Of a stretch of DNA of 64,000 nucleotides, positions 1-64,000 are shown piece by piece. The DNA comes from Candidula unifasciata. Its lineage: Eukaryota; Mollusca; Gastropoda; Stylommatophora; Geomitridae. The stretch lies in contig CAJHNH020000205.1 in assembly GCA_905116865.2 (NCBI GenBank), positions 244,230 to 308,229 of the forward strand, given 5' to 3'. Position numbers and translations under genes: made by a program. The notes beneath the pieces are model-generated. The model was not told where the DNA came from, made no database searches, and saw nothing but the letters and a program-made list of their open reading frames with translations. Positions within the stretch are counted from its first letter, which is position 1. Every line of letters starts with the position of its first letter.

Positions 1-75
1 AGTCGCTTATGGGCTAGTAGGTGCATACCCCCTCCCCCTCCTCAAAATGGGGCCCTGGAACCCACACAGGGAGAA
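1..75 (+). repeat. 3' end of a family D repeat
   Basis: The window opens inside a copy: gggccctggaacccacacag at about 50-69 is the family's terminal motif. Confidence 0.7.
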
Positions 76-357
76 ACTCTAGTCAGAATGTTTAGTTGTG
101 TTTGTGCACCTCTCCTTTCCCTCCGTTGAGCTGTCTAGTCATATTTTGTGTTTAATTATTTCTTGATATCAGCTCAGCCCTAACGACCCTTGTTTACATT
201 TGCATTTGCTGTAGTTGAAGGGGAGCTGGATGTTTCACGGTGTTCCTTTCTCCAGTATCTTCTGGCAGAAATGGGTTTAGCACCAAACATAAGCCTCCTT
301 GTAATATTAGATAGAAAGCTGACATCAAAGACGACACACATTTTGCTTCCACCTCAG

Positions 358-472
358 TTATTTCACCGAATGCCCAGGCTGCGTCACAATGCTGCATATG
401 TTGAGCAGTACTTTTACACAAATTGCTATCAAAAGAATCATAGAAGAATTTCACGGAACCGAGAAGTAAAAG
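358..472 (+). CDS. Cassette exon 1
   Basis: 115 nt, 38 codons plus one base. The acceptor is ttgcttccacctcag and the donor is G|gtaagt. It opens with LFHRMPRLRHN and has an aromatic middle (VEQYFYTNC). The tail contains HRRISRNREVK and the split junction codon makes Gly with the constant exon. The plus-strand ORF in this frame extends upstream into intron, but the acceptor and the family motif fix the start here. It may not be the first cassette, because the window begins only 357 bases upstream. Confidence 0.9.
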
Positions 473-3022
473 GTAAGTTCTGTTATAGTACAGCTGTTAT
501 TTAGATTGCAGGCCAACTCAGGACTTTTCAGAGTTTGCGTCTTCGAATGATGTGATCCAAGTTAACTAGTGCATTTTTCCCCCTGGAATCTGACATGTTA
601 AAAATTTTTTTTTGATCTTGCTTGTTTTAAGAATAAATTAAAATAATAGCAGTTGCAGCATTTACTGAGGTAATACACAACTAAACATGTCAAGCTGTTA
701 ATGATTGTTAGCTGTTGACAGATAAAAGGGACATGTTAAGAGCAGTTAATGACGACTTATTTGTTTTCGCATAAGTTCAGCGACTATAAATCTGACATTG
801 TATTATAATGTAGTGTGAGAAAACGATGATGTATTATGTGGCCGAGGAATGTTTCTCTTGCAGATATTCATTTTGTTTTGAAGCATTGTTTTGATGTGCC
901 AACAGTTTAGCAACTAAACAGACTGCTCGCCATCAACCATCATACTTTTTTCAGTTGTCTTATCATTATACCATATACAAGTCTTCTTAGAGTCTCATTT
1001 TTGAGATTTTAACTTTTTGTTTAAAAATAGATCATGTATCTCTTCCAATACATGGTGTTTTGGTAGTTACTTACCGATATTTCTGACATGCTTACCAATT
1101 CACCTGTATAATATTTTTGCGGAAGTAAAGTTTTTGTTTTTGTTTTTTATTAAAACCAGGGTAAACAATGTGTTGAAGATATTAAGTAGGCTGTGATCAT
1201 TTATCATTTAGGAAGTAAAGATAAAATATGTAGCTTAACAATTTTAACTTTATAGAAGAATGGTTTTTAATGAATTTTTCTCTATGACTGGCTTAATTGG
1301 TTGAAAATTTATTTAATGAAAAGCCACGAGGACACTGGAATAATTGTTTATGGAAGGGCCCCTTCTCACACCAGTGATGCTTCAGGCATATGATGCTAGA
1401 CTCTTGTTTCCATAAACCAGTCAGCACTCAGTGGGCTGTGTGGTCAAAATCAGCTGGCCACTCTTACTTCCTAGGAATAATATATAAATAAATGGGCTAT
1501 TAGAAAATATTTATCTTAAAAAAAAAAAAATAATTCATTTTAGCACGTGTTGCAAATTAATTAAACTAGTTAAATTTTATATAAACCTAATCGATAACAA
1601 TTGTTACCACTGACCGGCCGCGCCAGCCTTACAAAAACGGGAATTCCCATTTGAGCTGTAAGGCCTTAAATATGGAGCTGGCCATGGTTGAAATGGCAAG
1701 CAGTAGATTCAATGTAGTTTACCTTTCAGTACTTAAATCATAAATATGATTGTGACAATAGTTGCAGACTTTTAAGTTTAATACATAAAAGGTCCAGTTT
1801 TGTGAAGGTGAAAGCTTCATAGACTGACTGATTGTTTAAACATAGTTATTGACCTTAGTGGTCATCAGACAATAGTATTTTTTTTATAAAAGAAGAAACG
1901 AAACCAGATTTTCTTGACAGCATTCAAATATAAGTTGCAGCGAAGACTAAACTGTCTGAATGACCGTGTTTAAGACAAGATAAAGTACATAGTTGAAACC
2001 AAATTTTGTTGTTAAAAAAAAGCCTTATTTGTTTTTGCTGTCTGTTATTGCTGATAACATAAGTGTGGATTTTATGTTCCAAAATTTACTTTATTTATCA
2101 TATTTTAAAGCCAACCCTTATGGTGGATTTATTTTTCTATATATGTATGCGCATGCACTTCCTGATGAAATTATTGTGTGCTGCTCCCACCCCCCCATAC
2201 ACAGAGAGAGAGAGAAAGAGAAACTGAAATTTTTGGCTTATCGTTTTCTTGTCTGCCTGATTCTTCCATCATGCTTCATAGGAGCTGCAGTGTCTAGACA
2301 TTTGCCTATCAGTCTGAAGTTTGTTTTGTTGGTTTGAATCTGCATTGAGGTAGATTTATTTTAACTGACCCTCTGCCCCAGTTATCTTGGGTTGTAGGAA
2401 ATGGTCAGGAACTTAAGACAGCTGGCAGGATGTCGGTGGCATCACCCTTTGAATGCCAGTTGGTCTGTACAAAATAATGGTTTAGCATCATATGCCTGTT
2501 ATGCCATTAGCGCCCCCACCCACAACCGATTTTTTAAAAATTAAAAACCCCACCACCTAAATAAATAATTATTGTCATTAATAAGGTTTTTCCCCCATAA
2601 ATTTTGACATCCATATAGAGCATTTAGATTGCAGAGTGGTGTTCATTGGGGTATTTCTTGACCCATATAAAGCATTTAGGTTGCAGAGTGGTGTTCATTG
2701 ACGTATATCTTGTTCTGCAATATATTGCCTGCTTCCACAAACATGATAGTGGTTACCTTTATTCTGCAGTATAGAACGTCTTTCAAAGCTTTCACCTCTG
2801 CTGGAATCTATTCCACATGTGCACCAATGATTTGCTGGTTGCAGAGCTCTCTGCTTGCTTCTCATTTATCTGAAAATCAGTGTTCTGGGCACCAAATGAT
2901 AAAGGGACAACAGTTTGGACAGTTTATAAATGACAGAATTGTTCATTCTGCCTGGTTTACTTGTGTGTTTTGTTGCTGTAAATTGTCAGAGAACTAATAT
3001 CGTGCATGTTCTGGACTCCCAG
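473..3022 (+). other. Intron between cassettes 1 and 2
   Basis: AT-rich non-coding sequence without a further cassette. It holds a degraded antisense SINE fragment near 1355-1465, a sense SINE fragment near 2340-2515, an AGAG tract near 2202-2222 and a two-copy direct repeat of about 62 bp at 2608-2712 (both copies carry gcagagtggtgttcattg). The reading frames at 1993-2337 and 2698-2997 show no splice context or family motif. Confidence 0.7.
2608..2712 (+). repeat. Two-copy intronic direct repeat (~62 bp)
   Basis: Two adjacent copies share the core catttagattgcagagtggt with few mismatches. They lie about 310 bases before cassette 2. No function is visible. Confidence 0.7.
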
Positions 3023-3146
3023 CTTCTTGCGAGGATGCCAGTCTTAGCCCATGATTTGATCAGATCCACTGAGATATTCTATAACAACTGTCGGCTAAAG
3101 ATGCACATGAGAAAATCTAGGTCTCAAATGTCCATGTTTCATATAA
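3023..3146 (+). CDS. Cassette exon 2
   Basis: 124 nt, 41 codons plus one base. It opens LLARMPVLAH and has EIFYNNCRLK in the middle and MRKSRSQ near the end. The donor is A|gtgagt, giving Ser at the junction. The final residues (MSMFHI) are hydrophobic rather than basic, so the tail is longer and less charged than the norm. A closer potential donor at 3121 (AG|gtctca) would leave phase 2 and is rejected. Confidence 0.85.
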
Positions 3147-4200
3147 GTGAGTTGTTCATTCAAGTTGTCATGAATTACATGAAATATGATTTAATTGTTG
3201 TGCCCAAGTAATATAATTATATACAGTCTGTGTAAATGTGCAAAGACTGATTGTGGAGTAGTACCCAGTATCTGGTTTCTCTTTCAAGGGCATTATGAAT
3301 CAAGATGTATGAGATTGTATTACATTTGAAACAAAGCATATTCGCGGCTGTCACTTACTTTGAGCTGTCACCAATTAAACATGTTTTAAATATTGTACTT
3401 GGGGTAAATGATCAAATGCAGCCTGTGTACGTATGTAAAGTCTAAGTTAATGTCAAGAGGAGCAACTCCATTGCACTATTACCTTTTATGTCTCTGCCTC
3501 TCTATGCAGAATAGCTAGCCGCCTGCAGAGAGCATCACACAAAGCACATACCCCATAACTCTGGTGATGATCTGCAGAAGAGCAGTGACCCCATGTCTTG
3601 CTTTTCTCTGAATCGCAGTCTAAACAGTGTATGAGAATTTCATTACAGTTGAAGCAAAGTAACAGTTGTGCCCCAATAATGTGACAACAGCAATTGTTTT
3701 GTTTGTTGGTGAAGTCTGTGGTCCAAATGTTTGGTTATATTTGTGCACATATTTGTCCTGTCTGTTGAACTTTCGAATCATAGTTTGTTTTCTTTATTTT
3801 CTTCTTGATATCAACTCCATTGCAGTCTCATTATCACTGTATCTAATCTTCTGTTGCTGTTTAGTACACATCAGTAGAAAATATAACTTAAGTTTAAATA
3901 GATTACTGTGTTTGACTTACTAATGTGCGAATTGCTATTCTATTTTATGTATGCAGTCCTTTCTGCCACAGTTTCAGTCTTCACTTTGACACTCTATGTC
4001 AGATTCTAGAGTTCTTACCCCACTATTTAAACAATTTTTTTTTCTATTTCGGTGGGAACTGTTTAGAAAAAGTTTTGCGAGAGAAATTCGTTACTTAGGA
4101 AGTGTAATTTTACTATTCTGATTTTGTTTCTGCTTGAGTCATTACATTTTTATATTCACATTTTGGGAGAGGAAAAAGGAGTCACATCATTTGATGTGAT

Positions 4201-4368
4201 TTTGGTTCACAGCAAAACGGCACTTTAGCCTTTGTTGCACTGAATCGGCATGTTTGATTTATATTGTGAAATATTCTCGGATTTGGTTCACAGCAAAACG
4301 GCACTTTAACCTTTATTGCACTGAATCGGCATGTTTGATTTATATTGTGAAATATTCTCGGATTTGGT
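4201..4368 (+). repeat. Two-copy 81-bp tandem repeat just upstream of cassette 3
   Basis: Two nearly identical 81-bp units start with tttggttcacagcaaaacgg, and the opening of a third follows before the acceptor of cassette 3 at 4390. The array ends about 20 bases upstream of the exon, so it spans the expected branch-point region. Confidence 0.85.
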
Positions 4369-4389
4369 TGTCATCTTGGTTTGTTGCAG

Positions 4390-4504
4390 CTTGTTCATCG
4401 AATGCCAGTTATTGCATACGACATGAAACGTGTTTCAGAAGTCCTGTATGCAAATACATTATCTAGACTAATTTATTGGAGGGCAAAGGGGCAGAAAAAG
4501 AGTG
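4390..4504 (+). CDS. Cassette exon 3
   Basis: 115 nt, 38 codons plus one base. The acceptor is tttgttgcag and the donor G|gtaggt. It begins LVHRMPVIAYDMKRVSEVL and continues with YANTLSRL and a tail rich in Lys/Arg (WRAKGQKKS). The segment N-x-LSRL is shared with cassettes 4 and 23, which marks these as one subfamily although 4 and 23 are 28 kb apart. Confidence 0.9.
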
Positions 4505-4799
4505 GTAGGTGTTTTAAATGTTGTTACTTTAGTTTCAGATCAGCCTGGTCCTATCCGTTTTGTGGATTTGTATAATTTTCATTCACAACTGGTGTATTTT
4601 TAAAAGATGAAGCTTGCAGAATGTTCATTTGACTACTGTTTTTGCATCTAGTGTTGCCTCTCTTACTTACCCTGTCATTGGAATTGTATGTCTTATGTGG
4701 TAGCTATGGTAGTGCAGTAACTAGGTCTTGTTAGAATCTCCATCCCCACCAAGATAGATTTTTAAAAACCTGACCTATGGCCACAGTGTTGACCTAGTC

Positions 4800-4995
4800 C
4801 AGTGGTTCTCAACCTTCCTAATGGGGCGACCCTTTTAATACAGTTCCTCATGTTGTTGCCACCCCCAACCATACAGTTATTTTCTTTGCTACTTCATAAT
4901 TTCAGTAAATATGTATTCTGATGGTCTTTGGCTACTCTTGTGAAAGGGACATTTGACACACAAAAGGGTCATGACCTATAGATTGAGAGCTGCTG
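4800..4995 (+). mobile_element. SPIN-like hAT MITE
   Basis: A 196-bp non-autonomous element with termini CAGTGGTTCTCAACC and, inverted at the far end, CAGCAGCTCTCAATC. It is flanked by a perfect 8-bp direct repeat ACCTAGTC at 4792-4799 and 4996-5003, the target-site length of hAT transposons. Internal stretches (gaccctttt, cagttcctcatgttgt, ctgatggtctttggc, tgtgaaaggg) match my memory of the SPIN family, described in tetrapods and some invertebrates including a snail. There is no coding sequence. It lies in the intron between cassettes 3 and 4. Confidence 0.88.
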
Positions 4996-5463
4996 ACCTA
5001 GTCTAAAGTGGCATCAGGAAATGTTCTAGATGTAAAGATGCTGAGTATGATGTTGTCCACATCACCCAGTGAATGCTGCTGGTTGGTGTATTTACAAAAT
5101 TCAGGTCAAACACTATGTCCTGTTTGCCAGTAACGAAAAAAGTCTCATTTTACTTTACTTTCTTTACATATCTGTTCCATCATTCCATTTCTGCATCATT
5201 GATAATAATTCATTACTGTTTGGAATTATATTTGGGGGGGGGGGGGGGGGGGATTTAGATCTTTTTTCTTCATTATAAAGCTGATGAATGAAATCCTGTT
5301 GATCTGCATCTTAGTGAGTGTATTATTCTGTCTGAAGTCTTTTAGATACCAGCCCAGACCTCTGAAACCAGCAGATACATTTTTGTTTGTAGAATTACAG
5401 GTTCAAATTTCACCATAGCTTACAGTACGGGTGATATTGTGTTTATTATATCTTCAACTGCAG

Positions 5464-5572
5464 CTTGTCCGTCGAATGCCGCTTTTATACTTTGATAAAA
5501 CTAACGTGGCACAGAAATTATATCACAACAATCTGTCTAGGCTTGGCATGAAAAGGCTAAATATGAGACGCA
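5464..5572 (+). CDS. Cassette exon 4
   Basis: 109 nt, 36 codons plus one base. The acceptor is atcttcaactgcag and the donor A|gtaagt, so the junction codon is Ser. It reads LVRRMPLLYFDKTNVAQKLY, then HNNLSRLGMKRLNMRR. Although short, it is one of the cleanest family members. It contains no ATG-initiated long ORF, so a simple ORF scan would miss it. Confidence 0.93.
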
Positions 5573-5721
5573 GTAAGTAGCAAAAGCTGAGCCTGTCTTT
5601 GACATCTTTTTAAGCTTAAATGCATGATTATTAAATGTCATTCTTGCGGGCAGTCTTATCTTTTGCTGTTGTTCTAGTAATGTCTGCAAAAGAAGTTTAG
5701 GTTTTTAGTATATACCACTTG

Positions 5722-5972
5722 AGGAAGCCACAGTAGTGTAGTGGCTATATGCTTGTCTGCCAGCCTGAAAGTTTTGGGCTTGAATATGCATCGAGACTGT
5801 TTTCTTCCAAATTGACCCAGGCTAAAATGGGTACCAGGTAATGTCTTGGAAAGCCAAGATGGCTGACATGAGTTGACCACATCGCCCAGCGAATGTTTAT
5901 TGGTCTTACTAAAAGGTTGATCTAGCATCATATGCCTGATGAGTCACTGGCGAAAAAAGGGCCCTTTACTGC
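5722..5972 (+). repeat. tRNA-derived-type SINE copy
   Basis: Carries the shared body seen in other copies: a tRNA-like head with the RNA polymerase III B-box region degraded, then ttgacccaggctaaaatggg, a block near ggctgacatgagttgaccac, and a tail with tctagcatcatatgcctgat. The same order is seen at 14093-14345, 39708-39935 and, inverted, 16886-17170. Confidence 0.7.
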
Positions 5973-6774
5973 TGTTTAAAAACACTATTGAAGAGCTGGT
6001 TGAGTCTCCTAAATAGCTTTGTGTGAAGTTTATGTAACCCAGAGTTCAGCATGTAGTTGATACAACATCGGACAGTCTTGAAGGAATGGTCTGCTGTCTG
6101 ATCTGTCAGTCCATTTGTACACATAGGGGATTCAACGGAATTTGTTGAACTATAGCACACAATTCAAGTCAGCAGCCAATAGCACTGTCAGACTGATCGG
6201 TTATGGTTAGATAAATCTGGAGTACAGTTTGAGTCAGCTGTCTAGTTGTAGCACAGTCAGATACATTTCTATAACCCGGTTAGATAAGCCTATAATACGC
6301 TTATCTGTATGTAGCTGTACAGTTTGAGTCATTTGTCTGTAGCACAGTTAGATTGAATCAGCTATCTAAACACCTATATAATTCTGTAGTGTGGCTTCAG
6401 TCAATCATCAGTCTGTATGAGAATTAAATAAATATGTAGCATGTTTTGAATCATCAGTTGTCTGTATGGAAGAGTTGGATAGATCTGTAGTACAATTTAG
6501 TTAGTTATATGTCTATAGACAGTGTAAGCTGTATCAAGCAGAGACAGCTTGCCTGGAAGAAAAAAAAAGGTGGGGTGTAAGCAAAGCCCTTGACATTTGC
6601 ATGTTGAAACTAGGCAATTGAACAGGACATAAGGTTATTGGAAGGCTTGTGATTTTTGCAATGTTTGGGGGAGGGGGGGGGGGGGGGGAGGAGACCATCT
6701 TTGTTTCTGGTAAACTGCGTGCCTGCAGTCTGTAGGTCATCCACTGTTCTGCTTTAGTTTGTGGCTTGCTATTA

Positions 6775-6975
6775 ACGGGCTTGTACAGTTTGGCTTAGAT
6801 TCAAATCTGCATCAGGTTTGAATAACCTTAGCTTCCAGGTCACAAAGCCTAAACTGGCACCAGATGAAGTTAAGGCGGCTGGCATGATGTTGATCACATC
6901 ACTCATTGATGGCCAATTGGTCTGTAAATAATATGAGTCTAGCAGCAAATGTCCCATGCACACTGGCACAAGAAG
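6775..6975 (+). repeat. Degraded SINE copy
   Basis: Shares the SINE body: caggtcacaaagcctaaactggc, ggcggctggcatgatgttgatcac split by substitutions, and agtctagcagcaaatgtccc. The head is poorly preserved. It lies inside the long intron before cassette 5. Confidence 0.55.
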
Positions 6976-8535
6976 ATTCCTTTATGTGACTTTTACAGTT
7001 TACCAGTAAATGCAGATTTAAGGCTTGAGCAATGCTGAGTATTAAGAAGTTCAAATTTGCCCAAACACCATAAGCATTGATCGTTTGTCCCGTACATATT
7101 GCTTCGTACATGGCTCCGTTTTTGTTTCTAAAGTTCGAACCTACTTTAAAAGTATTCAGGGAAAGTTACTCTAACGTTTTTTTTTCTCTCTTTGTATAGT
7201 TGACTTTATTCAGCCACATGTAGTTGTAAACTTATCTCATTCCTTTCCAGACCGTGCATTTTGTAGTTATGTGTTTGACGCCTTGGACACCAATGTTACA
7301 ACCACAAGTACAGGCCGCATTATGTGTCTTTCTGTGGTCGAAGCTCAGAAATTGTTTCAGTCTGATGTTTTTAATTGTGGTAATGATAATGAAAATTTAG
7401 ATTTTCCCTAACAGTTGTGTTGTTCTGATGGCAAAGTCTCTGTTTCCCGGCTCTGCCACCTACACTTTTATAATCTCTCCTTAGCTCTTCCTCTTTTCCC
7501 ATCCTAGACAACTCTCATTCAAGGGATGTCAAAGCTCCACCCCTTGGGTACAGTGCATTTACCAAATGCCTGTCAGTCAAGAAGGCTCAAACACTTGTTT
7601 TCATTCCCACAGTCCATCTGGCTGGATATAGATTTGCATGGTCACAAATAAAGACACACCTGTCTTTCCCTGGTCAGTCTGCCAAATGTTCTGACACCTG
7701 GTCTGAGGTTATCTGCTAAAACCTCATTCTAAAAAGTGTCAACCCTTGCCCTGCCCGCAGTTCAAGAAAGATAATTCCAGTGGGAGATGATTACTTTTAT
7801 CACAAATTACCTGCCCCTAAGGTTTTGGCCTTGAGGATATTAAATGACACCCAAAGCTAGGTGGTCTATAATATCCACTTCATTGGTGCCACCAAGTCTA
7901 CATGGTCAGTGTTATCTGGATTATTGACACCTAAACCTTGTGCAAGAATCTGGATGTTTCACTTCAGTTGTAGTCAAAGGGAAATCAAATAGCCTTGACC
8001 TAGATTTAGGTTACAGCCCAGGAACATGTAACTTAAAATACATATACAAAGCTAAGTTAGCTGAAAGACACATTCTGAAGTTACTAGTCACATTATCACA
8101 AATCCAAATATTAAGAAAACAATATTAAACATGTAGATAAATAATTGGAAATTTTTTTTTTCAACTTATGACCCGCGAATATGATTGTATTAAAAAAATA
8201 GTTAACACTTCCATCTTTCTTGAGGAGTTTTAAATTGTGCAATAGGAGTCACAGCCCGTGGCGTTATTGAGTCAGACTAGCCAGACCTGCTTGTGTTAGG
8301 AAACATTCCACAGTTAGAGCATGGGATTACATGATCTTTGTTGCCATCACATGTTTTCCCTGTGCTTCTTCAAAGATGCTTAGCTCTTAACCTATCTGTA
8401 GTCTCCTAGTTATCCATATTCCCTTCCTGCCTCCCTCTCCCCTTTTCCATACAACATTCTTTATGGTAAGTTCACCATTTTTCTTTTACCTGTATCAGTC
8501 ATGCCTGCTTACACACATCTTTTTGTCACAGTAGA

Positions 8536-8650
8536 GGCCGATCTAGACATCTTCTGCTCATCTGTAATCGACCATGCAGGATGTCCTTAGAGACTCCTGC
8601 CGTCCTCCAAATGCGTCCTAGCCATCTAAGCCTTTGGAGACTAGTATTAA
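8536..8650 (-). mobile_element. LINE 3' remnant (C-terminal tail of a retrotransposon polyprotein)
   Basis: Read on the minus strand the frame gives SLQRLRWLGRIWRTAG, followed by DILHGRLQMSRR. This has the R-x-R-W-L-G-(H/R)-I/V pattern typical of the segment after the reverse transcriptase in many non-LTR retrotransposons. Only about 38 residues are preserved and no start or tail is visible. Confidence 0.65.
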
Positions 8651-9520
8651 GAAAACTTTTATTGTGATACCTGTTCTTTTCAGTACCTCAGTATTTGTGA
8701 TCTTACTTGCCACTTAATGCCACATATTATTTGAACATGTGAAAGCTATTCATCCATTTGTATTAATTAATCTTTGCTACTGAACCTTAAATTGCCTGGT
8801 GAAATCACAAACAGCAAAAGAAACAAATGCTGGGGTTGGCTGTGTCATGAAAAGGATACACAACTAGCTACTTATCTTTGCCGTGATTATTTTTCTGTTC
8901 TCTTCCCTATGCTTTAGGTATTTCACAATTATTTTGCGCAATGCGTTGCAAAGTCTCTTAGTTTGAAAGTTTGTGCTTATACTGCATGCAGATTTTCTCA
9001 CATTGTTATGTCTAGCTTCATCATCTTTTCCACACTTGTTGAATCTGTAGAATTTGTTTAGTTCACTCAAGCTTTAGTCCATGCATTAGGTTTTTCTCAG
9101 ACCATGTTAGTCCATGTTCTATGTACAGGCCAATTATTAATGGTTTTTTAAATTTAATTAGTAATTGTTTTAGTTCTCTGCGCTCCAGTAGTATTGATTT
9201 GAAAATCGTAAGTTAAACATTCAAAGCTTAGTGCTAGATGTAAATTTTTTAGCTCAGAATTTCCTAATGCAGTGAAAGCTCCTCTTGGCCCCTGTCAACC
9301 CCTGTATCTTTTTCTTCTTCTAAATATGTATACGATTTTACCTCTCGAAGTGAGATGTCACATATTGAAAATAAGGTTTCACCAAAGGAGATTGAGTTAT
9401 CATTTGCTTGATTTATCTTTATATTCGGCATACCCCCATACACTAATGCAGAAGAATTGACCGCTATTTTGGTACAGCAAAAGAAGAGCTAGCCCAGAAA
9501 AACTATGGCACTGAATCAGT

Positions 9521-9670
9521 CCTGGGTATCAGATTCTTTCTATGTTGCCACACATATAAACATTAGCTAACCATTTCTCCTCCGTTCCACGAATCAGTCC
9601 TGGGTATCAGATTGTGTCTTTATTGCCACACATATAAACTCATTAGCTAACCATTTCTCCTCCGTTCCAG
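9521..9670 (+). repeat. Duplicated acceptor region upstream of cassette 5
   Basis: A tandem duplication of about 75-80 bp. Both copies run from gaatcagtcctgggtatcag to ctcctccgttcca. The first copy ends in CAC and the second in CAG, which is the functional acceptor of cassette 5. The pyrimidine-rich tract is therefore present twice but only one copy retains a usable AG. Confidence 0.9.
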
Positions 9671-9779
9671 CTGTTAAAGCGTTTACCTGTGCTCCGGAGC
9701 AGTGAGAAAAATGCACATTGGTACTTTTACAACAATGCAATGGAGAGAATTAAGAAACGTAGACAGCGGTTATGCATGC
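9671..9779 (+). CDS. Cassette exon 5
   Basis: 109 nt, 36 codons plus one base. It opens LLKRLPVLRSSEKN, continues HWYFYNNAMERIKKRRQRL, and the donor is C|gtaagt. The leftover C plus GT of the constant exon makes Arg, the only cassette with an Arg junction. The ATG within it is not a start codon. The acceptor position is supported by the duplicated flank. Confidence 0.92.
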
Positions 9780-10668
9780 GTAAGTTGTTCACCTTGAGTT
9801 GTCAGAAGACGGTTTGTTGCATTTTTGTTTCATTTTGGCTAAAAACAAGCACACACACTCTTCATTTCTGTCATTGGACGGTACAGTGTGTATAGATTGA
9901 TACTTACACTCAAGTTGGGTATAGGACTTGGTTTGGAAGCTGGTGAGATCGTGCTGTTTTATCACAGAAGATGGTAAGTACAGTAGGAGAGAATTTTTCA
10001 ACTGTCTATCTCGGTGTCTTGGGAGTTATGGATGCAGTTTCATTGTTCTAACATACCAGGGTTTTGAAGACCTGCAGATAATTTGACAGCAGACTGCTTT
10101 GCGTTGACATGGCAGTGGAATGAGCATTGTACCATTCAGAAAGCAATAGTAAACTGCTGAACAAAACAATATCCTATTAAATCTCAAGATAACAAAATGC
10201 AACCATTTTTTCTCTCTCAGTATTCTATATAAATTATAGGTGATCTGCTAGTACCTACCCAGTCACATAGTTCTTCTTCTGTGTTCACCCTTGAAGGGGC
10301 AGTTGATGTGTTTGCAGCTAGGCTGTGATATCAACACCTTTTGGTCCAACACATCTATTTAGGTAAATTAATTAGTTGAAGAAAATAAATTTGCTGCCTT
10401 CTATGCCACACTCTTTAAGAAGTAGAGAGTCTAACCCCCTGCCCCCCCCCCCCCCTCCCCCCACCACCAACCCACCCAGAATGAAATCCACAAAGGGAAG
10501 GTAGTTGTGAAAGTTACTTTATAATTTCCAATGATGAGTTTTTGTGTGTGTTGTTATTGAAATGTGCTTCAGCTGTTGTAGCATTGCTGCACCATTAAGA
10601 ATTGTTTTAGATGCTAAGCAAAGCATCTGTGCGTCAAAGAATGGAAATGACTTACCTTTTGTCAGTGC

Positions 10669-10862
10669 CCGGGTCTCTAGCGTAGTTGGCTAAACCGGAT
10701 TGAACGGTGACCGGGTGACGAACTCCTTGTGGTTCGGATTCACTCCTGGGGGTAAGCAGAAAAGTGACATTTCTCCCAAATTTACGGTATTTACAATGGA
10801 ATCAAGGCTGAAAGGTTGCAATATCCATAATACCGAGCCTTAGGGTTCTGGATACTAAAACA
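10669..10862 (+). repeat. tRNA-derived SINE, family A
   Basis: The head carries an A-box tagcgtagttggc and a degenerate B-box ggattcactcc. The body contains atttacggtatttacaatgg and ends at ataccgagccttagggttct. A closely similar copy is at 50270-50452. It sits in the intron before cassette 6 and is a retroposed copy, not a functional tRNA gene. Confidence 0.85.
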
Positions 10863-11035
10863 AACAACCTTTTGTCAGTAGGTGTATTTTTTTTATTTTT
10901 TTTTCAAATGGAGTCTTATCTATAAAGCATTTTCCAGTATTTTTTTCTGCTCAAATGAGAAGGGGCTCTTTTCACACATCAGCTGTCACTCTTGACACTC
11001 ACCATGTTCATAAGTAATTTGCACAATGTTAACAG

Positions 11036-11147
11036 TTGCTCCATCGGTTGCCATTGCTTCGGATGGATATCAAGAGAACATCTAATTACCTGTGCAGCAG
11101 CTGCATGACCCGCCGAAGGGTTACCAATTTTTATGCCAGGATGAAAT
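11036..11147 (+). CDS. Cassette exon 6
   Basis: 112 nt, 37 codons plus one base. It begins LLHRLPLLRMDIKRTSNYL, then CSSCMTRRRVTNFYARMK. The donor is T|gtaagt, so the junction codon TGT is Cys, unique in the array. It has three cysteines in the middle (C-x2-C plus the junction), which may change the chemistry of this variant. The acceptor is aatgttaacag, with a weak pyrimidine tract. Confidence 0.9.
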
Positions 11148-11239
11148 GTAAGTGTCCTTGGTTGTCATCCATAGTGGACAACAACTTGCCTAATTGCATT
11201 CTATTTTAAAACAGTGCATGTAGTACAAATTACCCAGTT

Positions 11240-11525
11240 TTACTGCTGATGTTCAGTTTCAAATGTAATTATGGAAAAAATTAATCAGTTTACGTTACAT
11301 TTATTGATGAGAATTGCTCAAAGTGTTCAGTTTTTTTTTAAATTTAAAGTTCCACACTGCATCGGTTATAGAGACTTTGTTTGAGATGATCAGTATTGTT
11401 GAGTTTCAGTCAAGTTTAGGGTACACTACATCCATTGATGAAGACTTTGAGGTGGTCAGTTGTTAACTGTCCAGTTTGGCTACACTTTGTCCCTTTATTG
11501 AGACTGTGCTGTATAGTTTTTTTTA
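11240..11525 (+). repeat. Degenerate ~85-bp intronic repeats between cassettes 6 and 7
   Basis: Three to four diverged copies of a unit containing attgatgaagactttgag or attgagactgtgct, followed by gtcagttgttaactg or related sequence. A related stretch (gttgataaagactttggtc) occurs at 17533-17552, before cassette 13. No coding potential. It may be a regulatory or structural intronic element, or old duplication residue. Confidence 0.4.
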
Positions 11526-11911
11526 GGTTTCCTATTCATATTTCATGTTCAATTTTCGCTTCGTACGCAGCATAGCGGCAGCAGTCATTAACCTGAGGGA
11601 TGTGTTTATTGTTTATATTTGTTTTCTTGGAAGTTCTTTAAGATATCCTACTTAGATGTTGTTTTGCTGTTTTTGTCTATTCTCTGGTTTATAAATAAAA
11701 AATTCTTGGTAGCACTGGACAGTTTGGCTTGGAGAGAGATGACCCTACAGCCTAATTACTTGAACTAACCTGAAACACATTCTGATACCCCATTTGAAAA
11801 ATAAATATTTATGAGAAGACAAAATTCATAAAGGGCTCTATGGATCATGCTGGATTTAATTCCATGACAGGTTGATCACATCAAAAACTGTACTCATGAT
11901 TGATTTAATAG

Positions 11912-12038
11912 CTTTTTCTGAGAATGCCATCCCTTCTCCTGAGACCGATTATGGCCGAGCAGTACTTTCTGAAGACCATTCATACCAAACTGGGTATGAG
12001 GAATTTACGTTTAAAGGCTGCCTCCACCTACAGCACAG
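11912..12038 (+). CDS. Cassette exon 7, with a GC donor
   Basis: 127 nt, 42 codons plus one base. It opens LFLRMPSLLLRPIMAEQYFL and continues THTK-like HTKLGMRNLRLKAAST. No GT lies at a position giving phase 1, but ACAG|gcaagt at 12034-12044 is a textbook GC-AG donor and leaves exactly phase 1. The acceptor is tgatttaatag. An ORF in another frame (11872-12207) overlaps it and is spurious. Confidence 0.85.
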
Positions 12039-12414
12039 GCAAGTGGTTTCTGTAGGTTCATTCTGTGTTAGATGTCAGCTGGAGTCTATCAAGTGCAGTC
12101 TGCTCAAGAACAAGGCAGCCGTACATATCAATGTCTCTTTTGGTTTTAGTTTTTTGCTTTTTCTTCTTTTCTGTTCTTTCCTTGTTTGTTTTGTTTTTTG
12201 TTTGTAGGATTTTTGGGAAAGGGTGTTGTGGAGTGAAGTTATAATAGTTAATGTAATGGTAGATAATCTATTCTTAGTGTGAAGTGCTAATGTCTTGAAA
12301 TATGGTTTGTAACTTTATGAGCTGACCAAACAACATTTCCCCAATAGTTTGTATTATCTATTCTCATAAAGGATTCTGGCAATCACTTACTAAAAACATT
12401 TTCTTCTTCTTCCT

Positions 12415-12655
12415 CTACTTCTTCTTCTTCTTCGTGTTCCCCAGCTGTAAACTCTGGTGGAAAGTTCTGGTTGTTCATCCACTTTTGGACTGCAGTCCTG
12501 TTTTACAGATCTGACTCATTTGTATGCAGACTGCTGGTTCCTTGCCTCTCAGGCAGATGCACTCCAACTTCGAAGCAAGCTCCCAATTAGCCGACTCTTA
12601 CGACATGCTTTTGGGTAGGCAGTGGTTCTATTCTTGTTTTCCCACACGGGAAAAA
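12415..12655 (+). repeat. Dispersed ~260-bp repeat, family D copy
   Basis: Begins in a CTT-rich tract and runs through cagctgtaaactctggtgg, ggcagatgcactccaacttc and ttttgggtaggcagtgg to a cacacggg end. At least ten copies in both orientations occur in the window. No terminal inverted repeat and no coding frame is visible; class unknown. Confidence 0.8.
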
Positions 12656-13407
12656 AAACATTTACTAAACTGCAGCTTCTCTTTAATATTGCTTCTCTGT
12701 AAATAGCTAAGAATTGTTTGTCACTGTGCCCGTTTATTTTATTGTGCACCAGTATCTTTTCTATGGCTTCTTAGAGAGTAATGAAATCATTTCACAATCG
12801 ATTCCTCGGCACCCCAGATTTCTGCTGCTACGTACGGTTTAGGGAATTTTTTTTTATTTTTCATGACCTCCAGACAGTGGTACGACAGTCACACCATGGA
12901 AGAGTTAGGGGTCTCACCATGTAATATTCCAAAAGACGGCAGTGGGTGCCCTGCAGCCAATCTCCCTTCTGGAAATGGCACAGTTAACTTGGTTTTTGTT
13001 TGGTATTCTTCAGTTGTCATCTACTTTCCTAGGCACTTCATCCCTTTAGTAGGCTGTATCTATGGCGATGACATGCATCTAGTGTTAAATATTTTCTTTT
13101 CTTTCTCAGTTTCATGTAACCATAGCTAATCTCGTTTAGTGTGATCATTGTGATCCTAACAGTTTTAGGTGAGTGGAAAGCTTTTAGGCCTGTTCTTATT
13201 TCATGAAACACTTATGCTCAATATATTTATAATCTTCTGGAGGAAACCTGCACAAGGTAAGTGTTGACCTGAAGCCAGCATACATATTCACACACACAGT
13301 TTGTCATATTCCTCTGTTTTGTGGTGTTTGGGCGTCGTGAAAGTGATGTATAAAGGCTGTAACAATTGTCCTTTAGAGGAATGCTGGTTTTAGGTATGCG
13401 AAGAAAT

Positions 13408-13620
13408 TCTTCTTCTACTGCTTATTCTCATTCTTCTTCATTTTCACCAGCTGTAAACTTTGACGGAAAGCCCTGGGTTGTTCATCCACTTCTAGACTTG
13501 AGTTTTGCTTACACACCCATTTTTATAGATATGGCTTACTTGTGTGCAGACTGTTGCTTCCTCGCCTCTCAGACAAATGCACTCAGACTTAAAGGAAGTG
13601 TAGATTCTATTTATCTTGTA
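13408..13620 (+). repeat. Dispersed repeat, family D copy (3' truncated)
   Basis: Shares cagctgtaaactttgacgg, gtgtgcagactgttgcttcc and cagacaaatgcactcagac with the other copies. The end with the cacacgggg motif is missing. It lies 300 bases before cassette 8. Confidence 0.75.
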
Positions 13621-13917
13621 GTGAGGATCCCTGTAGGCAACCTATTTCTAGGGTGACCTCAGAGAGGCTTAGATAGGGCTTGACCAGATGAGCCCAGATA
13701 TTGTTGAGCACCAGATACGGTCCCACACACCTGTGTCCTGTGAAGGAGTGGAGTGCTTTTAGACAGTAAGCTTGTTTGACGGCAGTGAAATCTGTAAAGT
13801 TTAAAGGAACTGACATGACCTCCCCCACCACAGCACACTTGTATCCCTTCAGGGGTCTTAAGACTTTTTACTCAAAAGCTGCTAGAGAGTATACTGTATG
13901 TTAAAAATCATTTGCAG

Positions 13918-14020
13918 TTGTTATTTCGTATGCCATGTCTGCGCCGCCACTCAGCTCGTATTGCTAGGATGCTTCTGATAAATGCCCAGCAGCGCACTTG
14001 GGTTAGTAAAAAGAGATTGG
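13918..14020 (+). CDS. Cassette exon 8
   Basis: 103 nt, 34 codons plus one base. The acceptor is aaaaatcatttgcag and the donor G|gtaagt. It opens LLFRMPCLRRHSARIARMLL and ends INAQQRTWVSKKRL. Arginine density is high already in the first half. No ATG-initiated ORF of reportable size covers it. Confidence 0.92.
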
Positions 14021-14092
14021 GTAAGTAGGCTCTAGAGAGCTATCTTATTACAGTGAACTTTAAAAAAATGCCAGTGTCTAGATGTAGTTGGA

Positions 14093-14345
14093 GACCTGGT
14101 AGCTCAAAGGCAAGATGGTTGCCTGCTGCTCTTAGGGTCTGGTGTTCAGATCCACACAGGGACAGATTTTTAAATAATTGACTGAGGTCACAGGTTGGTC
14201 CAGCTTAAAATGCACACCAGGAAATGCCTTGGAAAATGAAGGTGGTCGGCACAATGTTTACTGTGTCACCCATCGAGGCCGATTGCCTGTTAAAACAATA
14301 AGGCTCTTGCACCATATACCAGAGAACCAATGGCGAACTAAAGGT
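14093..14345 (+). repeat. SINE copy, family B
   Basis: The head contains a B-box-like ggtgttcagatccac. The body has ggttggtccagcttaaaatg, cgatgcc-like tggtcggcacaatgtttac and a tail with caccatataccagagaacc. It generates the start of a 192-residue spurious frame that runs on across cassette 9. Confidence 0.75.
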
Positions 14346-14649
14346 CTTTTTTTTTGTGGTGGTTGCTTTGTGTTGCTAGATACAATGACTGTTCACACTT
14401 ACTTTTTCTCCCTGTATTGTATTTTTTCCCCCAAACATTGCATCACTTTTGTTGGGGAGGGAATTGGGGGATTTGCAGGAGTTCTTGTAGTATATGTCTT
14501 TGGTCTTAAATTGTCTTTGTTGTTGGTACTTTGTTCTGTCTCAGGTGTCTCCCGTTTTGATCGGATAGCTCAGTCTGACTTCTCACCACAGCACAGCAAC
14601 TATTTCTTGATGAATAATGTGTTTGACTGGATATATATTGTGTTGTCAG

Positions 14650-14752
14650 ATGTTTTTCCGACTGCCAAATTTAAAATGTTACCCGAAGAGACTTATTGCA
14701 TACTTGTCAGACTCTACAAGAAAGCGAAGGTGGTATCAGAGGAACATGATCA
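14650..14752 (+). CDS. Cassette exon 9
   Basis: 103 nt, 34 codons plus one base. It reads MFFRLPNLKCYPKRLIAYL, then SDSTRKRRWYQRNMI. The donor is A|gtaagt, giving Ser. It is the only member whose first residue is Met. The overlapping 192-residue ORF at 14178-14756 is in another frame and has no splice or motif support. Confidence 0.9.
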
Positions 14753-15429
14753 GTAAGTTTTGCTGATAAAAGTATGTTTGTCAGTTTTTAATCTCTTCAG
14801 GCTTGTCACAGATTGTCACAAATGTAGCAGTAGGTGTACTGAATGCATCATATAGAAGTTGGTGTAGGTGTAAAAGGAAAGGGTTTCATTGAAAATATTA
14901 GACACCCCAGTAGTGGAGCTTAGGTGTTTATAATAGGTCAGAGATTTCTTATATGGCATTTTCTGTGTCATTGTCTGTGATGTTTGTTCTTACTGCAGGA
15001 TTTTTGACATTTTCATTGTCCTTTGGTCTGTGCTACTTAAGTAGAATTCTTTTCTTTACTCCATCACTTGAATTGCTGTTTCACTATCAATCACTCAAAC
15101 ATAGCTTGGTGTTTTTGAATAAGAATTTAAATGTTTGATCTCATTTAATTTTTTTTTGTCAGTGGTTAAAATGCATCTACATATCTTTTCTGATCACTAG
15201 CAACTATCTTACAGCACAATTAATCAGTATTATTTGAACTTTCAGCATTAAAAAAAATGTTCTTTAGTGGTTCCTCTCAGAGCACCAGACTGCATTTACT
15301 TTTTTTCACTGACGTGAACAGTAGTAAAGAGTTTGTGAATCGTACATTTGTTAACTGTTGCACCATATCATTGGTTTAAACTGCAGTATTTGTACTATGT
15401 CATTTAATAATGTTTGTGTAAACTGATAG

Positions 15430-15541
15430 CTGTGTGTCCGAATTCCCGTACTGGGACATCACAAGGAGCGCTTGGCTGAGGTATTTAATGTCACTGTTCA
15501 CCGCAGGATATCCTGGCGAAGGCGCTGTGGTGTGTTTGAAG
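15430..15541 (+). CDS. Cassette exon 10
   Basis: 112 nt, 37 codons plus one base. The acceptor is gtgtaaactgatag and the donor G|gtaagg. It reads LCVRIPVLGHHKERLAEVF, then a strongly basic VHRRISWRRRCG and a short VFE end. Ile replaces Met at the position before Pro. Confidence 0.9.
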
Positions 15542-16066
15542 GTAAGGCAGGTGGCCATTTATTTACCACAGGCAGTTAATCTCATAGGTAAATTAGGATT
15601 TTGATCAGTATGAGGGTCCATAGGCTTTGCGCAATAACTAGCTAACAGTGTAATTAAGATTTTACGCCTTTCAATGTTTATGATTAGGTTTGTAGATGTA
15701 TAGATTCTCAAAATTGTTTTGTTTCATGGTGTTTTACTCTTGCCAGTCATTCTTATTTGGTGAATAAGGTTGTTCATTTCTAGTGTTTTTCAGATGTTTC
15801 ATCAATTCTTGTTTCCTGTAGTTGAAAGTAGTTGTCGTGATATGGCATACACATTCCAGAATCACTTGATTTATGCAGTGTGTCATATTTGTGTGGTGAT
15901 ATGTTTTATGGAAAGAAAAAGAATACCTAATTGCTTTATAGAATTCAGTTACTAAACATGCCACATCAGCAGCAACATTAGGGCTGGTTAACATTTGTGA
16001 GTTTTGCATTGATTCACAAATGTTACTAATGAATCCTCAAAGTGAATGGTGATATTTCCTACACAG

Positions 16067-16166
16067 CTTCTCACTAGAATGCCCATTTTGTCCCATGAAC
16101 CAGAGAGGACTGCTCTGTTGCTTAACATTCGGGGGTCGCAGAATCTGCGCAGAAGGTCTCAGAAAG
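16067..16166 (+). CDS. Cassette exon 11
   Basis: 100 nt, 33 codons plus one base, among the shortest. It reads LLTRMPILSHEPERTALLL and then NIRGSQNLRRRSQK. The donor is G|gtttgt, which departs from the usual gtaagt and is probably weak. The acceptor is atttcctacacag. Confidence 0.88.
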
Positions 16167-16380
16167 GTTTGTCCTCATCACATGGATGTTACAGAATAGT
16201 GCGGTGCCTAGAATAATTCTTTATCTGTTTGTGCAATACCGTATTGTTTGTGAGCCAGGTTAAATTATGGCAACAGTTTTTCACCACAGCATTCACACTA
16301 CACATTTGACATGTAAACAGCATTTTTTCGGGTGTGCATTTTTATTGTAAGCTGTTTGTGTATTTGTGCTGCTGTTTTAG

Positions 16381-16492
16381 CTGGCACGACGTATCCCGCT
16401 GCTATCATTTAGTCTCAAACGGTTGGGCAGTTATTTTATAGAGCTGGCGAAAGCTAAGAGGTATAGGCTAAGGAAGACCAACTTTTCTTTGG
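16381..16492 (+). CDS. Cassette exon 12
   Basis: 112 nt, 37 codons plus one base. The acceptor tgctgctgttttag is strong and the donor is G|gtgagt. It reads LARRIPLLSFSLKRLGSYF, then IELAKAKRYRLRKTNFSL. Only 214 bases separate it from cassette 11, one of the shortest spacings in the array. Confidence 0.92.
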
Positions 16493-16595
16493 GTGAGTAA
16501 AATGACAGACTTTAATGCCTTAGCTCTTTCAGTTAAAGCAACACCTCAGATATAGTTAATTCTCCTTGAAACCCAGCCTACCTGTGTCGGTTCCG

Positions 16596-16857
16596 AAGCC
16601 CCATTTGTGGGGGTAAAGAAAGAATAGACCCCCTCCACCCGCCTGAACAAGCATGTCGTAAAAGATGACTAGGACTGTTTCCTTCAAAGTCGCAGTGAAA
16701 AGAAAGATGCCTGAAAGATGAGGAACCAACAGTCTGCATACAAATAAGCCATATCTGTAAAACGGATGACAGGCCTAAAGTCCAGAAGGGGCTGATGGCC
16801 AGAACTTTCCGCCAGAGTTTACTGCCGGTGAACGGTGAATGCTAAGAAGAAGAATAA
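16596..16857 (-). repeat. Dispersed repeat, family D, inverted copy
   Basis: Inverse complement of the family: it begins with gccccatttgtgggggtaaa, passes through gaggaaccaacagtctgcat and ends in tttactgccggtgaacgg before a gaagaagaat stretch. It directly abuts an inverted SINE copy. Confidence 0.8.
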
Positions 16858-16885
16858 TCCCAGCCAGTGCATAATGTGTCCTATT

Positions 16886-17170
16886 AAGTAAAAGTAAAGA
16901 TCCCTTTTCACGCCTTTCGGCGCATCGGGCATATGGGCAGAGCGTCCCATATTTTTACAGACCATCAGCACTCTGTGGGTAATGTGGTCAGCATTACGCC
17001 GGCTGTCTTTACTTTCCCAGGACAGCCCATCCTGGTACCCATTTTAGGCTGGGTCGACCTGCGACGTCCCATACCACGATAAAAATCCACGCAGCCTGCA
17101 GTGGGTTTCGATCGCGGTATGCTGGCTCACGAGTCGGACTCGCAACGCCTTAGCCACGGACGCCGCAATG
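16886..17170 (-). repeat. Near-complete tRNA-derived SINE, family B
   Basis: On the minus strand it starts gcggcgtccgtggctaaggc (A-box-like) and continues through gatcgaaacccactgcagg (B-box region), gtcgacccagcctaaaatgg, and catatgcccgatgcgccgaa. It ends in a TTTACTTTT-rich tail. This is the best preserved copy of the SINE seen in fragments throughout the window. Confidence 0.85.
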
Positions 17171-18114
17171 TGTCCTATTGCTTTACATTTAGTCAATCAG
17201 TTAGTCATTTGTGATCTGACAATTAAGGTTAGCTGCATTGGACCTCCAGCACACTCTGTCTCTGATCCTAGTTGTTCACACTTTGGGACTGCTGGTTTGT
17301 CCATCTCTTCACATTATTCTCTAATTTGTTTCACCGTTTAATTCTCTTCTTGCTGAATTATTGCAATTCTAAATTTGCCTTGCAGACCCCACCCCAAAAA
17401 AAAGTTGCCCGCTCCTGCTTTAGATGTTTGCATTGACTGCGCTTGCCCCTTATATTCGTATGTTGCCATTTGTTAACATGTTATAGTGTCCATGTTGCCT
17501 TCCAGTCACAGTTTATGTTGTATTCAGAACTCTGTTGATAAAGACTTTGGTCAAAACGTTTAATTGTAACTGTGCATGTCTTATCCGTTTCCTCCGTTAA
17601 GCTTTCTAGCCACATTTTAAGTTAACACCACACAGAATGGTTGAGTTCAATATCGATTTAGTCAGAATATACTAGAGAATTCTGGCTTCCTCAGTGATCA
17701 CTTCCATTGTGATTTAACCAGTTTAAAATTAGTGCCCTTGTGATATTTTGCAATGGTTATTTCCATTGTGATAGTGAAATCTTTAACTCTTCCAGTCCCA
17801 AGGAACACATCATTCATTTATAAGTTCCTACTTAAAAGCATAGTGAACGCAAGATGCGCTGAATATACGTCTATCTTTACTACCCTTGGCCCTCTGATGC
17901 TAATCTTCTAGAATTCAAGAGTTAAAAAGTCATGGACTTATGATGTTTGACAGTGGTTATCTTTCCTCTTAGGAAACTGCTACAGAGCCTAACCTTCACC
18001 CACCTAGGAGGGCATCAGAGGTATATCAGTACAGTATTTGGTATAGCCATAGGGTTGCCCAGTATTATCTATCTTGTAGTGTGGAAATGGGTTTCTAGAA
18101 TGTATTTTTGATGG

Positions 18115-18370
18115 ATTCTTCTTAGCATTCCCTGACTATAAACTCCTTTAGAAAGTTCTGGTGTTTCGTCCACTTTTGGGCTTGGTCTTATTCCAAAACT
18201 TGCATTTTACGTGCACATCCATTTTACAGATCTGGCATGTTTGTGTGCAGACTTGAAGGAAACACCCCTAGTTAGTCATCTCTTTTGACATGCTTGTTAA
18301 GAAGTGGGAGTAGTGGGACTATCCTTTTTCTCTTTGAATGGGGCCCTGGAACCCACACTGGGAGTTCTTG
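18115..18370 (+). repeat. Dispersed repeat, family D (degraded copy)
   Basis: Recognisable from actataaactcctttagaa, tttgtgtgcagacttgaagg and the end motif tggggccctggaacccacac. Internal deletions remove part of the body. It lies about 210 bases before cassette 13. Confidence 0.75.
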
Positions 18371-18580
18371 ATGGATTTAACATCAGTATCATCACCAGTC
18401 CTGGAGGGAAACAAATGGTTGTGTCTTCATTCTCCAAACATTTTAGTGGCGTCACTCCTTTTATGAAATAAACTAACGTTTGGGTCCAGTTTCACCACAG
18501 TGTACATTGATACTTTGTTTGTTCGGAAAATTTAAGCTGAGACCTTGCTGATATTGTTTGTTTTTGGGACTACTTGGTAG

Positions 18581-18680
18581 CTGTTTTTACGCCTCCCGTT
18601 GCTGCAAGGTAATTTACGCCGTTCTGAATTGCTCTTCATGCAAACTGTGAGGGTACGGAGAGCTTTCTGGAAACGACAAG
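18581..18680 (+). CDS. Cassette exon 13
   Basis: 100 nt, 33 codons plus one base. The acceptor is gggactacttggtag and the donor G|gtaggt. It reads LFLRLPLLQGNLRRSELLF, then MQTVRVRRAFWKRQ. A gtaattt inside the exon (18621) would break the phase and is not a donor. No ATG-initiated ORF covers it. Confidence 0.92.
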
Positions 18681-19204
18681 GTAGGTGGCTGTTATCCAGC
18701 CTTTGGGTTGTCTGTCATTGTTCTTGGAGAAACAGAGGGACAGCACGGTTTAGAACTGCATCTCTTTAAATGAAGTATGCCAAGTACTGATCATTACTGG
18801 ATTTGTGAAATACATGACTTCTATTGGTCATAGATTAGTTAGCTAGCCTTCTTTGATAACACCCATCCCCCTTTTCCCCTTTCTCCTCCCAGGACTAGAA
18901 GAACATGTGTACTTGTGATGTTTTCACTCCTTTGGTGATGTTTTCACTCCTTTGGTGTATCAGGCAGGTAATGCTAGATCAACATTGTTATAAACTGTTT
19001 GGCAGTCACTTAGTACTTCCTGTACTTCCCATGATATTTCTTTGTTATATTTTTAGCTGGGTCAGTATGGGAACCCTTGGTCAGTTATTTTAAAGAGAAA
19101 CCTTCCCCATGAGGATTTGGACTCCATAAATTCAGGCTGTATGGCAAGCGTCCATACATTTTGTACTGCCGCTCTCATTACATTTCGAACCACCGCTCTC
19201 ATGT

Positions 19205-19318
19205 GGTTGTGGGATGGGGTGTGTTGTTAAAATATCTCCACAGAAGAGAAAAAAAGACTAAATAGTATGATCTGTAGCCAGAGACTGAAGCAGTTTATGG
19301 AGGCATATTCAGTGAAAG
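19205..19318 (+). pseudogene. Possible degenerate cassette
   Basis: TTGTTAAAATATCTCCACAG gives LLKYLHR in the position of the family's opening motif. Downstream, a frame ending AYSVK+G at the donor G|gtaatc leaves phase 1. The two halves are out of frame by an indel and the reading frame from the start meets TAA. There is no proper AG acceptor before TTGTTA. It could be a dead cassette or coincidence. Confidence 0.3.
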
Positions 19319-19433
19319 GTAATCCTTTGAAAACAAATATAAAAAGAAAACTACAACAGTTTAGCTCATATCATCTTGCTTTTTGGTAAGGCATATGTGG
19401 AATGTAAAGAATATATTGAATTAGCTGGTGTCT

Positions 19434-19900
19434 CTGGTTAGTCTTTGCTTGTGTGGGCACAACTATGTGTGAGAAGATGTGTTCTGACATAGTGCATTCA
19501 GTGTTGAATTAGTAAGTGTCCCTGGTTGGTCTTTGGTATAGGCTCACACTGATCTATCTGTGAGAGGATGTGTTCTGATGTAGTGCTGTCAGTTTTGAAT
19601 TTCCTGTTTGGTTTTTGGTATAGGCTTACACTGATCTATGTGTGAGAGGATGTGTTCTGATGTAGTGCTATCTGTGTTGAATTTATAAATGTCCCTCGTT
19701 GGTCTTTGGTATAGGCCCACACTGACCTATGTGTGAGAGGATGTGTTTTGATTTCATGCTGTCATTGTTGAATTAGTTTGTGTCCCTCGTTGTTCTTTGG
19801 TATAGGCACACACTGATGTATGTGTAAGAGGATGTGTTTTGATGTAGTGTTATCAGTACTCAGCAACAGTCTCTGGTTGGTCTTTGCCTTATGGTGTAGG
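19434..19900 (+). repeat. Tandem repeat, ~95-120 bp unit, about five copies
   Basis: Repeated blocks contain ggtctttggtataggc, then cacactgatctatgtgtgag and aggatgtgttctgatgtagt. Copies differ by substitutions and small indels. Non-coding, within the intron between cassettes 13 and 14. Confidence 0.85.
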
Positions 19901-19910
19901 CACACACCGA

Positions 19911-20134
19911 CTTATATCTAAGAGGATGGATTATTCTTTCGCTAAATCACATGTAAGTGGGCCTTTGTGACAGTAATGTGCCACGACTTATATCTAAGAG
20001 GATGGATTATTCTTTCGCTAAATCACATGTAAGTGGGCCTTTGTGACAGTAATGTGCCACAACTTATATCTAAGAGGATGGATTATTCTTTCGCTAAATC
20101 ACATGTAAGTGGGCCTTTGTGACAGTAATGTGCC
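19911..20134 (+). repeat. Three-copy 76-bp tandem repeat
   Basis: Unit begins cttatatctaagaggatgga and ends gtgacagtaatgtgcca. The three copies are almost identical, so the expansion is recent. It follows the larger tandem array directly and shares the words aggatg and cacac with it. Confidence 0.9.
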
Positions 20135-21269
20135 AAGTCTCCTGTATGCTGAACAGTTTTATGACACTGAATCAGATTTTCAAGACTGCATGGTTTAGAC
20201 AGAAATCATTTCACTTCTATAGATTGAACTTCAGACCTCTACCAGAGATAGTCTCTTTTTATCTTCTGCATTCATCCAAAGATGTCATTGCGTTGTGCCT
20301 GTTTACAACATGGCTGCTATATTTGTACCTTTCAGCCGACACATTTGACTTCTACATGCACTTGTGGACCGGTTTAGCCTTCCTGGCTTTTTAGAATGGC
20401 ACATTACTCACCAGATGCTGTATATTGTGTTTAACTTTGGCAATGAAATGGTTATATCCTTACTGCACGTGTCAATAGTCCATATATTATCTTCCTGATG
20501 TTCACTAGTCTTTTGATTGTTTTGCATGTTTAGGATCAGGAAACACTTTTTTTTTCCAAGTTTTTCTACTTTCTTACTGTAGTTTGGTTATTTTTTTCTC
20601 TAGTTGGTCTTTGTTTTCATATTTTGCCTTTGTCAGACATCTGTCTTCTAAGTATGTGGGTTTTTTTTTTTTTTTTGGATCTAGGTTTCCTTGTAGTTTT
20701 TTTATTTTTGGTGGTCTTCACTTTCTTTTAAAATTTCAGCCCTACATTTTTATAAGCATTAAGCGCTCAACCATATTAAAGTGATTTTTCTGAGAGTTTT
20801 TTTCTGGAGCTGTAGGTGATTAATTGTGGCATGCAAGTAAACCTAGCGTACAAAGTCGGCCTAGCTAAAAAAAAAAACTCTTGAGTTGGGCCTATACTTG
20901 ACCTAACAAATTTTATACCTGTTTTTGGAAAGAATTGTTTAGGCTTGAAAATTCAACTTATACACCACAGTTAGTAGTATATGGAAGCTTAAGTATTTAC
21001 TCCTTATCATTTGTAGTAAAGGTCGAATAAGCAATATAGACTTCATTGTAAGTGTGGCTCAGGCTCTTTATTCAGGTAACTTAAGCGGTCATGCATTATT
21101 TGCACCAGCTACTATAGAACATTACCCACCGAGTGCTGATGGTCTGTAAAAATATGGGCGCTCTTCACGTGAAAGGGATCTTTACTTTACTTTACTTACT
21201 ATAGAATAAGATGGTAGTCTGTTATGAATATGGATCCTAGCTCCAGAACTGTCTGTTTGTCACATCTAG

Positions 21270-21372
21270 TTGATAAGACGAATGCCTTTGTTGAAGTATC
21301 AGATACTTCGAGTATCTCACCTGTTGTGTTACAATGCCGTATCTCGGAGGCATGAGGCCAAAAAGAGGAAAG
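21270..21372 (+). CDS. Cassette exon 14
   Basis: 103 nt, 34 codons plus one base. The acceptor is gtttgtcacatctag and the donor G|gtaggc. It reads LIRRMPLLKYQILRVSHLL, then CYNAVSRRHEAKKRK. It is 28/34 identical to cassette 15 by my count, and the acceptor region (catctagttgataagacg versus cgtctagttaataagacg) is also alike, indicating a recent duplication. Confidence 0.93.
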
Positions 21373-24189
21373 GTAGGCCTTAATTAAGCTTGTCAGATGT
21401 TGTAATGGCTTTGGTCATGATATGAGAAGAGCAGAATGGCTGAAGAACATTGTAACAGTTGTACTAATTGAGTGTATTCTTCTTCATTGTTTCTCTTTAA
21501 AATGGCTGTTGACATTTTGTGTTGTGGTTTAGAGCTAGACTGTGACATCTGTGTCTTTCAGTTCAATACTTATGGTTCAAGCAAACTCCTGATTACCAAT
21601 CTTGTATGACATGCTCATTAAAGGGGCACTGGGCCTCGTGTAAATACACAACAGCTGCACTTGGTACCCACAGGAGAAGAAAAGGGGTTTTAGATGTCTA
21701 GATTACTTTTAGTAAGAAATGGTTAGACAGGGCAGGTGACCCCTCTCGACAACCTCCTCCTGGTAAAGAGCTCCCACCAAATGTAATTCTATCTAACCAT
21801 CAAGTTAAACAGGTAAGAACTAATACGCTTGAAATTTAACAAACAATGTAGTTTAAATCCCATATATTTGATTTATTACACTAGCAATCATTTAGATGAC
21901 ATTTGTCATTTCAAATATATTTGATTAAACAGTGATGGAATTGTGGTAATGAGGTGCTTCAGCTAGAGAATGAGCACCTGAAATTAGAGTGATGTTATGA
22001 TGATGATGATAAGTTTACGAACAAAATTTTAACATAACTTGGTGGTAATGCAAGATAAAACCTCTGACAGCCGTGAGGCACTGTCAACTTTTTCACCACT
22101 TCTCAGCTGCTTCCCAGCTTGCCGATCTCCCACACAATGTAGGTTCGTGCACATGGACCCTCTGTTTCTGCTGTCAGAACTGGTTGGTCTTTACCCTGAC
22201 AGGGGCTGTAATAATTGAAACTTTCCAGCAAATTGCCTAACAAGACTCACACAGCTAGAATGACTGAGGGTCTAACTTGTTGGCCTGCTGGCAGCATAAT
22301 GAAGTCGATTTAGGATGCCTAACAGTATATGTACCCTAATACATCTGCCAGACTAACTCCTCCGTTTTTCTTTTATCTAACCTGTCCCACAGAAGTGAAT
22401 TTAAGCCACCCCTCTGAGGTACCTTGCAGATACAATGATCTATCACTATGCCTGTCAGTCAATTCTTGAGTGCCCCTACTCTGATCAAACATTTCTAAGT
22501 TGGCAAATCTAGTTTCTGCCAGTGTCACTGACTGGTGTGAAAAGCTGGTAGTCTAGCCACTTATGTAACTTTTATGACACTCTGGTGGCTTTCCCCAGGT
22601 AGAGAGACTAGCTAGATTAAGTAATGTTATGTAATATTAAACAAAACCTCATTGCTTTGTCTGGAACAGTTTGTACTTTTTGGGCTTAGTTCATAGTAAA
22701 TATAATTTTTTGTCTCTCTATTGAACAGAAGAAATTATTAAACAGTAACTTCTGAAAACACTGAGGTCGTTTCATCACAGGAAGACAGAGAATAAGATGG
22801 TATATTAAGCACACACTGAAGAGAAGTGGACACGCACCAAAATCACTGAACATGCAAAATTATGAATTGTGAAAAAGAAAAAAAAAGGATGTCCAGTGTT
22901 GATGAAAGCAGAGGAAGCAGCAGAGTTGCTGTGCTTTTCTCTTTATCACAAGGCATGACAGTCGATATAAGATGTAAGTTACGGGCTAATTCGGATTTAT
23001 TTTCATCTCCAATAAATTCAAGAGAACCACGGTAGTAGCACACCTGCCAGCTGCATGTCGTAGGCAAATGCATCAGTGTGGATTTTGAAAGCAGATCCAG
23101 TCTTCTTGAAATAGAGACCAGAAAACTGTCTGGGAAGTAAAGTTGGACAGGTACTTCACAGTATGACAATGCCAGCTGTAAACAGACTAAACACTGGTTT
23201 CCTATTTGACTACGCTAGTTTTAGTATGATCGCACTGCCAATTTTCTTGGCCGAGGTCCTCAAGGACTTATTTTGTATCTGTCATAATAGTAGTCTGGGA
23301 AATGTTGTTTAGTAGTAATCTCTTTGTTGCTTTATAGATTGTCTAGATTTTGCCTTTTGGTTGTATCAGTACTTTCTTCTTGGTACTGTGACTGTCTCTA
23401 GTATTATTGGTAACTCTGTGTGTATTGTCCTGCTCCTCCTGTTCTAACATCATATGCTGACCGAAAGATCCTGTGGGTAATTATCATCAAGAAAATAGAA
23501 AGTGACTGTTCTGTGATGTTTGCTTTTTTGCCCATCCTTGTCCTATATTACTTTTACTTTTGCGACAGGTTTACAGTAGTATGTTTTTATTTCATGAAGA
23601 GGTTGTTTTGTGAGTGGTTAAATTCACCAGTGAGGTTCATTGCTACTTTGCATGTTTCTGCAGAGATGCTTTGATATTTGTTACTAGTATGTCGGAACTC
23701 AACCGACACACCGTTCTTGATACTAAACACATAAAGCTTGGCCATATATTTAGCATCTGGGAAAATATTCTTAAATTTAAAGTTTCTGCAGGCTTTCATT
23801 GCAACATACTACATAGTAATACACTGCAGAAATGCTTTTTTTTTTTTTTTAAATTCCTGCAACACTGTATCTTTCGTAATTACCTGTAACATCTGTGTTG
23901 TTCAGCAGTATTGATAATAGTTTCCAATTTAAAGGAGAAATAACAATATGATTGTGGTTATGACTATTTGAATTTTCTTTTGCTAGGTAGCTACAGTTAA
24001 TTTTGTTTCATCCACATCACAGGCGCCATAGGTTGTTCTCATTCTTATTGTGTTCAGATTCATGTAACTAAAACAGTTCAGATGACTAAAACAGGATTGA
24101 TTATTTGCACTCAGCACCAAAAAACTAAAGTGCCTATTGTTAGCTAAATACATGCCCCAGAAATCATTTGTTTTAATTCCTGCGTCTAG
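21373..24189 (+). other. Intron between cassettes 14 and 15
   Basis: No cassette or other gene seen. The minus-strand frame at 22843-23169 and the plus-strand frames at 23420-23889 have no recognisable domain and no splice context. The sequence is mostly unique AT-rich DNA with T-rich tracts (about 23836). Confidence 0.6.
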
Positions 24190-24292
24190 TTAATAAGACG
24201 GATGCCTTTATTGAAGTATCATTTGCTCCGAGTTGTGCACCTTATGTGTTACAATGCCAAATCTAGAAGACACGAAGCCAAGAAAAGGACAG
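24190..24292 (+). CDS. Cassette exon 15
   Basis: 103 nt, 34 codons plus one base. It reads LIRRMPLLKYHLLRVVHLM, then CYNAKSRRHEAKKRT. The donor is G|gtacgc, weaker than consensus. It is the sister of cassette 14. Six residues differ, two of them adding or removing charge in the basic half. Confidence 0.93.
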
Positions 24293-25858
24293 GTACGCAT
24301 TAGTTTTTGTCTTCAGTTTATTAAGAACATAAGTATTTAACAGTGTTTGGTGTTGTAAGGAATGTTAAAGAGATCTCTACTGCGTTTTTTGGGTCTACCT
24401 ATTTATTTCAGTCTGCGTTTTGTATATACATGCGCGTGCGTGCACACATACACACACTCGATTTAATTGCCAGGTTTTACCCATGATAGTAAAAGAAAGT
24501 CTTATTTTCCTGTCCCCTATCTGATCATGGTCTCCGCCACTCCCCTATATTCAGGCCCAGTGGAAATAGGGGTCTAACTAAAACCCTAAATTTAATATCC
24601 AATCTTCTACTTCATATTTGCCTCCGCCACTGCCGTATCTTTAGTCATTGCCCTTAAGTGCACCCGAGGCATCCCCTCTAATACTGACACCAGTATTTAA
24701 CAATTTAGAAGACAGACAAATTTATTGTCTCAGACTACATATAGATATATAGTTTCAAGGAGGATAACAGTGAAATATATAGTTATATATATTTTAAATT
24801 ACCTTTTCAAGGGAAGTAATTGGGGGAAAATATTCAAAGGGATTTAACTCCAACAAAAGTTAACTTTTGCCGATGTTACAATAAATAAATAAATCCACGA
24901 TAACCTAGGTCGTCAATGTGACTGTTAAGTTAAACATTGTAGTCCAAGTAAGAACTTATAGTTTTATCCAAAAGATAAATCATCCCAAACAATCTTGTGC
25001 CGTCAATTCGGTCATGACATGCTGCACCAGTATGAAATCATATGCAGCGAGGTGCTTTATTTACCTCTAAGACAACTCAGGTTCTGTGATAAATGTCCAC
25101 CATCCCCTTTGTGGAATGCAATTTGTGGTTAATTTTAACCCCCACCCTGACTTTTGCCGGGGGCAGCAGTATAGCCTGATGGTTTAACACGATTTCTGGG
25201 ACTTCTCCACGGGTGATCCTCATCTGCATGGTGGCACTTTGTGTCACTGGGTGTTTATTGCTATGTGTGATGTCCTGGCGGAGTAAAAATTTACTTACTT
25301 ACTCAGGTTCTTTGTGTTTCCGTACCATTATGGTATTGTAGCTTAGTGGTATGATTAAAGATAGTGAATTGTCAATTAAAGTAGTGGGCCTGTCAGACAT
25401 TGATTATCATGCACATTCATACGTGCAGTTAAATTAATAAAGTATTTGCCCAGGACAAGATGACAGATTCACTTTGTCATCAGAATACATGAATTATAAT
25501 TTTACATACAGTAACCAACAGATATACATAGTTTAGGTTGTTTGTAGTTGTTTGTCTTTGGACTGGGTTTCCATATTTTCTTCCATCATTGGTAATGAAA
25601 CACTGCTGCTTTCAAACAGCATCTCCTTTCATACGTTTCGAATCATTCAACTGTGCTGTTATTTAGAAAAGGTTTCAGCACTCAGGATGATAAAACAATT
25701 CCATCAAAAGGTTGCTCTTGTCATAGGATGAATACACTTGATAAAGGAATAAAGGAGTGTGTTTTTAATATCATATAGGGTTTTGTTTATTGATTGTTTT
25801 GTGTGGGTGGGGGCCAAATGTTAATTATCATTTTTTGGCATTGGTCACATGGAAACAG
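24293..25858 (+). other. Intron between cassettes 15 and 16
   Basis: Contains a short alternating purine-pyrimidine tract near 24431-24458, unrecognised repeat-like sequence at 24480-25100, and a tRNA-SINE-like head near 25160 (gggggcagcagtatagcctg) running to about 25300 with an ACTTACTTACT tail. No cassette found. Confidence 0.55.
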
Positions 25859-25961
25859 CTTTTTAGGCGTATGCCACTACTGAAGTATAATAGTTCGTAC
25901 TTCAGTCAAGTGTTCTTATCAAGGGCCGCATGGAGAAACAGCTACAACCGCAGGCACAAAG
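25859..25961 (+). CDS. Cassette exon 16
   Basis: 103 nt, 34 codons plus one base. The acceptor is acatggaaacag and the donor G|gtgagg. It reads LFRRMPLLKYNSSYFSQVF, then LSRAAWRNSYNRRHK. It shares Y-x-S-Q-(V/I)-F and R-N-x-Y-N-R with cassette 18, so these two form a subfamily with cassette 17 between them. Confidence 0.93.
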
Positions 25962-26300
25962 GTGAGGCAGGTAGGTTTCACACCAGAAATGAATTTTAAG
26001 TATCTTTTAATAAGATATTCAGTTAGCAGATGGACCAACTATACAGCAAGCATACATTATCTGTGTGTTTGCTTGTCTGTTGCACCTTGCCACAATTTGA
26101 TGTTGTTTATATGTCTAAGGTAGGATATTTTGTCATGTAGTGCGCTTCAAAAAGGTAGGCAATATTGTAAGTGTATTTAAATGTTGTTAAAAGGGGAAGT
26201 AATCTGTCTAAAAATACCCATCTCTGGAAACCAGAAGCCTGTGGTTCCCCGTCTGCTTAGACCCTGGGACTTATTTTAATTTCAAAGGTCGTCCATGGAC

Positions 26301-26500
26301 CTTATACTTGGTTGAAAGTCAAATTTAAGACCGGATAACTTTTCAGTGCCAGATTGCATTATGAGCCTGGTTTGTGAGTGTACGTGTGGGCGCATGCACT
26401 CTATACTTGTTTGAAAGTCACATTTAAGACCTGATAATTTTTCAGTGTCAGATTGCATTATGAGCCTGGTTTGTGAGTGTACGTGTGGGCGCATGCACTC
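26301..26500 (+). repeat. Two-copy ~100-bp direct repeat
   Basis: Both copies contain cattatgagcctggtttgtg and end gggcgcatgcactc. They lead into a short TG-rich tract (26503-26530). A minus-strand frame across them (26282-26554) is a repeat artefact. Confidence 0.85.
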
Positions 26501-27161
26501 ACTGTGTGTGTTTGTGTGTGCACATGTGCGCGCATGATGTACCTGTTGTGTCATTATATGTTATGTCACATAGGGCTCAAAATCATTCCTCCATTCGCTT
26601 CAGTCTGTGCTGTCCCTTTGTTATCATAGAAGGAATCCAGTTCACTACCTTTGGCCTCCCTTATCAACATTCATTTTGAGGTTGCTTTTTGATATGACAT
26701 CATAGACTTCTTCAATTTGTTCCTCTGACCGTTAAATAGAAAAAGTTGTCATAACCCATGTATTTATTATCAAGCAACTGGCCTTATGCTTTTAGTATGT
26801 GCCATCAAGTTAGACGTTTCTGTTGTCCAGGCTACTATTTAAACTACATAAGACCAAAATATATATTTGCTTAGTTTTTCAATTCAATCAAAATAAAGGT
26901 TGACTGTGTAGACAGAAGTTTAAAAAAAAAGAAGTGAGGGCTAAAAAGACATAAGGATGAAAAACTCATTTGTAATGTTATTATGCAGAATTAGTTTTTG
27001 TTTTTTTTAAATTGTCCCCATAGTGGATACTGTCTCTAGTATGTATCAGTGGGCTGTAGTTTTGCTGACGTTTGTTTCACCAGTGTCGATGTGACAATGC
27101 CATGCAGTAGCATCATGGTATCGGTGTCATGCTTATCACTGGCGATTCGCCATTTTCTCAG

Positions 27162-27294
27162 CTCTTCAGACGCCTGTCTGTGCTGACGTATGACTGTCTG
27201 CGTACTGCCGAATATTTTAATAAAACTGTACAGGACAGGAAAGCCAACACAGTTCGCAGAAACGCTGCTGTGAGCAGTGTCCTTGGTGTTCAAG
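27162..27294 (+). CDS. Cassette exon 17 (longest; Ser replaces the motif proline)
   Basis: 133 nt, 44 codons plus one base. The acceptor is cgccattttctcag and the donor G|gtgggt. It reads LFRRLSVLTYDCLRTAEYF, then NKTVQDRKANTVRRNAAV and SSVLGVQ. Ser takes the place of the otherwise near-invariant Pro, and the tail extends past the basic stretch with neutral residues. It is in phase with all others, so it is probably used. No ATG-started ORF covers it. Confidence 0.85.
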
Positions 27295-27331
27295 GTGGGT
27301 AGCTGAAATGTTTCACATGTTTCCCTCACAG
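27295..27331 (+). promoter_or_regulatory. 37-nt spacer between cassettes 17 and 18, too short to be spliced
   Basis: The donor of cassette 17 and the acceptor of cassette 18 are 37 bases apart. This is below the minimum intron size usual in animals, so the two cassettes cannot readily be joined to each other. Steric exclusion of this sort is a known mechanism enforcing mutual exclusivity in other genes; its action here is inferred. Confidence 0.7.
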
Positions 27332-27446
27332 CTGTTGCGACGTATTCCCATAATGCGCTTTGACACCAAGTACTGCAGCCAGATATTTAGTGCTCGGGTG
27401 GCATTTCGCAACCATTACAACAGACAAAGGATGTGCAGAGGATCAG
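27332..27446 (+). CDS. Cassette exon 18
   Basis: 115 nt, 38 codons plus one base. The acceptor is tgtttccctcacag and the donor G|gtaaag. It reads LLRRIPIMRFDTKYCSQIF, then SARVAFRNHYNRQR and MCRGS. Closest relative is cassette 16. Confidence 0.93.
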
Positions 27447-29337
27447 GTAAAGTGTTCCGTCTATTTCAGTTTATTCTCATCGGATCCGCTGCAGTTGTAG
27501 CTTTTGAGCAGTGGTTGCTCAGGGTACTGAGATAATAAACAGACACACTCCTTAACTGCTTGCGCACATCTTTCCTAAATGTGTTTGTGTGTTGTCATAG
27601 CCTTTGCTTCCTCATTTGCCCTGAAAAGTATGTGAATTGGGTGTCATTTACAGTTTTCTGTTCCTATCAGTCCACAGAATAAACATTGTCAGAACCAGGT
27701 TTAGTCTTTCTTTAATAAGACATCTGTTTTGCTCCAGTTTTTTTCTTCAAATATTGCTAGGGTACCAGTCCATTCAGCCAATTATTTTCATTGTCAGGTA
27801 ATTTTGGTGTCTGAATTCTATACCCATGAAACCTGCTGCTTTTCTGTTTTCTTCCAGAAGACTGAATATGTGACCTATCACCACTTTGGTTGCAAATCCA
27901 AGTCTTTCGGTTGCCACAATTTTTTTTTTTTTTTTTTTTTTAACATTTGCACTTAAAAAAAAAAGGGAGGTGGATATTGTTTGAAGGCTTTCAAAACAGT
28001 TTCAATCATATATAACTGTACTCCATAGTTGTGAAAATCACGGAGCTTTTATGTTCTCACCTTGTGGTTTAAACCTCAGAGAAGGCTGTGGAAGTTCATA
28101 AACATGCTGTCAGTGTACATTTATTCAGTGCACTGACTGAATGGCACTATTCCATCAGTGTGATAGATTCCTTTCAGCATTTACATTTTCTTGTCATATG
28201 TCTTACTGTAAGTTTAGTCTTGTCCTTTATGGTTCTCTTTCTCCCCCCCCCCCCCCCCCCACCAAATCGTGTTCACTTTCCGGGTTTTTTTGTGTGCCCA
28301 TCTTCGTTTAGCAAATATACTGTATGTTGAGGCATGTGGATATCTCATAACACAAGATTCCACTATCTTGGAAGCCATGTTGGGGTGTTAAACTATGCTG
28401 GAACTGTTCACCTGGCTGGAAAATGACCTGATCAGTGGGTGGGTATGGGTTTTGAACCTTGCACCATAAGTTAATTAGAAACTAAGTTGCACACTTTTTC
28501 TAGCACACAGTCATGCACTTCATTTGTAGTGGAAACAGTGAAAAATGGCCAACTTGAAATTTACTTGACCTAACCTAATAGATAGGTTACATTGCTAACA
28601 TGTTGTCTGTGGAGTGTAAAAACTGACTTTTCCTTGTCATGAGAACTCTTTAATGGATACTGTTGTGTATATAGTAATTTTTATATTGTGCTGTTCATTA
28701 AAAAAAAAAAAAACTTGAGGGCTCACAGCTGCATTCTCCATTCCATTCTTCTTTGAAGATATAGATCTTGAGTGTTTAGGATTTTAATTACTCAGTCTAT
28801 AAGTATTTGAATCTCCTGCTGGAAATCTCGGTCAGGATGTAGTGCCCAGTGACACCAGTTCTGTCTTGGTTGTGTACTCTTCCTGAGTATTGTTCTTGTT
28901 TGGTCTCATCAGGTTTGACTTGCTGTTTTGTTGTTGTTGCAATCTGGTCATAATTACAGAGTCATAACTTGATTCTTGTAGATAGCATATTGCTCTTAGA
29001 GCATTCTTTATGTCAGCCTGGTCCATTGCTTATCCGTCCATCGCATTAGCCCTGTCCACACGTCTATTAATACTAGCCTGTTGGTAAAATACACACTTTA
29101 AAAAATATATTCAAGGATGGTTTTGCACAGATGAACAAACTCCTCAAAAATAATTAATAAATGAGAAATGATGAATGAGTGTTCAGTTTCATACCCCAAC
29201 AAATATATTACCTGGTAAAAGTGCAGTTTTCTTTAGGCTAGCGTTGTGACAGCTGTTCTAAATCAGGAGGGCTCCGATGACTGAAAATTTAAGGCATCTG
29301 GTAGTTTGTATGTACCATTCTGTTTTTATATGTGTAG
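27447..29337 (+). other. Intron between cassettes 18 and 19
   Basis: No cassette found. It holds a T18-20 tract near 27920, a C-rich tract near 28243-28261 and an A-rich tract near 28700. A minus-strand frame at 28832-29026 is unsupported. Confidence 0.6.
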
Positions 29338-29443
29338 TTACTGAGTCGTCTACCTGTTCTGAGGTATGATCTTGTACGTACAACCGCAACCATGGGTAAC
29401 AGGGCTTATGAGAGACGTTACAAGGCCCGTATAAGATTCAAAG
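29338..29443 (+). CDS. Cassette exon 19
   Basis: 106 nt, 35 codons plus one base. The acceptor is ttatatgtgtag and the donor G|gtaagt. It reads LLSRLPVLRYDLVRTTATM, then GNRAYERRYKARIRFK. With cassettes 20 and 21 it shares the same length and the ending R-R/K-Y-K-x-R-(V/I)-R-F, a clear local subfamily. Confidence 0.94.
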
Positions 29444-30652
29444 GTAAGTTGTAAACAAATGAGATATGTCATGAGTTCATTCATGCATGCACATTTTCAG
29501 GAACACTGCAAAATTGATACATTTGCACTAGCCAACGATGAGTTTGCTGTGAGGATCTTTGTGTATGTAGTGCAGATTGTTTGTTGTTTAAGACCTGGTA
29601 GAAACACTTTCTCTTTAGTCTGCTGTTTCTACTGTTATATTTTAGCTCAGTCATATTTGAATTTGAAGATAATTATTACATCTGTGTTAGTCATTGGAAT
29701 TATAGACAGTATTTTAACGCCACCTTAAATATCTCGATCCTGAATTACTGAAGTCTTTTATTTCTTCGAACCATCGTGGCTATTGTTTAAATATTTCTGT
29801 TAAAATGGGTGGTAAAAGCAATGCAAAACACTAACAACAGCAAATCAGGTGACTGGTTGAAAAAAAAAAAAAACTGCATCAGCCAAATTGTAAACAAGGA
29901 AGTTGCATTTTGAATTATTTACACATCAGCCAACCATAGATTATTGAGATTTGTGGAAGAGATCGCGATAAACCGGTTTAGTGCAGAATTGTGCAGACAA
30001 AAGGACATGCTCTTCTCCGTGCGTTTACTTTGGTGAAACAGAACGTTTTTTAATGTAGTCGATTTTGTTTTTGATTATGAAGGATTCATTTACTTGTTTC
30101 ATTTCAATCAATTCTTACTGTGGTATGCACCTAACGAGATACAGCGAAATATCTTCTTTTGTCGTCTCACTTGTACCAGTTTGTAGCCCAGTGTCATGGT
30201 TTTCTGTATTTATAGTGATAACAATTCTATGTTTCTTGAGTAGTAGCAATCAAATACACCAGTGCTGGCTTCATTGGCCCATCACTTTTCAGGGCCAGAA
30301 AAAACTCTGACCTGGTTGGTGTCTTGTCTCCTTCCAGGCGAGCCAGTGCCCAGTTAGCCTGAAACCTCGCGGCTTAAGTTTTCCTGAGGGCACCATGAAG
30401 CTAAATATTCCAGGCAATTAGTTGTGCAATCTATTGTTTGTGTCTTCTTTGTTCAAATTCACAGTGGGAAAACATTGCTTTGATTGATTAGAATGTTAAA
30501 TTAATGTTTCCCTAAGAAATATTGATGGTTTCCCAAACAAAAAATATTGTAGAAGTCACAGTTTGTAAATCAGAAGGGTTCTGTGTGTGGTTGATCATGT
30601 CATTATTATTTGTTGGTGTCAATTATATGTCATTCCGTTTTGTAAAATACAG

Positions 30653-30758
30653 CTAGTGAGACGCCTTCCTCTGTTGAATTATAATATTAAACGCACTGAA
30701 TTAATAATGAGCCACAGGGCCAGAGACAAACGCTATAAAGAACGTGTCAGATTTAAAG
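30653..30758 (+). CDS. Cassette exon 20
   Basis: 106 nt, 35 codons plus one base. It reads LVRRLPLLNYNIKRTELIM, then SHRARDKRYKERVRFK. The donor is G|gtaagt and the acceptor tgtaaaatacag. By my count it is identical to cassette 21 at 24 of 35 positions. Confidence 0.94.
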
Positions 30759-32132
30759 GTAAGTCTTAGATATAATGTTTATTTGGTTTTTGCAGATGTG
30801 GTTGACTTAAAATAAATTTATCATTTGTCTAGTTACGTTCTCTGTCCAGCTGTTTGTGTGTTTGTCATATGGTTATAATTGGATGTTCTGTAAAAGGAGG
30901 TGAATTGTGAATAATTATTCCACTCTCTTTAAAATAGAACACAATAAATAAGATTACCAACATTTATTCTATAATTTCCCAACCGACTGATAACCAAGGT
31001 TTTTTTTTGTAAATTTCTCTTTCTGTAAGTTATCGTAATGCATACATTTACCAGTTTATACGATTTTTTTCTTGACAGTAAGGACCTGTTTAACTTCAAT
31101 AATTGAAAAGCTGGTTTATTCTCATTAATGCTGTTTATGTCACTCGATACACTTTTATGATTACAAGCTGATGTTGTTGTTGCATCTACATGTCTCACTA
31201 GTTTAAATTTATACTTTTGCACATTTATTCAGTTCTGTGGCTTAGGACATCTAGTTTTGATAAGCAGTTGTGGGGTATTCTTTTCCTAGGCTTTGTTTGA
31301 TTGTACTCAGTCTCTACCTATGAAGACAGCAGGCTTGTGTCTCTCTTTGTCTGGTTCCTATCACTGGAGCTGACGGACATGGAAGACCCTATTTGTTGCT
31401 AAGCTATCGTCTGCACCTCTTGGTTACAAGGCCATGTAACATTTCATGATAGAGACATAGAGGAGGATTGTGGTGGTTTTGTTGGAAATTTTTTTCTGAG
31501 ATCTCTGTGTAGACTAGTTTTCTTTTTAAACCTGGCGGACGATGGTACATTGTTCTGCGGCCCACTTGACGGCTAAACAGACATGAAAACATTTGGTTAC
31601 AGCAGTTAATTTGTTACATCTGATGTCACAAAGTTAGTTTTTAGCTAATGCGAGATCTGATGCTGCTGAGAGGTTTAAAAACAAAATCCGATATATATAT
31701 AGGCTGGATTGTTGTTTCCTTGTATAGATTTTTTTGTCGGCATGCCTTAGAAAGACTTTTCATACAAATAATAGGTAGTCCTTAAGGTGTTAATCCTACA
31801 GACTGGAAGAGGGAAAAAACCACATGGACAATACATCATTACACAATTGGACAATACATCTTGGCGGCCCACCCAGACTTTTCCATGGCCCACCACTATG
31901 TCCCGGCCCAACTAGTTGAATAACACTAGCTTAGACCACATAATCACTAAGACCTTACCGTAGTTAATCACAAAACAGTGTAAAGTTAGTTCCAGCAGTT
32001 TTTTAAGGTAGGGGGGGGGGGGTGTCTAAACATGAAAATTTATAGACAGCATTTGTGAACCTTGAGGGCTCTGTAGTCAAGTTATGTGTCAGATAGGTTT
32101 GAAGTGTAGGTGCTATGTTTTGATACAAACAG

Positions 32133-32238
32133 ATAGTCAATCGCCTCCCTCTGTTGAGTTATGATATTGAACGAACTGCATTAATCATGAGTCACCGGGC
32201 TAAAGAGAGGCGTTATAAAGCCCGTGTAAGATTTCAAG
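32133..32238 (+). CDS. Cassette exon 21
   Basis: 106 nt, 35 codons plus one base. The acceptor gatacaaacag lacks a good pyrimidine tract; the donor is G|gtaagt. It reads IVNRLPLLSYDIERTALIM, then SHRAKERRYKARVRFQ. Ile replaces Leu at the first residue. Confidence 0.94.
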
Positions 32239-32331
32239 GTAAGTTTTGTACATGCTTATGTGTTCTTCTCCTTTTCTTGTTTCATGCTCCCTGTTAGTGT
32301 TTTCAGATGAGAAGGCCACAAATCTCTGTGA

Positions 32332-32517
32332 CAGGGCTATTCAACGAAGTTTACTCAGGGGCCACAATTTTGAAAAGGTATTGTCACAGGCCAGAGGACT
32401 GAGCCCAGGCATCGAAAGATCATTAATATAGTACAACTGGCATTGATCCGCGGGCCACTTGTTAGTCCTCCCAGGGCCACTTGCTAGGCCTCCCAGGGCC
32501 GCCAGTTGAATAGCCCT
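32332..32517 (+). mobile_element. hAT-type MITE with 8-bp target duplication
   Basis: A 186-bp element with terminal inverted repeats CAGGGCTATTCAAC and GTTGAATAGCCCTG. It is flanked by identical 8-bp repeats CTCTGTGA at 32324-32331 and 32518-32525. The interior is GC-rich (gatccgcgggccacttg) and non-coding. A related end (gttgaataacactagc) occurs at about 31914-31930. It sits in the intron between cassettes 21 and 22. Confidence 0.9.
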
Positions 32518-32943
32518 GCTCTGTGAAGTCTGTGGTGTAATGCATGACTTCCACAGTTCCATACAGCTTGGTTACTTCTAGGCTTCTTGTAACTTTGATA
32601 TATTTTCCTGTTAGTGTTTCTTTTCAGCAGTTTTCAGAACTTTACTGAGTTTTCTTCATTGAAACGGATAAGTTTGAACTAATATGTGGCTGTATCTTGT
32701 ATTGTTTATGACTTTTTTGAACTCATTAACTGGGGCCTTCTGATGGTTGGAACATTTTAATTTCATTATGGTGAAAATGTGAAGTGTCTGTTGAAAACAG
32801 TATTTTCAAATACCGCAGCATTGATGGCCAGGGTTCAGTGTATGTATTTCTGTTGGTTTGTATTCACACCAGCACCAAAAATCTAAATGGTCTGTATGCT
32901 TTAAAAAATATGTCTTATTGATTGTTGGGGTGCAATTTGGCAG

Positions 32944-33055
32944 TTGTTTTCCCGTGTACCTGTCCTTCGATATGATGTTGCCAGTGTGGCAGAGATATTT
33001 AGAGCTCGCAGTTCCAGACGTGTTTCCTGGCTGAGGACGAATGCACAGAGAACAG
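32944..33055 (+). CDS. Cassette exon 22
   Basis: 112 nt, 37 codons plus one base. The acceptor is gggtgcaatttggcag and the donor G|gtaata, below consensus. It reads LFSRVPVLRYDVASVAEIF, then RARSSRRVSWLRTNAQRT. Val replaces Met/Leu before the proline. Confidence 0.92.
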
Positions 33056-33265
33056 GTAATAATACACAGATGGGTTCTTGTCTGCTGATTGTGAATGGCA
33101 TAACTAATCACCAAAGTAGTGGGAACAGTTCAGCTTCTTGCTCCTAGTTTTTGTCTTCTATGTTGCTGCTGTGTCAGTCAGTTTCACTCACAGGCCGAAT
33201 CACTGTGGCTCCCACAACGAATGCATTGAATAGCTTTAGTCATATTACTTCTGTTATAACACCAG

Positions 33266-33374
33266 TTATTGAGGAGGATTCCTCTTCTGGCAAGTGATGT
33301 GGTCAAGGCTGAAATGATTTTCTATACAAATTCATTGTCCAGATTGGCAATGCGAAGGAAGAAGACAAAGAAGA
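33266..33374 (+). CDS. Cassette exon 23 (last in the array)
   Basis: 109 nt, 36 codons plus one base. The acceptor is gttataacaccag and the donor A|gtaagt (Ser junction). It reads LLRRIPLLASDVVKAEMIF, then YTNSLSRLAMRRKKTKK. The YTN/N-x-LSRL core matches cassettes 3 and 4. Only 210 bases separate it from cassette 22. The next coding exon is almost 5 kb downstream. Confidence 0.93.
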
Positions 33375-33549
33375 GTAAGTAAGAGGAACACATACATTGC
33401 TGATTATTCAAATAATACATGTGGATGGTCCATTGTTAATGGAGTAGATGTGACTCATAGCCCCACACCCATAGTCCGAAAGTATGATTTTTTTTTTAAA
33501 TAACAGTGCTATATTACACTTGTAGTCATTGTTTCAGTATCCCAGTGAG

Positions 33550-33775
33550 GCTTCCAGGGCCCCATTGTGGGGGAGAAAGAATAGACCCACTGCTTCTTCA
33601 ACAAGCTTGTCAGAGGACGCGATGAATTAGGGATGTTTCCATCGAAGTCAGAGTGCATCTGCTTGAGAGGCGTGGAACATCCTGCACACAAATAAGCCAG
33701 ATCTGTTGAACAGATCTGCATGCAAAACTCAACTTCTGCAGGAGTTTACAGCTCATGAATGCCAAGAAAAACAAA
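33550..33775 (-). repeat. Dispersed repeat, family D, inverted copy
   Basis: Runs from ttccagggccccattgtggg through gcgtggaacatcctgcacac to the acagctcatgaatgccaaga end. Orientation is opposite to the gene. Confidence 0.75.
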
Positions 33776-36700
33776 AGATGATGATTACAGTATATTGTGT
33801 CCCAGGGTTACTTGCTCAGTGTATCATGTGTCATCCGATTTGAGCTCAGCATATTATTTATTGTTCTTTTGACTTCCACATAACATTTTCCTAGACTATC
33901 ATCAAACATTGAAGGATTAGTTCAGCTCACCATCTTTCCCAGAGTTCCATATTATTTTTACAGTCTTATCTGGTCGCCACAGTCTTGTTTGGTCATATTT
34001 GCTTCACTGTATTTGTCACATTACATTTAAGGGTTATTCTTTTGTTGAGCTGTAGGTGACGATACATGTTGAGTTTATTTATGAGAAGGTTTTTATTGTA
34101 ATACACTTGTTCTTTTGGAGAATGAACAAATTTCATTTTCAAAGAATCACAAATTGGGCATGCAGGCCTGTCTTACATCGTCCCTTGCAGACACTCATCT
34201 TTTAAACAGCAGTTATATTTTATCTGTTGCACATGTTATATTAATATAATAATATACATAATTAGAACATCAAGAGACATAAATACTGGAAATAACAAAT
34301 GGTGTTTGTCTAATGACAGGGATACATTCACACATTTATTTAGTAGACAGTTTAGGCTGATTCTGCAAGTTGAAAGAAGTAACTACGGGTAAGGTTGAGA
34401 ATGGAGTTGGCTACTTCACCCCATAAAACCTTAAAGCTGCAAAAGCCAACCAGCCATGAAGAACAGGTCAAAAATCACAGGTCTGGTGTGAGTTGGTTGA
34501 GGGTCTTTGTTCCATTGAAGGATCAGTGGCAAATGTAAAATGAATTGAGAGAGAGTGTGTGTGCATGTGCGCGCGCGGAGCGAGCACTGTCACTGCAGTG
34601 GAAAATTGATTGACCTGCTTGTGTCTAGTTTTTTTTTCTTTCTCTGTATGTCTAGCTTACTGTCTTATCATGTTTAGTCTGCTATCTGGTATCTAGTTTA
34701 TTATTTTTTATCTCTGTATGTCATCTAGTGTCTACTTGTGTGTCTAGTTTACTGTCTGCTTGTGTCTTGTCTGTGAGTATCTAATCTACTTTCTGTGTAA
34801 TCAGTTTTTTCGTTTATTGCTTGCCAACTTCTTGACTATCTGTGATCATTATAAATCATCCTATATCTAATCTTCATACACATTTTTTTTTTTGTTGTTG
34901 CTAACATCAGGAGTTTTATTGCATATTAGCATTTGTTTGATATAGTGTCTGCTCAGTCAACAATTCAGAACTAATTTCTTTGTCGCAGTCTCTAAATTGC
35001 ATTTTATTATTTTCATAATAAATACAAAGGATGTGATTTTTCTTATGTTTGTGCATTACATTTCTGCACACACTCAGTAAATATTGTCGACCTGTATGCC
35101 TCTATGGGAATACATATAAACGTTTATTGATACAGAATGTTGGGTGGCGTATACCAAACCTGACATCCCATATTGTGCTAGTGGCTTCGAGCGGAGGAGC
35201 TCATTGGGGAGGATAGTAGCCTTATTCTTGTAATAGGAAATGCAGCATAAAAACTTTGTTATGGCAAACCAGGCCTTTGGCCTTGGCTGGTAGCTGGTCT
35301 AGGAGGGAAGCTCAGACAGGTGGACAGATAGAGCACAGCTCTTTTGATCTGGCAGCTTTTGCAGCGTGCTTTGTTCCAAACATACTTGTGTTACCATTCC
35401 TTTAGAATAAACAAGGCAGGTTGAGGAAGGAATCAAGATGTATGGGAATGGGCAACATATGGTCTCTGCAGTACTGTCAGGCTTCTGTGGGAATGGAATA
35501 AGAATAAAGGAAGACATGATTGCAGAAAGGATGAGAGCTGAGCCTCTGAGAAGAAGCACACTAAATACAAATGATAGCAACAACAGTCCCAAAAGCTCAT
35601 TTTATGATTGTGGACAACTTTTCAAAATGCTAGTAGTCACATTCACCATCGCCATGGGCTGTCAGTCCCATACTTCATATAGCACAATATAACACTATGG
35701 TCTGTAAAGATGGAAAGGTGCAACTGTATAAACCTAGTTTCTAAATAAATCATAACAGCTGTTACGGTTCTAGTTACATTTTCCGCCCCAGAAAGAGAGT
35801 GACTTTTCTTGCCATTTATAAATTGTCTTGTCCTATTTTGTGGGTTGTCACGCTAGGCCACCGGCCGAAGATAGGGTCTCAAAACACACAAAAGTGGCCC
35901 TAACCCCTATGTCCTACCAAAGTGCAGCCTACGTCCCATGACTGCATGCAGCCTATAATATACGCTGCATACAGTCATGCGACCTAGGCTGCATGCAGTC
36001 GTGGGACGTAGGCTGTACTGTGGGGGGGGGGGGGGGGGGGGCAGGAAAGCGCTCACATCCATGAATATAAAACATGTAACATTGCCAGGCCATGACAACT
36101 AGTTAAATGCTGCATGTTGTTAGCCGGTCACTAAGTGTGACACTCCCCAACATAGCCCTGCGATTTATGAATGGCAAATGAAGTTACTCTCTTTATGGGC
36201 TGGAAAAGATAAATCGAACTGCTATTAAATATTTTATAATTGTGACATTTACATTATTTAACTGTAAAACACGGGCTTGAAGGAAAAAAGGGAAAGCTAT
36301 TGAGATCTGGTGTTATCACTGAATACAAACTGTGAGTTGGACATAAAGGAGATTAAATAAACATATTCTGAAATGATATTGATTGGCAGCTGCTGAAAAT
36401 GTACATAAATGTAAGGCTGTCTTGAGCTGGTGGACAGGTGTCTGACAGGTGGACAAATAGAGCACTGCTCTTCTGATCCGGTTGCTTCTGCAGCATGCTT
36501 TATCCAAAGTTTTATCATCATTCAGTTATCAAACCACATCCTCCTGAAACTTCATGATTCATTTCTGTACACCAGGATTGGCACTTTTTATTGCCATCTC
36601 ATTCGACACTAAATCCACCATTTGTCACTATGTTTTGTCTGATAACAGAAGGCTTTTAAAAAAAGATTTATTACAGAAAGACACTTGGTTTTACAATAAA

Positions 36701-37004
36701 TTTCAGTTCAATTTTTGATGTGCATAACATAAAGTAGCACTAACATAAAGAGAAACACCATTTTCAAACCAGCAGCGCATCAGCAATATTGTACTAGATC
36801 CATATCTTTAAAGACCAGCTGGCAACATTACACCAGTCCTCTTTAACTTCCCAGGATATTTCCTGTTAACCCATTTTAGACTATTCTACCTGGGAGCCAG
36901 TGTCAAATTTGTGAATACAGACCGAAGACAAAGGTCAACGGGCAAGCCTTTACCCACTGCTTGTTCATCAACTCCCAAGCAGTAACATTACTTGGCTAAA
37001 GTAG

Positions 37005-37315
37005 ATTACACAATTTATTGCTTGTCATATTTTGCGGTATCTTGTCAGGTGCATACTACAGTAACAATTACATAAATGAATCAAATAAGTGAATCCTTTA
37101 TATCACCTGCGCCTGGAACTGAATTCAGAAAGAGATGGTTCTGTCTTTACGGCTGCCCTGGTAAAAACAAGCAGTAACATTTGTTCGTTGTTGAAATTGT
37201 TGTTCACTTATAAAGGATTCACTTATTTGCTTCATTTTTTATAATTGTTACTTTAGTATGCACCTGACGAGATACAATGAAATATGCCAGGCAATAAATT
37301 GTGCAATCTATTATT
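37005..37315. mobile_element. Inverted-repeat (foldback/MITE-like) element
   Basis: The arms, about 90 bp each (roughly 37008-37100 and 37205-37312), are near-complementary: gattacacaatttattgctt at the left reappears inverted as aggcaataaattgtgcaatc at the right, and gtgaatccttta as taaaggattcac. A second, partial copy matching the right arm, with extra sequence inside, lies at about 30060-30475. No coding sequence. Confidence 0.75.
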
Positions 37316-38292
37316 TGTGTCTTCTTTGTTCAGATTTACAACGGGGAAACATTGCTTTAAAGTAGATTAATTTGGAAGTGACGAAAACAGTCGTTTACTG
37401 TTCAGCATTTAGACATTGTTTCGAAATATGAAACATCGTCGTCACTTGTAAATTTCACACATAAGTAGAGAATTGGATCAGCCCTTGCGTATTATATCCA
37501 GTTGATTTAACCATGACATTTCATCTTTGGAAGAAAACTCTTTTTAAGACTTTTCTCACCTCATCAGGCACAAGATTTTGTAGGGAATTTCTTGGGGCAG
37601 TACTATAGCCTGGGGGATGCTGTGACATGCCTTCGTTCGCCTTGTACATACAATGTGCCAAAAAGTGTGTTGGCTTCCTTTGACTAGGTTGACACACTGT
37701 CTCCCAGACAAAAATGCGCAGCTTTCTGTCTCCCAGATAAAAGTGAGCACTGCCTTTTCTGTGAACAACTTTTCTAGGTTAGGGTTAAATGCAGAAATAC
37801 TGACAGGTCAGGAACATTCATGGCCAAGGCCAGGTCACGATGTAAGAACAGCGCTTCAGAACAGGACATCTTGAGGGCGAGGAATGATCGAAAATAACTC
37901 ACACTGAAAAAGACAATACAGTTAACGATAACAATGCTGAAAAGAACCAACATGCCTAGAATGTATGAGTTTTAGGGTTAGTGTTAAATCAACAGCGACT
38001 GAGACTAACCTTTACCCCCTAAGACTATAGGACTGTCCCAGGGAATTCCCTACTAAATCTGGCACCCGACGAGGTGGGGTGAAAAGGTAAATTAGTACCA
38101 AAAATAATAATTGAAAGAAAAAAAATTATTTTTGGGGGAAACATTTTTTACACTCCTCCTGAAACATTGCTTGTTTTCAATCTACTAACATTACAAAAGC
38201 CTTCTGTTGCTAACTGTCATATTTTGTTTGTTAATGATCAATTTATGCCATTCATAATTTGTAAGGTGAATTTTTTTTTTCATATGATATAG

Positions 38293-38451
38293 GTCAGTTC
38301 AAATCCCCTGGACGAGGTATACGAGGAGCTCAGTTTGGCCGGCAGGGATTCCATGGGGGACAGCAAGGCTTCCAATACCCTCCCGGAAGTTATCCAGGAA
38401 CTCCGATGCATCCAGGAATGGAAAGAAGGATGTCATCAGCTGGTTATGAAG
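38293..38451 (+). CDS. First downstream constant exon
   Basis: 159 nt, entering and leaving in phase 1. The acceptor is catatgatatag and the donor G|gttagt. After the split codon it encodes QFKSPGRGIRGAQFGRQGFH, then a Gln/Gly/Pro-rich stretch (QQGFQYPPGSYPG) and MERRMSSAGYE. Low-complexity RG and Q composition suggests a disordered linker. All 23 cassettes can join it in frame. A frame in another register (38335-38517) is a shadow. Confidence 0.9.
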
Positions 38452-38650
38452 GTTAGTTCAGACTTTGATACATTCAGAGATCATCAGTTTTCAGCTGGTG
38501 TTTTGTGGAGCCCTTAAGCTGTGCACTTTGATACATTCAGAGATCATCAGTTTTCACTGGCGCTTCATGGAGCCCTTAAGCTGTGCACTTTGATACATTC
38601 AGAGATCACCAGTTTTCACTGGCGCTTCATGGAGCCCTTAAGCTGTACCT
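38445..38650 (+). repeat. Three-copy ~64-bp tandem repeat covering the donor flank
   Basis: Copies share gatacattcagagatcatcag (one with c for t), then gttttcactggcgcttcatg and gagcccttaagctgt. The first copy starts right at the donor of the constant exon. Confidence 0.85.
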
Positions 38651-39707
38651 GCTTTTCTCAAGAGCTCTGTGGCCACTCCAGGAAGATAAATACAATTTGA
38701 AAGAAATTAAAGATTGAGAAACAGAAAGTAGAATCTGCTGCCACTCGCTCCAAAATTATTGACAAAGTTTGACACTATAATGTCACCTGCCCTTCCTGCA
38801 ACTAAATAAGGGGCCCCACCAAAGAATTTGCTTTTAAGAAGGGCTCAGCTGAACCAAAAAAAAAAAAAAAGTTAAAAACCAGTGCACAAGATTTATATTT
38901 GCTGTTAGAGGGCATGTCATCTACTTAAGAAAATTTCGGACTGACTCTTTTTATGCCAGTGGTATATTGGGCATGTGATGCTAGACTGTTTATAGACCAG
39001 TCAGCCTTTAATGAACAATGTGGTCAACATCATGTCAGCCACCTTTACTTCCTAGGACTTTACCTGCTACTCACTTTAGACTGGGTCAGTCTGCAAGTCA
39101 ACATTATTAACACACAAAAGGTCAGACTTTATGCAGATTCCAATCCAAGACCTTTGTTTCAGCAGACACACGTCTAGCTGCTTCGACAATACATAGACGC
39201 TGTTTTATCAAACCCAAAGAACCATTGCAATACTCTCTCTTCTGTTCTATGCTGTAACTTCTGCTTCTCATTCATCTAAAGACAAATGCAGTGTGCCCAT
39301 TTACAACATGGCTGTGATATTTGGGCCTTTTGGCAGACACATCCAACTTCTGCAGGCCTGGGTTAGGCTTCCCGGGTTGGTCTTTTGGGTGTTTTATATA
39401 GATGAATACAGTCATATAACAGCAATACATAGAGTTTTTCTGTTCACTTCTACATTCGCCTGTAAAGGGGCAGTTGGTACATTGTGTTGTTGTTTACAAC
39501 TAGGCTGTGATATCTGGGTATTTCAACCTAACACATCAGATTTTTAGAAAACTATTTAATTTATTTTTATGATATACACATTAGAGGAAGTGATTACACC
39601 CCCCCCCCCCTTCTCCTCCCCATAAAAAAGGTCCTTAGCATCCACACAGGGAATTAAACAAACAGACGTGAAATATTTCAGCTGGCTATAAGTTTGATGA
39701 GGAAGCT

Positions 39708-39935
39708 GCCATGGTGTCACAGCTAGATGCTCGTCTGCAGATCTGAAGGTTGTAGGTTCAAATCCGAACAGTGCTGGAGTGTTTTCAAAAATGATCTTGG
39801 TTTCCAGGTTGACCCAGCCTTACAAAGGCGCCAGGTAAGTCATGGAAAGTCAAGGTGTCAGGCATGGTGCTGAGCACATCACCCATCATGCTCCGTTTGG
39901 TCTATAAATTATTGGTTTTGCCCTATGTGCCAAAA
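39708..39935 (+). repeat. tRNA-derived SINE, family B
   Basis: The head carries a good B-box (aggttcaaatccg), then ccaggttgacccagccttac, a ggcatggtgctgagcacatc block and attattggttttgccctatg. It lies 120 bases before the terminal coding exon, in the sense orientation. The in-frame ORF starting at 39855 begins inside it and is intronic up to 40056. Confidence 0.85.
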
Positions 39936-40056
39936 ACACATGTCAGCGTGGAAACTAATCGTTTAAATTATATAAGTTTGATGCATAATCTTGACTCTGG
40001 TAGTGTCAGCATTGAGAAATCTCACACATGCATTTCTTCTTATCTTTCTGCTACAG

Positions 40057-40355
40057 GTGACAGTTATGGTCAGGGCACTGGAGAAGAGAGCTATGATTAC
40101 CAGCAGCTTGCTTCTGATGACAGCCATGACACACAGCAGTCCTCCAACGATCTGAGTCAGACACAGTCAGGATTCCACGGTGCATTTGGCAATGGGAGTG
40201 GCCAGTCTTCAGAGCAGAACCAGTCTGGGGAAGGACAGGGTCAAGGGGGAGACAGTCCACCAGACATTAAATATGAGGTCACACCAATGCCTTTTATGAA
40301 AACCAATGATTTTGAATTGATAGAGATAGACCCTGATGAGGAAGATGACATATAG
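40057..40355 (+). CDS. Terminal coding exon: acidic, Q/S-rich tail with SUMO-type motifs
   Basis: The acceptor is ctttctgctacag. Two bases complete the split Gly codon, then 98 codons to TAG at 40353-40355. The sequence is Ser/Gln/Gly/Asp-rich (DSYGQGTGEESYDYQQL; SGQSSEQNQSGEGQGQGG). It ends with DIKYEV, fitting the sumoylation consensus hydrophobic-K-x-E, and FELIEIDPDEEDDI, a hydrophobic core followed by acids as in SUMO-interaction motifs. Such tails are common in nuclear regulators. The protein itself was not recognised, and start exons lie outside the window. Confidence 0.9.
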
Positions 40356-41830
40356 AAGGGCATAGGGACGAGGAAGATGATATGTAGAAGGGCATAGAGA
40401 TAGAGGAAGATGATTTGTAGAAAGGCACAGAGATACAGGAAGATGATATGTAGAAGGGCATAGAGATAGAGGAAGATGATTTGTAGAAAGGCACAGAGAT
40501 ACAGGAAGATGATATGTAGAAGGACAAAGAGATAGAGGAAGATGATTTGTAGAAAGGCACAGAGATACAGGAAGATGATATGTAGAAGGACAAAGAGATA
40601 GAGGAAGATGATATGTAGAAAGGCACAGAGATACAGGAAGATGATATGTAGAAGGACAAAGAGATAGAGGAAGATGATTTGTAGAAAGGCACAGAGATAC
40701 AGGAAGATGATATGTAGAAGGACAAAGAGATAGAGGAAGATGATTTGTAGAAAGGCACAGAGATAGAGGAAGATGATATGTAGAAGGACAAAGAGATAGA
40801 TGAAGATGATATGTAGAAGGGCACAGAGATACAGGAAGATGATATGTAGAAGGACAAAGAGATAGAGGAAGATGATTTGTAGAAAGGCACAGAGATACAG
40901 GAAGATGATATGTAGAAGGACAAAGAGATAGAGGAAGATGATATGTAGAAGGGCACAGAGATACAGGAAGATGATATGTAGAAGGACAAAGAGATAGAGG
41001 AAGATGATTTGTAGAAAGGCACAGAGATACAGGAAGATGATATGTAGAAGGACAAAGAGATAGAGGAAGATGATTTGTAGAAAGGCACAGAGATAGAGGA
41101 AGATGATATGTAGAAGGACAAAGAGAAAGAGGAAGATGATATGTAGAAAGGCACAGAGATACAGGAAGATGATATGTAGAAGGACAAAGAGATAGAGGAA
41201 GATGATATGTAGAAAGGCACCGAGATACAGGAAGATGATATGTAGAAGGACAAAGAGATAGAGGAAGATGATTTGTAGAAAGGCACAGAGATACAGGAAG
41301 ATGACATGTAGAAGGGCATAGAGATAGAGGAAGATGATTTGTAGAAAGGACAAAGAGATAGAGGAAGATGATTTGTAGAAAGGCACAGAGATACAGGAAG
41401 ATGATATGTAGAAGGACAAAGAGATAGAGGAAGATGATTTGTAGAAAGGCACAGAGATACAGGAAGATGATATGTAGAAGGACAAAGAGATAGAGGAAGA
41501 TGATATGTAGAAAGGCACAGAGATACAGGAAGATGATATGTAGAAGGACAAAGAGATAGAGGAAGATGATATGTAGAAGGACAAAGAGATAGAGGAAGAT
41601 GATATGTAGAAAGGCACAGAGATATAGGAAGATGATATGTAGAAGGACAAAGAGATAGAGGAAGATGATTTGTAGAAAGGCACAGAGATACAGGAAGATG
41701 ACATGTAGAAGGGCATAGAGATAAAGGAAGATGATTTGTAGAAACGACAAAGAGATAGAGAAAGATGATTTGTAGAAAGGCACAGAGATACAGGAAGATG
41801 ACATGTAGAAGGGCATAGAGATAAACCCAG
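40356..41830 (+). repeat. 33/66-bp minisatellite derived from the gene's last codons and stop
   Basis: About 44 units of 33 bp. They alternate between two forms, one with gaggaagatgatttgtagaa and aggcacagagata, the other with caggaagatgatatgtagaa and ggacaaagagata. Each unit resembles the coding end gaggaagatgacatatagaa, so each repeats an EEDD-like block and TAG in the gene's frame. It lies in the 3' UTR immediately after the stop. On the minus strand the array lacks stops, which produces frames of 491-615 codons. Confidence 0.95.
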
Positions 41831-42520
41831 GTGAGGGAGATGTCAGTGGGAGAGGGGGTGGGGGGATAGAGATAGCATCCAGATGATGAAATATATGAAG
41901 TATTGAAATTGACACAGATAAGGAAGATGACATAGGAGGGTACAGAAAAGATACTGATGAGGAAGATTACATATAGGAGGTTAGTATAGAGATAGACCAA
42001 TATAAGGAAGGGCATAAAGATAGACACAGAAGAGTAAAGTGATATATATGAGGACATAGAAGTAGATGATAAAAATGACAAACAGTATTTCATAGAGAGA
42101 CCCAAGTGAGTTGACATATTGATGGGTATAAAAATAGACACAGATGAAGGATATGGTATAGAAGTCGACAGATAAGAAAGATAAACAGTAGTAGTTCACA
42201 GAGATAGACCCAGTGAGTAAGCTGACATATTGGAAGTCATAGAAATAGACACAGAAGAGTAAGATGGAGGGCATAGAAATTGACGGATGAGAAACACAAA
42301 GAAATATAGCAGGGTACAGAGATAGACCTCTGTAAGGAAAACGACATGAAGGTGTAGAAATAGACATCGATGAGGAGGACAACATATAGGAGAACACAGG
42401 GATGGATGCAGAAGAGGAAGATGTGACATATATGGTAAAATAGGGATAGACACAGTTGAGTAAGATGACACATAGGAAGGCAAATGAATAAACAGAGGTG
42501 AGGAACTTAACATCTAGGAA
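41831..42520 (+). repeat. Older degenerate section of the same repeat
   Basis: Imperfect units with agatagacccaggtgagg, gatactgatgaggaagatta and similar words. These recall the longer source segment that encodes IEIDPDEEDDI rather than only its last part. Spacing is irregular and units have many substitutions, as in an older phase of expansion. Confidence 0.75.
42487..42492 (+). terminator. Candidate poly(A) signal AATAAA
   Basis: First AATAAA after the stop that lies beyond the repeat array. Other candidates are 43181-43186 and 48283-48288; the last is followed by a GT-rich stretch (tattgttgtgtttttatg). The sequence alone cannot say which is used. Confidence 0.25.
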
Positions 42521-43769
42521 GGTATCATGTCGTCACAGTAATAATTACACATGTTATGCACGGACTAGTGAACAATGAATATACAAAGCTATAGTAACAT
42601 GAAGATGACACATTTATGACTAATATTTCCACTTGAATACTAGGTTGATTAAACTTTCTTGTATCACTCCTTCTTTTAAATTTGACTCTCACAGGCTTAT
42701 TCTTTTAAGGATAATGTGGAGTCCTCATTGTTTTCCACATAATGCAGAGATGTAGTATATTTTCCAATATGGTTGAAACTTTCAAGCCACTTTTCGTTGT
42801 GGTATTGCTGGTTGTCGTGATAGCAGTGACCACTTATTTTTGTGTTTGTTAGTTTTGTAAAAGATCAGGTGATTCTGTTGTGACACTTTTAATGTGTCAG
42901 ATGTTTAGTTGTCTGTCTCAAATTGTATGTAAAGGGAGATTGGCCGTACATCTAAAAGTGGTTACTATATATCTAAAAGTAGGGATTATACATCTATAAA
43001 GTGGAGATTGCCTCTACAACTAAACATGGAGATTGTGAGACTGTACATCTAAAAGTGAAGATTCTACATCTAAAAGTGAAGATTTTCTGTTCAAAATTTT
43101 TTTTTTTTTTAAATGTGTAGGGTGATTGAAAGTGGTCAGATGTTTTGATTTTGTTTATATGGGATCAGGTATCTTTCTGGAATAAAGGAAGGAAGAGACA
43201 GGCAATGTGAACAGTACATCTAGAATAAATCTTCTGTGTTCCCATGGAGCAATATCTTTGCAAGCAACAGCTAAACTTGAATTCAGTGCTAGGCCTTTGC
43301 TCATAATGTGCAGTCATACGCTTGCAGAAACATGAAGCCAGCATTTAGATGTATCTGTTTATAATTCAGTTATAATATTGTGAGATGAAATGAAATGGTC
43401 ATTACTTAGCAGTCAGGTGAGGAAAGTGATTCTGGAATGTTGTTTTAAGGACATAACAACATATTGTATCAGATTCAGTGACAAGCAAAACATCAAATGA
43501 TTTGATCACCCCATTATAATAATGCTACAACTACCACCAGTACAGGTGCTACACCCAAAAAGATGTGATATGAGAGCATAAGGGCACTGAAGGAGAATAT
43601 AGCTTCATGATAGTAAGGACATTTTGGAAATGGCCTATGTGCAGTGATGTCGATGTGATAACATAAGGACATTGTACATCCACACAGAATGACAGTAGTC
43701 AGTGCTGTCCATGAAACTCTGGACCACATACAATTCTTCCTTATAATGCCTAATGGCAAAAGTGGAAGT

Positions 43770-44060
43770 TCCTCCTTCTTTGTGTTCACCGGCTGTAAAC
43801 TGCGGTGGAAAGTTCTGGTTGTTCGTCCACTTCTGGACTGCAGTCCTGTTCCAGAACCTGAGTGTTGGGTGTGCATCCGTTTGACAGATCTGACTTATTT
43901 ATATGCAGACTGTTGGTTCTTTGCCTCTCAGGCAGATGCACTCCAACTTCGAAGGAAGCTCCCAATAAGTCTACTCTTACAACATGCTTTTGGGTAGGCA
44001 GTGGGTCTATTCTTGTTTTCCCTATAATAGGGCCCTGCAACCCACACGGGGGAAAAGTGG
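43770..44060 (+). repeat. Dispersed repeat, family D, near-complete copy
   Basis: Runs from ttctttgtgttcaccggctg through ccagaacctgagtgttgggt and ctcaggcagatgcactccaa to ctgcaacccacacggggg. It is one of the two longest copies and defines the family at about 280 bp. The 84-120 codon frames in this interval come from the repeat. Confidence 0.85.
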
Positions 44061-46239
44061 AAATTGATGCTGGTGATTTTGAATAAATAGGAATTGAACA
44101 GAAGCACTGTTTTAGAAAAGTTTTGGGAATATCATGGTTGATGCATAGTATGAAAGGGCAAGACTAGCAATGAGAGAGAAATAGGTTTATATATCTGACA
44201 CAAAGGCTTGTGTAACTGTGGCCTCTCTGTAGATTAGTGGCAGACTCAGTACATCTAAGTGCAAACCCAACACATCTTTTACAAGGGTACATTCCAAAAG
44301 GAGTCACAAGCAGCTCTAGTACACACAATCATGTAAGTGGCAATTGTTAAAAGTTTAAAAAGAAAATTACATTTATCTAGAACAGGGAAAATCATCACAT
44401 TGATTTCATGATTCATGTTTAAGTAAAAGTTTGCGAAAGAATCACACACCTATTCAAAACAGTTTTTAATGGGCAAATTACTTTTTAACTTACTGATTGG
44501 CCATTACAGTAGAACAATCCACACTTTATTCTTTTGACAGCAACCTGTGATGGATTCATCTTTCCTCCTCTCCCCCCCCCCCTCTCCTACTCCTCCCCAA
44601 CCCGGTTCTTGATTAAAATAGCCAGGGTTTAGTTCAAGAACCTCTCCAAAATCATGGTATTGGAGGATATCAGACAACGAAAATATCAAGAGAGAGAGAA
44701 AAAAAAGTCAATGATAACAGAGCAAACACACAGCTAACTAAATACTGGCCGTGCACCATCATGACCTCAGTCTGAACTTTGACTGCTGAGACCTTGATGG
44801 CTCTTCTTTTTGTTTCTTGTTGTAAATTTGAAACATGACTGAATTGTCTTTTTGCTGGCTGATTTTTGTTTTTGTGATTCAGTTTCTAGAGGAAGCTTCT
44901 GTTTCACATAAATATTTTATGCCAGCTGATTATTTGTTAACTGGATTGGTTATTATTGTTTTTTGTTTTCCTTGTGTTCAGAGCATTTCTTGAAGGAAGA
45001 ATAGATAATATGGTTATTAAAAACACTGTTTTGTACAACATTGATAGCTTTGCTTCAATGTTGACAATTATTGTATGTTGTAGACAAATCCATATACTTA
45101 TGTGTATACATGAGTGATGCTTGCGTGTGTGCTGTCTGCCTGCCTGCACGTACATGCCTATGTACCTATGAGCCCTAACCTATGAGTTAAAATAGGCCTT
45201 ACAGCATGCTGATAACAGGATGTAAAAGTGGATAGATGGTAGTAGAAATGTATGTTTGATTGAGCAGATAAGAACAAGAAATGCCCACATGTGGTGCCCT
45301 GTTTATTATCAGCAACAAATAATGGCTTAACTGACTTGATGTCCCACAGAGGCAGCTGATGTTTGTATTGAGAGTGAACTGTTCCAGAATCTGACATGTA
45401 AGTTATTGGAGTTCACAAAATGTAGGTTTGCGTGACAAAATTACAAGGAGAAAAATAAATTGAGGCGATTTTTCAACAGTCATTGATTAGCTCAGTAATA
45501 AACACAGAACCAGGGTAGAATAATACTGATACTGTTACATATGATTAGTTTGCCTACATGTAAACTTTTAGTAAATGTGTACCCTTTTGCTTGTTTCTTT
45601 CTTGTTTGCTAATGAAATCAGGATGATGTAACATTTTTTTTAAAATTATAGTTTTGTAAAGTTGACCTGCACTCCATGTTCTTGAAGTTATTTGTATTGC
45701 TACAGCTTAACTGCAGTGAAACCCTTTTCACTTATAAAAATAATTTCTATGCTAACTGGAAAAGGGGAGGGGGGCACTTGGCGAACACGTAATAATGCTT
45801 GCTGAGTAAGAATGTTGAGATTCCTGCCACTGCAATCTCTTTTGACGTTCTTGGTATCTTGCAAAGGTGATCTTACTGCTGATAGCCCCCCTGAGCTCAG
45901 GAACACCATCTGTAGAGAGTGACTGACACAAACAGAACACTGTTTGGGTTACATTGTTTGATAAAAAACAACAAGATTTCTTCCTGTTCCAGCTGACAAA
46001 GGGTTTACACTTCTTTTCTTGGGACAATGCTGGAAGAATGCGCCTGCAGCAGAAGTCACAATGATACAACACAATGTTTTTGTTTTAACAGACAGTCATG
46101 GGTGAAGATCTTAAACACACCGCCCCTTTTGTGAGCCTTGTCAAATATGTGCATAGCAAACATTGATCTCTGAAGAACAGACTACATGTCAGCATATCTT
46201 GTGTCTCTTGACACTTGTTGTTCACTGTACTTCATAATC

Positions 46240-46530
46240 GGAGCCGCGTTAGCGCAGTCAATATGAGACTCACTATTAAAACCAGCTGCGACTCGTTGCA
46301 GCCCACTGCCGGTTTGAAAACGGGCGGTTCTCGGGGTTAACCCAGCCTGTAGGTAATGGGTACCAGAGTTAACAAACACTCTGGGGTAAATGGAGGAACG
46401 CCGCTGTAGCTACAGAGTTGTGTGCGGATGGCAACACAGGCGGCAGAGCACTGACGGTAACTGTGCAGTGACACTGGTTTACATCTCCCGACTTTACTTT
46501 TTACTCCATACTGGTCAGCTGTTTTCATTA
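46240..46530 (+). repeat. tRNA-derived SINE-like sequence
   Basis: An A-box-like gagccgcgttagcgcagtca at the head is followed by ggggttaacccagcctgtag and gtaatgggtaccagagttaa, which recall the body of family B. The remainder does not match it closely. Confidence 0.5.
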
Positions 46531-47599
46531 GCTAGGCGGTATATTCTTTTACAAGGGTGAGTGATGTCATAAGTCAACAACTTTAAAATATCACAAGTAC
46601 AAATGCTTATTTAGGAAAACACAGCATGCATGTGACCTATCTAATGTGTAGGTGCAAATGCTAGGCAATGAAGACCAAACTGTTGGTGAAGGACAGGGGG
46701 CAGTGGAGATGTGGTTTAGTACAGTACAGGATTAGTGTGGACACAGGCAGTCATACAGTGGATAATGTCTCTACTTGCAGCTGAAGCTTGAAGTGTATCT
46801 CTGTAGGTACCATATAGACAGTGCAGATGTTGATTTTGTGTTGATTTTTGTAAGTTTGCTATTTGCTTTGTTAAATTGTATGTCTTTTAAAAGAAACAAC
46901 GCATGAGCTGAGCCGTGTGAATTCAAAGTATGACAATGAACACATGTTGTGAAGAATGACGTAATTGAGATAAATGCTACATTAGACATGACAAATTGTT
47001 GGAGTGTCTGCGAAGAATTTTGTACCAATCATCATATTTTAGACATAGTTTTTGGATTTTGTGTGTCATGAAGAATGAGGTAGCACATGCAGAAATGCTT
47101 CAGGAATGCTGGTTTCTATATGCAAACTTGTGGTCCCAGGCAGCTGATCTGTAGAACTGCTACGGATACAGACTGTCAGTACTATTTTGGAACTTTTTTA
47201 TATTAGTTGTTTTATACTTACTGATGTTATTATGGACCTTCAGTAATTTCATATTTTTATGTTTTATGTTTGTAAATTGTTTGATTTTAAACAGTATAAA
47301 TTACTGTATTTTTATTTTTTTAATCTCATTTTTTCATTTGTATCATTCAGTAAACAAATTAAGAAGGGCTGACAGTGAACACTGACAAATATACACATAT
47401 TTCTCATTTGGATGCATAAATATCAAGTCTAGGTGTGTTTCTATTAAGAATACCTGCATTGATGAATGCTTACTTTATGAGATATATATAGTAAGGTTGT
47501 ATTTAAACTTGATTGTTGGACAAGTTGCAAATTGTTTTTGTTTCAAAATTCACCAGATGGGAGATATAATAATAGACTAATTGCCCCCCCCCCCTTTCA

Positions 47600-47810
47600 A
47601 CTACTGTGTTGTAAAAGGTGACTAGTTATGGGTGTTTCCTTTGAAATTATAGTGCATCTGCCTGAAAGGTGAGGAACCAACAGTCTGCACACAAATAAGC
47701 CATATCTGTCAAACGGATGTGCATGCAAAGCTCAAGTTCTAGAACAAGGTCAGAGTCTAGAAGTGGACAAACAAGTAGAACTAACTACCTGCTGGTGAAC
47801 GCTAAGAAGA
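47600..47810 (-). repeat. Dispersed repeat, family D, inverted copy
   Basis: Contains gcctgaaaggtgaggaacc, aacagtctgcacacaaataa and tgctggtgaacgctaagaag, all in reverse orientation relative to the copy at 43770. Confidence 0.8.
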
Positions 47811-48389
47811 ATCTCATCACAGAAACTTTGCAGTATCAGCAAAGGTTCAGATGCTTTGAAATTACCAATAATAAAAGAAATGTGGTCGGTCTTCTAATTT
47901 CAAAATTTCACCAGAGCCCCCCCCCCCCCCCCCTCCCCCACTCATGCAAGAGCCTCCCTCTCCCCTAATCATATGCACTCTGAAAGATTAACATCCATTG
48001 ACTCAAAGGGATACTATTTGGATCAGACCCAACAGAAGAAAATCATATATATGTATATATATATAAACCTTTGTTTCCGTTTAAAATTCTTTTTACATTG
48101 CTGCAGTCTGTTATGGGAGTATGCTTGTCCATTATTTCAAGTAAAACTAAACTTTCTGATGTTTCATAATTGGATACTTCATTTCACATTTTGAACATTA
48201 CATTATGAAAATTAACCCAATCATTGTTTATGTTGCATTAACATTTTTCTGTTTAATTTTTCAACTCATGGTTGTTGATTGAAATAAACATTTGTTATTT
48301 TAAAGATATTGTTGTGTTTTTATGTAAACCTGGAGCATGGGGTTTCAAGACCATTGTTTCTATCACATATAACAAACAGTATATATAGC

Positions 48390-48785
48390 ATAAACCACAC
48401 TAACACATAGATATTACAACACAAACTACAGATAGCATAAACTACACTAACACATAGATATGACAACATAAACAGTACAGATAGCATAAACTACACTAAC
48501 ACATAGATATGACAACATAAACAGTACAGATAGTATAAACTACACTAACACATAGATATGACAACATAAACAGTACAGATAGCATAAACTACACTAACAC
48601 ATAGATATGACAACATAAACAGTACAGATAGCATAAACTACACTAACACATAGATATGACAACATAAACAGTACAGATAGCATAAACTACACTAACACAT
48701 AGATATGACAACATAAACAGTACAGATAGCATAAACTACACTAACACATAGATATGACAACATAAACAGTACAGATAGCAGAAGC
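48390..48785 (+). repeat. 49-bp tandem repeat, about eight copies
   Basis: Unit contains cataaactacactaacacat followed by agatatgacaacataaacag and tacagatag. Most copies are identical, so homogenisation is recent. It ends in a CA microsatellite (48788-48812). Confidence 0.93.
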
Positions 48786-48817
<32 letters not shown>

Positions 48818-49071
48818 GATATTACTCTAGAAAAAAAAAACTTGCATACACCATCAACACCAAAGACAGCAGAAACTAAACAACACTGAAATTGAAAACA
48901 GATGATACATAAAAAAGTGGAGATGAAGTTCTGCCATAAAGTATGTGGCACACTTTGTTTGAATTTTTTGTAATATATCACAGAATATTACAGCTAATTG
49001 TTAAATATGCTTTAAGGGAAAAAAAATTTCAAGATGTTAAACAAAGGAGAAAAAAAAAAGAATGCACTGGC

Positions 49072-49243
49072 TTACCAGTGTGATCCTGCATTTGCTTTCT
49101 TTCTGATAACTTTACCAGTGTGATCCTGCATTTGCTTTCTTTCTTATAACTTTACCAGTGTGATCATGCATTTGCTTACATTCTGATAACTTTACCAGTG
49201 TGATCATGCATTTGCTTACATTCTGATAACTTTACCAGTGATA
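49072..49243 (+). repeat. 40-bp tandem repeat, about four copies
   Basis: Unit ttaccagtgtgatcctgcat plus ttgctttctttctgataact. The copies form two pairs that differ by cct/cat and tttc/taca. Confidence 0.92.
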
Positions 49244-50269
49244 CCTTCCCTCAGACCTTATCAGTCTCAGAGATTGACAGCATGAAAGATAACCCTCCAT
49301 ACCCCAGAGAGTGTGTCAACTCAGCAGGAAAAGAAGAATGGTTGCGAGAGAGAAAGAGCGAATGAAGAACCACCAAACAAGAGAAAAAACGCCAATGAAT
49401 GAGTAAATGTATGGCAGAAATCCAGGTGGCAGCAGCAGTAAGCAGAAGCATGACATCAGAAAGTAAACATAGTTTACAACAACAAGAAGTTTTAAGTCAA
49501 ATGAAGCCGATCACACAGTTGAAGATCTAAAAATTAGTATGAAATTTCAACAAGACACCAACGAAGTGGGGATAGGGGGATGCAAAATGGCATTTTGTAA
49601 AATCCCAATTGAGGGGACAAGGTCAGAATGGCCAGGGAAACAAGAGAAAAGTATGTCTCGATTATCCCTTGTTTTGTGAACAGGGGTACGGAGAAAGCAT
49701 GAGACTGGAAAAGGGGGGGGGGGGGGGGGGGGTTGAACGGAGAGAGTAGGTAGAGTCAGTTGTGTCCGTGTGAGAGGTAGGTTGTTTGTTGGTACGACTA
49801 CGGTGAACGTCATTGTGAACTGAAGCACCAGCTTTTGGATAGCTCGAGTGCCTGGGGAAAATTGATGCTGAATGACAACGTCTAGTGTTCTGTGAACATT
49901 TGTGTAAGGATGATTGAGATGCCAATACCCGAGCAAATGGAACGTTCTGACAGGCAGGTAGCTGCAACCATTGTTTAACTGTCGTCTTGTCGTGGGAGGC
50001 TGTCGTGAGCACGTGTCAACGACTATGGAGAACTGTGGAATTCGACAGAAAGACTTGTTGTGCCACTAAAAAAAAAAAAAACACATATCAACGTTATCGT
50101 CGTGTTCTGGGTGTATGTTTATGTGTCCAGACTTTACATCTTGATTGGGACACACAAAAGATCAAAACAAGTAGAACAAGCAAACACCAACAACGTTGCA
50201 CACACCAACATCGTTGCAGTGGGAAAAATCAGGTTGGACTCTACAGCAAACCTGATGGTGCATGGTAGT

Positions 50270-50452
50270 CCGGCTCTCTAGCGTAGTTGGCTAAACCGGA
50301 TTGCGCGGAGACCTGGTGACGAACTCCTTGTGGTCCGGGTTCAATCCCGGGGGTAGGCAGGAAAGCCACATTTTCTCCCAGATTTACGGTATTTACAATG
50401 GAATCAAGGCCGAAAGGTTGCGATATCCATAATACCGAGCCTAAGGGTTAAC
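50270..50452 (+). repeat. tRNA-derived SINE, family A
   Basis: A-box tagcgtagttggc, B-box gggttcaatccc, then atttacggtatttacaatgg and ataccgagcctaagggtt. It matches the copy at 10669-10862 closely through the whole body, so both are one retroposon family. It directly precedes a long TG tract, which may have grown from its tail. Confidence 0.9.
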
Positions 50453-50467
50453 AGCTCATGGCTTATG

Positions 50468-52040
50468 TATGTCTGTCTGTCTGTCTGTCTGTGTTGTGCG
50501 CGTGTGTGTGTGTGTGCGTGCGTGTGTGCACGTGCGTGTGTGTGCGCGTGTGTGTGCATGTGCGCGTGTGCGTGTGTATGTGTGTGTGTGTGCATGTACG
50601 TGTGTGCGCGCGTGTGTGTGTGCGCGCGTGTGTGTGTATGTGTGCGTGCGTGCGCGTGTCTGTGCGCGTGTGTATGTGTGTGTATGTATGTGTGTGTATG
50701 TGTGTGTGTATGTGACAGACAGACAGACAGACAGACATACACACATACATACATACACACATACATTCATACACACTGTCACCCACACAGACATGCGCTC
50801 TAAAACACACATCATACAACCCAGAAACATATAGACACACACACATAGCCGCACAAAAAGACCTATACAAACACACACGTCCGACGCACACAGACATAAA
50901 CCCACACAGACACACACGCATGCAGTCACACACACCAACACATTCACACTCGCAGGCAGAGAAACACAGATACACACACTGGCACGCATACAGTCACACA
51001 CATATACATACAGGCAGACGCATAAACCAAAACAAACAGAGACACGCAGACATCGCATAATAGATACACCGATAGAGACACACACAGATACACACAATGC
51101 CACACACAGTCACTCACAGCCACAGACAGACACAGATACACACACAGACACATAATGGCACACACACATACATACAAATACACTCATAGATGCACAAACT
51201 CTCACACAGACACACACGCGCAGGCGCACACACATTCTCAAACACACACACACACAGATACCCACGAAGCCACACACACACACAGACACTCGCAGACATT
51301 ATATAATAGACACACCAATAGAGACTCACACAGACACACACAAAGCCACACACCTACAGGCACATAATGACACACACACGCTGACACACCCCGCGACATA
51401 CACACACATACTAACACACCCATCAGCGCACAAATACTCGCACAGACACACACACACAGACACACGCACACGTTATCAAAAAGACGAACACACAAGTACA
51501 CACGAAGCAACACTCAGAAACACACATCCACAGACATAAGCAGGCATAGACACATAGACACACACGCAGAAACACCTACAGACACAACATAAATACAGAC
51601 AGACACACACACACACAGAGACAAACACGCAGCCACATCCACACACATACAAACATACACATAGACACACACCAACAGAAACACACGCAGCCACGCATAC
51701 CGATACACAACACAGACTGACACGCACACAGACACGCTATGTATGTCTGTTGGTCTGTCTGCCTGCCTGCCTGTGTTTGCATGTATGTGTTATGTGAATG
51801 TATGTGTTTGCATGTATGATTTATGTGAATGCATGCATTTATGTGCATGTATGTTTTATGTGTGTACGCATGTGTGTATATGTATGTATGTGTGTATGTA
51901 AGTATGCATATATATGTGTGTATGTATGTATGTACGTAAGTGCGTATGTGTATGTATGTAAGTGCGTATGTATGTGTGTGTATGTATGCACGTATGTTTG
52001 TACGCATGTGTGTGTGAAAGCGAGTAGTGGGTGGGCTTGT
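50468..52040. repeat. 1.6-kb TG/CA microsatellite with two strand switches
   Basis: A TG/TGCG-rich tract (about 50468-50712) changes through a (GACA)n block to a CA-rich tract with interruptions (to about 51735). It then changes through a TCTG block to a TG/TATG-rich tract (to about 52010). Many overlapping frames of 60-215 codons of Cys-Val or His-Thr repeats arise from it and are not genes. Confidence 0.95.
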
Positions 52041-52289
52041 GTGTGTCTGCATTTTACTATCCATGCCTTTATGGGTGTTTTTTCTTGATATTCATTATAT
52101 GCATATTTTATGTTGCTAAAATACAACTGCTATGTAGAAGATGGATCTTTGAAAAGTCCGCGTGTAAGACGGGCCTGCGTGCCCAATCTGTGACCCTTTT
52201 AAAATAGTTTTTTCGTTCGATCTCTTTCTCACCTTAGTTAACAAATTGCAAAATCATAACAAAAGAAAGGAGTTGTCTTAGAGAGGCTG

Positions 52290-52490
52290 CTGCAGTAACA
52301 AAAAGAAATAACTGGAAGAAGAGTGGGACTTAAGCTAGTTAAACTGTTAACTAAAGAGCAACATGTGAGATGGTTTGCCCATCTGACAAGAATGCACTGG
52401 AACAAACTGTCACAGAGAGCTTCCATGAAGGAATAAAATGGACACAGCACAAGGGAAGACAACGCTAAATTTGAAACGATGGCTTCAAGC
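52290..52490 (+). mobile_element. LINE 3' remnant
   Basis: A broken plus-strand frame gives LVKLLTKEQHVRWFAHLTRM, then HWNKLSQRASMKE followed by a stop. The V-R-W-F-x-H-L-x-R-M pattern is typical of the tail after reverse transcriptase in non-LTR elements. Confidence 0.6.
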
Positions 52491-52496
52491 ACAGCC

Positions 52497-52640
52497 ATTC
52501 TTCTTCTTTTTCTTCACGTTCATAGGCTGTCAACTCCGGCGGGAAGTCTGATTGTTCTTCCACCTCGAGACTTTAGACTTGTTCCAGAATCTGTATTTTG
52601 TGCGCACATCCTTTTTACAAATCTTGTTTCTTTATATGCA
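52497..52640 (+). repeat. Dispersed repeat, family D (5' part)
   Basis: Begins ttcttctttttcttcacg and runs through gtcaactccggcgggaagtc to cttgtttctttatatgcag, where a SINE interrupts it. Confidence 0.7.
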
Positions 52641-52798
52641 GTCGCCCGGCGATCCAGCGTAGTTGATAGCGCGTCAGGCGACAATCCCTACTTGTGTCCA
52701 GTCTCGGGTTCGAGCCGGGGGATAGCTAGAAAGCCGCATACCTCCCATTTTAACAGTGTACGTGGCACCGAGGCTAAAGGGCTTTCGCTGCTCACTAC
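52641..52798 (+). repeat. tRNA-derived SINE inserted at a family D repeat
   Basis: A-box-like cagcgtagttgatagcgcg and canonical B-box gggttcgagcc, then a short unrelated body (gtgtacgtggcaccgaggct). It follows the phrase ttatatgcag of the family D repeat exactly, so it post-dates that repeat. Confidence 0.8.
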
Positions 52799-53052
52799 AC
52801 CCCCCCCCCCCGTGTGGGTCCCGGGGCCCCATGTGAGGAATACAAGAATAAACCCACAGCCTTCCAACAAGCATGTCGTAGGAGTCCACTAACTGGGAAG
52901 AAGGCAAGGAACAATCACCTGTACACAAATAAGCCAGTAAAACGGATGTACACGCAAAACTCAGACCCTGGCACTAAGCCAAAGTCCACATGGACGAATA
53001 ACCAGAGTTTTCCGCCGGAGCTTACAGCCGGTGAACGAAGAAGAAGAAGACT
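52799..53052 (-). repeat. Dispersed repeat, family D, inverted copy
   Basis: Runs from gtgtgggtcccggggcccc through gaataaacccacagccttcc to gagcttacagccggtgaacg and a gaagaagaagaag end. With 52497-52640 it forms a head-to-head pair. Confidence 0.8.
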
Positions 53053-53719
53053 ACGCTTAGCCAAATAAGCTGTGCTCAAGTGCTTCTGGTTCCGACAAAA
53101 ATATGTCCTCATATAGGACAAACATGCAGAGTGTGCATGCTTCACTTCGGAAGAGCATTGGATCTTTCTCTGGGGCATGCCTGTGTGTTTGGAATTGAAT
53201 AGGCGGACAGATTGGCTGCTTCTGCATAACTTCGTGAAATACTGACGCATGAAAAGTCAGACGTGTTTAAGGCCTTATGGAGCACGTGTACAATTCGGGA
53301 CAGCAAACTGATCGTTACAATCTGCTGAAACTGATGGTCAGAAGAAAGGCAAAACGGACATATAATCAGACTGCTACTGGGCCATTGGAACTCTGCCCTG
53401 GCTGCTGAGGATGGAGCTCTTATGGGAATGCCCCGAGTGATGTGGTGCCTGTTCTTGAATCATCTTAACTCAGGTAGATGCACTCCGATTTCGAATGATG
53501 CCTCCATTCAGGAAGATTTAGGAGGCCTATACTCGTTTAGCACCCGGCCTGGCTCCAGCTGGAGCCTAGCTGTGGTTTTACCCAACAGTGAAGCCCTAGA
53601 ACCCACGCGGGAAGAAAGAGCGCAGAAGAGATCTTTACATTCCTCATCCCTCCAACTTCTATGAAGAACGGGAAGGTAAGAAGAAGAAGATGTTATTTTC
53701 ATAGACTGTAATGCAACTT

Positions 53720-54560
53720 TTATAAATGAGTCATTGTGACGTTGACTGTGAAGACAAAGTTTGCCAAGCGTGACTTAGCGTTGATAATGAGTGCGACTGG
53801 AGTCTCGAGTCTAGTTGAAAAAAATAAATATTCTCCTTCTGCCATTCTATCCCCCAATGGAGCATAGGCCCTCAACCAACTCACTCCAAGTCGTTCTATC
53901 CTCGCCATTGCATTGAGTTCTCCCCATCTTTCTAACTTCATTCTCCAGCTATCTTTTCCATGTGTTTTTGGCCTTCCTTTATTCCGATGCCCCTGTGTGT
54001 TTCAATGCAAAGACACTCTAGTTATGCTGTTCTCCGGTTTTCTCAGTGTGTATCCTATCCAAAGCCAGCGTCTTTTCCTCACCTCTTGGTCCACTGGAGC
54101 CTGTTTAGTTCTCTCCCAAAGTTCGACATTAGTTATTCTATCATACCATTTTATTCCCTCTATTCTGTGCGGGCACCAGTTAATGAAATGTCTGTAATTT
54201 ATTAGTAATTGTCTTAGTTGTTCTTCATGTTTCCGCCCCGTACAATAGTACTGATTTGACATTAGAATTAAAAAAATGTAGTTTAGTATTTCTTTTAATT
54301 TCTTTTGACCTCCACAGATTCCCTAGTGCTATGAAAGAGCTGTTGTAGTATTATTTAATATCTCTGGGCTCCATCTTTATTTCGGGACTGCCCCAATAGG
54401 TGTACGACACCACGTCTTCGAGTGGGGTGCCATTAAGAGAAACCACATTACTTTTTGCCTGATTTATTCTCATTATCTTTGTCTTTCTTTTATGGATTTT
54501 TAGACCAAGCTGCTGTAATCTCGCATCAAGTATATTTAATTAATCCTGCATCTATCAATT
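53720..54560 (-). mobile_element. LINE remnant, reverse transcriptase C-terminus and tail
   Basis: Minus-strand frames give, in order, LQQLGLKIHKRKTKIMRIN and NVVSLNGTPLEDVVSYTYW (the conserved segment just after the RT palm), then [40 protein letters not shown] and [16 protein letters not shown], and finally ELNAMARIERLGVSWLRA. The succession is that of RTE- or Jockey-like non-LTR elements. Frameshifts divide it into at least three pieces. Confidence 0.8.
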
Positions 54561-54663
54561 ACATATTACGCGTAGTTATTTCGCGTAGTGATTTCTCGTT
54601 CAGGCGCGGACTAATAATTGTGTAGCCTGACAGTTTATTGTTTGTGTAGTGTTTTCTTTCAAG
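54561..54663 (+). repeat. 103-bp direct repeat, copy 1
   Basis: Begins acatattacgcgtagttatt and ends tgtgtagtgttttctttcaag minus its first base. It differs from the copy at 56743-56845 at one position that I can see (cctgacag versus ccagacag). The two flank the AT-rich mosaic segment with hAT-like sequence. Confidence 0.93.
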
Positions 54664-55599
54664 TGGTTGCCTGGCTGCTGAGGAATTTTGTATCCAAATT
54701 TGATCTTTTTCATTGCCCTATTTTTGACTAGTAATGTGGTGCCTGTTCTCATATGGAAGATATTTTATAGATTTTTTTTCTTTTAGTGTCATTTTAATAA
54801 TTATTGAGTAAAATATTTATAAAATATTTTTGTTTTGGTCTGGCACGTACATTGTGGCAACTGCCATTACTTAAACTTTGAAAATCTCACTAAAGTCAAC
54901 ACTCAAATATCTGACAACCCCGGTGCTGATTTCGAAATCGCGCGTAAATCATACTAACTTTGTTTCAACCGTACCTCACTGCTGTGAAGTATAGCTGTGA
55001 GCTGACTCTGTGTTTCTTTTTCATGGATTTTTTAAAAAAATAATTGCTCACCAACAGTGAAGCCCTTTGAAAAAACCCAACGCAAAAGTGGTATGAGCAA
55101 AAATTTCGGAAAGAGTATTTGCATGAGAATTAAAGACTCTGATTACATTCCTGGGAATATAACCAAGGCTCTTCTATGAAGGGTGAATTAAAGCGAAAAT
55201 ACAAGGTAAGAAGCATGCAGAGAAGAAGCATGCAGTTCCATTCAAAGATATTACACCGTGAATCTGTTTTCAACTGATAAATGAATAATCAAAAGTTGAA
55301 TCGGTCGCAATGTTTTTAAGTTGTCATTGTGTAATTTCAAACTGTGACCATTTGATTGATTTGTTTAAAAACATAATTTCTGACAGTAAAGTTATGGATG
55401 ATGAGTGCATCACAGCAAGTGTACACATATTATAAGAAATACTTTATTTTCTCACTTCGAAAAAATTTGATAAGTGATATTTTCTTCTGCCATTATTAGA
55501 CGAATCAAATGATATTTCGGTACTGAAAGTGCCCTATATTACCAAAATACACAAAGTAGTTTCTACATATAATTCGCTATTGCAATTGAGTGTGATGCA

Positions 55600-56360
55600 G
55601 AAAGTATAGTTCAAGAACTAACCTTCATTCTCAAACAGTTAGACTTGACAAATTTGTTTTGGTACCTAATGCCTTTGGTTGGCATAAACAATGGCGTTTA
55701 TGCCAAGTTGAAGGTTATCCCAATACTTATAAAAGTACATTCATTGCAGCTAGCATTATCACTGCTTCATCTGAATGTTTACCAAGGATTTTGGAATACC
55801 TTATTGCTGAAACCTGGTTTTCAAAATCATTTGTCAGACAACAGCTACAATGCATTGTATTCAGCCTAATGGTTCCACACCACTGAAAATTCTGTCAGAT
55901 TGCAAAACCAGGTGGTTATCAATACAACCAGCTGTTGAAAGAATTCTGAACCAATGGTTGGTTAAAGACACACTTTGAAATAATAAGCCAAAGTGAAAAG
56001 TTCTACTCCTGAGATACTTCTACATGTAGTGATGAAAAAATTCTATCATACCATTTTATTCCCTATTCTATTCTGCAAAAAGTTAATAAACGTTCGCATC
56101 CCAGTTTAAGTTGAATTACTTGTCTTTGTATTTATCAGTTAGTAATGGTGTACCAACTTAGTTGCTTCTTCATAGAGAGCTATTTGGCTCCTAAGCCCAT
56201 ACCTTGGTATCAAATTGAATCAAAAATTTGATGATTTAAAAACAAAAGGACTGTTAACGTAGAGAATGAAGAGAACAACTTAAGAAAACGCTGTCAAGAT
56301 TTCCTTTGTCATTGTTCAAGCAACTAAAGCATAAATTCCCTAGTGCTATGAAAGCCCATA
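55600..56360 (+). pseudogene. hAT-transposase-like fragment (KIAA1586/ZMYM-type), broken
   Basis: Successive plus-strand frames give FGWHKQWRLCQVEGYPNTYK, then LKILSDCKTRWLSIQPAVER, and farther on LRKRCQDFLCHCSSN and KFPSAMKA-like residues. The L-S-x-C/T-x-T-R-W-L-S-x(4)-A-V-E-R-I-L pattern is typical of hAT-related proteins of the KIAA1586 kind. Stops and frameshifts are frequent. No upstream BED domain is seen. Confidence 0.5.
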
Positions 56361-56742
56361 TTTCACTCCTGTGAGCTAACATTATTTTAATAGTCTACCT
56401 ATAAAGTTCCTCCATCTTTATCTAGTTGAATGGACATTACTGCCCAAATTAGGTGTAAGATGCCTCTCCACGTCCTTCGTAAACTCTTTGGGTGCCATGT
56501 CTGCCAAGAGAAACCACTGATTACATTTGCTATGAATTACATCTCACCTTATCAGGATGAAATTAGACCTCTTAAATGCTATCTTGACAATAAGGTTTGG
56601 CCTGATGAGAGTAGTGCTGTTCCACTTATCAGCTCCCTGATTGTGTATTAAAAGAAATAGGAACAGCTAAAGCATACCAGAGTAATTTGGGATCTGAAGC
56701 TTCAACTTCATCATTTAATTTATCTTGGATCTTATGAAGCAG

Positions 56743-56845
56743 ACATATTACGCGTAGTTATTTCGCGTAGTGATTTCTCGTTCAGGCGCGGACTAATAAT
56801 TGTGTAGCCAGACAGTTTATTGTTTGTGTAGTGTTTTCTTTCAAG
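56743..56845 (+). repeat. 103-bp direct repeat, copy 2
   Basis: Same orientation as copy 1, 2182 bases downstream. It is followed by cattggttgcttgcactg, which resembles the sequence after copy 1 (tggttgcctggctgctg), as if a third unit started and was lost. Confidence 0.93.
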
Positions 56846-57784
56846 CATTGGTTGCTTGCACTGTAATACAAGCGGACGCAAAATAGTGAGAGAAACCGAG
56901 TGTTTGTGGATTTGAAAATATCCGACAAGGAAGCACGCGGAAGACGACGCCTTCAACGAACACAGGAGATATACTGGGCTATAAGGTATTTAACGCTGAC
57001 TTTAAATTCATGAATTATACAGTATATATATATATATAAGTAAAGAGTTTTCTCTCACGCCAAATTTATACATTTAATTTGTCCTTATATTATTTATACT
57101 TCTTTCTCTCGCAGTGCCCATAAGACTTATGATAAGTACCGTGTCTGTTTAAAATTCATTAATAAAATTAATTCGTACATTCAGCAAATATGTCGATTGT
57201 CCCATAATTTATAGGCGCACCGCAGTGCTGGATTTAGGCCTAAGTTAAATAAGCTACACCTCTTATCTCACAGTACCTTCTGCAAACCACCAAGTCGTCT
57301 TGTCCCTATCCGAAAGAAAAACACCATCCGGTAATTTCGTGCAGCAGTGTACCAGCCCCGAGCTTCATGAACTCAGGTGGGCCCACCTCCGAAAGTGTCT
57401 AGGAATCGTGGGCCGAAACACTTTTCAACGAGGATAATTTCTACTGACGACTGGTAGATCTCTGCTGTACTTGCTCCCTGTGAGTTTATTCCTATTGTAC
57501 GTGGCTAGCCCACAAGACTACCAGGAAAGACTGGTGACTCTCGGGAAAGACCTTGTGACACCTATGGAAAGACTGGCACCCCCGGTATCGCCGTGGGGAT
57601 AAACTGACATCTGGAGACAGATGTCGACTGTGGACCTGGTTGATCACCCCTAACACAGTATAATACCTCCGATTTCGTACAACATAGAAATATGCCCCCA
57701 GGGCACTCCAAAAGGGGGGGGGGGGGAGAATGAAGGGCCCGATTAAATTGATACTCTCGGTGACGACTATGCTAGCCCCCGGAC
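56846..57784 (+). other. Non-coding sequence, possibly 5' UTR of the retroelement downstream
   Basis: No coding frame recognised. After about 57230 the base composition becomes GC-richer and resembles the retroelement rather than the AT-rich flank. The 5' end of the element cannot be placed. A poly-G tract lies at about 57715-57727. Confidence 0.45.
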
Positions 57785-57809
57785 TCAGTTACTTGCCCAA
57801 CGTCCGGGC

Positions 57810-58391
57810 TGGCTCTGTACATGTGGAAAGAGCTTCACGGGGTTGCATGGTCTGAGAACGCATGCCGGAAGAATGAAATGCGAGGGTGCTCCACGCAGTA
57901 AACGCCGTCGCAAAACTACTACTCCTGTGGTAGTTTCTGAGTCGTCAGGGAACGACGGGCAGGGTGAACCCCACTCGCCCGGAGAGGCCCATGACGTCGA
58001 CTGCGGAGGAGCACCTTTGATGATTTCTGAGGAAGTGCGTTCCAAGATCAGGTTTCCACCTGCGAGCGATTAGGTGGTGTGGTGTAAGTTGGAGGCTACA
58101 TTATGTGAGGTACTTAAACAAGATTTAAACAAGAAGTCGTTAGGCGACAAGCTTACAAAATTTGTTGATGTTATATATGAACACTGCTCCCGTGAGTTCG
58201 GGACAATGCAGAAGGCTCAGCCGGGTGCCAAGCAGAATACTAGCAGGAGGCAGAGGGACATTCTGAAGTGTCGGGCAGACAAAAATTGCCCTAATAAAAC
58301 GGTTCAAAGCCGCTACAGGCAGCGAACGAGAGGGGCTGTACGAAGTCTGGTTGCATTTAAAGAACAGACACAGTGCTCTCTGTCGCGCTGA
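57810..58391 (+). pseudogene. Retrotransposon N-terminus: zinc finger and linker
   Basis: The frame contains WLCTCGKSFTGLHGLRTHAG then RMKC, a C-x-C-x12-H-x5-C finger of the kind found at the N-terminus of R2-like proteins, followed by a basic and Ser/Pro-rich linker. An in-frame TAG at 58071 divides it from MVWCKLEATLCEVLKQDLNK and a Lys/Arg-rich segment. The frame then ends at 58391, after passing into the RT frame by a +1/-1 shift. Confidence 0.75.
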
Positions 58392-60132
58392 GCGTTTCTG
58401 TGCCAACAGACTGAGAACCAAAAGGGAGCGAGAGAAATTCTTTAGGGACCCGTATCAGTTTGCTCGAGGTCTATTCGAGCAACCGAAGTCTGGGACTCTG
58501 GTTGTCAGTCAGGAAGAGCTTGAGTTACATTTACGCAAGATGCACTCTGATAAAAAGAGGAGAGAGCCTCTCGATGACAATCCAGAGATCCTTAGCGGCC
58601 TCAAGCAGCCTGAGTTGCCGAAGGTACCATTTAAAATGATACCTCCCCTTTGGTCTGAGGTTGAGGAAGTTGTGAAAAAGGCCAGCGGCAAGTCTGCCCC
58701 AGGTCCGAACGGTGTTCCGTACGTTCTTTACAAGCGTTGCCCGAAAATCCTAAAAATGCTTCACGTCTTGTTGAAACAAGCGTGGGTCCGTAAACACATA
58801 TGTCCAGAATGGCAGAAGGCGAATGGGGTCTACATTCCCAAAGAGCAGGACTCTAAGAGTCTTTCCCAATTCAGGCCCATCTCGCTGTTGAATGTCGAGG
58901 GTAAGATATTCTTCTCGGTCATGGCTCGCCGGCTCACACAGTATCTGATGGCTAACAAGTACATAGATACGAGTGTTCAGAAGGGTGGTGTTCCTGGGTG
59001 CCTTGAACATGCGACCATGATTTGGGAGGCTATCCAGAGAGCCAAGCATGAGAGAACTCAATTGCACGTGATTTGGTTGGACTTAGCCAACGCCTACGGG
59101 GCAGTCCCCCATAGGCTACTGTGGCGAGCCCTTCGCATGTTCCACGTACCGGCACAGATCAATGATATGATCGAGCAATATTTCTCTAAGTTCGCTTTGC
59201 GCTTCTCTACCTCAACGTTTACCACGAGATGGACTGAGTTGCAGATTAGGATAGCTATGGGGTGTACGATCTCACCTGTACTGTTTGTCATGGCCATGCA
59301 GATCATGTTAGACGGGGCGGCCGGCTACAGACAAGGCCTTCAAATAGGGGATCACTGGATGCCGCCACTACGCGCATTTATGGATGACACGACTATTATA
59401 ACGGGCAGCGAGGAGTCTGCCCGCACGATCCTGAAAAGATTGGACGCGGTGGTCCAATGGAGCGGTATGCAGTTCAAACCGCAGAAGTCGAGGAGTCTGT
59501 CAATCCATAAGGGCAAGGTGTCGGCAACCAGTTTTACGGTGGCAAGGAACAAGATCCCTACGGTTCTGGAGGAACCGGTGAAGAGCCTCGGTCGCGTTTA
59601 CGATTCAAAGTTATCTGATAGAGCGGAGGTCCGGCGAATACACAAGTCACTGGCTACAGGCCTGCTCGCGATCGAGCGATGCAGACTGGTCGGGAAATTC
59701 AAGGTATGGTGTCTCCAATTCATGTTGATTCCGAAGCTGCTTTGGCCACTGTTAGTCTACGAGGTGACGATGACTGCAGTGGAAACCATGGAGAGGAAAA
59801 TCAACACAGCCTTAAGAAAGTGGATTGGTGCACCGCCTTGTCTGACCGACGTGGCTCTGTATTGCAAGCAGGCTAAGCTGGTACTCCCGTTCAAATCGAT
59901 AACCAAAGAGTTTAAAGTTGGCAAAGTAAGACTCGCCATGCTCTTGCGCGAGTCTTCAGACCCAAATGTCATCGCTGTCCAGCCCGCTCTAAAGACTAGC
60001 CAGAAGTGGAGAGTCCTCGATGCGATAGAATCTGCCCAGAATGCACTAAAATTGAAGGAGATAATGGGATACACTCAAACCGACCGTCGAGGCCTAGGGC
60101 ACGGAAAGGTCAATTGGTGGTCAAAGGCCTGA
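58351..60132 (+). CDS. Retrotransposon reverse transcriptase ORF
   Basis: 593 codons open, RNA-dependent DNA polymerase of a target-primed element. Visible motifs in order: GKSAPGPNGVPYVLYK (motif 0/1), FRPISLLNVEGKIF (motif 2), IWLDLANAYGAVPH (motif A), MGCTISPVLFVMAMQ (motif B) and AFMDDTTI with the catalytic DD at 59383-59388 (motif C). KSLGRVYDSKLSD belongs to the conserved following block. The TGA at 60130 is probably a mutation: the same frame continues for 70 codons with family-like sequence (SFIVRSAYDVLPS). The start is not an original initiator; the frame is an in-frame remainder. Confidence 0.88.
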   Translation: MHLKNRHSALCRAERFCANRLRTKREREKFFRDPYQFARGLFEQPKSGTLVVSQEELELHLRKMHSDKKRREPLDDNPEILSGLKQPELPKVPFKMIPPLWSEVEEVVKKASGKSAPGPNGVPYVLYKRCPKILKMLHVLLKQAWVRKHICPEWQKANGVYIPKEQDSKSLSQFRPISLLNVEGKIFFSVMARRLTQYLMANKYIDTSVQKGGVPGCLEHATMIWEAIQRAKHERTQLHVIWLDLANAYGAVPHRLLWRALRMFHVPAQINDMIEQYFSKFALRFSTSTFTTRWTELQIRIAMGCTISPVLFVMAMQIMLDGAAGYRQGLQIGDHWMPPLRAFMDDTTIITGSEESARTILKRLDAVVQWSGMQFKPQKSRSLSIHKGKVSATSFTVARNKIPTVLEEPVKSLGRVYDSKLSDRAEVRRIHKSLATGLLAIERCRLVGKFKVWCLQFMLIPKLLWPLLVYEVTMTAVETMERKINTALRKWIGAPPCLTDVALYCKQAKLVLPFKSITKEFKVGKVRLAMLLRESSDPNVIAVQPALKTSQKWRVLDAIESAQNALKLKEIMGYTQTDRRGLGHGKVNWWSKA

Positions 60133-60350
60133 GCCAAAGAGCGCAGAGACATGGTAATACAAATTGTGAGGGAACAACGAAAACGAGGTTCAGGTTCAGA
60201 AAGCAGCCCAGCAGTCGCAGCAGGGCCATTGGGTAGCCTGAAAAGCGCATTGCCAAGAATACTCACATGGGGTGAGATCTGGCGGATGACCCTGCTGCGA
60301 CTGAGCTTTATCGTTCGTTCAGCGTACGATGTATTACCGTCCGGGTGTTA

Positions 60351-60837
60351 GTTAGTTAGTTAGTTGGGTTATCCTCATTGCACTCCAGACATGTCCATAG
60401 GTGCTCAGATCCTCCCCTCAGTATGAACCCCAACGTCCGATGGCTAATAGTACCAGTTCTATGTTGATTAACAAGTCTTCTGGCGTAGCTGGTGTGCGTC
60501 TCGTTTTTTGCTGTGCCGATCTTAATTCCCAAGTCTGCCATTCTGGCGAGTGATGTGGATTCACTGCCACCAAAGTCGTCTATCCTTCCCATTTCTCTGA
60601 GGGCATTGATAATATCAGCATGATCCATAGGCTGACCGTCGGTAGTGATAGGGGATCCAGCCAACCTGTCAGCTCTTTCATTTCCATCGACGCCTGCGTA
60701 TCCCGGAACAAAAATAAAGGTGACTCCACAGACAGTGGACTTCTGTAATGATTCAAGCCATTGTCTTCGCACTGAACCTGCCTGAACCCTCCGGATCATA
60801 CTCATTGAATCACTGAGTATACACACGCGGGTGTTAA
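60351..60837 (-). mobile_element. Nested insertion: 5'-truncated retroelement fragment with RNase H domain
   Basis: Minus-strand frame 60356-60826 encodes VCILSDSMSMIRRV-like residues, then VTFIFVPGYAGVDGNERADR and LA, the C-terminal part of a ribonuclease H domain (catalytic Asp in SDS and in GNERAD), followed by a C-terminal region. Its 3' end is a short CTAA repeat (seen as GTTAGTTAG on the plus strand). The 9-bp sequence CGGGTGTTA flanks it at 60342-60350 and 60838-60846, a target-site duplication. Confidence 0.87.
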
Positions 60838-60846
60838 CATGGTTAA

Positions 60847-61263
60847 ATGGTCTGCGACTAACGATCCGACTTGCCCATTGTGTAAAGCGAAGCAGACTCT
60901 AGAACACTTCCTGTCCACGTGCAGGAAAGCCCTAGGTGAAGGCCGATATATCATATCTGGCGACACAACGAGGTGCTAAAAGAGTTAGCAGCCATTGTTG
61001 ACCAGGCTAGAATGAGGGCTAACGCCAGAGCCAGTTCTACCATCGCCCCCATTCGTTTCCTCAAGGCTGGGCAGGTTCCAAAAGGTAAGGTCAACCAAAA
61101 TGCATTCGCTCCATCTGTGCTAGACTCTGCGAGGGACTGGTTACTGGCGGTTGATCTGCCAGGCCATGAAAGGTATCCCGAGTTAATCCGGAAGACCGGC
61201 CTGCGACCTGACATAGTTCTCCACTCTGCGCAAAAACAGCAGCTCATCCTGATTGAGCTGACT
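60847..61263 (+). pseudogene. Retrotransposon C-terminus: CCHC knuckle and restriction-like endonuclease
   Basis: Frame 2 gives CPLCKAKQTLEHFLSTC, a C-x2-C-x7-H-x4-C knuckle. After a one-base shift near 60950 the next frame gives WRHNEVLKELAAIVDQAR, then GLRPDIVLHSAQ and LILIELT. Spacing is P-D-x14-E (Asp 61210-61212, Glu 61255-61257), the catalytic core of the restriction-like endonuclease. Sequence ends abruptly in a different LINE. Confidence 0.83.
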
Positions 61264-61870
61264 GTTATAAAAGTCAATGGTTTTATTTTTGGACAAGTAC
61301 AGCAATTTAAGTATCTGGGCACAATAATAATAGATGGAAGATGCATAACTGAAGTTTGTCAGACAAAAACTGCATTTTATAAAATGAAGAACATCTATGC
61401 AATTTATCTTTGTCATTGAAGGCTAGAAAAAGAATTCTTGCTTGCTACATGCATCCGTTTTAACATATGGCTGTAAGTCCTGGATAATCAGTAGGCCCGC
61501 CAAACAATTTCTTGAGGCCTCAGATAACAATGCTTAGAATACCTTAGACAGCCACGCACACACACAAAAAGAGCAACCAAGAGGTTTTGAAAGAGTCGGG
61601 AGCCTGAAGACAACTACTTGCAGACATCAGAAGAAGATAGTCATCATTTTTTGGCCATGTTATAAGATGAGGGAAAATGGAACATGTGGTGACCACTGGA
61701 AAGATATGTGGAAGGAGGGATAGAGGAAGGCAACGAGAGACAATTCTTGACAGTCCTGTTGCATGGCATGGAGGTGTGTCAGCACACGAACTAATACATG
61801 CTGCAGGAGATCGCAAATTGTGGCGAGGTATAATAGCCCATGCCAGTCGGCAAAGCACTTGATGATGATG
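61264..61870 (+). mobile_element. LINE 3' remnant (RTE/Jockey-like tail), copy 1
   Basis: Broken frames read VQQFKYLGTIIIDGRC and TKTAFYKMKN, then FFGHVIR, then GKMEHVVTTGKICGRRDRGR followed by QRETILDSPVAWHGG. These are the usual post-RT segments (F-x-Y-L-G, F-G-H-V, G-x-I-x-G-x-R-x-R-G-R-Q-R). It ends in a GATGATGATG tail, as expected for the 3' terminus of such elements. Confidence 0.82.
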
Positions 61871-61965
61871 ATTTACTATTTGTATTCAGCCGAATAGTTG
61901 GTCCAGCTATTCATATTCGGCCGAATAGTTGGTCCAGCTATTTGTATTCGGCCGAATAGTGAAAA
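61866..61965 (+). repeat. Three-copy ~36-bp tandem repeat
   Basis: Unit contains attcggccgaatagttggtc followed by cagctat. The core attcggccgaat is palindromic. Confidence 0.9.
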
Positions 61966-62039
61966 TCGGTACAGCCCTAGAAGCAACACAGATGTAGTTT
62001 TTGGGACAGATGGTACTAATACATTGGACGCCTAGATTA

Positions 62040-62230
62040 ACTACGATTGTTTGAAAGATTATGATTTTTCTTTGGCTACGTATTGAGAAGAGAGGCATTG
62101 AAAATATCTTGGCAACTGGAAAGATCAGTGGAAAGAGGGGTAGAGGCAGGCCAAGAGATATTATGCTGGGTGGACTGTGGAGACGCATGAGCCCCTACGC
62201 CAGTTGGCTAGGCATATGATGAAGAAGTAA
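62040..62230 (+). mobile_element. LINE 3' remnant, copy 2
   Basis: Frames give ENILATGKISGKRGRGRPRE, then IMLGGLWRRMSPYASWLG. The segment corresponds to the KMEHVVTTGKICGRRDRGR block of the copy at 61264, but with enough differences to be a separate insertion. It also ends near gatgaagaag. Confidence 0.75.
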
Positions 62231-62231
62231 A

Positions 62232-62505
62232 AAGTTAAGGACCCTTTTCCACGGCTCTATGCGTTTAAGGTATAGAGGGCTAGATCTTTATTTTATAGAC
62301 CAATTAGTATTCGGTGGGTGATGTGGACAACATTACGGTGTCAGACTTAACTTTCCATGACTATACCTGGCAGATTACTCAAGGCTGGGTTGACCTAGGA
62401 GTCAATGTCATTTCTAAAAAATGTCCGGCTGCATGGGGACCAGAACCCTTGACCTTCCGACCTGCAGTTTAGTCTAGCCTCTACACTACAGCGACTCCCC
62501 CTATG
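62232..62505 (-). repeat. tRNA-derived SINE, family B, inverted
   Basis: On the minus strand the head is gtcgctgtagtgtagaggct with a B-box region aagggttctggtccc. It is followed by ggtcaacccagccttgagta and a block matching the copies at 16886 and 39708. Confidence 0.75.
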
Positions 62506-62706
62506 TTCAGTAGCTAGCTGTATCTCTCCGAACGTTTGGCTCTTGCTGCCATTCTAAATCAACACAAAGCGGTCTTCTGCCAAATCATCCGCATCTAAAT
62601 CAGAACTCAAAATCAAAAGCGAATTGCCTATACTTAAACCTTAGGCTATCTACTTAAGTTTTGATTACTATAGATATTTTGGCCTACATAAGCTATACCT
62701 TTCTAT

Positions 62707-62958
62707 CTATATCCCCTTCATGTCGCTGTTGACACGTAAGGCATTCACAAGTGATCTCCATTGCTGCCGGTCTGCTACTTTTCTGCCCATAGTATTCCAA
62801 GTCAGTTTACATTTCTTCATTTTGCGTTCTGTTGTCCTTCTCCAGGTTTCCTTAGGTCGTCCACATTTCCTTTTCCCATCTGCTGTCCACCGGAGAGCTG
62901 TTTTTACCAGTGTCACAAGGCGTCTTGCAAATATGTCCAACAATTGCCAGTGATGCAC
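62707..62958 (-). mobile_element. LINE 3' remnant, antisense
   Basis: An 83-codon frame includes IFARRLVTLVKTALRWTADG, then KRKCGRPKETWRRTTERKMK and WNTMGRKVADRQQWRSLVNA, and ends with TGA-like termination after SDMKGI. The R-W-T-x-x-G-x-R-x-x-G-R-P-x-x-T-W-R-R block is the hallmark C-terminal end of one non-LTR clade. Confidence 0.85.
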
Positions 62959-62981
62959 AGTTTTTTTTACTTATAGTCTTC

Positions 62982-63262
62982 TTCTTCTTTGCGTTCACCA
63001 GCTGTACACTCTGGCGGAAAGTTTTGGTTGCTCGTCCAATACTGAACTGCAGTCCTGCCCCAGAACCTGAGTGTTGCGTGTGCATCAGTTTTACAGATCT
63101 CATTCTCTTGAATACAGACTGTTGGTTAGTTGCCTCTCCGGCAGATGCACTCCGACTTCAAAGGAAGCTCCCCAGTTAGTCAACTCTTACGACATGCTTT
63201 TGGGGAGGCAGTGGGTCTATTTTTTTTTTTCTACAATGTGACCCCGGAACCCACACGGGGCT
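62982..63262 (+). repeat. Dispersed repeat, family D, near-complete copy
   Basis: Runs from ttcttctttgcgttcaccag through ccagaacctgagtgttgcgt and cggcagatgcactccgact to ggaacccacacggggc. Together with 43770-44060 it shows the full extent of the family. Confidence 0.85.
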
Positions 63263-63311
63263 TACTGATAGTAATGTGATACCTCTCCAGTTGTTACAGT
63301 TTCCTAAATCT

Positions 63312-63379
63312 CCCACAGGATTGAAAAAAAAATGGTAATATTAAATAATATTACCATTTTTTTTTTCAATCCTGTGGGA
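63312..63379. repeat. Near-perfect palindrome (~33-bp arms)
   Basis: The left arm tcccacaggattg, A-run, tggtaatatta is followed almost without loop by its complement, taatattacca, T-run, caatcctgtggga. Arms differ by one in homopolymer length (A9 versus T10). Confidence 0.92.
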
Positions 63380-63394
63380 TTTTTTTCTTTCTTC

Positions 63395-63580
63395 CAGATT
63401 TCTAGAAAAATCTTTCACAGTTGTTTTGGCATTTCAGTTTTCTCCACTTTCAGGATTTCTGAGCAGATTCCATCACACCCATGTGCTCTACCAACCTTTT
63501 GAGCTTTAATCGCCTCCCTAACCTCTGCCTCTAAAAAAGGCTCTAGGTTTATCTGTAGGTCTTCCTGGGCCTCAGGTATA
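63395..63580 (-). mobile_element. LINE reverse transcriptase fragment
   Basis: The minus-strand frame gives EDLQINLEPFLEAEVREAIK, then AHGCDGICSEILKVEKTEMP, the fingers/motif-1 region of a reverse transcriptase (E-V-x-x-A-I ... G-x-D-G-I-x-x-E-I-L). It ends near the palindrome. Confidence 0.7.
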
Positions 63581-64000
63581 CAGTGGAACCTCGCTTAACG
63601 AGCATAATTTGTTCTAGAATCATACTCTTTAAGCAAAACACTCGTTATGGGAAACAATTTTTCCCATATAAATTAATATAAAATACAATAATGCGTTTCA
63701 TGTCGAAAAAATACTCACAAAATGCTATGTATAGGGTTTATTCAAAGAAAATTATATACATATTGTTAAGGAGAGTGAATCATCTTCATCTTATCTTTCA
63801 CCGGGGAACGAACCCACCTGGAATGCGAATTCGATAACATTTCTCCTCAAAAGGGGTGGGGGTTTTGGGGGGCAGAAACTGGATCTTAAAGAAATTAAAA
63901 GCTTTAGGGGGGGTAAACTTGGTGGGTTCATGTACAAAAGGTTTAAAATCACAGGGGGGAAATAAAAGAAAGGGGTCTACCCGGGCGTCGTAGAAATTTT
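63581..64000 (+). other. Possible MITE terminus and unassigned end sequence
   Basis: cagtggaacctcgcttaacg at about 63581 looks like a transposon terminal repeat common in animal MITEs, but the other end is not in view. The last 200 bases have many homopolymer runs and no recognised feature. Confidence 0.35.

Follow-up and report, generated by a model that had tools for sequence, protein, structure and literature searches.

A 27-member array of homologous exons and a docking-like intronic element in a gene of the snail Candidula unifasciata

How might one gene choose among many homologous exons? The question is raised by a window of 64,000 nt from the land snail Candidula unifasciata (contig CAJHNH020000205.1, positions 244,230 to 308,229, forward strand), in which a preliminary description had recognised 23 homologous cassettes, each with an AG acceptor and a donor, and had suspected that the array might run further upstream. 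Pattern, profile and splice-site checks confirmed the 23 cassettes, which lie on the plus strand between 358 and 33374 and measure 100–133 nt (33–44 codons) each, and the suspicion was borne out by four more cassettes 5′ of the window on the same contig (−5645, −4172, −963 and −523 in window numbering), bringing the whole gene to 27 (Table 1). We consider it likely, with a probability of about 0.82, that these exons, arranged in tandem between constant exons, are included one at a time, probably through selectors upstream of the cassettes that would compete to base-pair with a single docking site, and that each predicted protein would thereby receive a different basic end on a likely nucleic-acid-binding domain.

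Window cassettes are named here by their first position. As expected of a mutually exclusive exon cluster, all 27 members are homologous, lie in tandem and agree in splice sites and phase: they begin in phase 0 behind an AG (27/27) and end in phase 1 at a donor (27/27; 26 GT, 1 GC), followed by two constant exons. Within the window, 22 of the 23 phase-1 donors are GT, the GC being that of cassette 11912 (at 12039). An AG was a built-in requirement of the pattern that detected 21 of the 23 window cassettes; 14650 and 32133 were detected by profile, and the acceptor is present in both. Donors of the four upstream cassettes and of the 31 cassettes of a paralogous locus were searched for in phase 1 only, and that of upstream cassette 243266 is poor. 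A strong donor in another phase occurs in two of the 23 window cassettes, both times past a stop codon. Position 4 is Arg in 23/23 window cassettes, position 6 is Pro in 22 and position 1 is Leu in 21 (for the exceptions, see Table 1). Leave-one-out profiles gave E < 0.01 for 21 of the 23, the exceptions being 14650 (0.036) and 11912 (0.44), and every window cassette (23/23) scored above the top non-cassette match of its own search. When the first 40.4 kb were shuffled 10 times, the full model scored 16.0 at best, a value that three of the 23 leave-one-out scores (11912, 14650 and 18581) did not exceed. Rfam searches at gathering scores and tRNA scans returned no matches.

The two constant exons and the stop codon given in the preliminary description are present, with coordinates slightly corrected to 38293–38451 and 40057–40355. 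The tail is an exact match to P0001, a Candidula unifasciata protein, and 5′ exons of the gene were found upstream on the same contig. In both the window's gene and the paralogous locus, the last of these (exon D) ends ALAE followed by gt in phase 0, which fits the phase-0 start that the cassettes require.

Table 1. Cassette exons, constant exons and candidate selector elements in the window
Feature	Position	Strand	Evidence or remark
Cassette exon 5 of 27	358..472	+	splice sites, profile
Cassette exon 6	3023..3146	+	splice sites, profile
Cassette exon 7	4390..4504	+	reciprocal best match in paralogous locus, 27/33 residues
Cassette exon 8	5464..5572	+	paralogue pair 19/33
Cassette exon 9	9671..9779	+	splice sites, profile
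Cassette exon 10	11036..11147	+	splice sites, profile
Cassette exon 11	11912..12038	+	GC donor, also in its paralogue; leave-one-out weak
Cassette exon 12	13918..14020	+	splice sites, profile
Cassette exon 13	14650..14752	+	Met replaces Leu; E 0.036
Cassette exon 14	15430..15541	+	splice sites, profile
Cassette exon 15	16067..16166	+	splice sites, profile
Cassette exon 16	16381..16492	+	paralogue pair 20/33
Cassette exon 17	18581..18680	+	splice sites, profile
Cassette exon 18	21270..21372	+	dN/dS 0.07 vs 24190
Cassette exon 19	24190..24292	+	splice sites, profile
Cassette exon 20	25859..25970	+	likely orthologue in Bradybaena P0022, 28/37 residues
Cassette exon 21	27162..27294	+	Ser replaces Pro
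Cassette exon 22	27332..27446	+	gap to cassette 21 just 37 nt
Cassette exon 23	29338..29443	+	splice sites, profile
Cassette exon 24	30653..30758	+	splice sites, profile
Cassette exon 25	32133..32238	+	Ile replaces Leu; profile
Cassette exon 26	32944..33055	+	likely orthologues in Elysia P0006/P0009, 22/37 and 23/37 residues
Cassette exon 27 (end of array)	33266..33374	+	splice sites, profile
First constant exon 3′ of array	38293..38451	+	entered in phase 1
Final constant exon and stop	40057..40355	+	tail contains DIKYE, terminates ELIEIDPDEEDDI
Selector candidate, cassette 358	227..285	+	pairing p 0.040
Selector candidate, cassette 11036	10912..10974	+	pairing p 0.033
Selector candidate, cassette 13918	13825..13866	+	CACCACAGCA; p 0.003
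Selector candidate, cassette 16381	16245..16291	+	TTTTTCACCACAGCA; p 0.003; predicted duplex extends further 3′
Selector candidate, cassette 24190	24107..24142	+	CAGCACCAAAAA; p 0.040
Selector candidate, cassette 27162	27068..27142	+	TTTGTTTCACCA; p 0.003
Selector candidate, cassette 29338	29242..29284	+	ATCAGGAGGGCTC; p 0.003
Selector candidate, cassette 30653	30546..30589	+	p 0.003
Selector candidate, cassette 32133	32038..32079	+	GGGCTCT; p 0.015
Selector candidate, cassette 32944	32855..32901	+	CAGCACCAAAAATC; 0/400 controls as strong
Selector candidate, cassette 33266	33176..33212	+	p 0.003

The paralogous locus (locus B; the window's gene is locus A) likewise contains a tandem row of 31 homologous cassettes whose splice sites and phase are compatible (phase-1 donors). 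Cassette 236994 of this locus was included by eye from its likeness to P0013 (profile 2.1 bits), with the first phase-1 GT taken as its donor, and that of 235140 was placed manually. The 12 reciprocal A/B cassette pairs keep their order (rho 0.88) and, when pooled, give a pN of 0.36 vs a pS of 0.80, and dN/dS ranges from 0.07 to 0.32 in four of five close cassette pairs, those that are not saturated. Conserved cassettes also occur across snail families; one locus-B cassette is identical to Biomphalaria P0019 at 31 of 33 residues (P0005 and P0008 were left out of the comparison between cassettes and other snails' proteins). Duplicated exons that have fallen out of use could make up most of the array, leaving one or a few functional, as the divergence of 11912 and 14650 and a possible dead cassette copy at C205:231336 might suggest, but we regard this as extremely improbable given the constraint and conservation just described, the open frames and usable splice sites of all 27 cassettes (with the poor donor of 243266) and the NCBI orthologues, which represent clusters of 33–49 near-identical proteins.

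When two cassettes are joined, the frame meets a stop within the second one for 239 of the 253 window pairs and for 329 of the 351 pairs among all 27 (22/351 are without such a stop). Frame rules, as read from the sequence, render most double inclusions unproductive. Among 132 proteins, mostly gene models, one cassette each was found in all 15 with a profile match; in this count 3 of the 17 tail-bearing proteins (P0001, P0007 and P0008) gave no match, two of which start at the tail and the third, P0008, within a cassette, and the cassette of P0013 is present but undetected by the profile. By eye, P0013 has its cassette without the tail, which would fit retention of the next intron, and the Bulinus model P0005 appears to fuse parts of two cassettes. 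The earlier claim of mutual exclusion is supported by the frame arithmetic, the 15 proteins and a docking-like element described below, but a cassette-less gene model exists: the last 104 residues and the stop of P0015 (RefSeq isoform X43) all fit a cassette skip. P0017 was judged by eye to be a second such model. In Candidula, the skipped form would end in the last exon with an 85-residue tail and should, for that reason, escape decay. Transcripts of the Candidula gene would probably carry one cassette each.

A candidate for the selecting element lies in the pre-array intron, where the stretch that loci A and B conserve best (89% over 81 aligned positions) resembles a docking site and has a core found in one copy in each locus span searched. 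Two conserved stretches within the arrays have better E-values than this element. The strength with which the upstream flanks (−150 to −15) pair with the 46-nt docking site was compared with that of 400 control stretches. It exceeded the controls in both loci, with means of −27.3 vs −21.6 kcal/mol for locus A (p 1e-7) and −27.6 vs −21.3 kcal/mol for locus B (p 1.7e-9), and downstream flanks showed no excess pairing (p 0.88 and 0.28, respectively). None of 200 shuffled docking sites equalled the real excess in either locus. Single cassettes reached p ≤ 0.01 in 7/27 (A) and 10/31 (B) cases; pairing at p ≤ 0.1 was absent for 13/27 and 12/31. When 30-nt segments were ranked every 15 nt along the pre-array intron, the docking site took ranks 1, 2 and 4 of 682 in locus B and 2 and 3 of 1006 in locus A, where one unrelated intron segment ranks above it. 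Its reverse complement contains TTTGTTTCACCACAG, AGCACCA, GGGCTCT and CACCACAGCA, motifs found independently beforehand in the window flanks, and CACCACAG precedes 5 of the 31 locus-B cassettes (0.36 expected); TTCAC and TTTCACC show no enrichment there (p 0.38 and 0.39, respectively). Flank motif models of 10 and 14 nt beat random introns, and a 20-nt model did no better than such introns. A docking site sought within the window itself (33.4–38.3 kb and 1–330) was not found: the best z for upstream flanks was −3.1 (null median −2.9), and that for downstream flanks, −4.2, lies past the 5% point of the null (−4.0) and short of the 1% point (−4.4).

Computationally, and for the flanks as a group, the arrays have a single conserved pre-array site complementary to upstream elements, as clusters of the Dscam exon 6 type do. 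Docking/selector pairing is a likely mechanism of cassette selection, and by analogy it may work in the cell as it does in Dscam exon 6. Exclusion could instead result solely from the reading frame and the decay of double-cassette transcripts, with the docking-like element serving another role; the early stop in the second cassette (329/351 pairs) and phases that impose one cassette per full-length frame agree with this. We find it unlikely, since the upstream and not the downstream flanks of two arrays pair with the conserved intronic element far above controls, and since decay alone would presumably squander many transcripts of a 27-exon array.

The preliminary description had called the gene unrecognised, which was not borne out. 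NCBI lists orthologues with many isoforms, the numbering reaching X43 in one of them, yet annotated merely as uncharacterised: LOC106053932 (Biomphalaria), LOC131934887 (Physella) and LOC101860137 (Aplysia) have the N-terminus, one cassette and a similar tail, and some NCBI orthologues are misnamed ILF3, glutenin or bindin. Biomphalaria P0002, P0003, P0004 and P0019 have an identical tail and four different cassettes. In the open-access papers searched, no account of the array or of large mollusc exon clusters was found in the titles and abstract openings of the matches listed. Sister genes combine a related N-terminus with switching zinc-finger tails; the 31 isoforms listed for one of them, LOC143293577, are common through residue 339 and then differ, and C2H2-like patterns occur in 29 of the 31 isoforms listed of one Babylonia gene.

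Such sister genes, with a constant N-terminus and alternative C-termini, resemble lola and mod(mdg4), the latter a lola-like system encoding a BTB protein. A common N-terminus with alternative C-terminal exons was found in LOC143293577, and the window's gene varies this design: unlike in lola, what changes is a cassette inside the protein, and a common tail follows it. The lola layout of the sister genes, with one N-terminus and many C-termini, might suggest that trans-splicing or separate promoters, which operate for part of lola or mod(mdg4), join the cassettes to the tail. This is very unlikely here, as the 5′ exons, 27 cassettes and tail follow in order on one strand of one contig, the docking-like element precedes the array and every cassette has an acceptor, so that none is a plain first exon. 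Pfam found no BTB domain in P0013–P0018, P0019, P0022 and P0024; for Drosophila lola, PMC1947980 gives 20 isoforms with a BTB common part.

Returning to the variable segment of the protein, net charge is +5 to +9 in all 23 window cassettes. Predicted helices span most of the cassette (pLDDT 83–94) in models whose overall confidence is low (pTM 0.28 and 0.25). The cassette is predicted to finish one helix and, after a turn, to form a second, long and basic one; it would thereby complete a helical domain whose first part comes from two constant exons, and this domain may bind nucleic acid. Pfam, NCBIfam, PDB sequence and PDB fold searches of this gene's proteins for known domains gave nothing significant, and fold and Pfam results included no support for nucleic-acid binding. 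A ZNF592-like finger match (0.00075) in one of the 23 cassettes was taken as chance. ILF3 proteins have a DZF domain and double-stranded-RNA-binding domains; the database name ILF3 of P0003 and P0004 is unsupported, as Pfam found no such family in P0003, P0013–P0019, P0022 and P0024.

Among known systems, the insect Dscam1 exon 6 cluster, described with 48 exons and an upstream docking site (PMC6071210, PMC3364881), is similar in its big tandem array of homologous exons, the docking-like element in the pre-array intron, the selector-like elements 5′ of the exons and the expectation of one variant per mRNA. In contrast to Dscam1, the gene is a mollusc's, the frame, too, bars most double inclusions, and the protein is unrelated: at E 0.01 Pfam assigned no family, Ig and fibronectin domains included, to P0019, P0022 or P0024. 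Muscle Mhc exon clusters are reported from molluscs as well (PMC3912159) and are, as our array would be, an instance of mutually exclusive exons in gastropods, but Mhc is a motor protein with smaller clusters, given as 5 and 3 in D. melanogaster (PMC6071210). For that species, the same source names only Dscam's 48 and 33 as clusters larger than 27 or 31, and after Dscam's 48, 33 and 12 the next-largest has 8.

A bolder reading, which we hold tentatively and at slightly less than even odds, is that docking-site splicing exchanges the DNA-contacting helix, part of a previously undescribed fold, in a regulator of the snail, with 27 binding specificities and 31 more from the duplicate, a Dscam-scale splice code in a transcription factor that evolved independently in molluscs. 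If our main interpretation is correct, a single gene could encode a predicted nucleic-acid-binding protein in dozens of forms. Arrays of 27 and 31 members with a docking-like site, in what seems to be a regulator in the nucleus rather than a receptor at the surface, would mean that splicing of this type also arose in animals other than insects and would show that it can diversify gene control. Because the genome holds two diverged copies and Biomphalaria and Aplysia have orthologues, docking–selector rules become directly testable, and the sister genes hint at a gastropod family of lola-like genes with a different N-terminal domain.

The homologous alternative exons (cassettes, named here by their start in the window) were searched for with the pattern AG, then L-x-x-R-x-P/S in an open frame, which recovered 21 copies on the plus strand. 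A profile built from these 21 and scanned over both strands added 32133 and 14650, and no further convincing cassette was found on either strand. All 23 start in phase 0 and end in a phase 1 donor (GT in 22, GC in 11912), and 21 of the 23 reached E < 0.01 in leave-one-out scoring, with weak values for 14650 (0.036) and 11912 (0.44), bearing out the 23 cassettes with acceptor and donor claimed in the preliminary description. Upstream constant exons were looked for within the window (C205:244230-308229, C205 being contig CAJHNH020000205.1), and none occur there; the remaining parts of the gene were sought in the 1.34 Gb assembly of the Candidula genome (PMC8496239). The guess that the array extends upstream proved correct, as four more cassettes on the contig bring the total to 27, one of them (C205:243266) with a poor donor. 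A weak cassette-like copy at C205:231336 is possibly dead. Within the window, a 33-nt minisatellite of 45 copies (40338-41823) starts within the gene's final codons and stop, and its unit resembles the stop-codon region.

Gene features on the two contigs (unprefixed coordinates are window positions)
Feature	Position	Strand	Remark
Start exon	from C205:192308		
Exon ending GDPS	C205, near 198.4 kb		
Exon C	C205:221088-221161		
Exon D	C205:223391-223471		RNMREAHAMYPFTGKRDKELFDKALAE, then gtaagt, phase 0
Four further cassettes, upstream of window	C205:238584, 240057, 243266, 243706		
Constant exon after array	38293-38451	+	
Last constant exon	40057-40355	+	
Paralogous gene: 5' exons, 31 cassettes, tail	C4176:200001-293101	-	

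Joining two window cassettes places a stop in the second for 239 of 253 pairs; in the 14 exceptional pairs the second is 11912 or 14650, and the stop falls in the next exon. Over all 27 cassettes, the second carries a stop in 329 of 351 pairs. If the cassette is skipped, the frame changes and reading ends in the last exon; a Biomphalaria gene model fits such a skip exactly (104 residues and the stop agree; longest run in 2,000 shuffles, 4). The frame would bar most double inclusions, and a steric limit on joint splicing would apply to cassettes 21 and 22, which lie 37 nt apart (the remaining 21 gaps in the window measure 210-4,098 nt).

The same gene is found again on the minus strand of C4176 (locus B; the window's gene is locus A), where all parts of the Bradybaena protein P0023, tail included, are matched, except between them. 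Thirty cassettes score at least 8 bits, all with AG, and one more was added by eye; a search for phase 1 donors alone gave a candidate in 31 of 31 (30 GT, 1 GC; two set by hand). The locus B tail is 84-87% identical to P0023, whereas that of locus A is 83-85% identical to Bradybaena P0022 and 65-73% to P0023, and therefore the duplication probably predates the split from Bradybaena. Twelve reciprocal best cassette pairs (27 vs. 31) are almost collinear (rho 0.88, p 1.5e-4), one of them uniting the sole GC donors of both loci, with pooled pN of 0.36 vs. pS of 0.80 in ungapped alignments, which misalign the pair of 358. When 15 cassettes from other proteins were compared, ungapped, with all 58 of both loci, the best matches were 31/33 (Biomphalaria P0019), 29/33 (P0013, P0023), and 27/33 (P0022); six others reached 17-22, and those of P0004, P0010, P0021, P0024, and P0039 only 6-16.

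Motifs shared upstream of the window cassettes (TTTGTTTCACCACAG, AGCACCA, GGGCTCT, and CACCACAGCA, the last scoring 55.8, with 44.5 the maximum over 12 control sets) were identified without knowledge of the upstream sequence. Comparison of the introns of both loci, cassettes masked, revealed a conserved element before the array (81 aligned positions, 89% identical; core AAAGAGCCCTTTTGATTTTGGTGCTGTGGTGAAACAA), the strongest between-locus match of that intron, and its reverse complement includes these motifs from the window flanks. Two longer, less identical matches within the arrays have better E-values and may be repeats or real. In the upstream flanks of locus B, CACCACAG occurs in 5 of 31 (0.36 expected), and TTTCACC is not enriched (1/31, p 0.39). 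Flanks from -150 to -15 paired with the 46-nt putative docking site better than 400 control stretches (locus A, p 1e-7, reusing the flanks that had suggested the motifs; locus B, p 1.7e-9, independent of that step), while downstream flanks showed no excess (p 0.88 and 0.28). None of 200 shuffled docking sites matched the excess in either locus, and in a scan of 30-nt windows (step 15 nt) the site ranked 1, 2, and 4 of 682 in locus B and 2 and 3 of 1,006 in locus A. The core GGTGCTGTGGTG is paired in 20-26 of 27 (locus A) and 23-28 of 31 (locus B) best predicted duplexes, and therefore the flanking selectors would compete for one docking core, where pairing of one would pick one cassette. Not every cassette has a candidate selector: 14/27 in locus A and 19/31 in locus B pass p <= 0.1. 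For Dscam, exon numbers and the docking model are described in PMC3364881 and PMC6071210, as are cluster sizes in Drosophila; mollusc Mhc is covered in PMC3912159.

Over its 151 residues the tail is 100% identical to a partial Candidula unifasciata protein, and orthologues are present in Biomphalaria, Bulinus, Physella, Lymnaea, Bradybaena, Aplysia, Elysia, and Plakobranchus. Seven are full-length (P0019-P0025), with an N-terminus of ~350-365 residues ending ALAE, one cassette, [G/S]QFKSPG, and an acidic tail. P0025 (545 residues) comes from a contig of only 2,047 bases, which would represent spliced RNA or a processed copy, because the cassette-tail intron of the window's gene spans 4.9 kb. 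NCBI entries represent clusters of near-identical proteins (Biomphalaria 43, Physella 49, Aplysia 33), which are cluster sizes and not cassette counts. The names ILF3, bindin, and glutenin are attached to this gene's proteins P0003, P0004, P0008, and P0026; a Pfam scan, run on P0003 of these four, found no domain backing ILF3 in it. Among open papers, judged by title and start of abstract, none on this gene was found.

The window also holds an interspersed repeat family inside and outside the gene (12424, 13407, 18115, 43772, 52547, and 62981; matched stretches ~43-192 nt) and a reverse-transcriptase open frame (58351-60132, plus strand; PF00078, E 2.6e-24), LINE-like by domain position only.

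Two structure predictions are largely disordered (mean pLDDT 52 and 57, pTM 0.28 and 0.25), and both fold constant exons C and D into helices and the cassette into a helix end, a turn, and a long helix, with pLDDT 83-94 across the cassette block except its last residues. Arg is invariant at cassette position 4, Lys/Arg occupies position 26 in 22 of 23, positions 15, 18, 19, and 23 are mainly hydrophobic or small, and variability is high at positions 21, 24, 25, 28, and 29; the cassettes carry a net charge of +5 to +9. The choice of cassette may swap a contact helix.

The N-terminal domain is common to related genes, and a sister-gene N-terminus (44% to P0022) lies at C205:96286-96918, ~96 kb upstream of the gene start. 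Babylonia LOC143293577 (P0090-P0122) has 31 listed isoforms with 339 common residues ending ADPS before they diverge, with C2H2-like patterns in 29 of the 31 and FLYWCH in one; it is a lola-like gastropod gene with at least 31 alternative C-termini, mostly zinc-finger. As in lola (PMC1947980), the sister genes pair a constant N-terminus with many C-termini, although by Pfam theirs carries no BTB domain. The N-terminus of P0039 is 66-69% identical to that of Babylonia and is fused to an FTGK domain that has a single cassette-like end. Given this common N-terminus and the end of P0039, the cassette array may have grown inside one alternative C-terminus of a lola-like gene.
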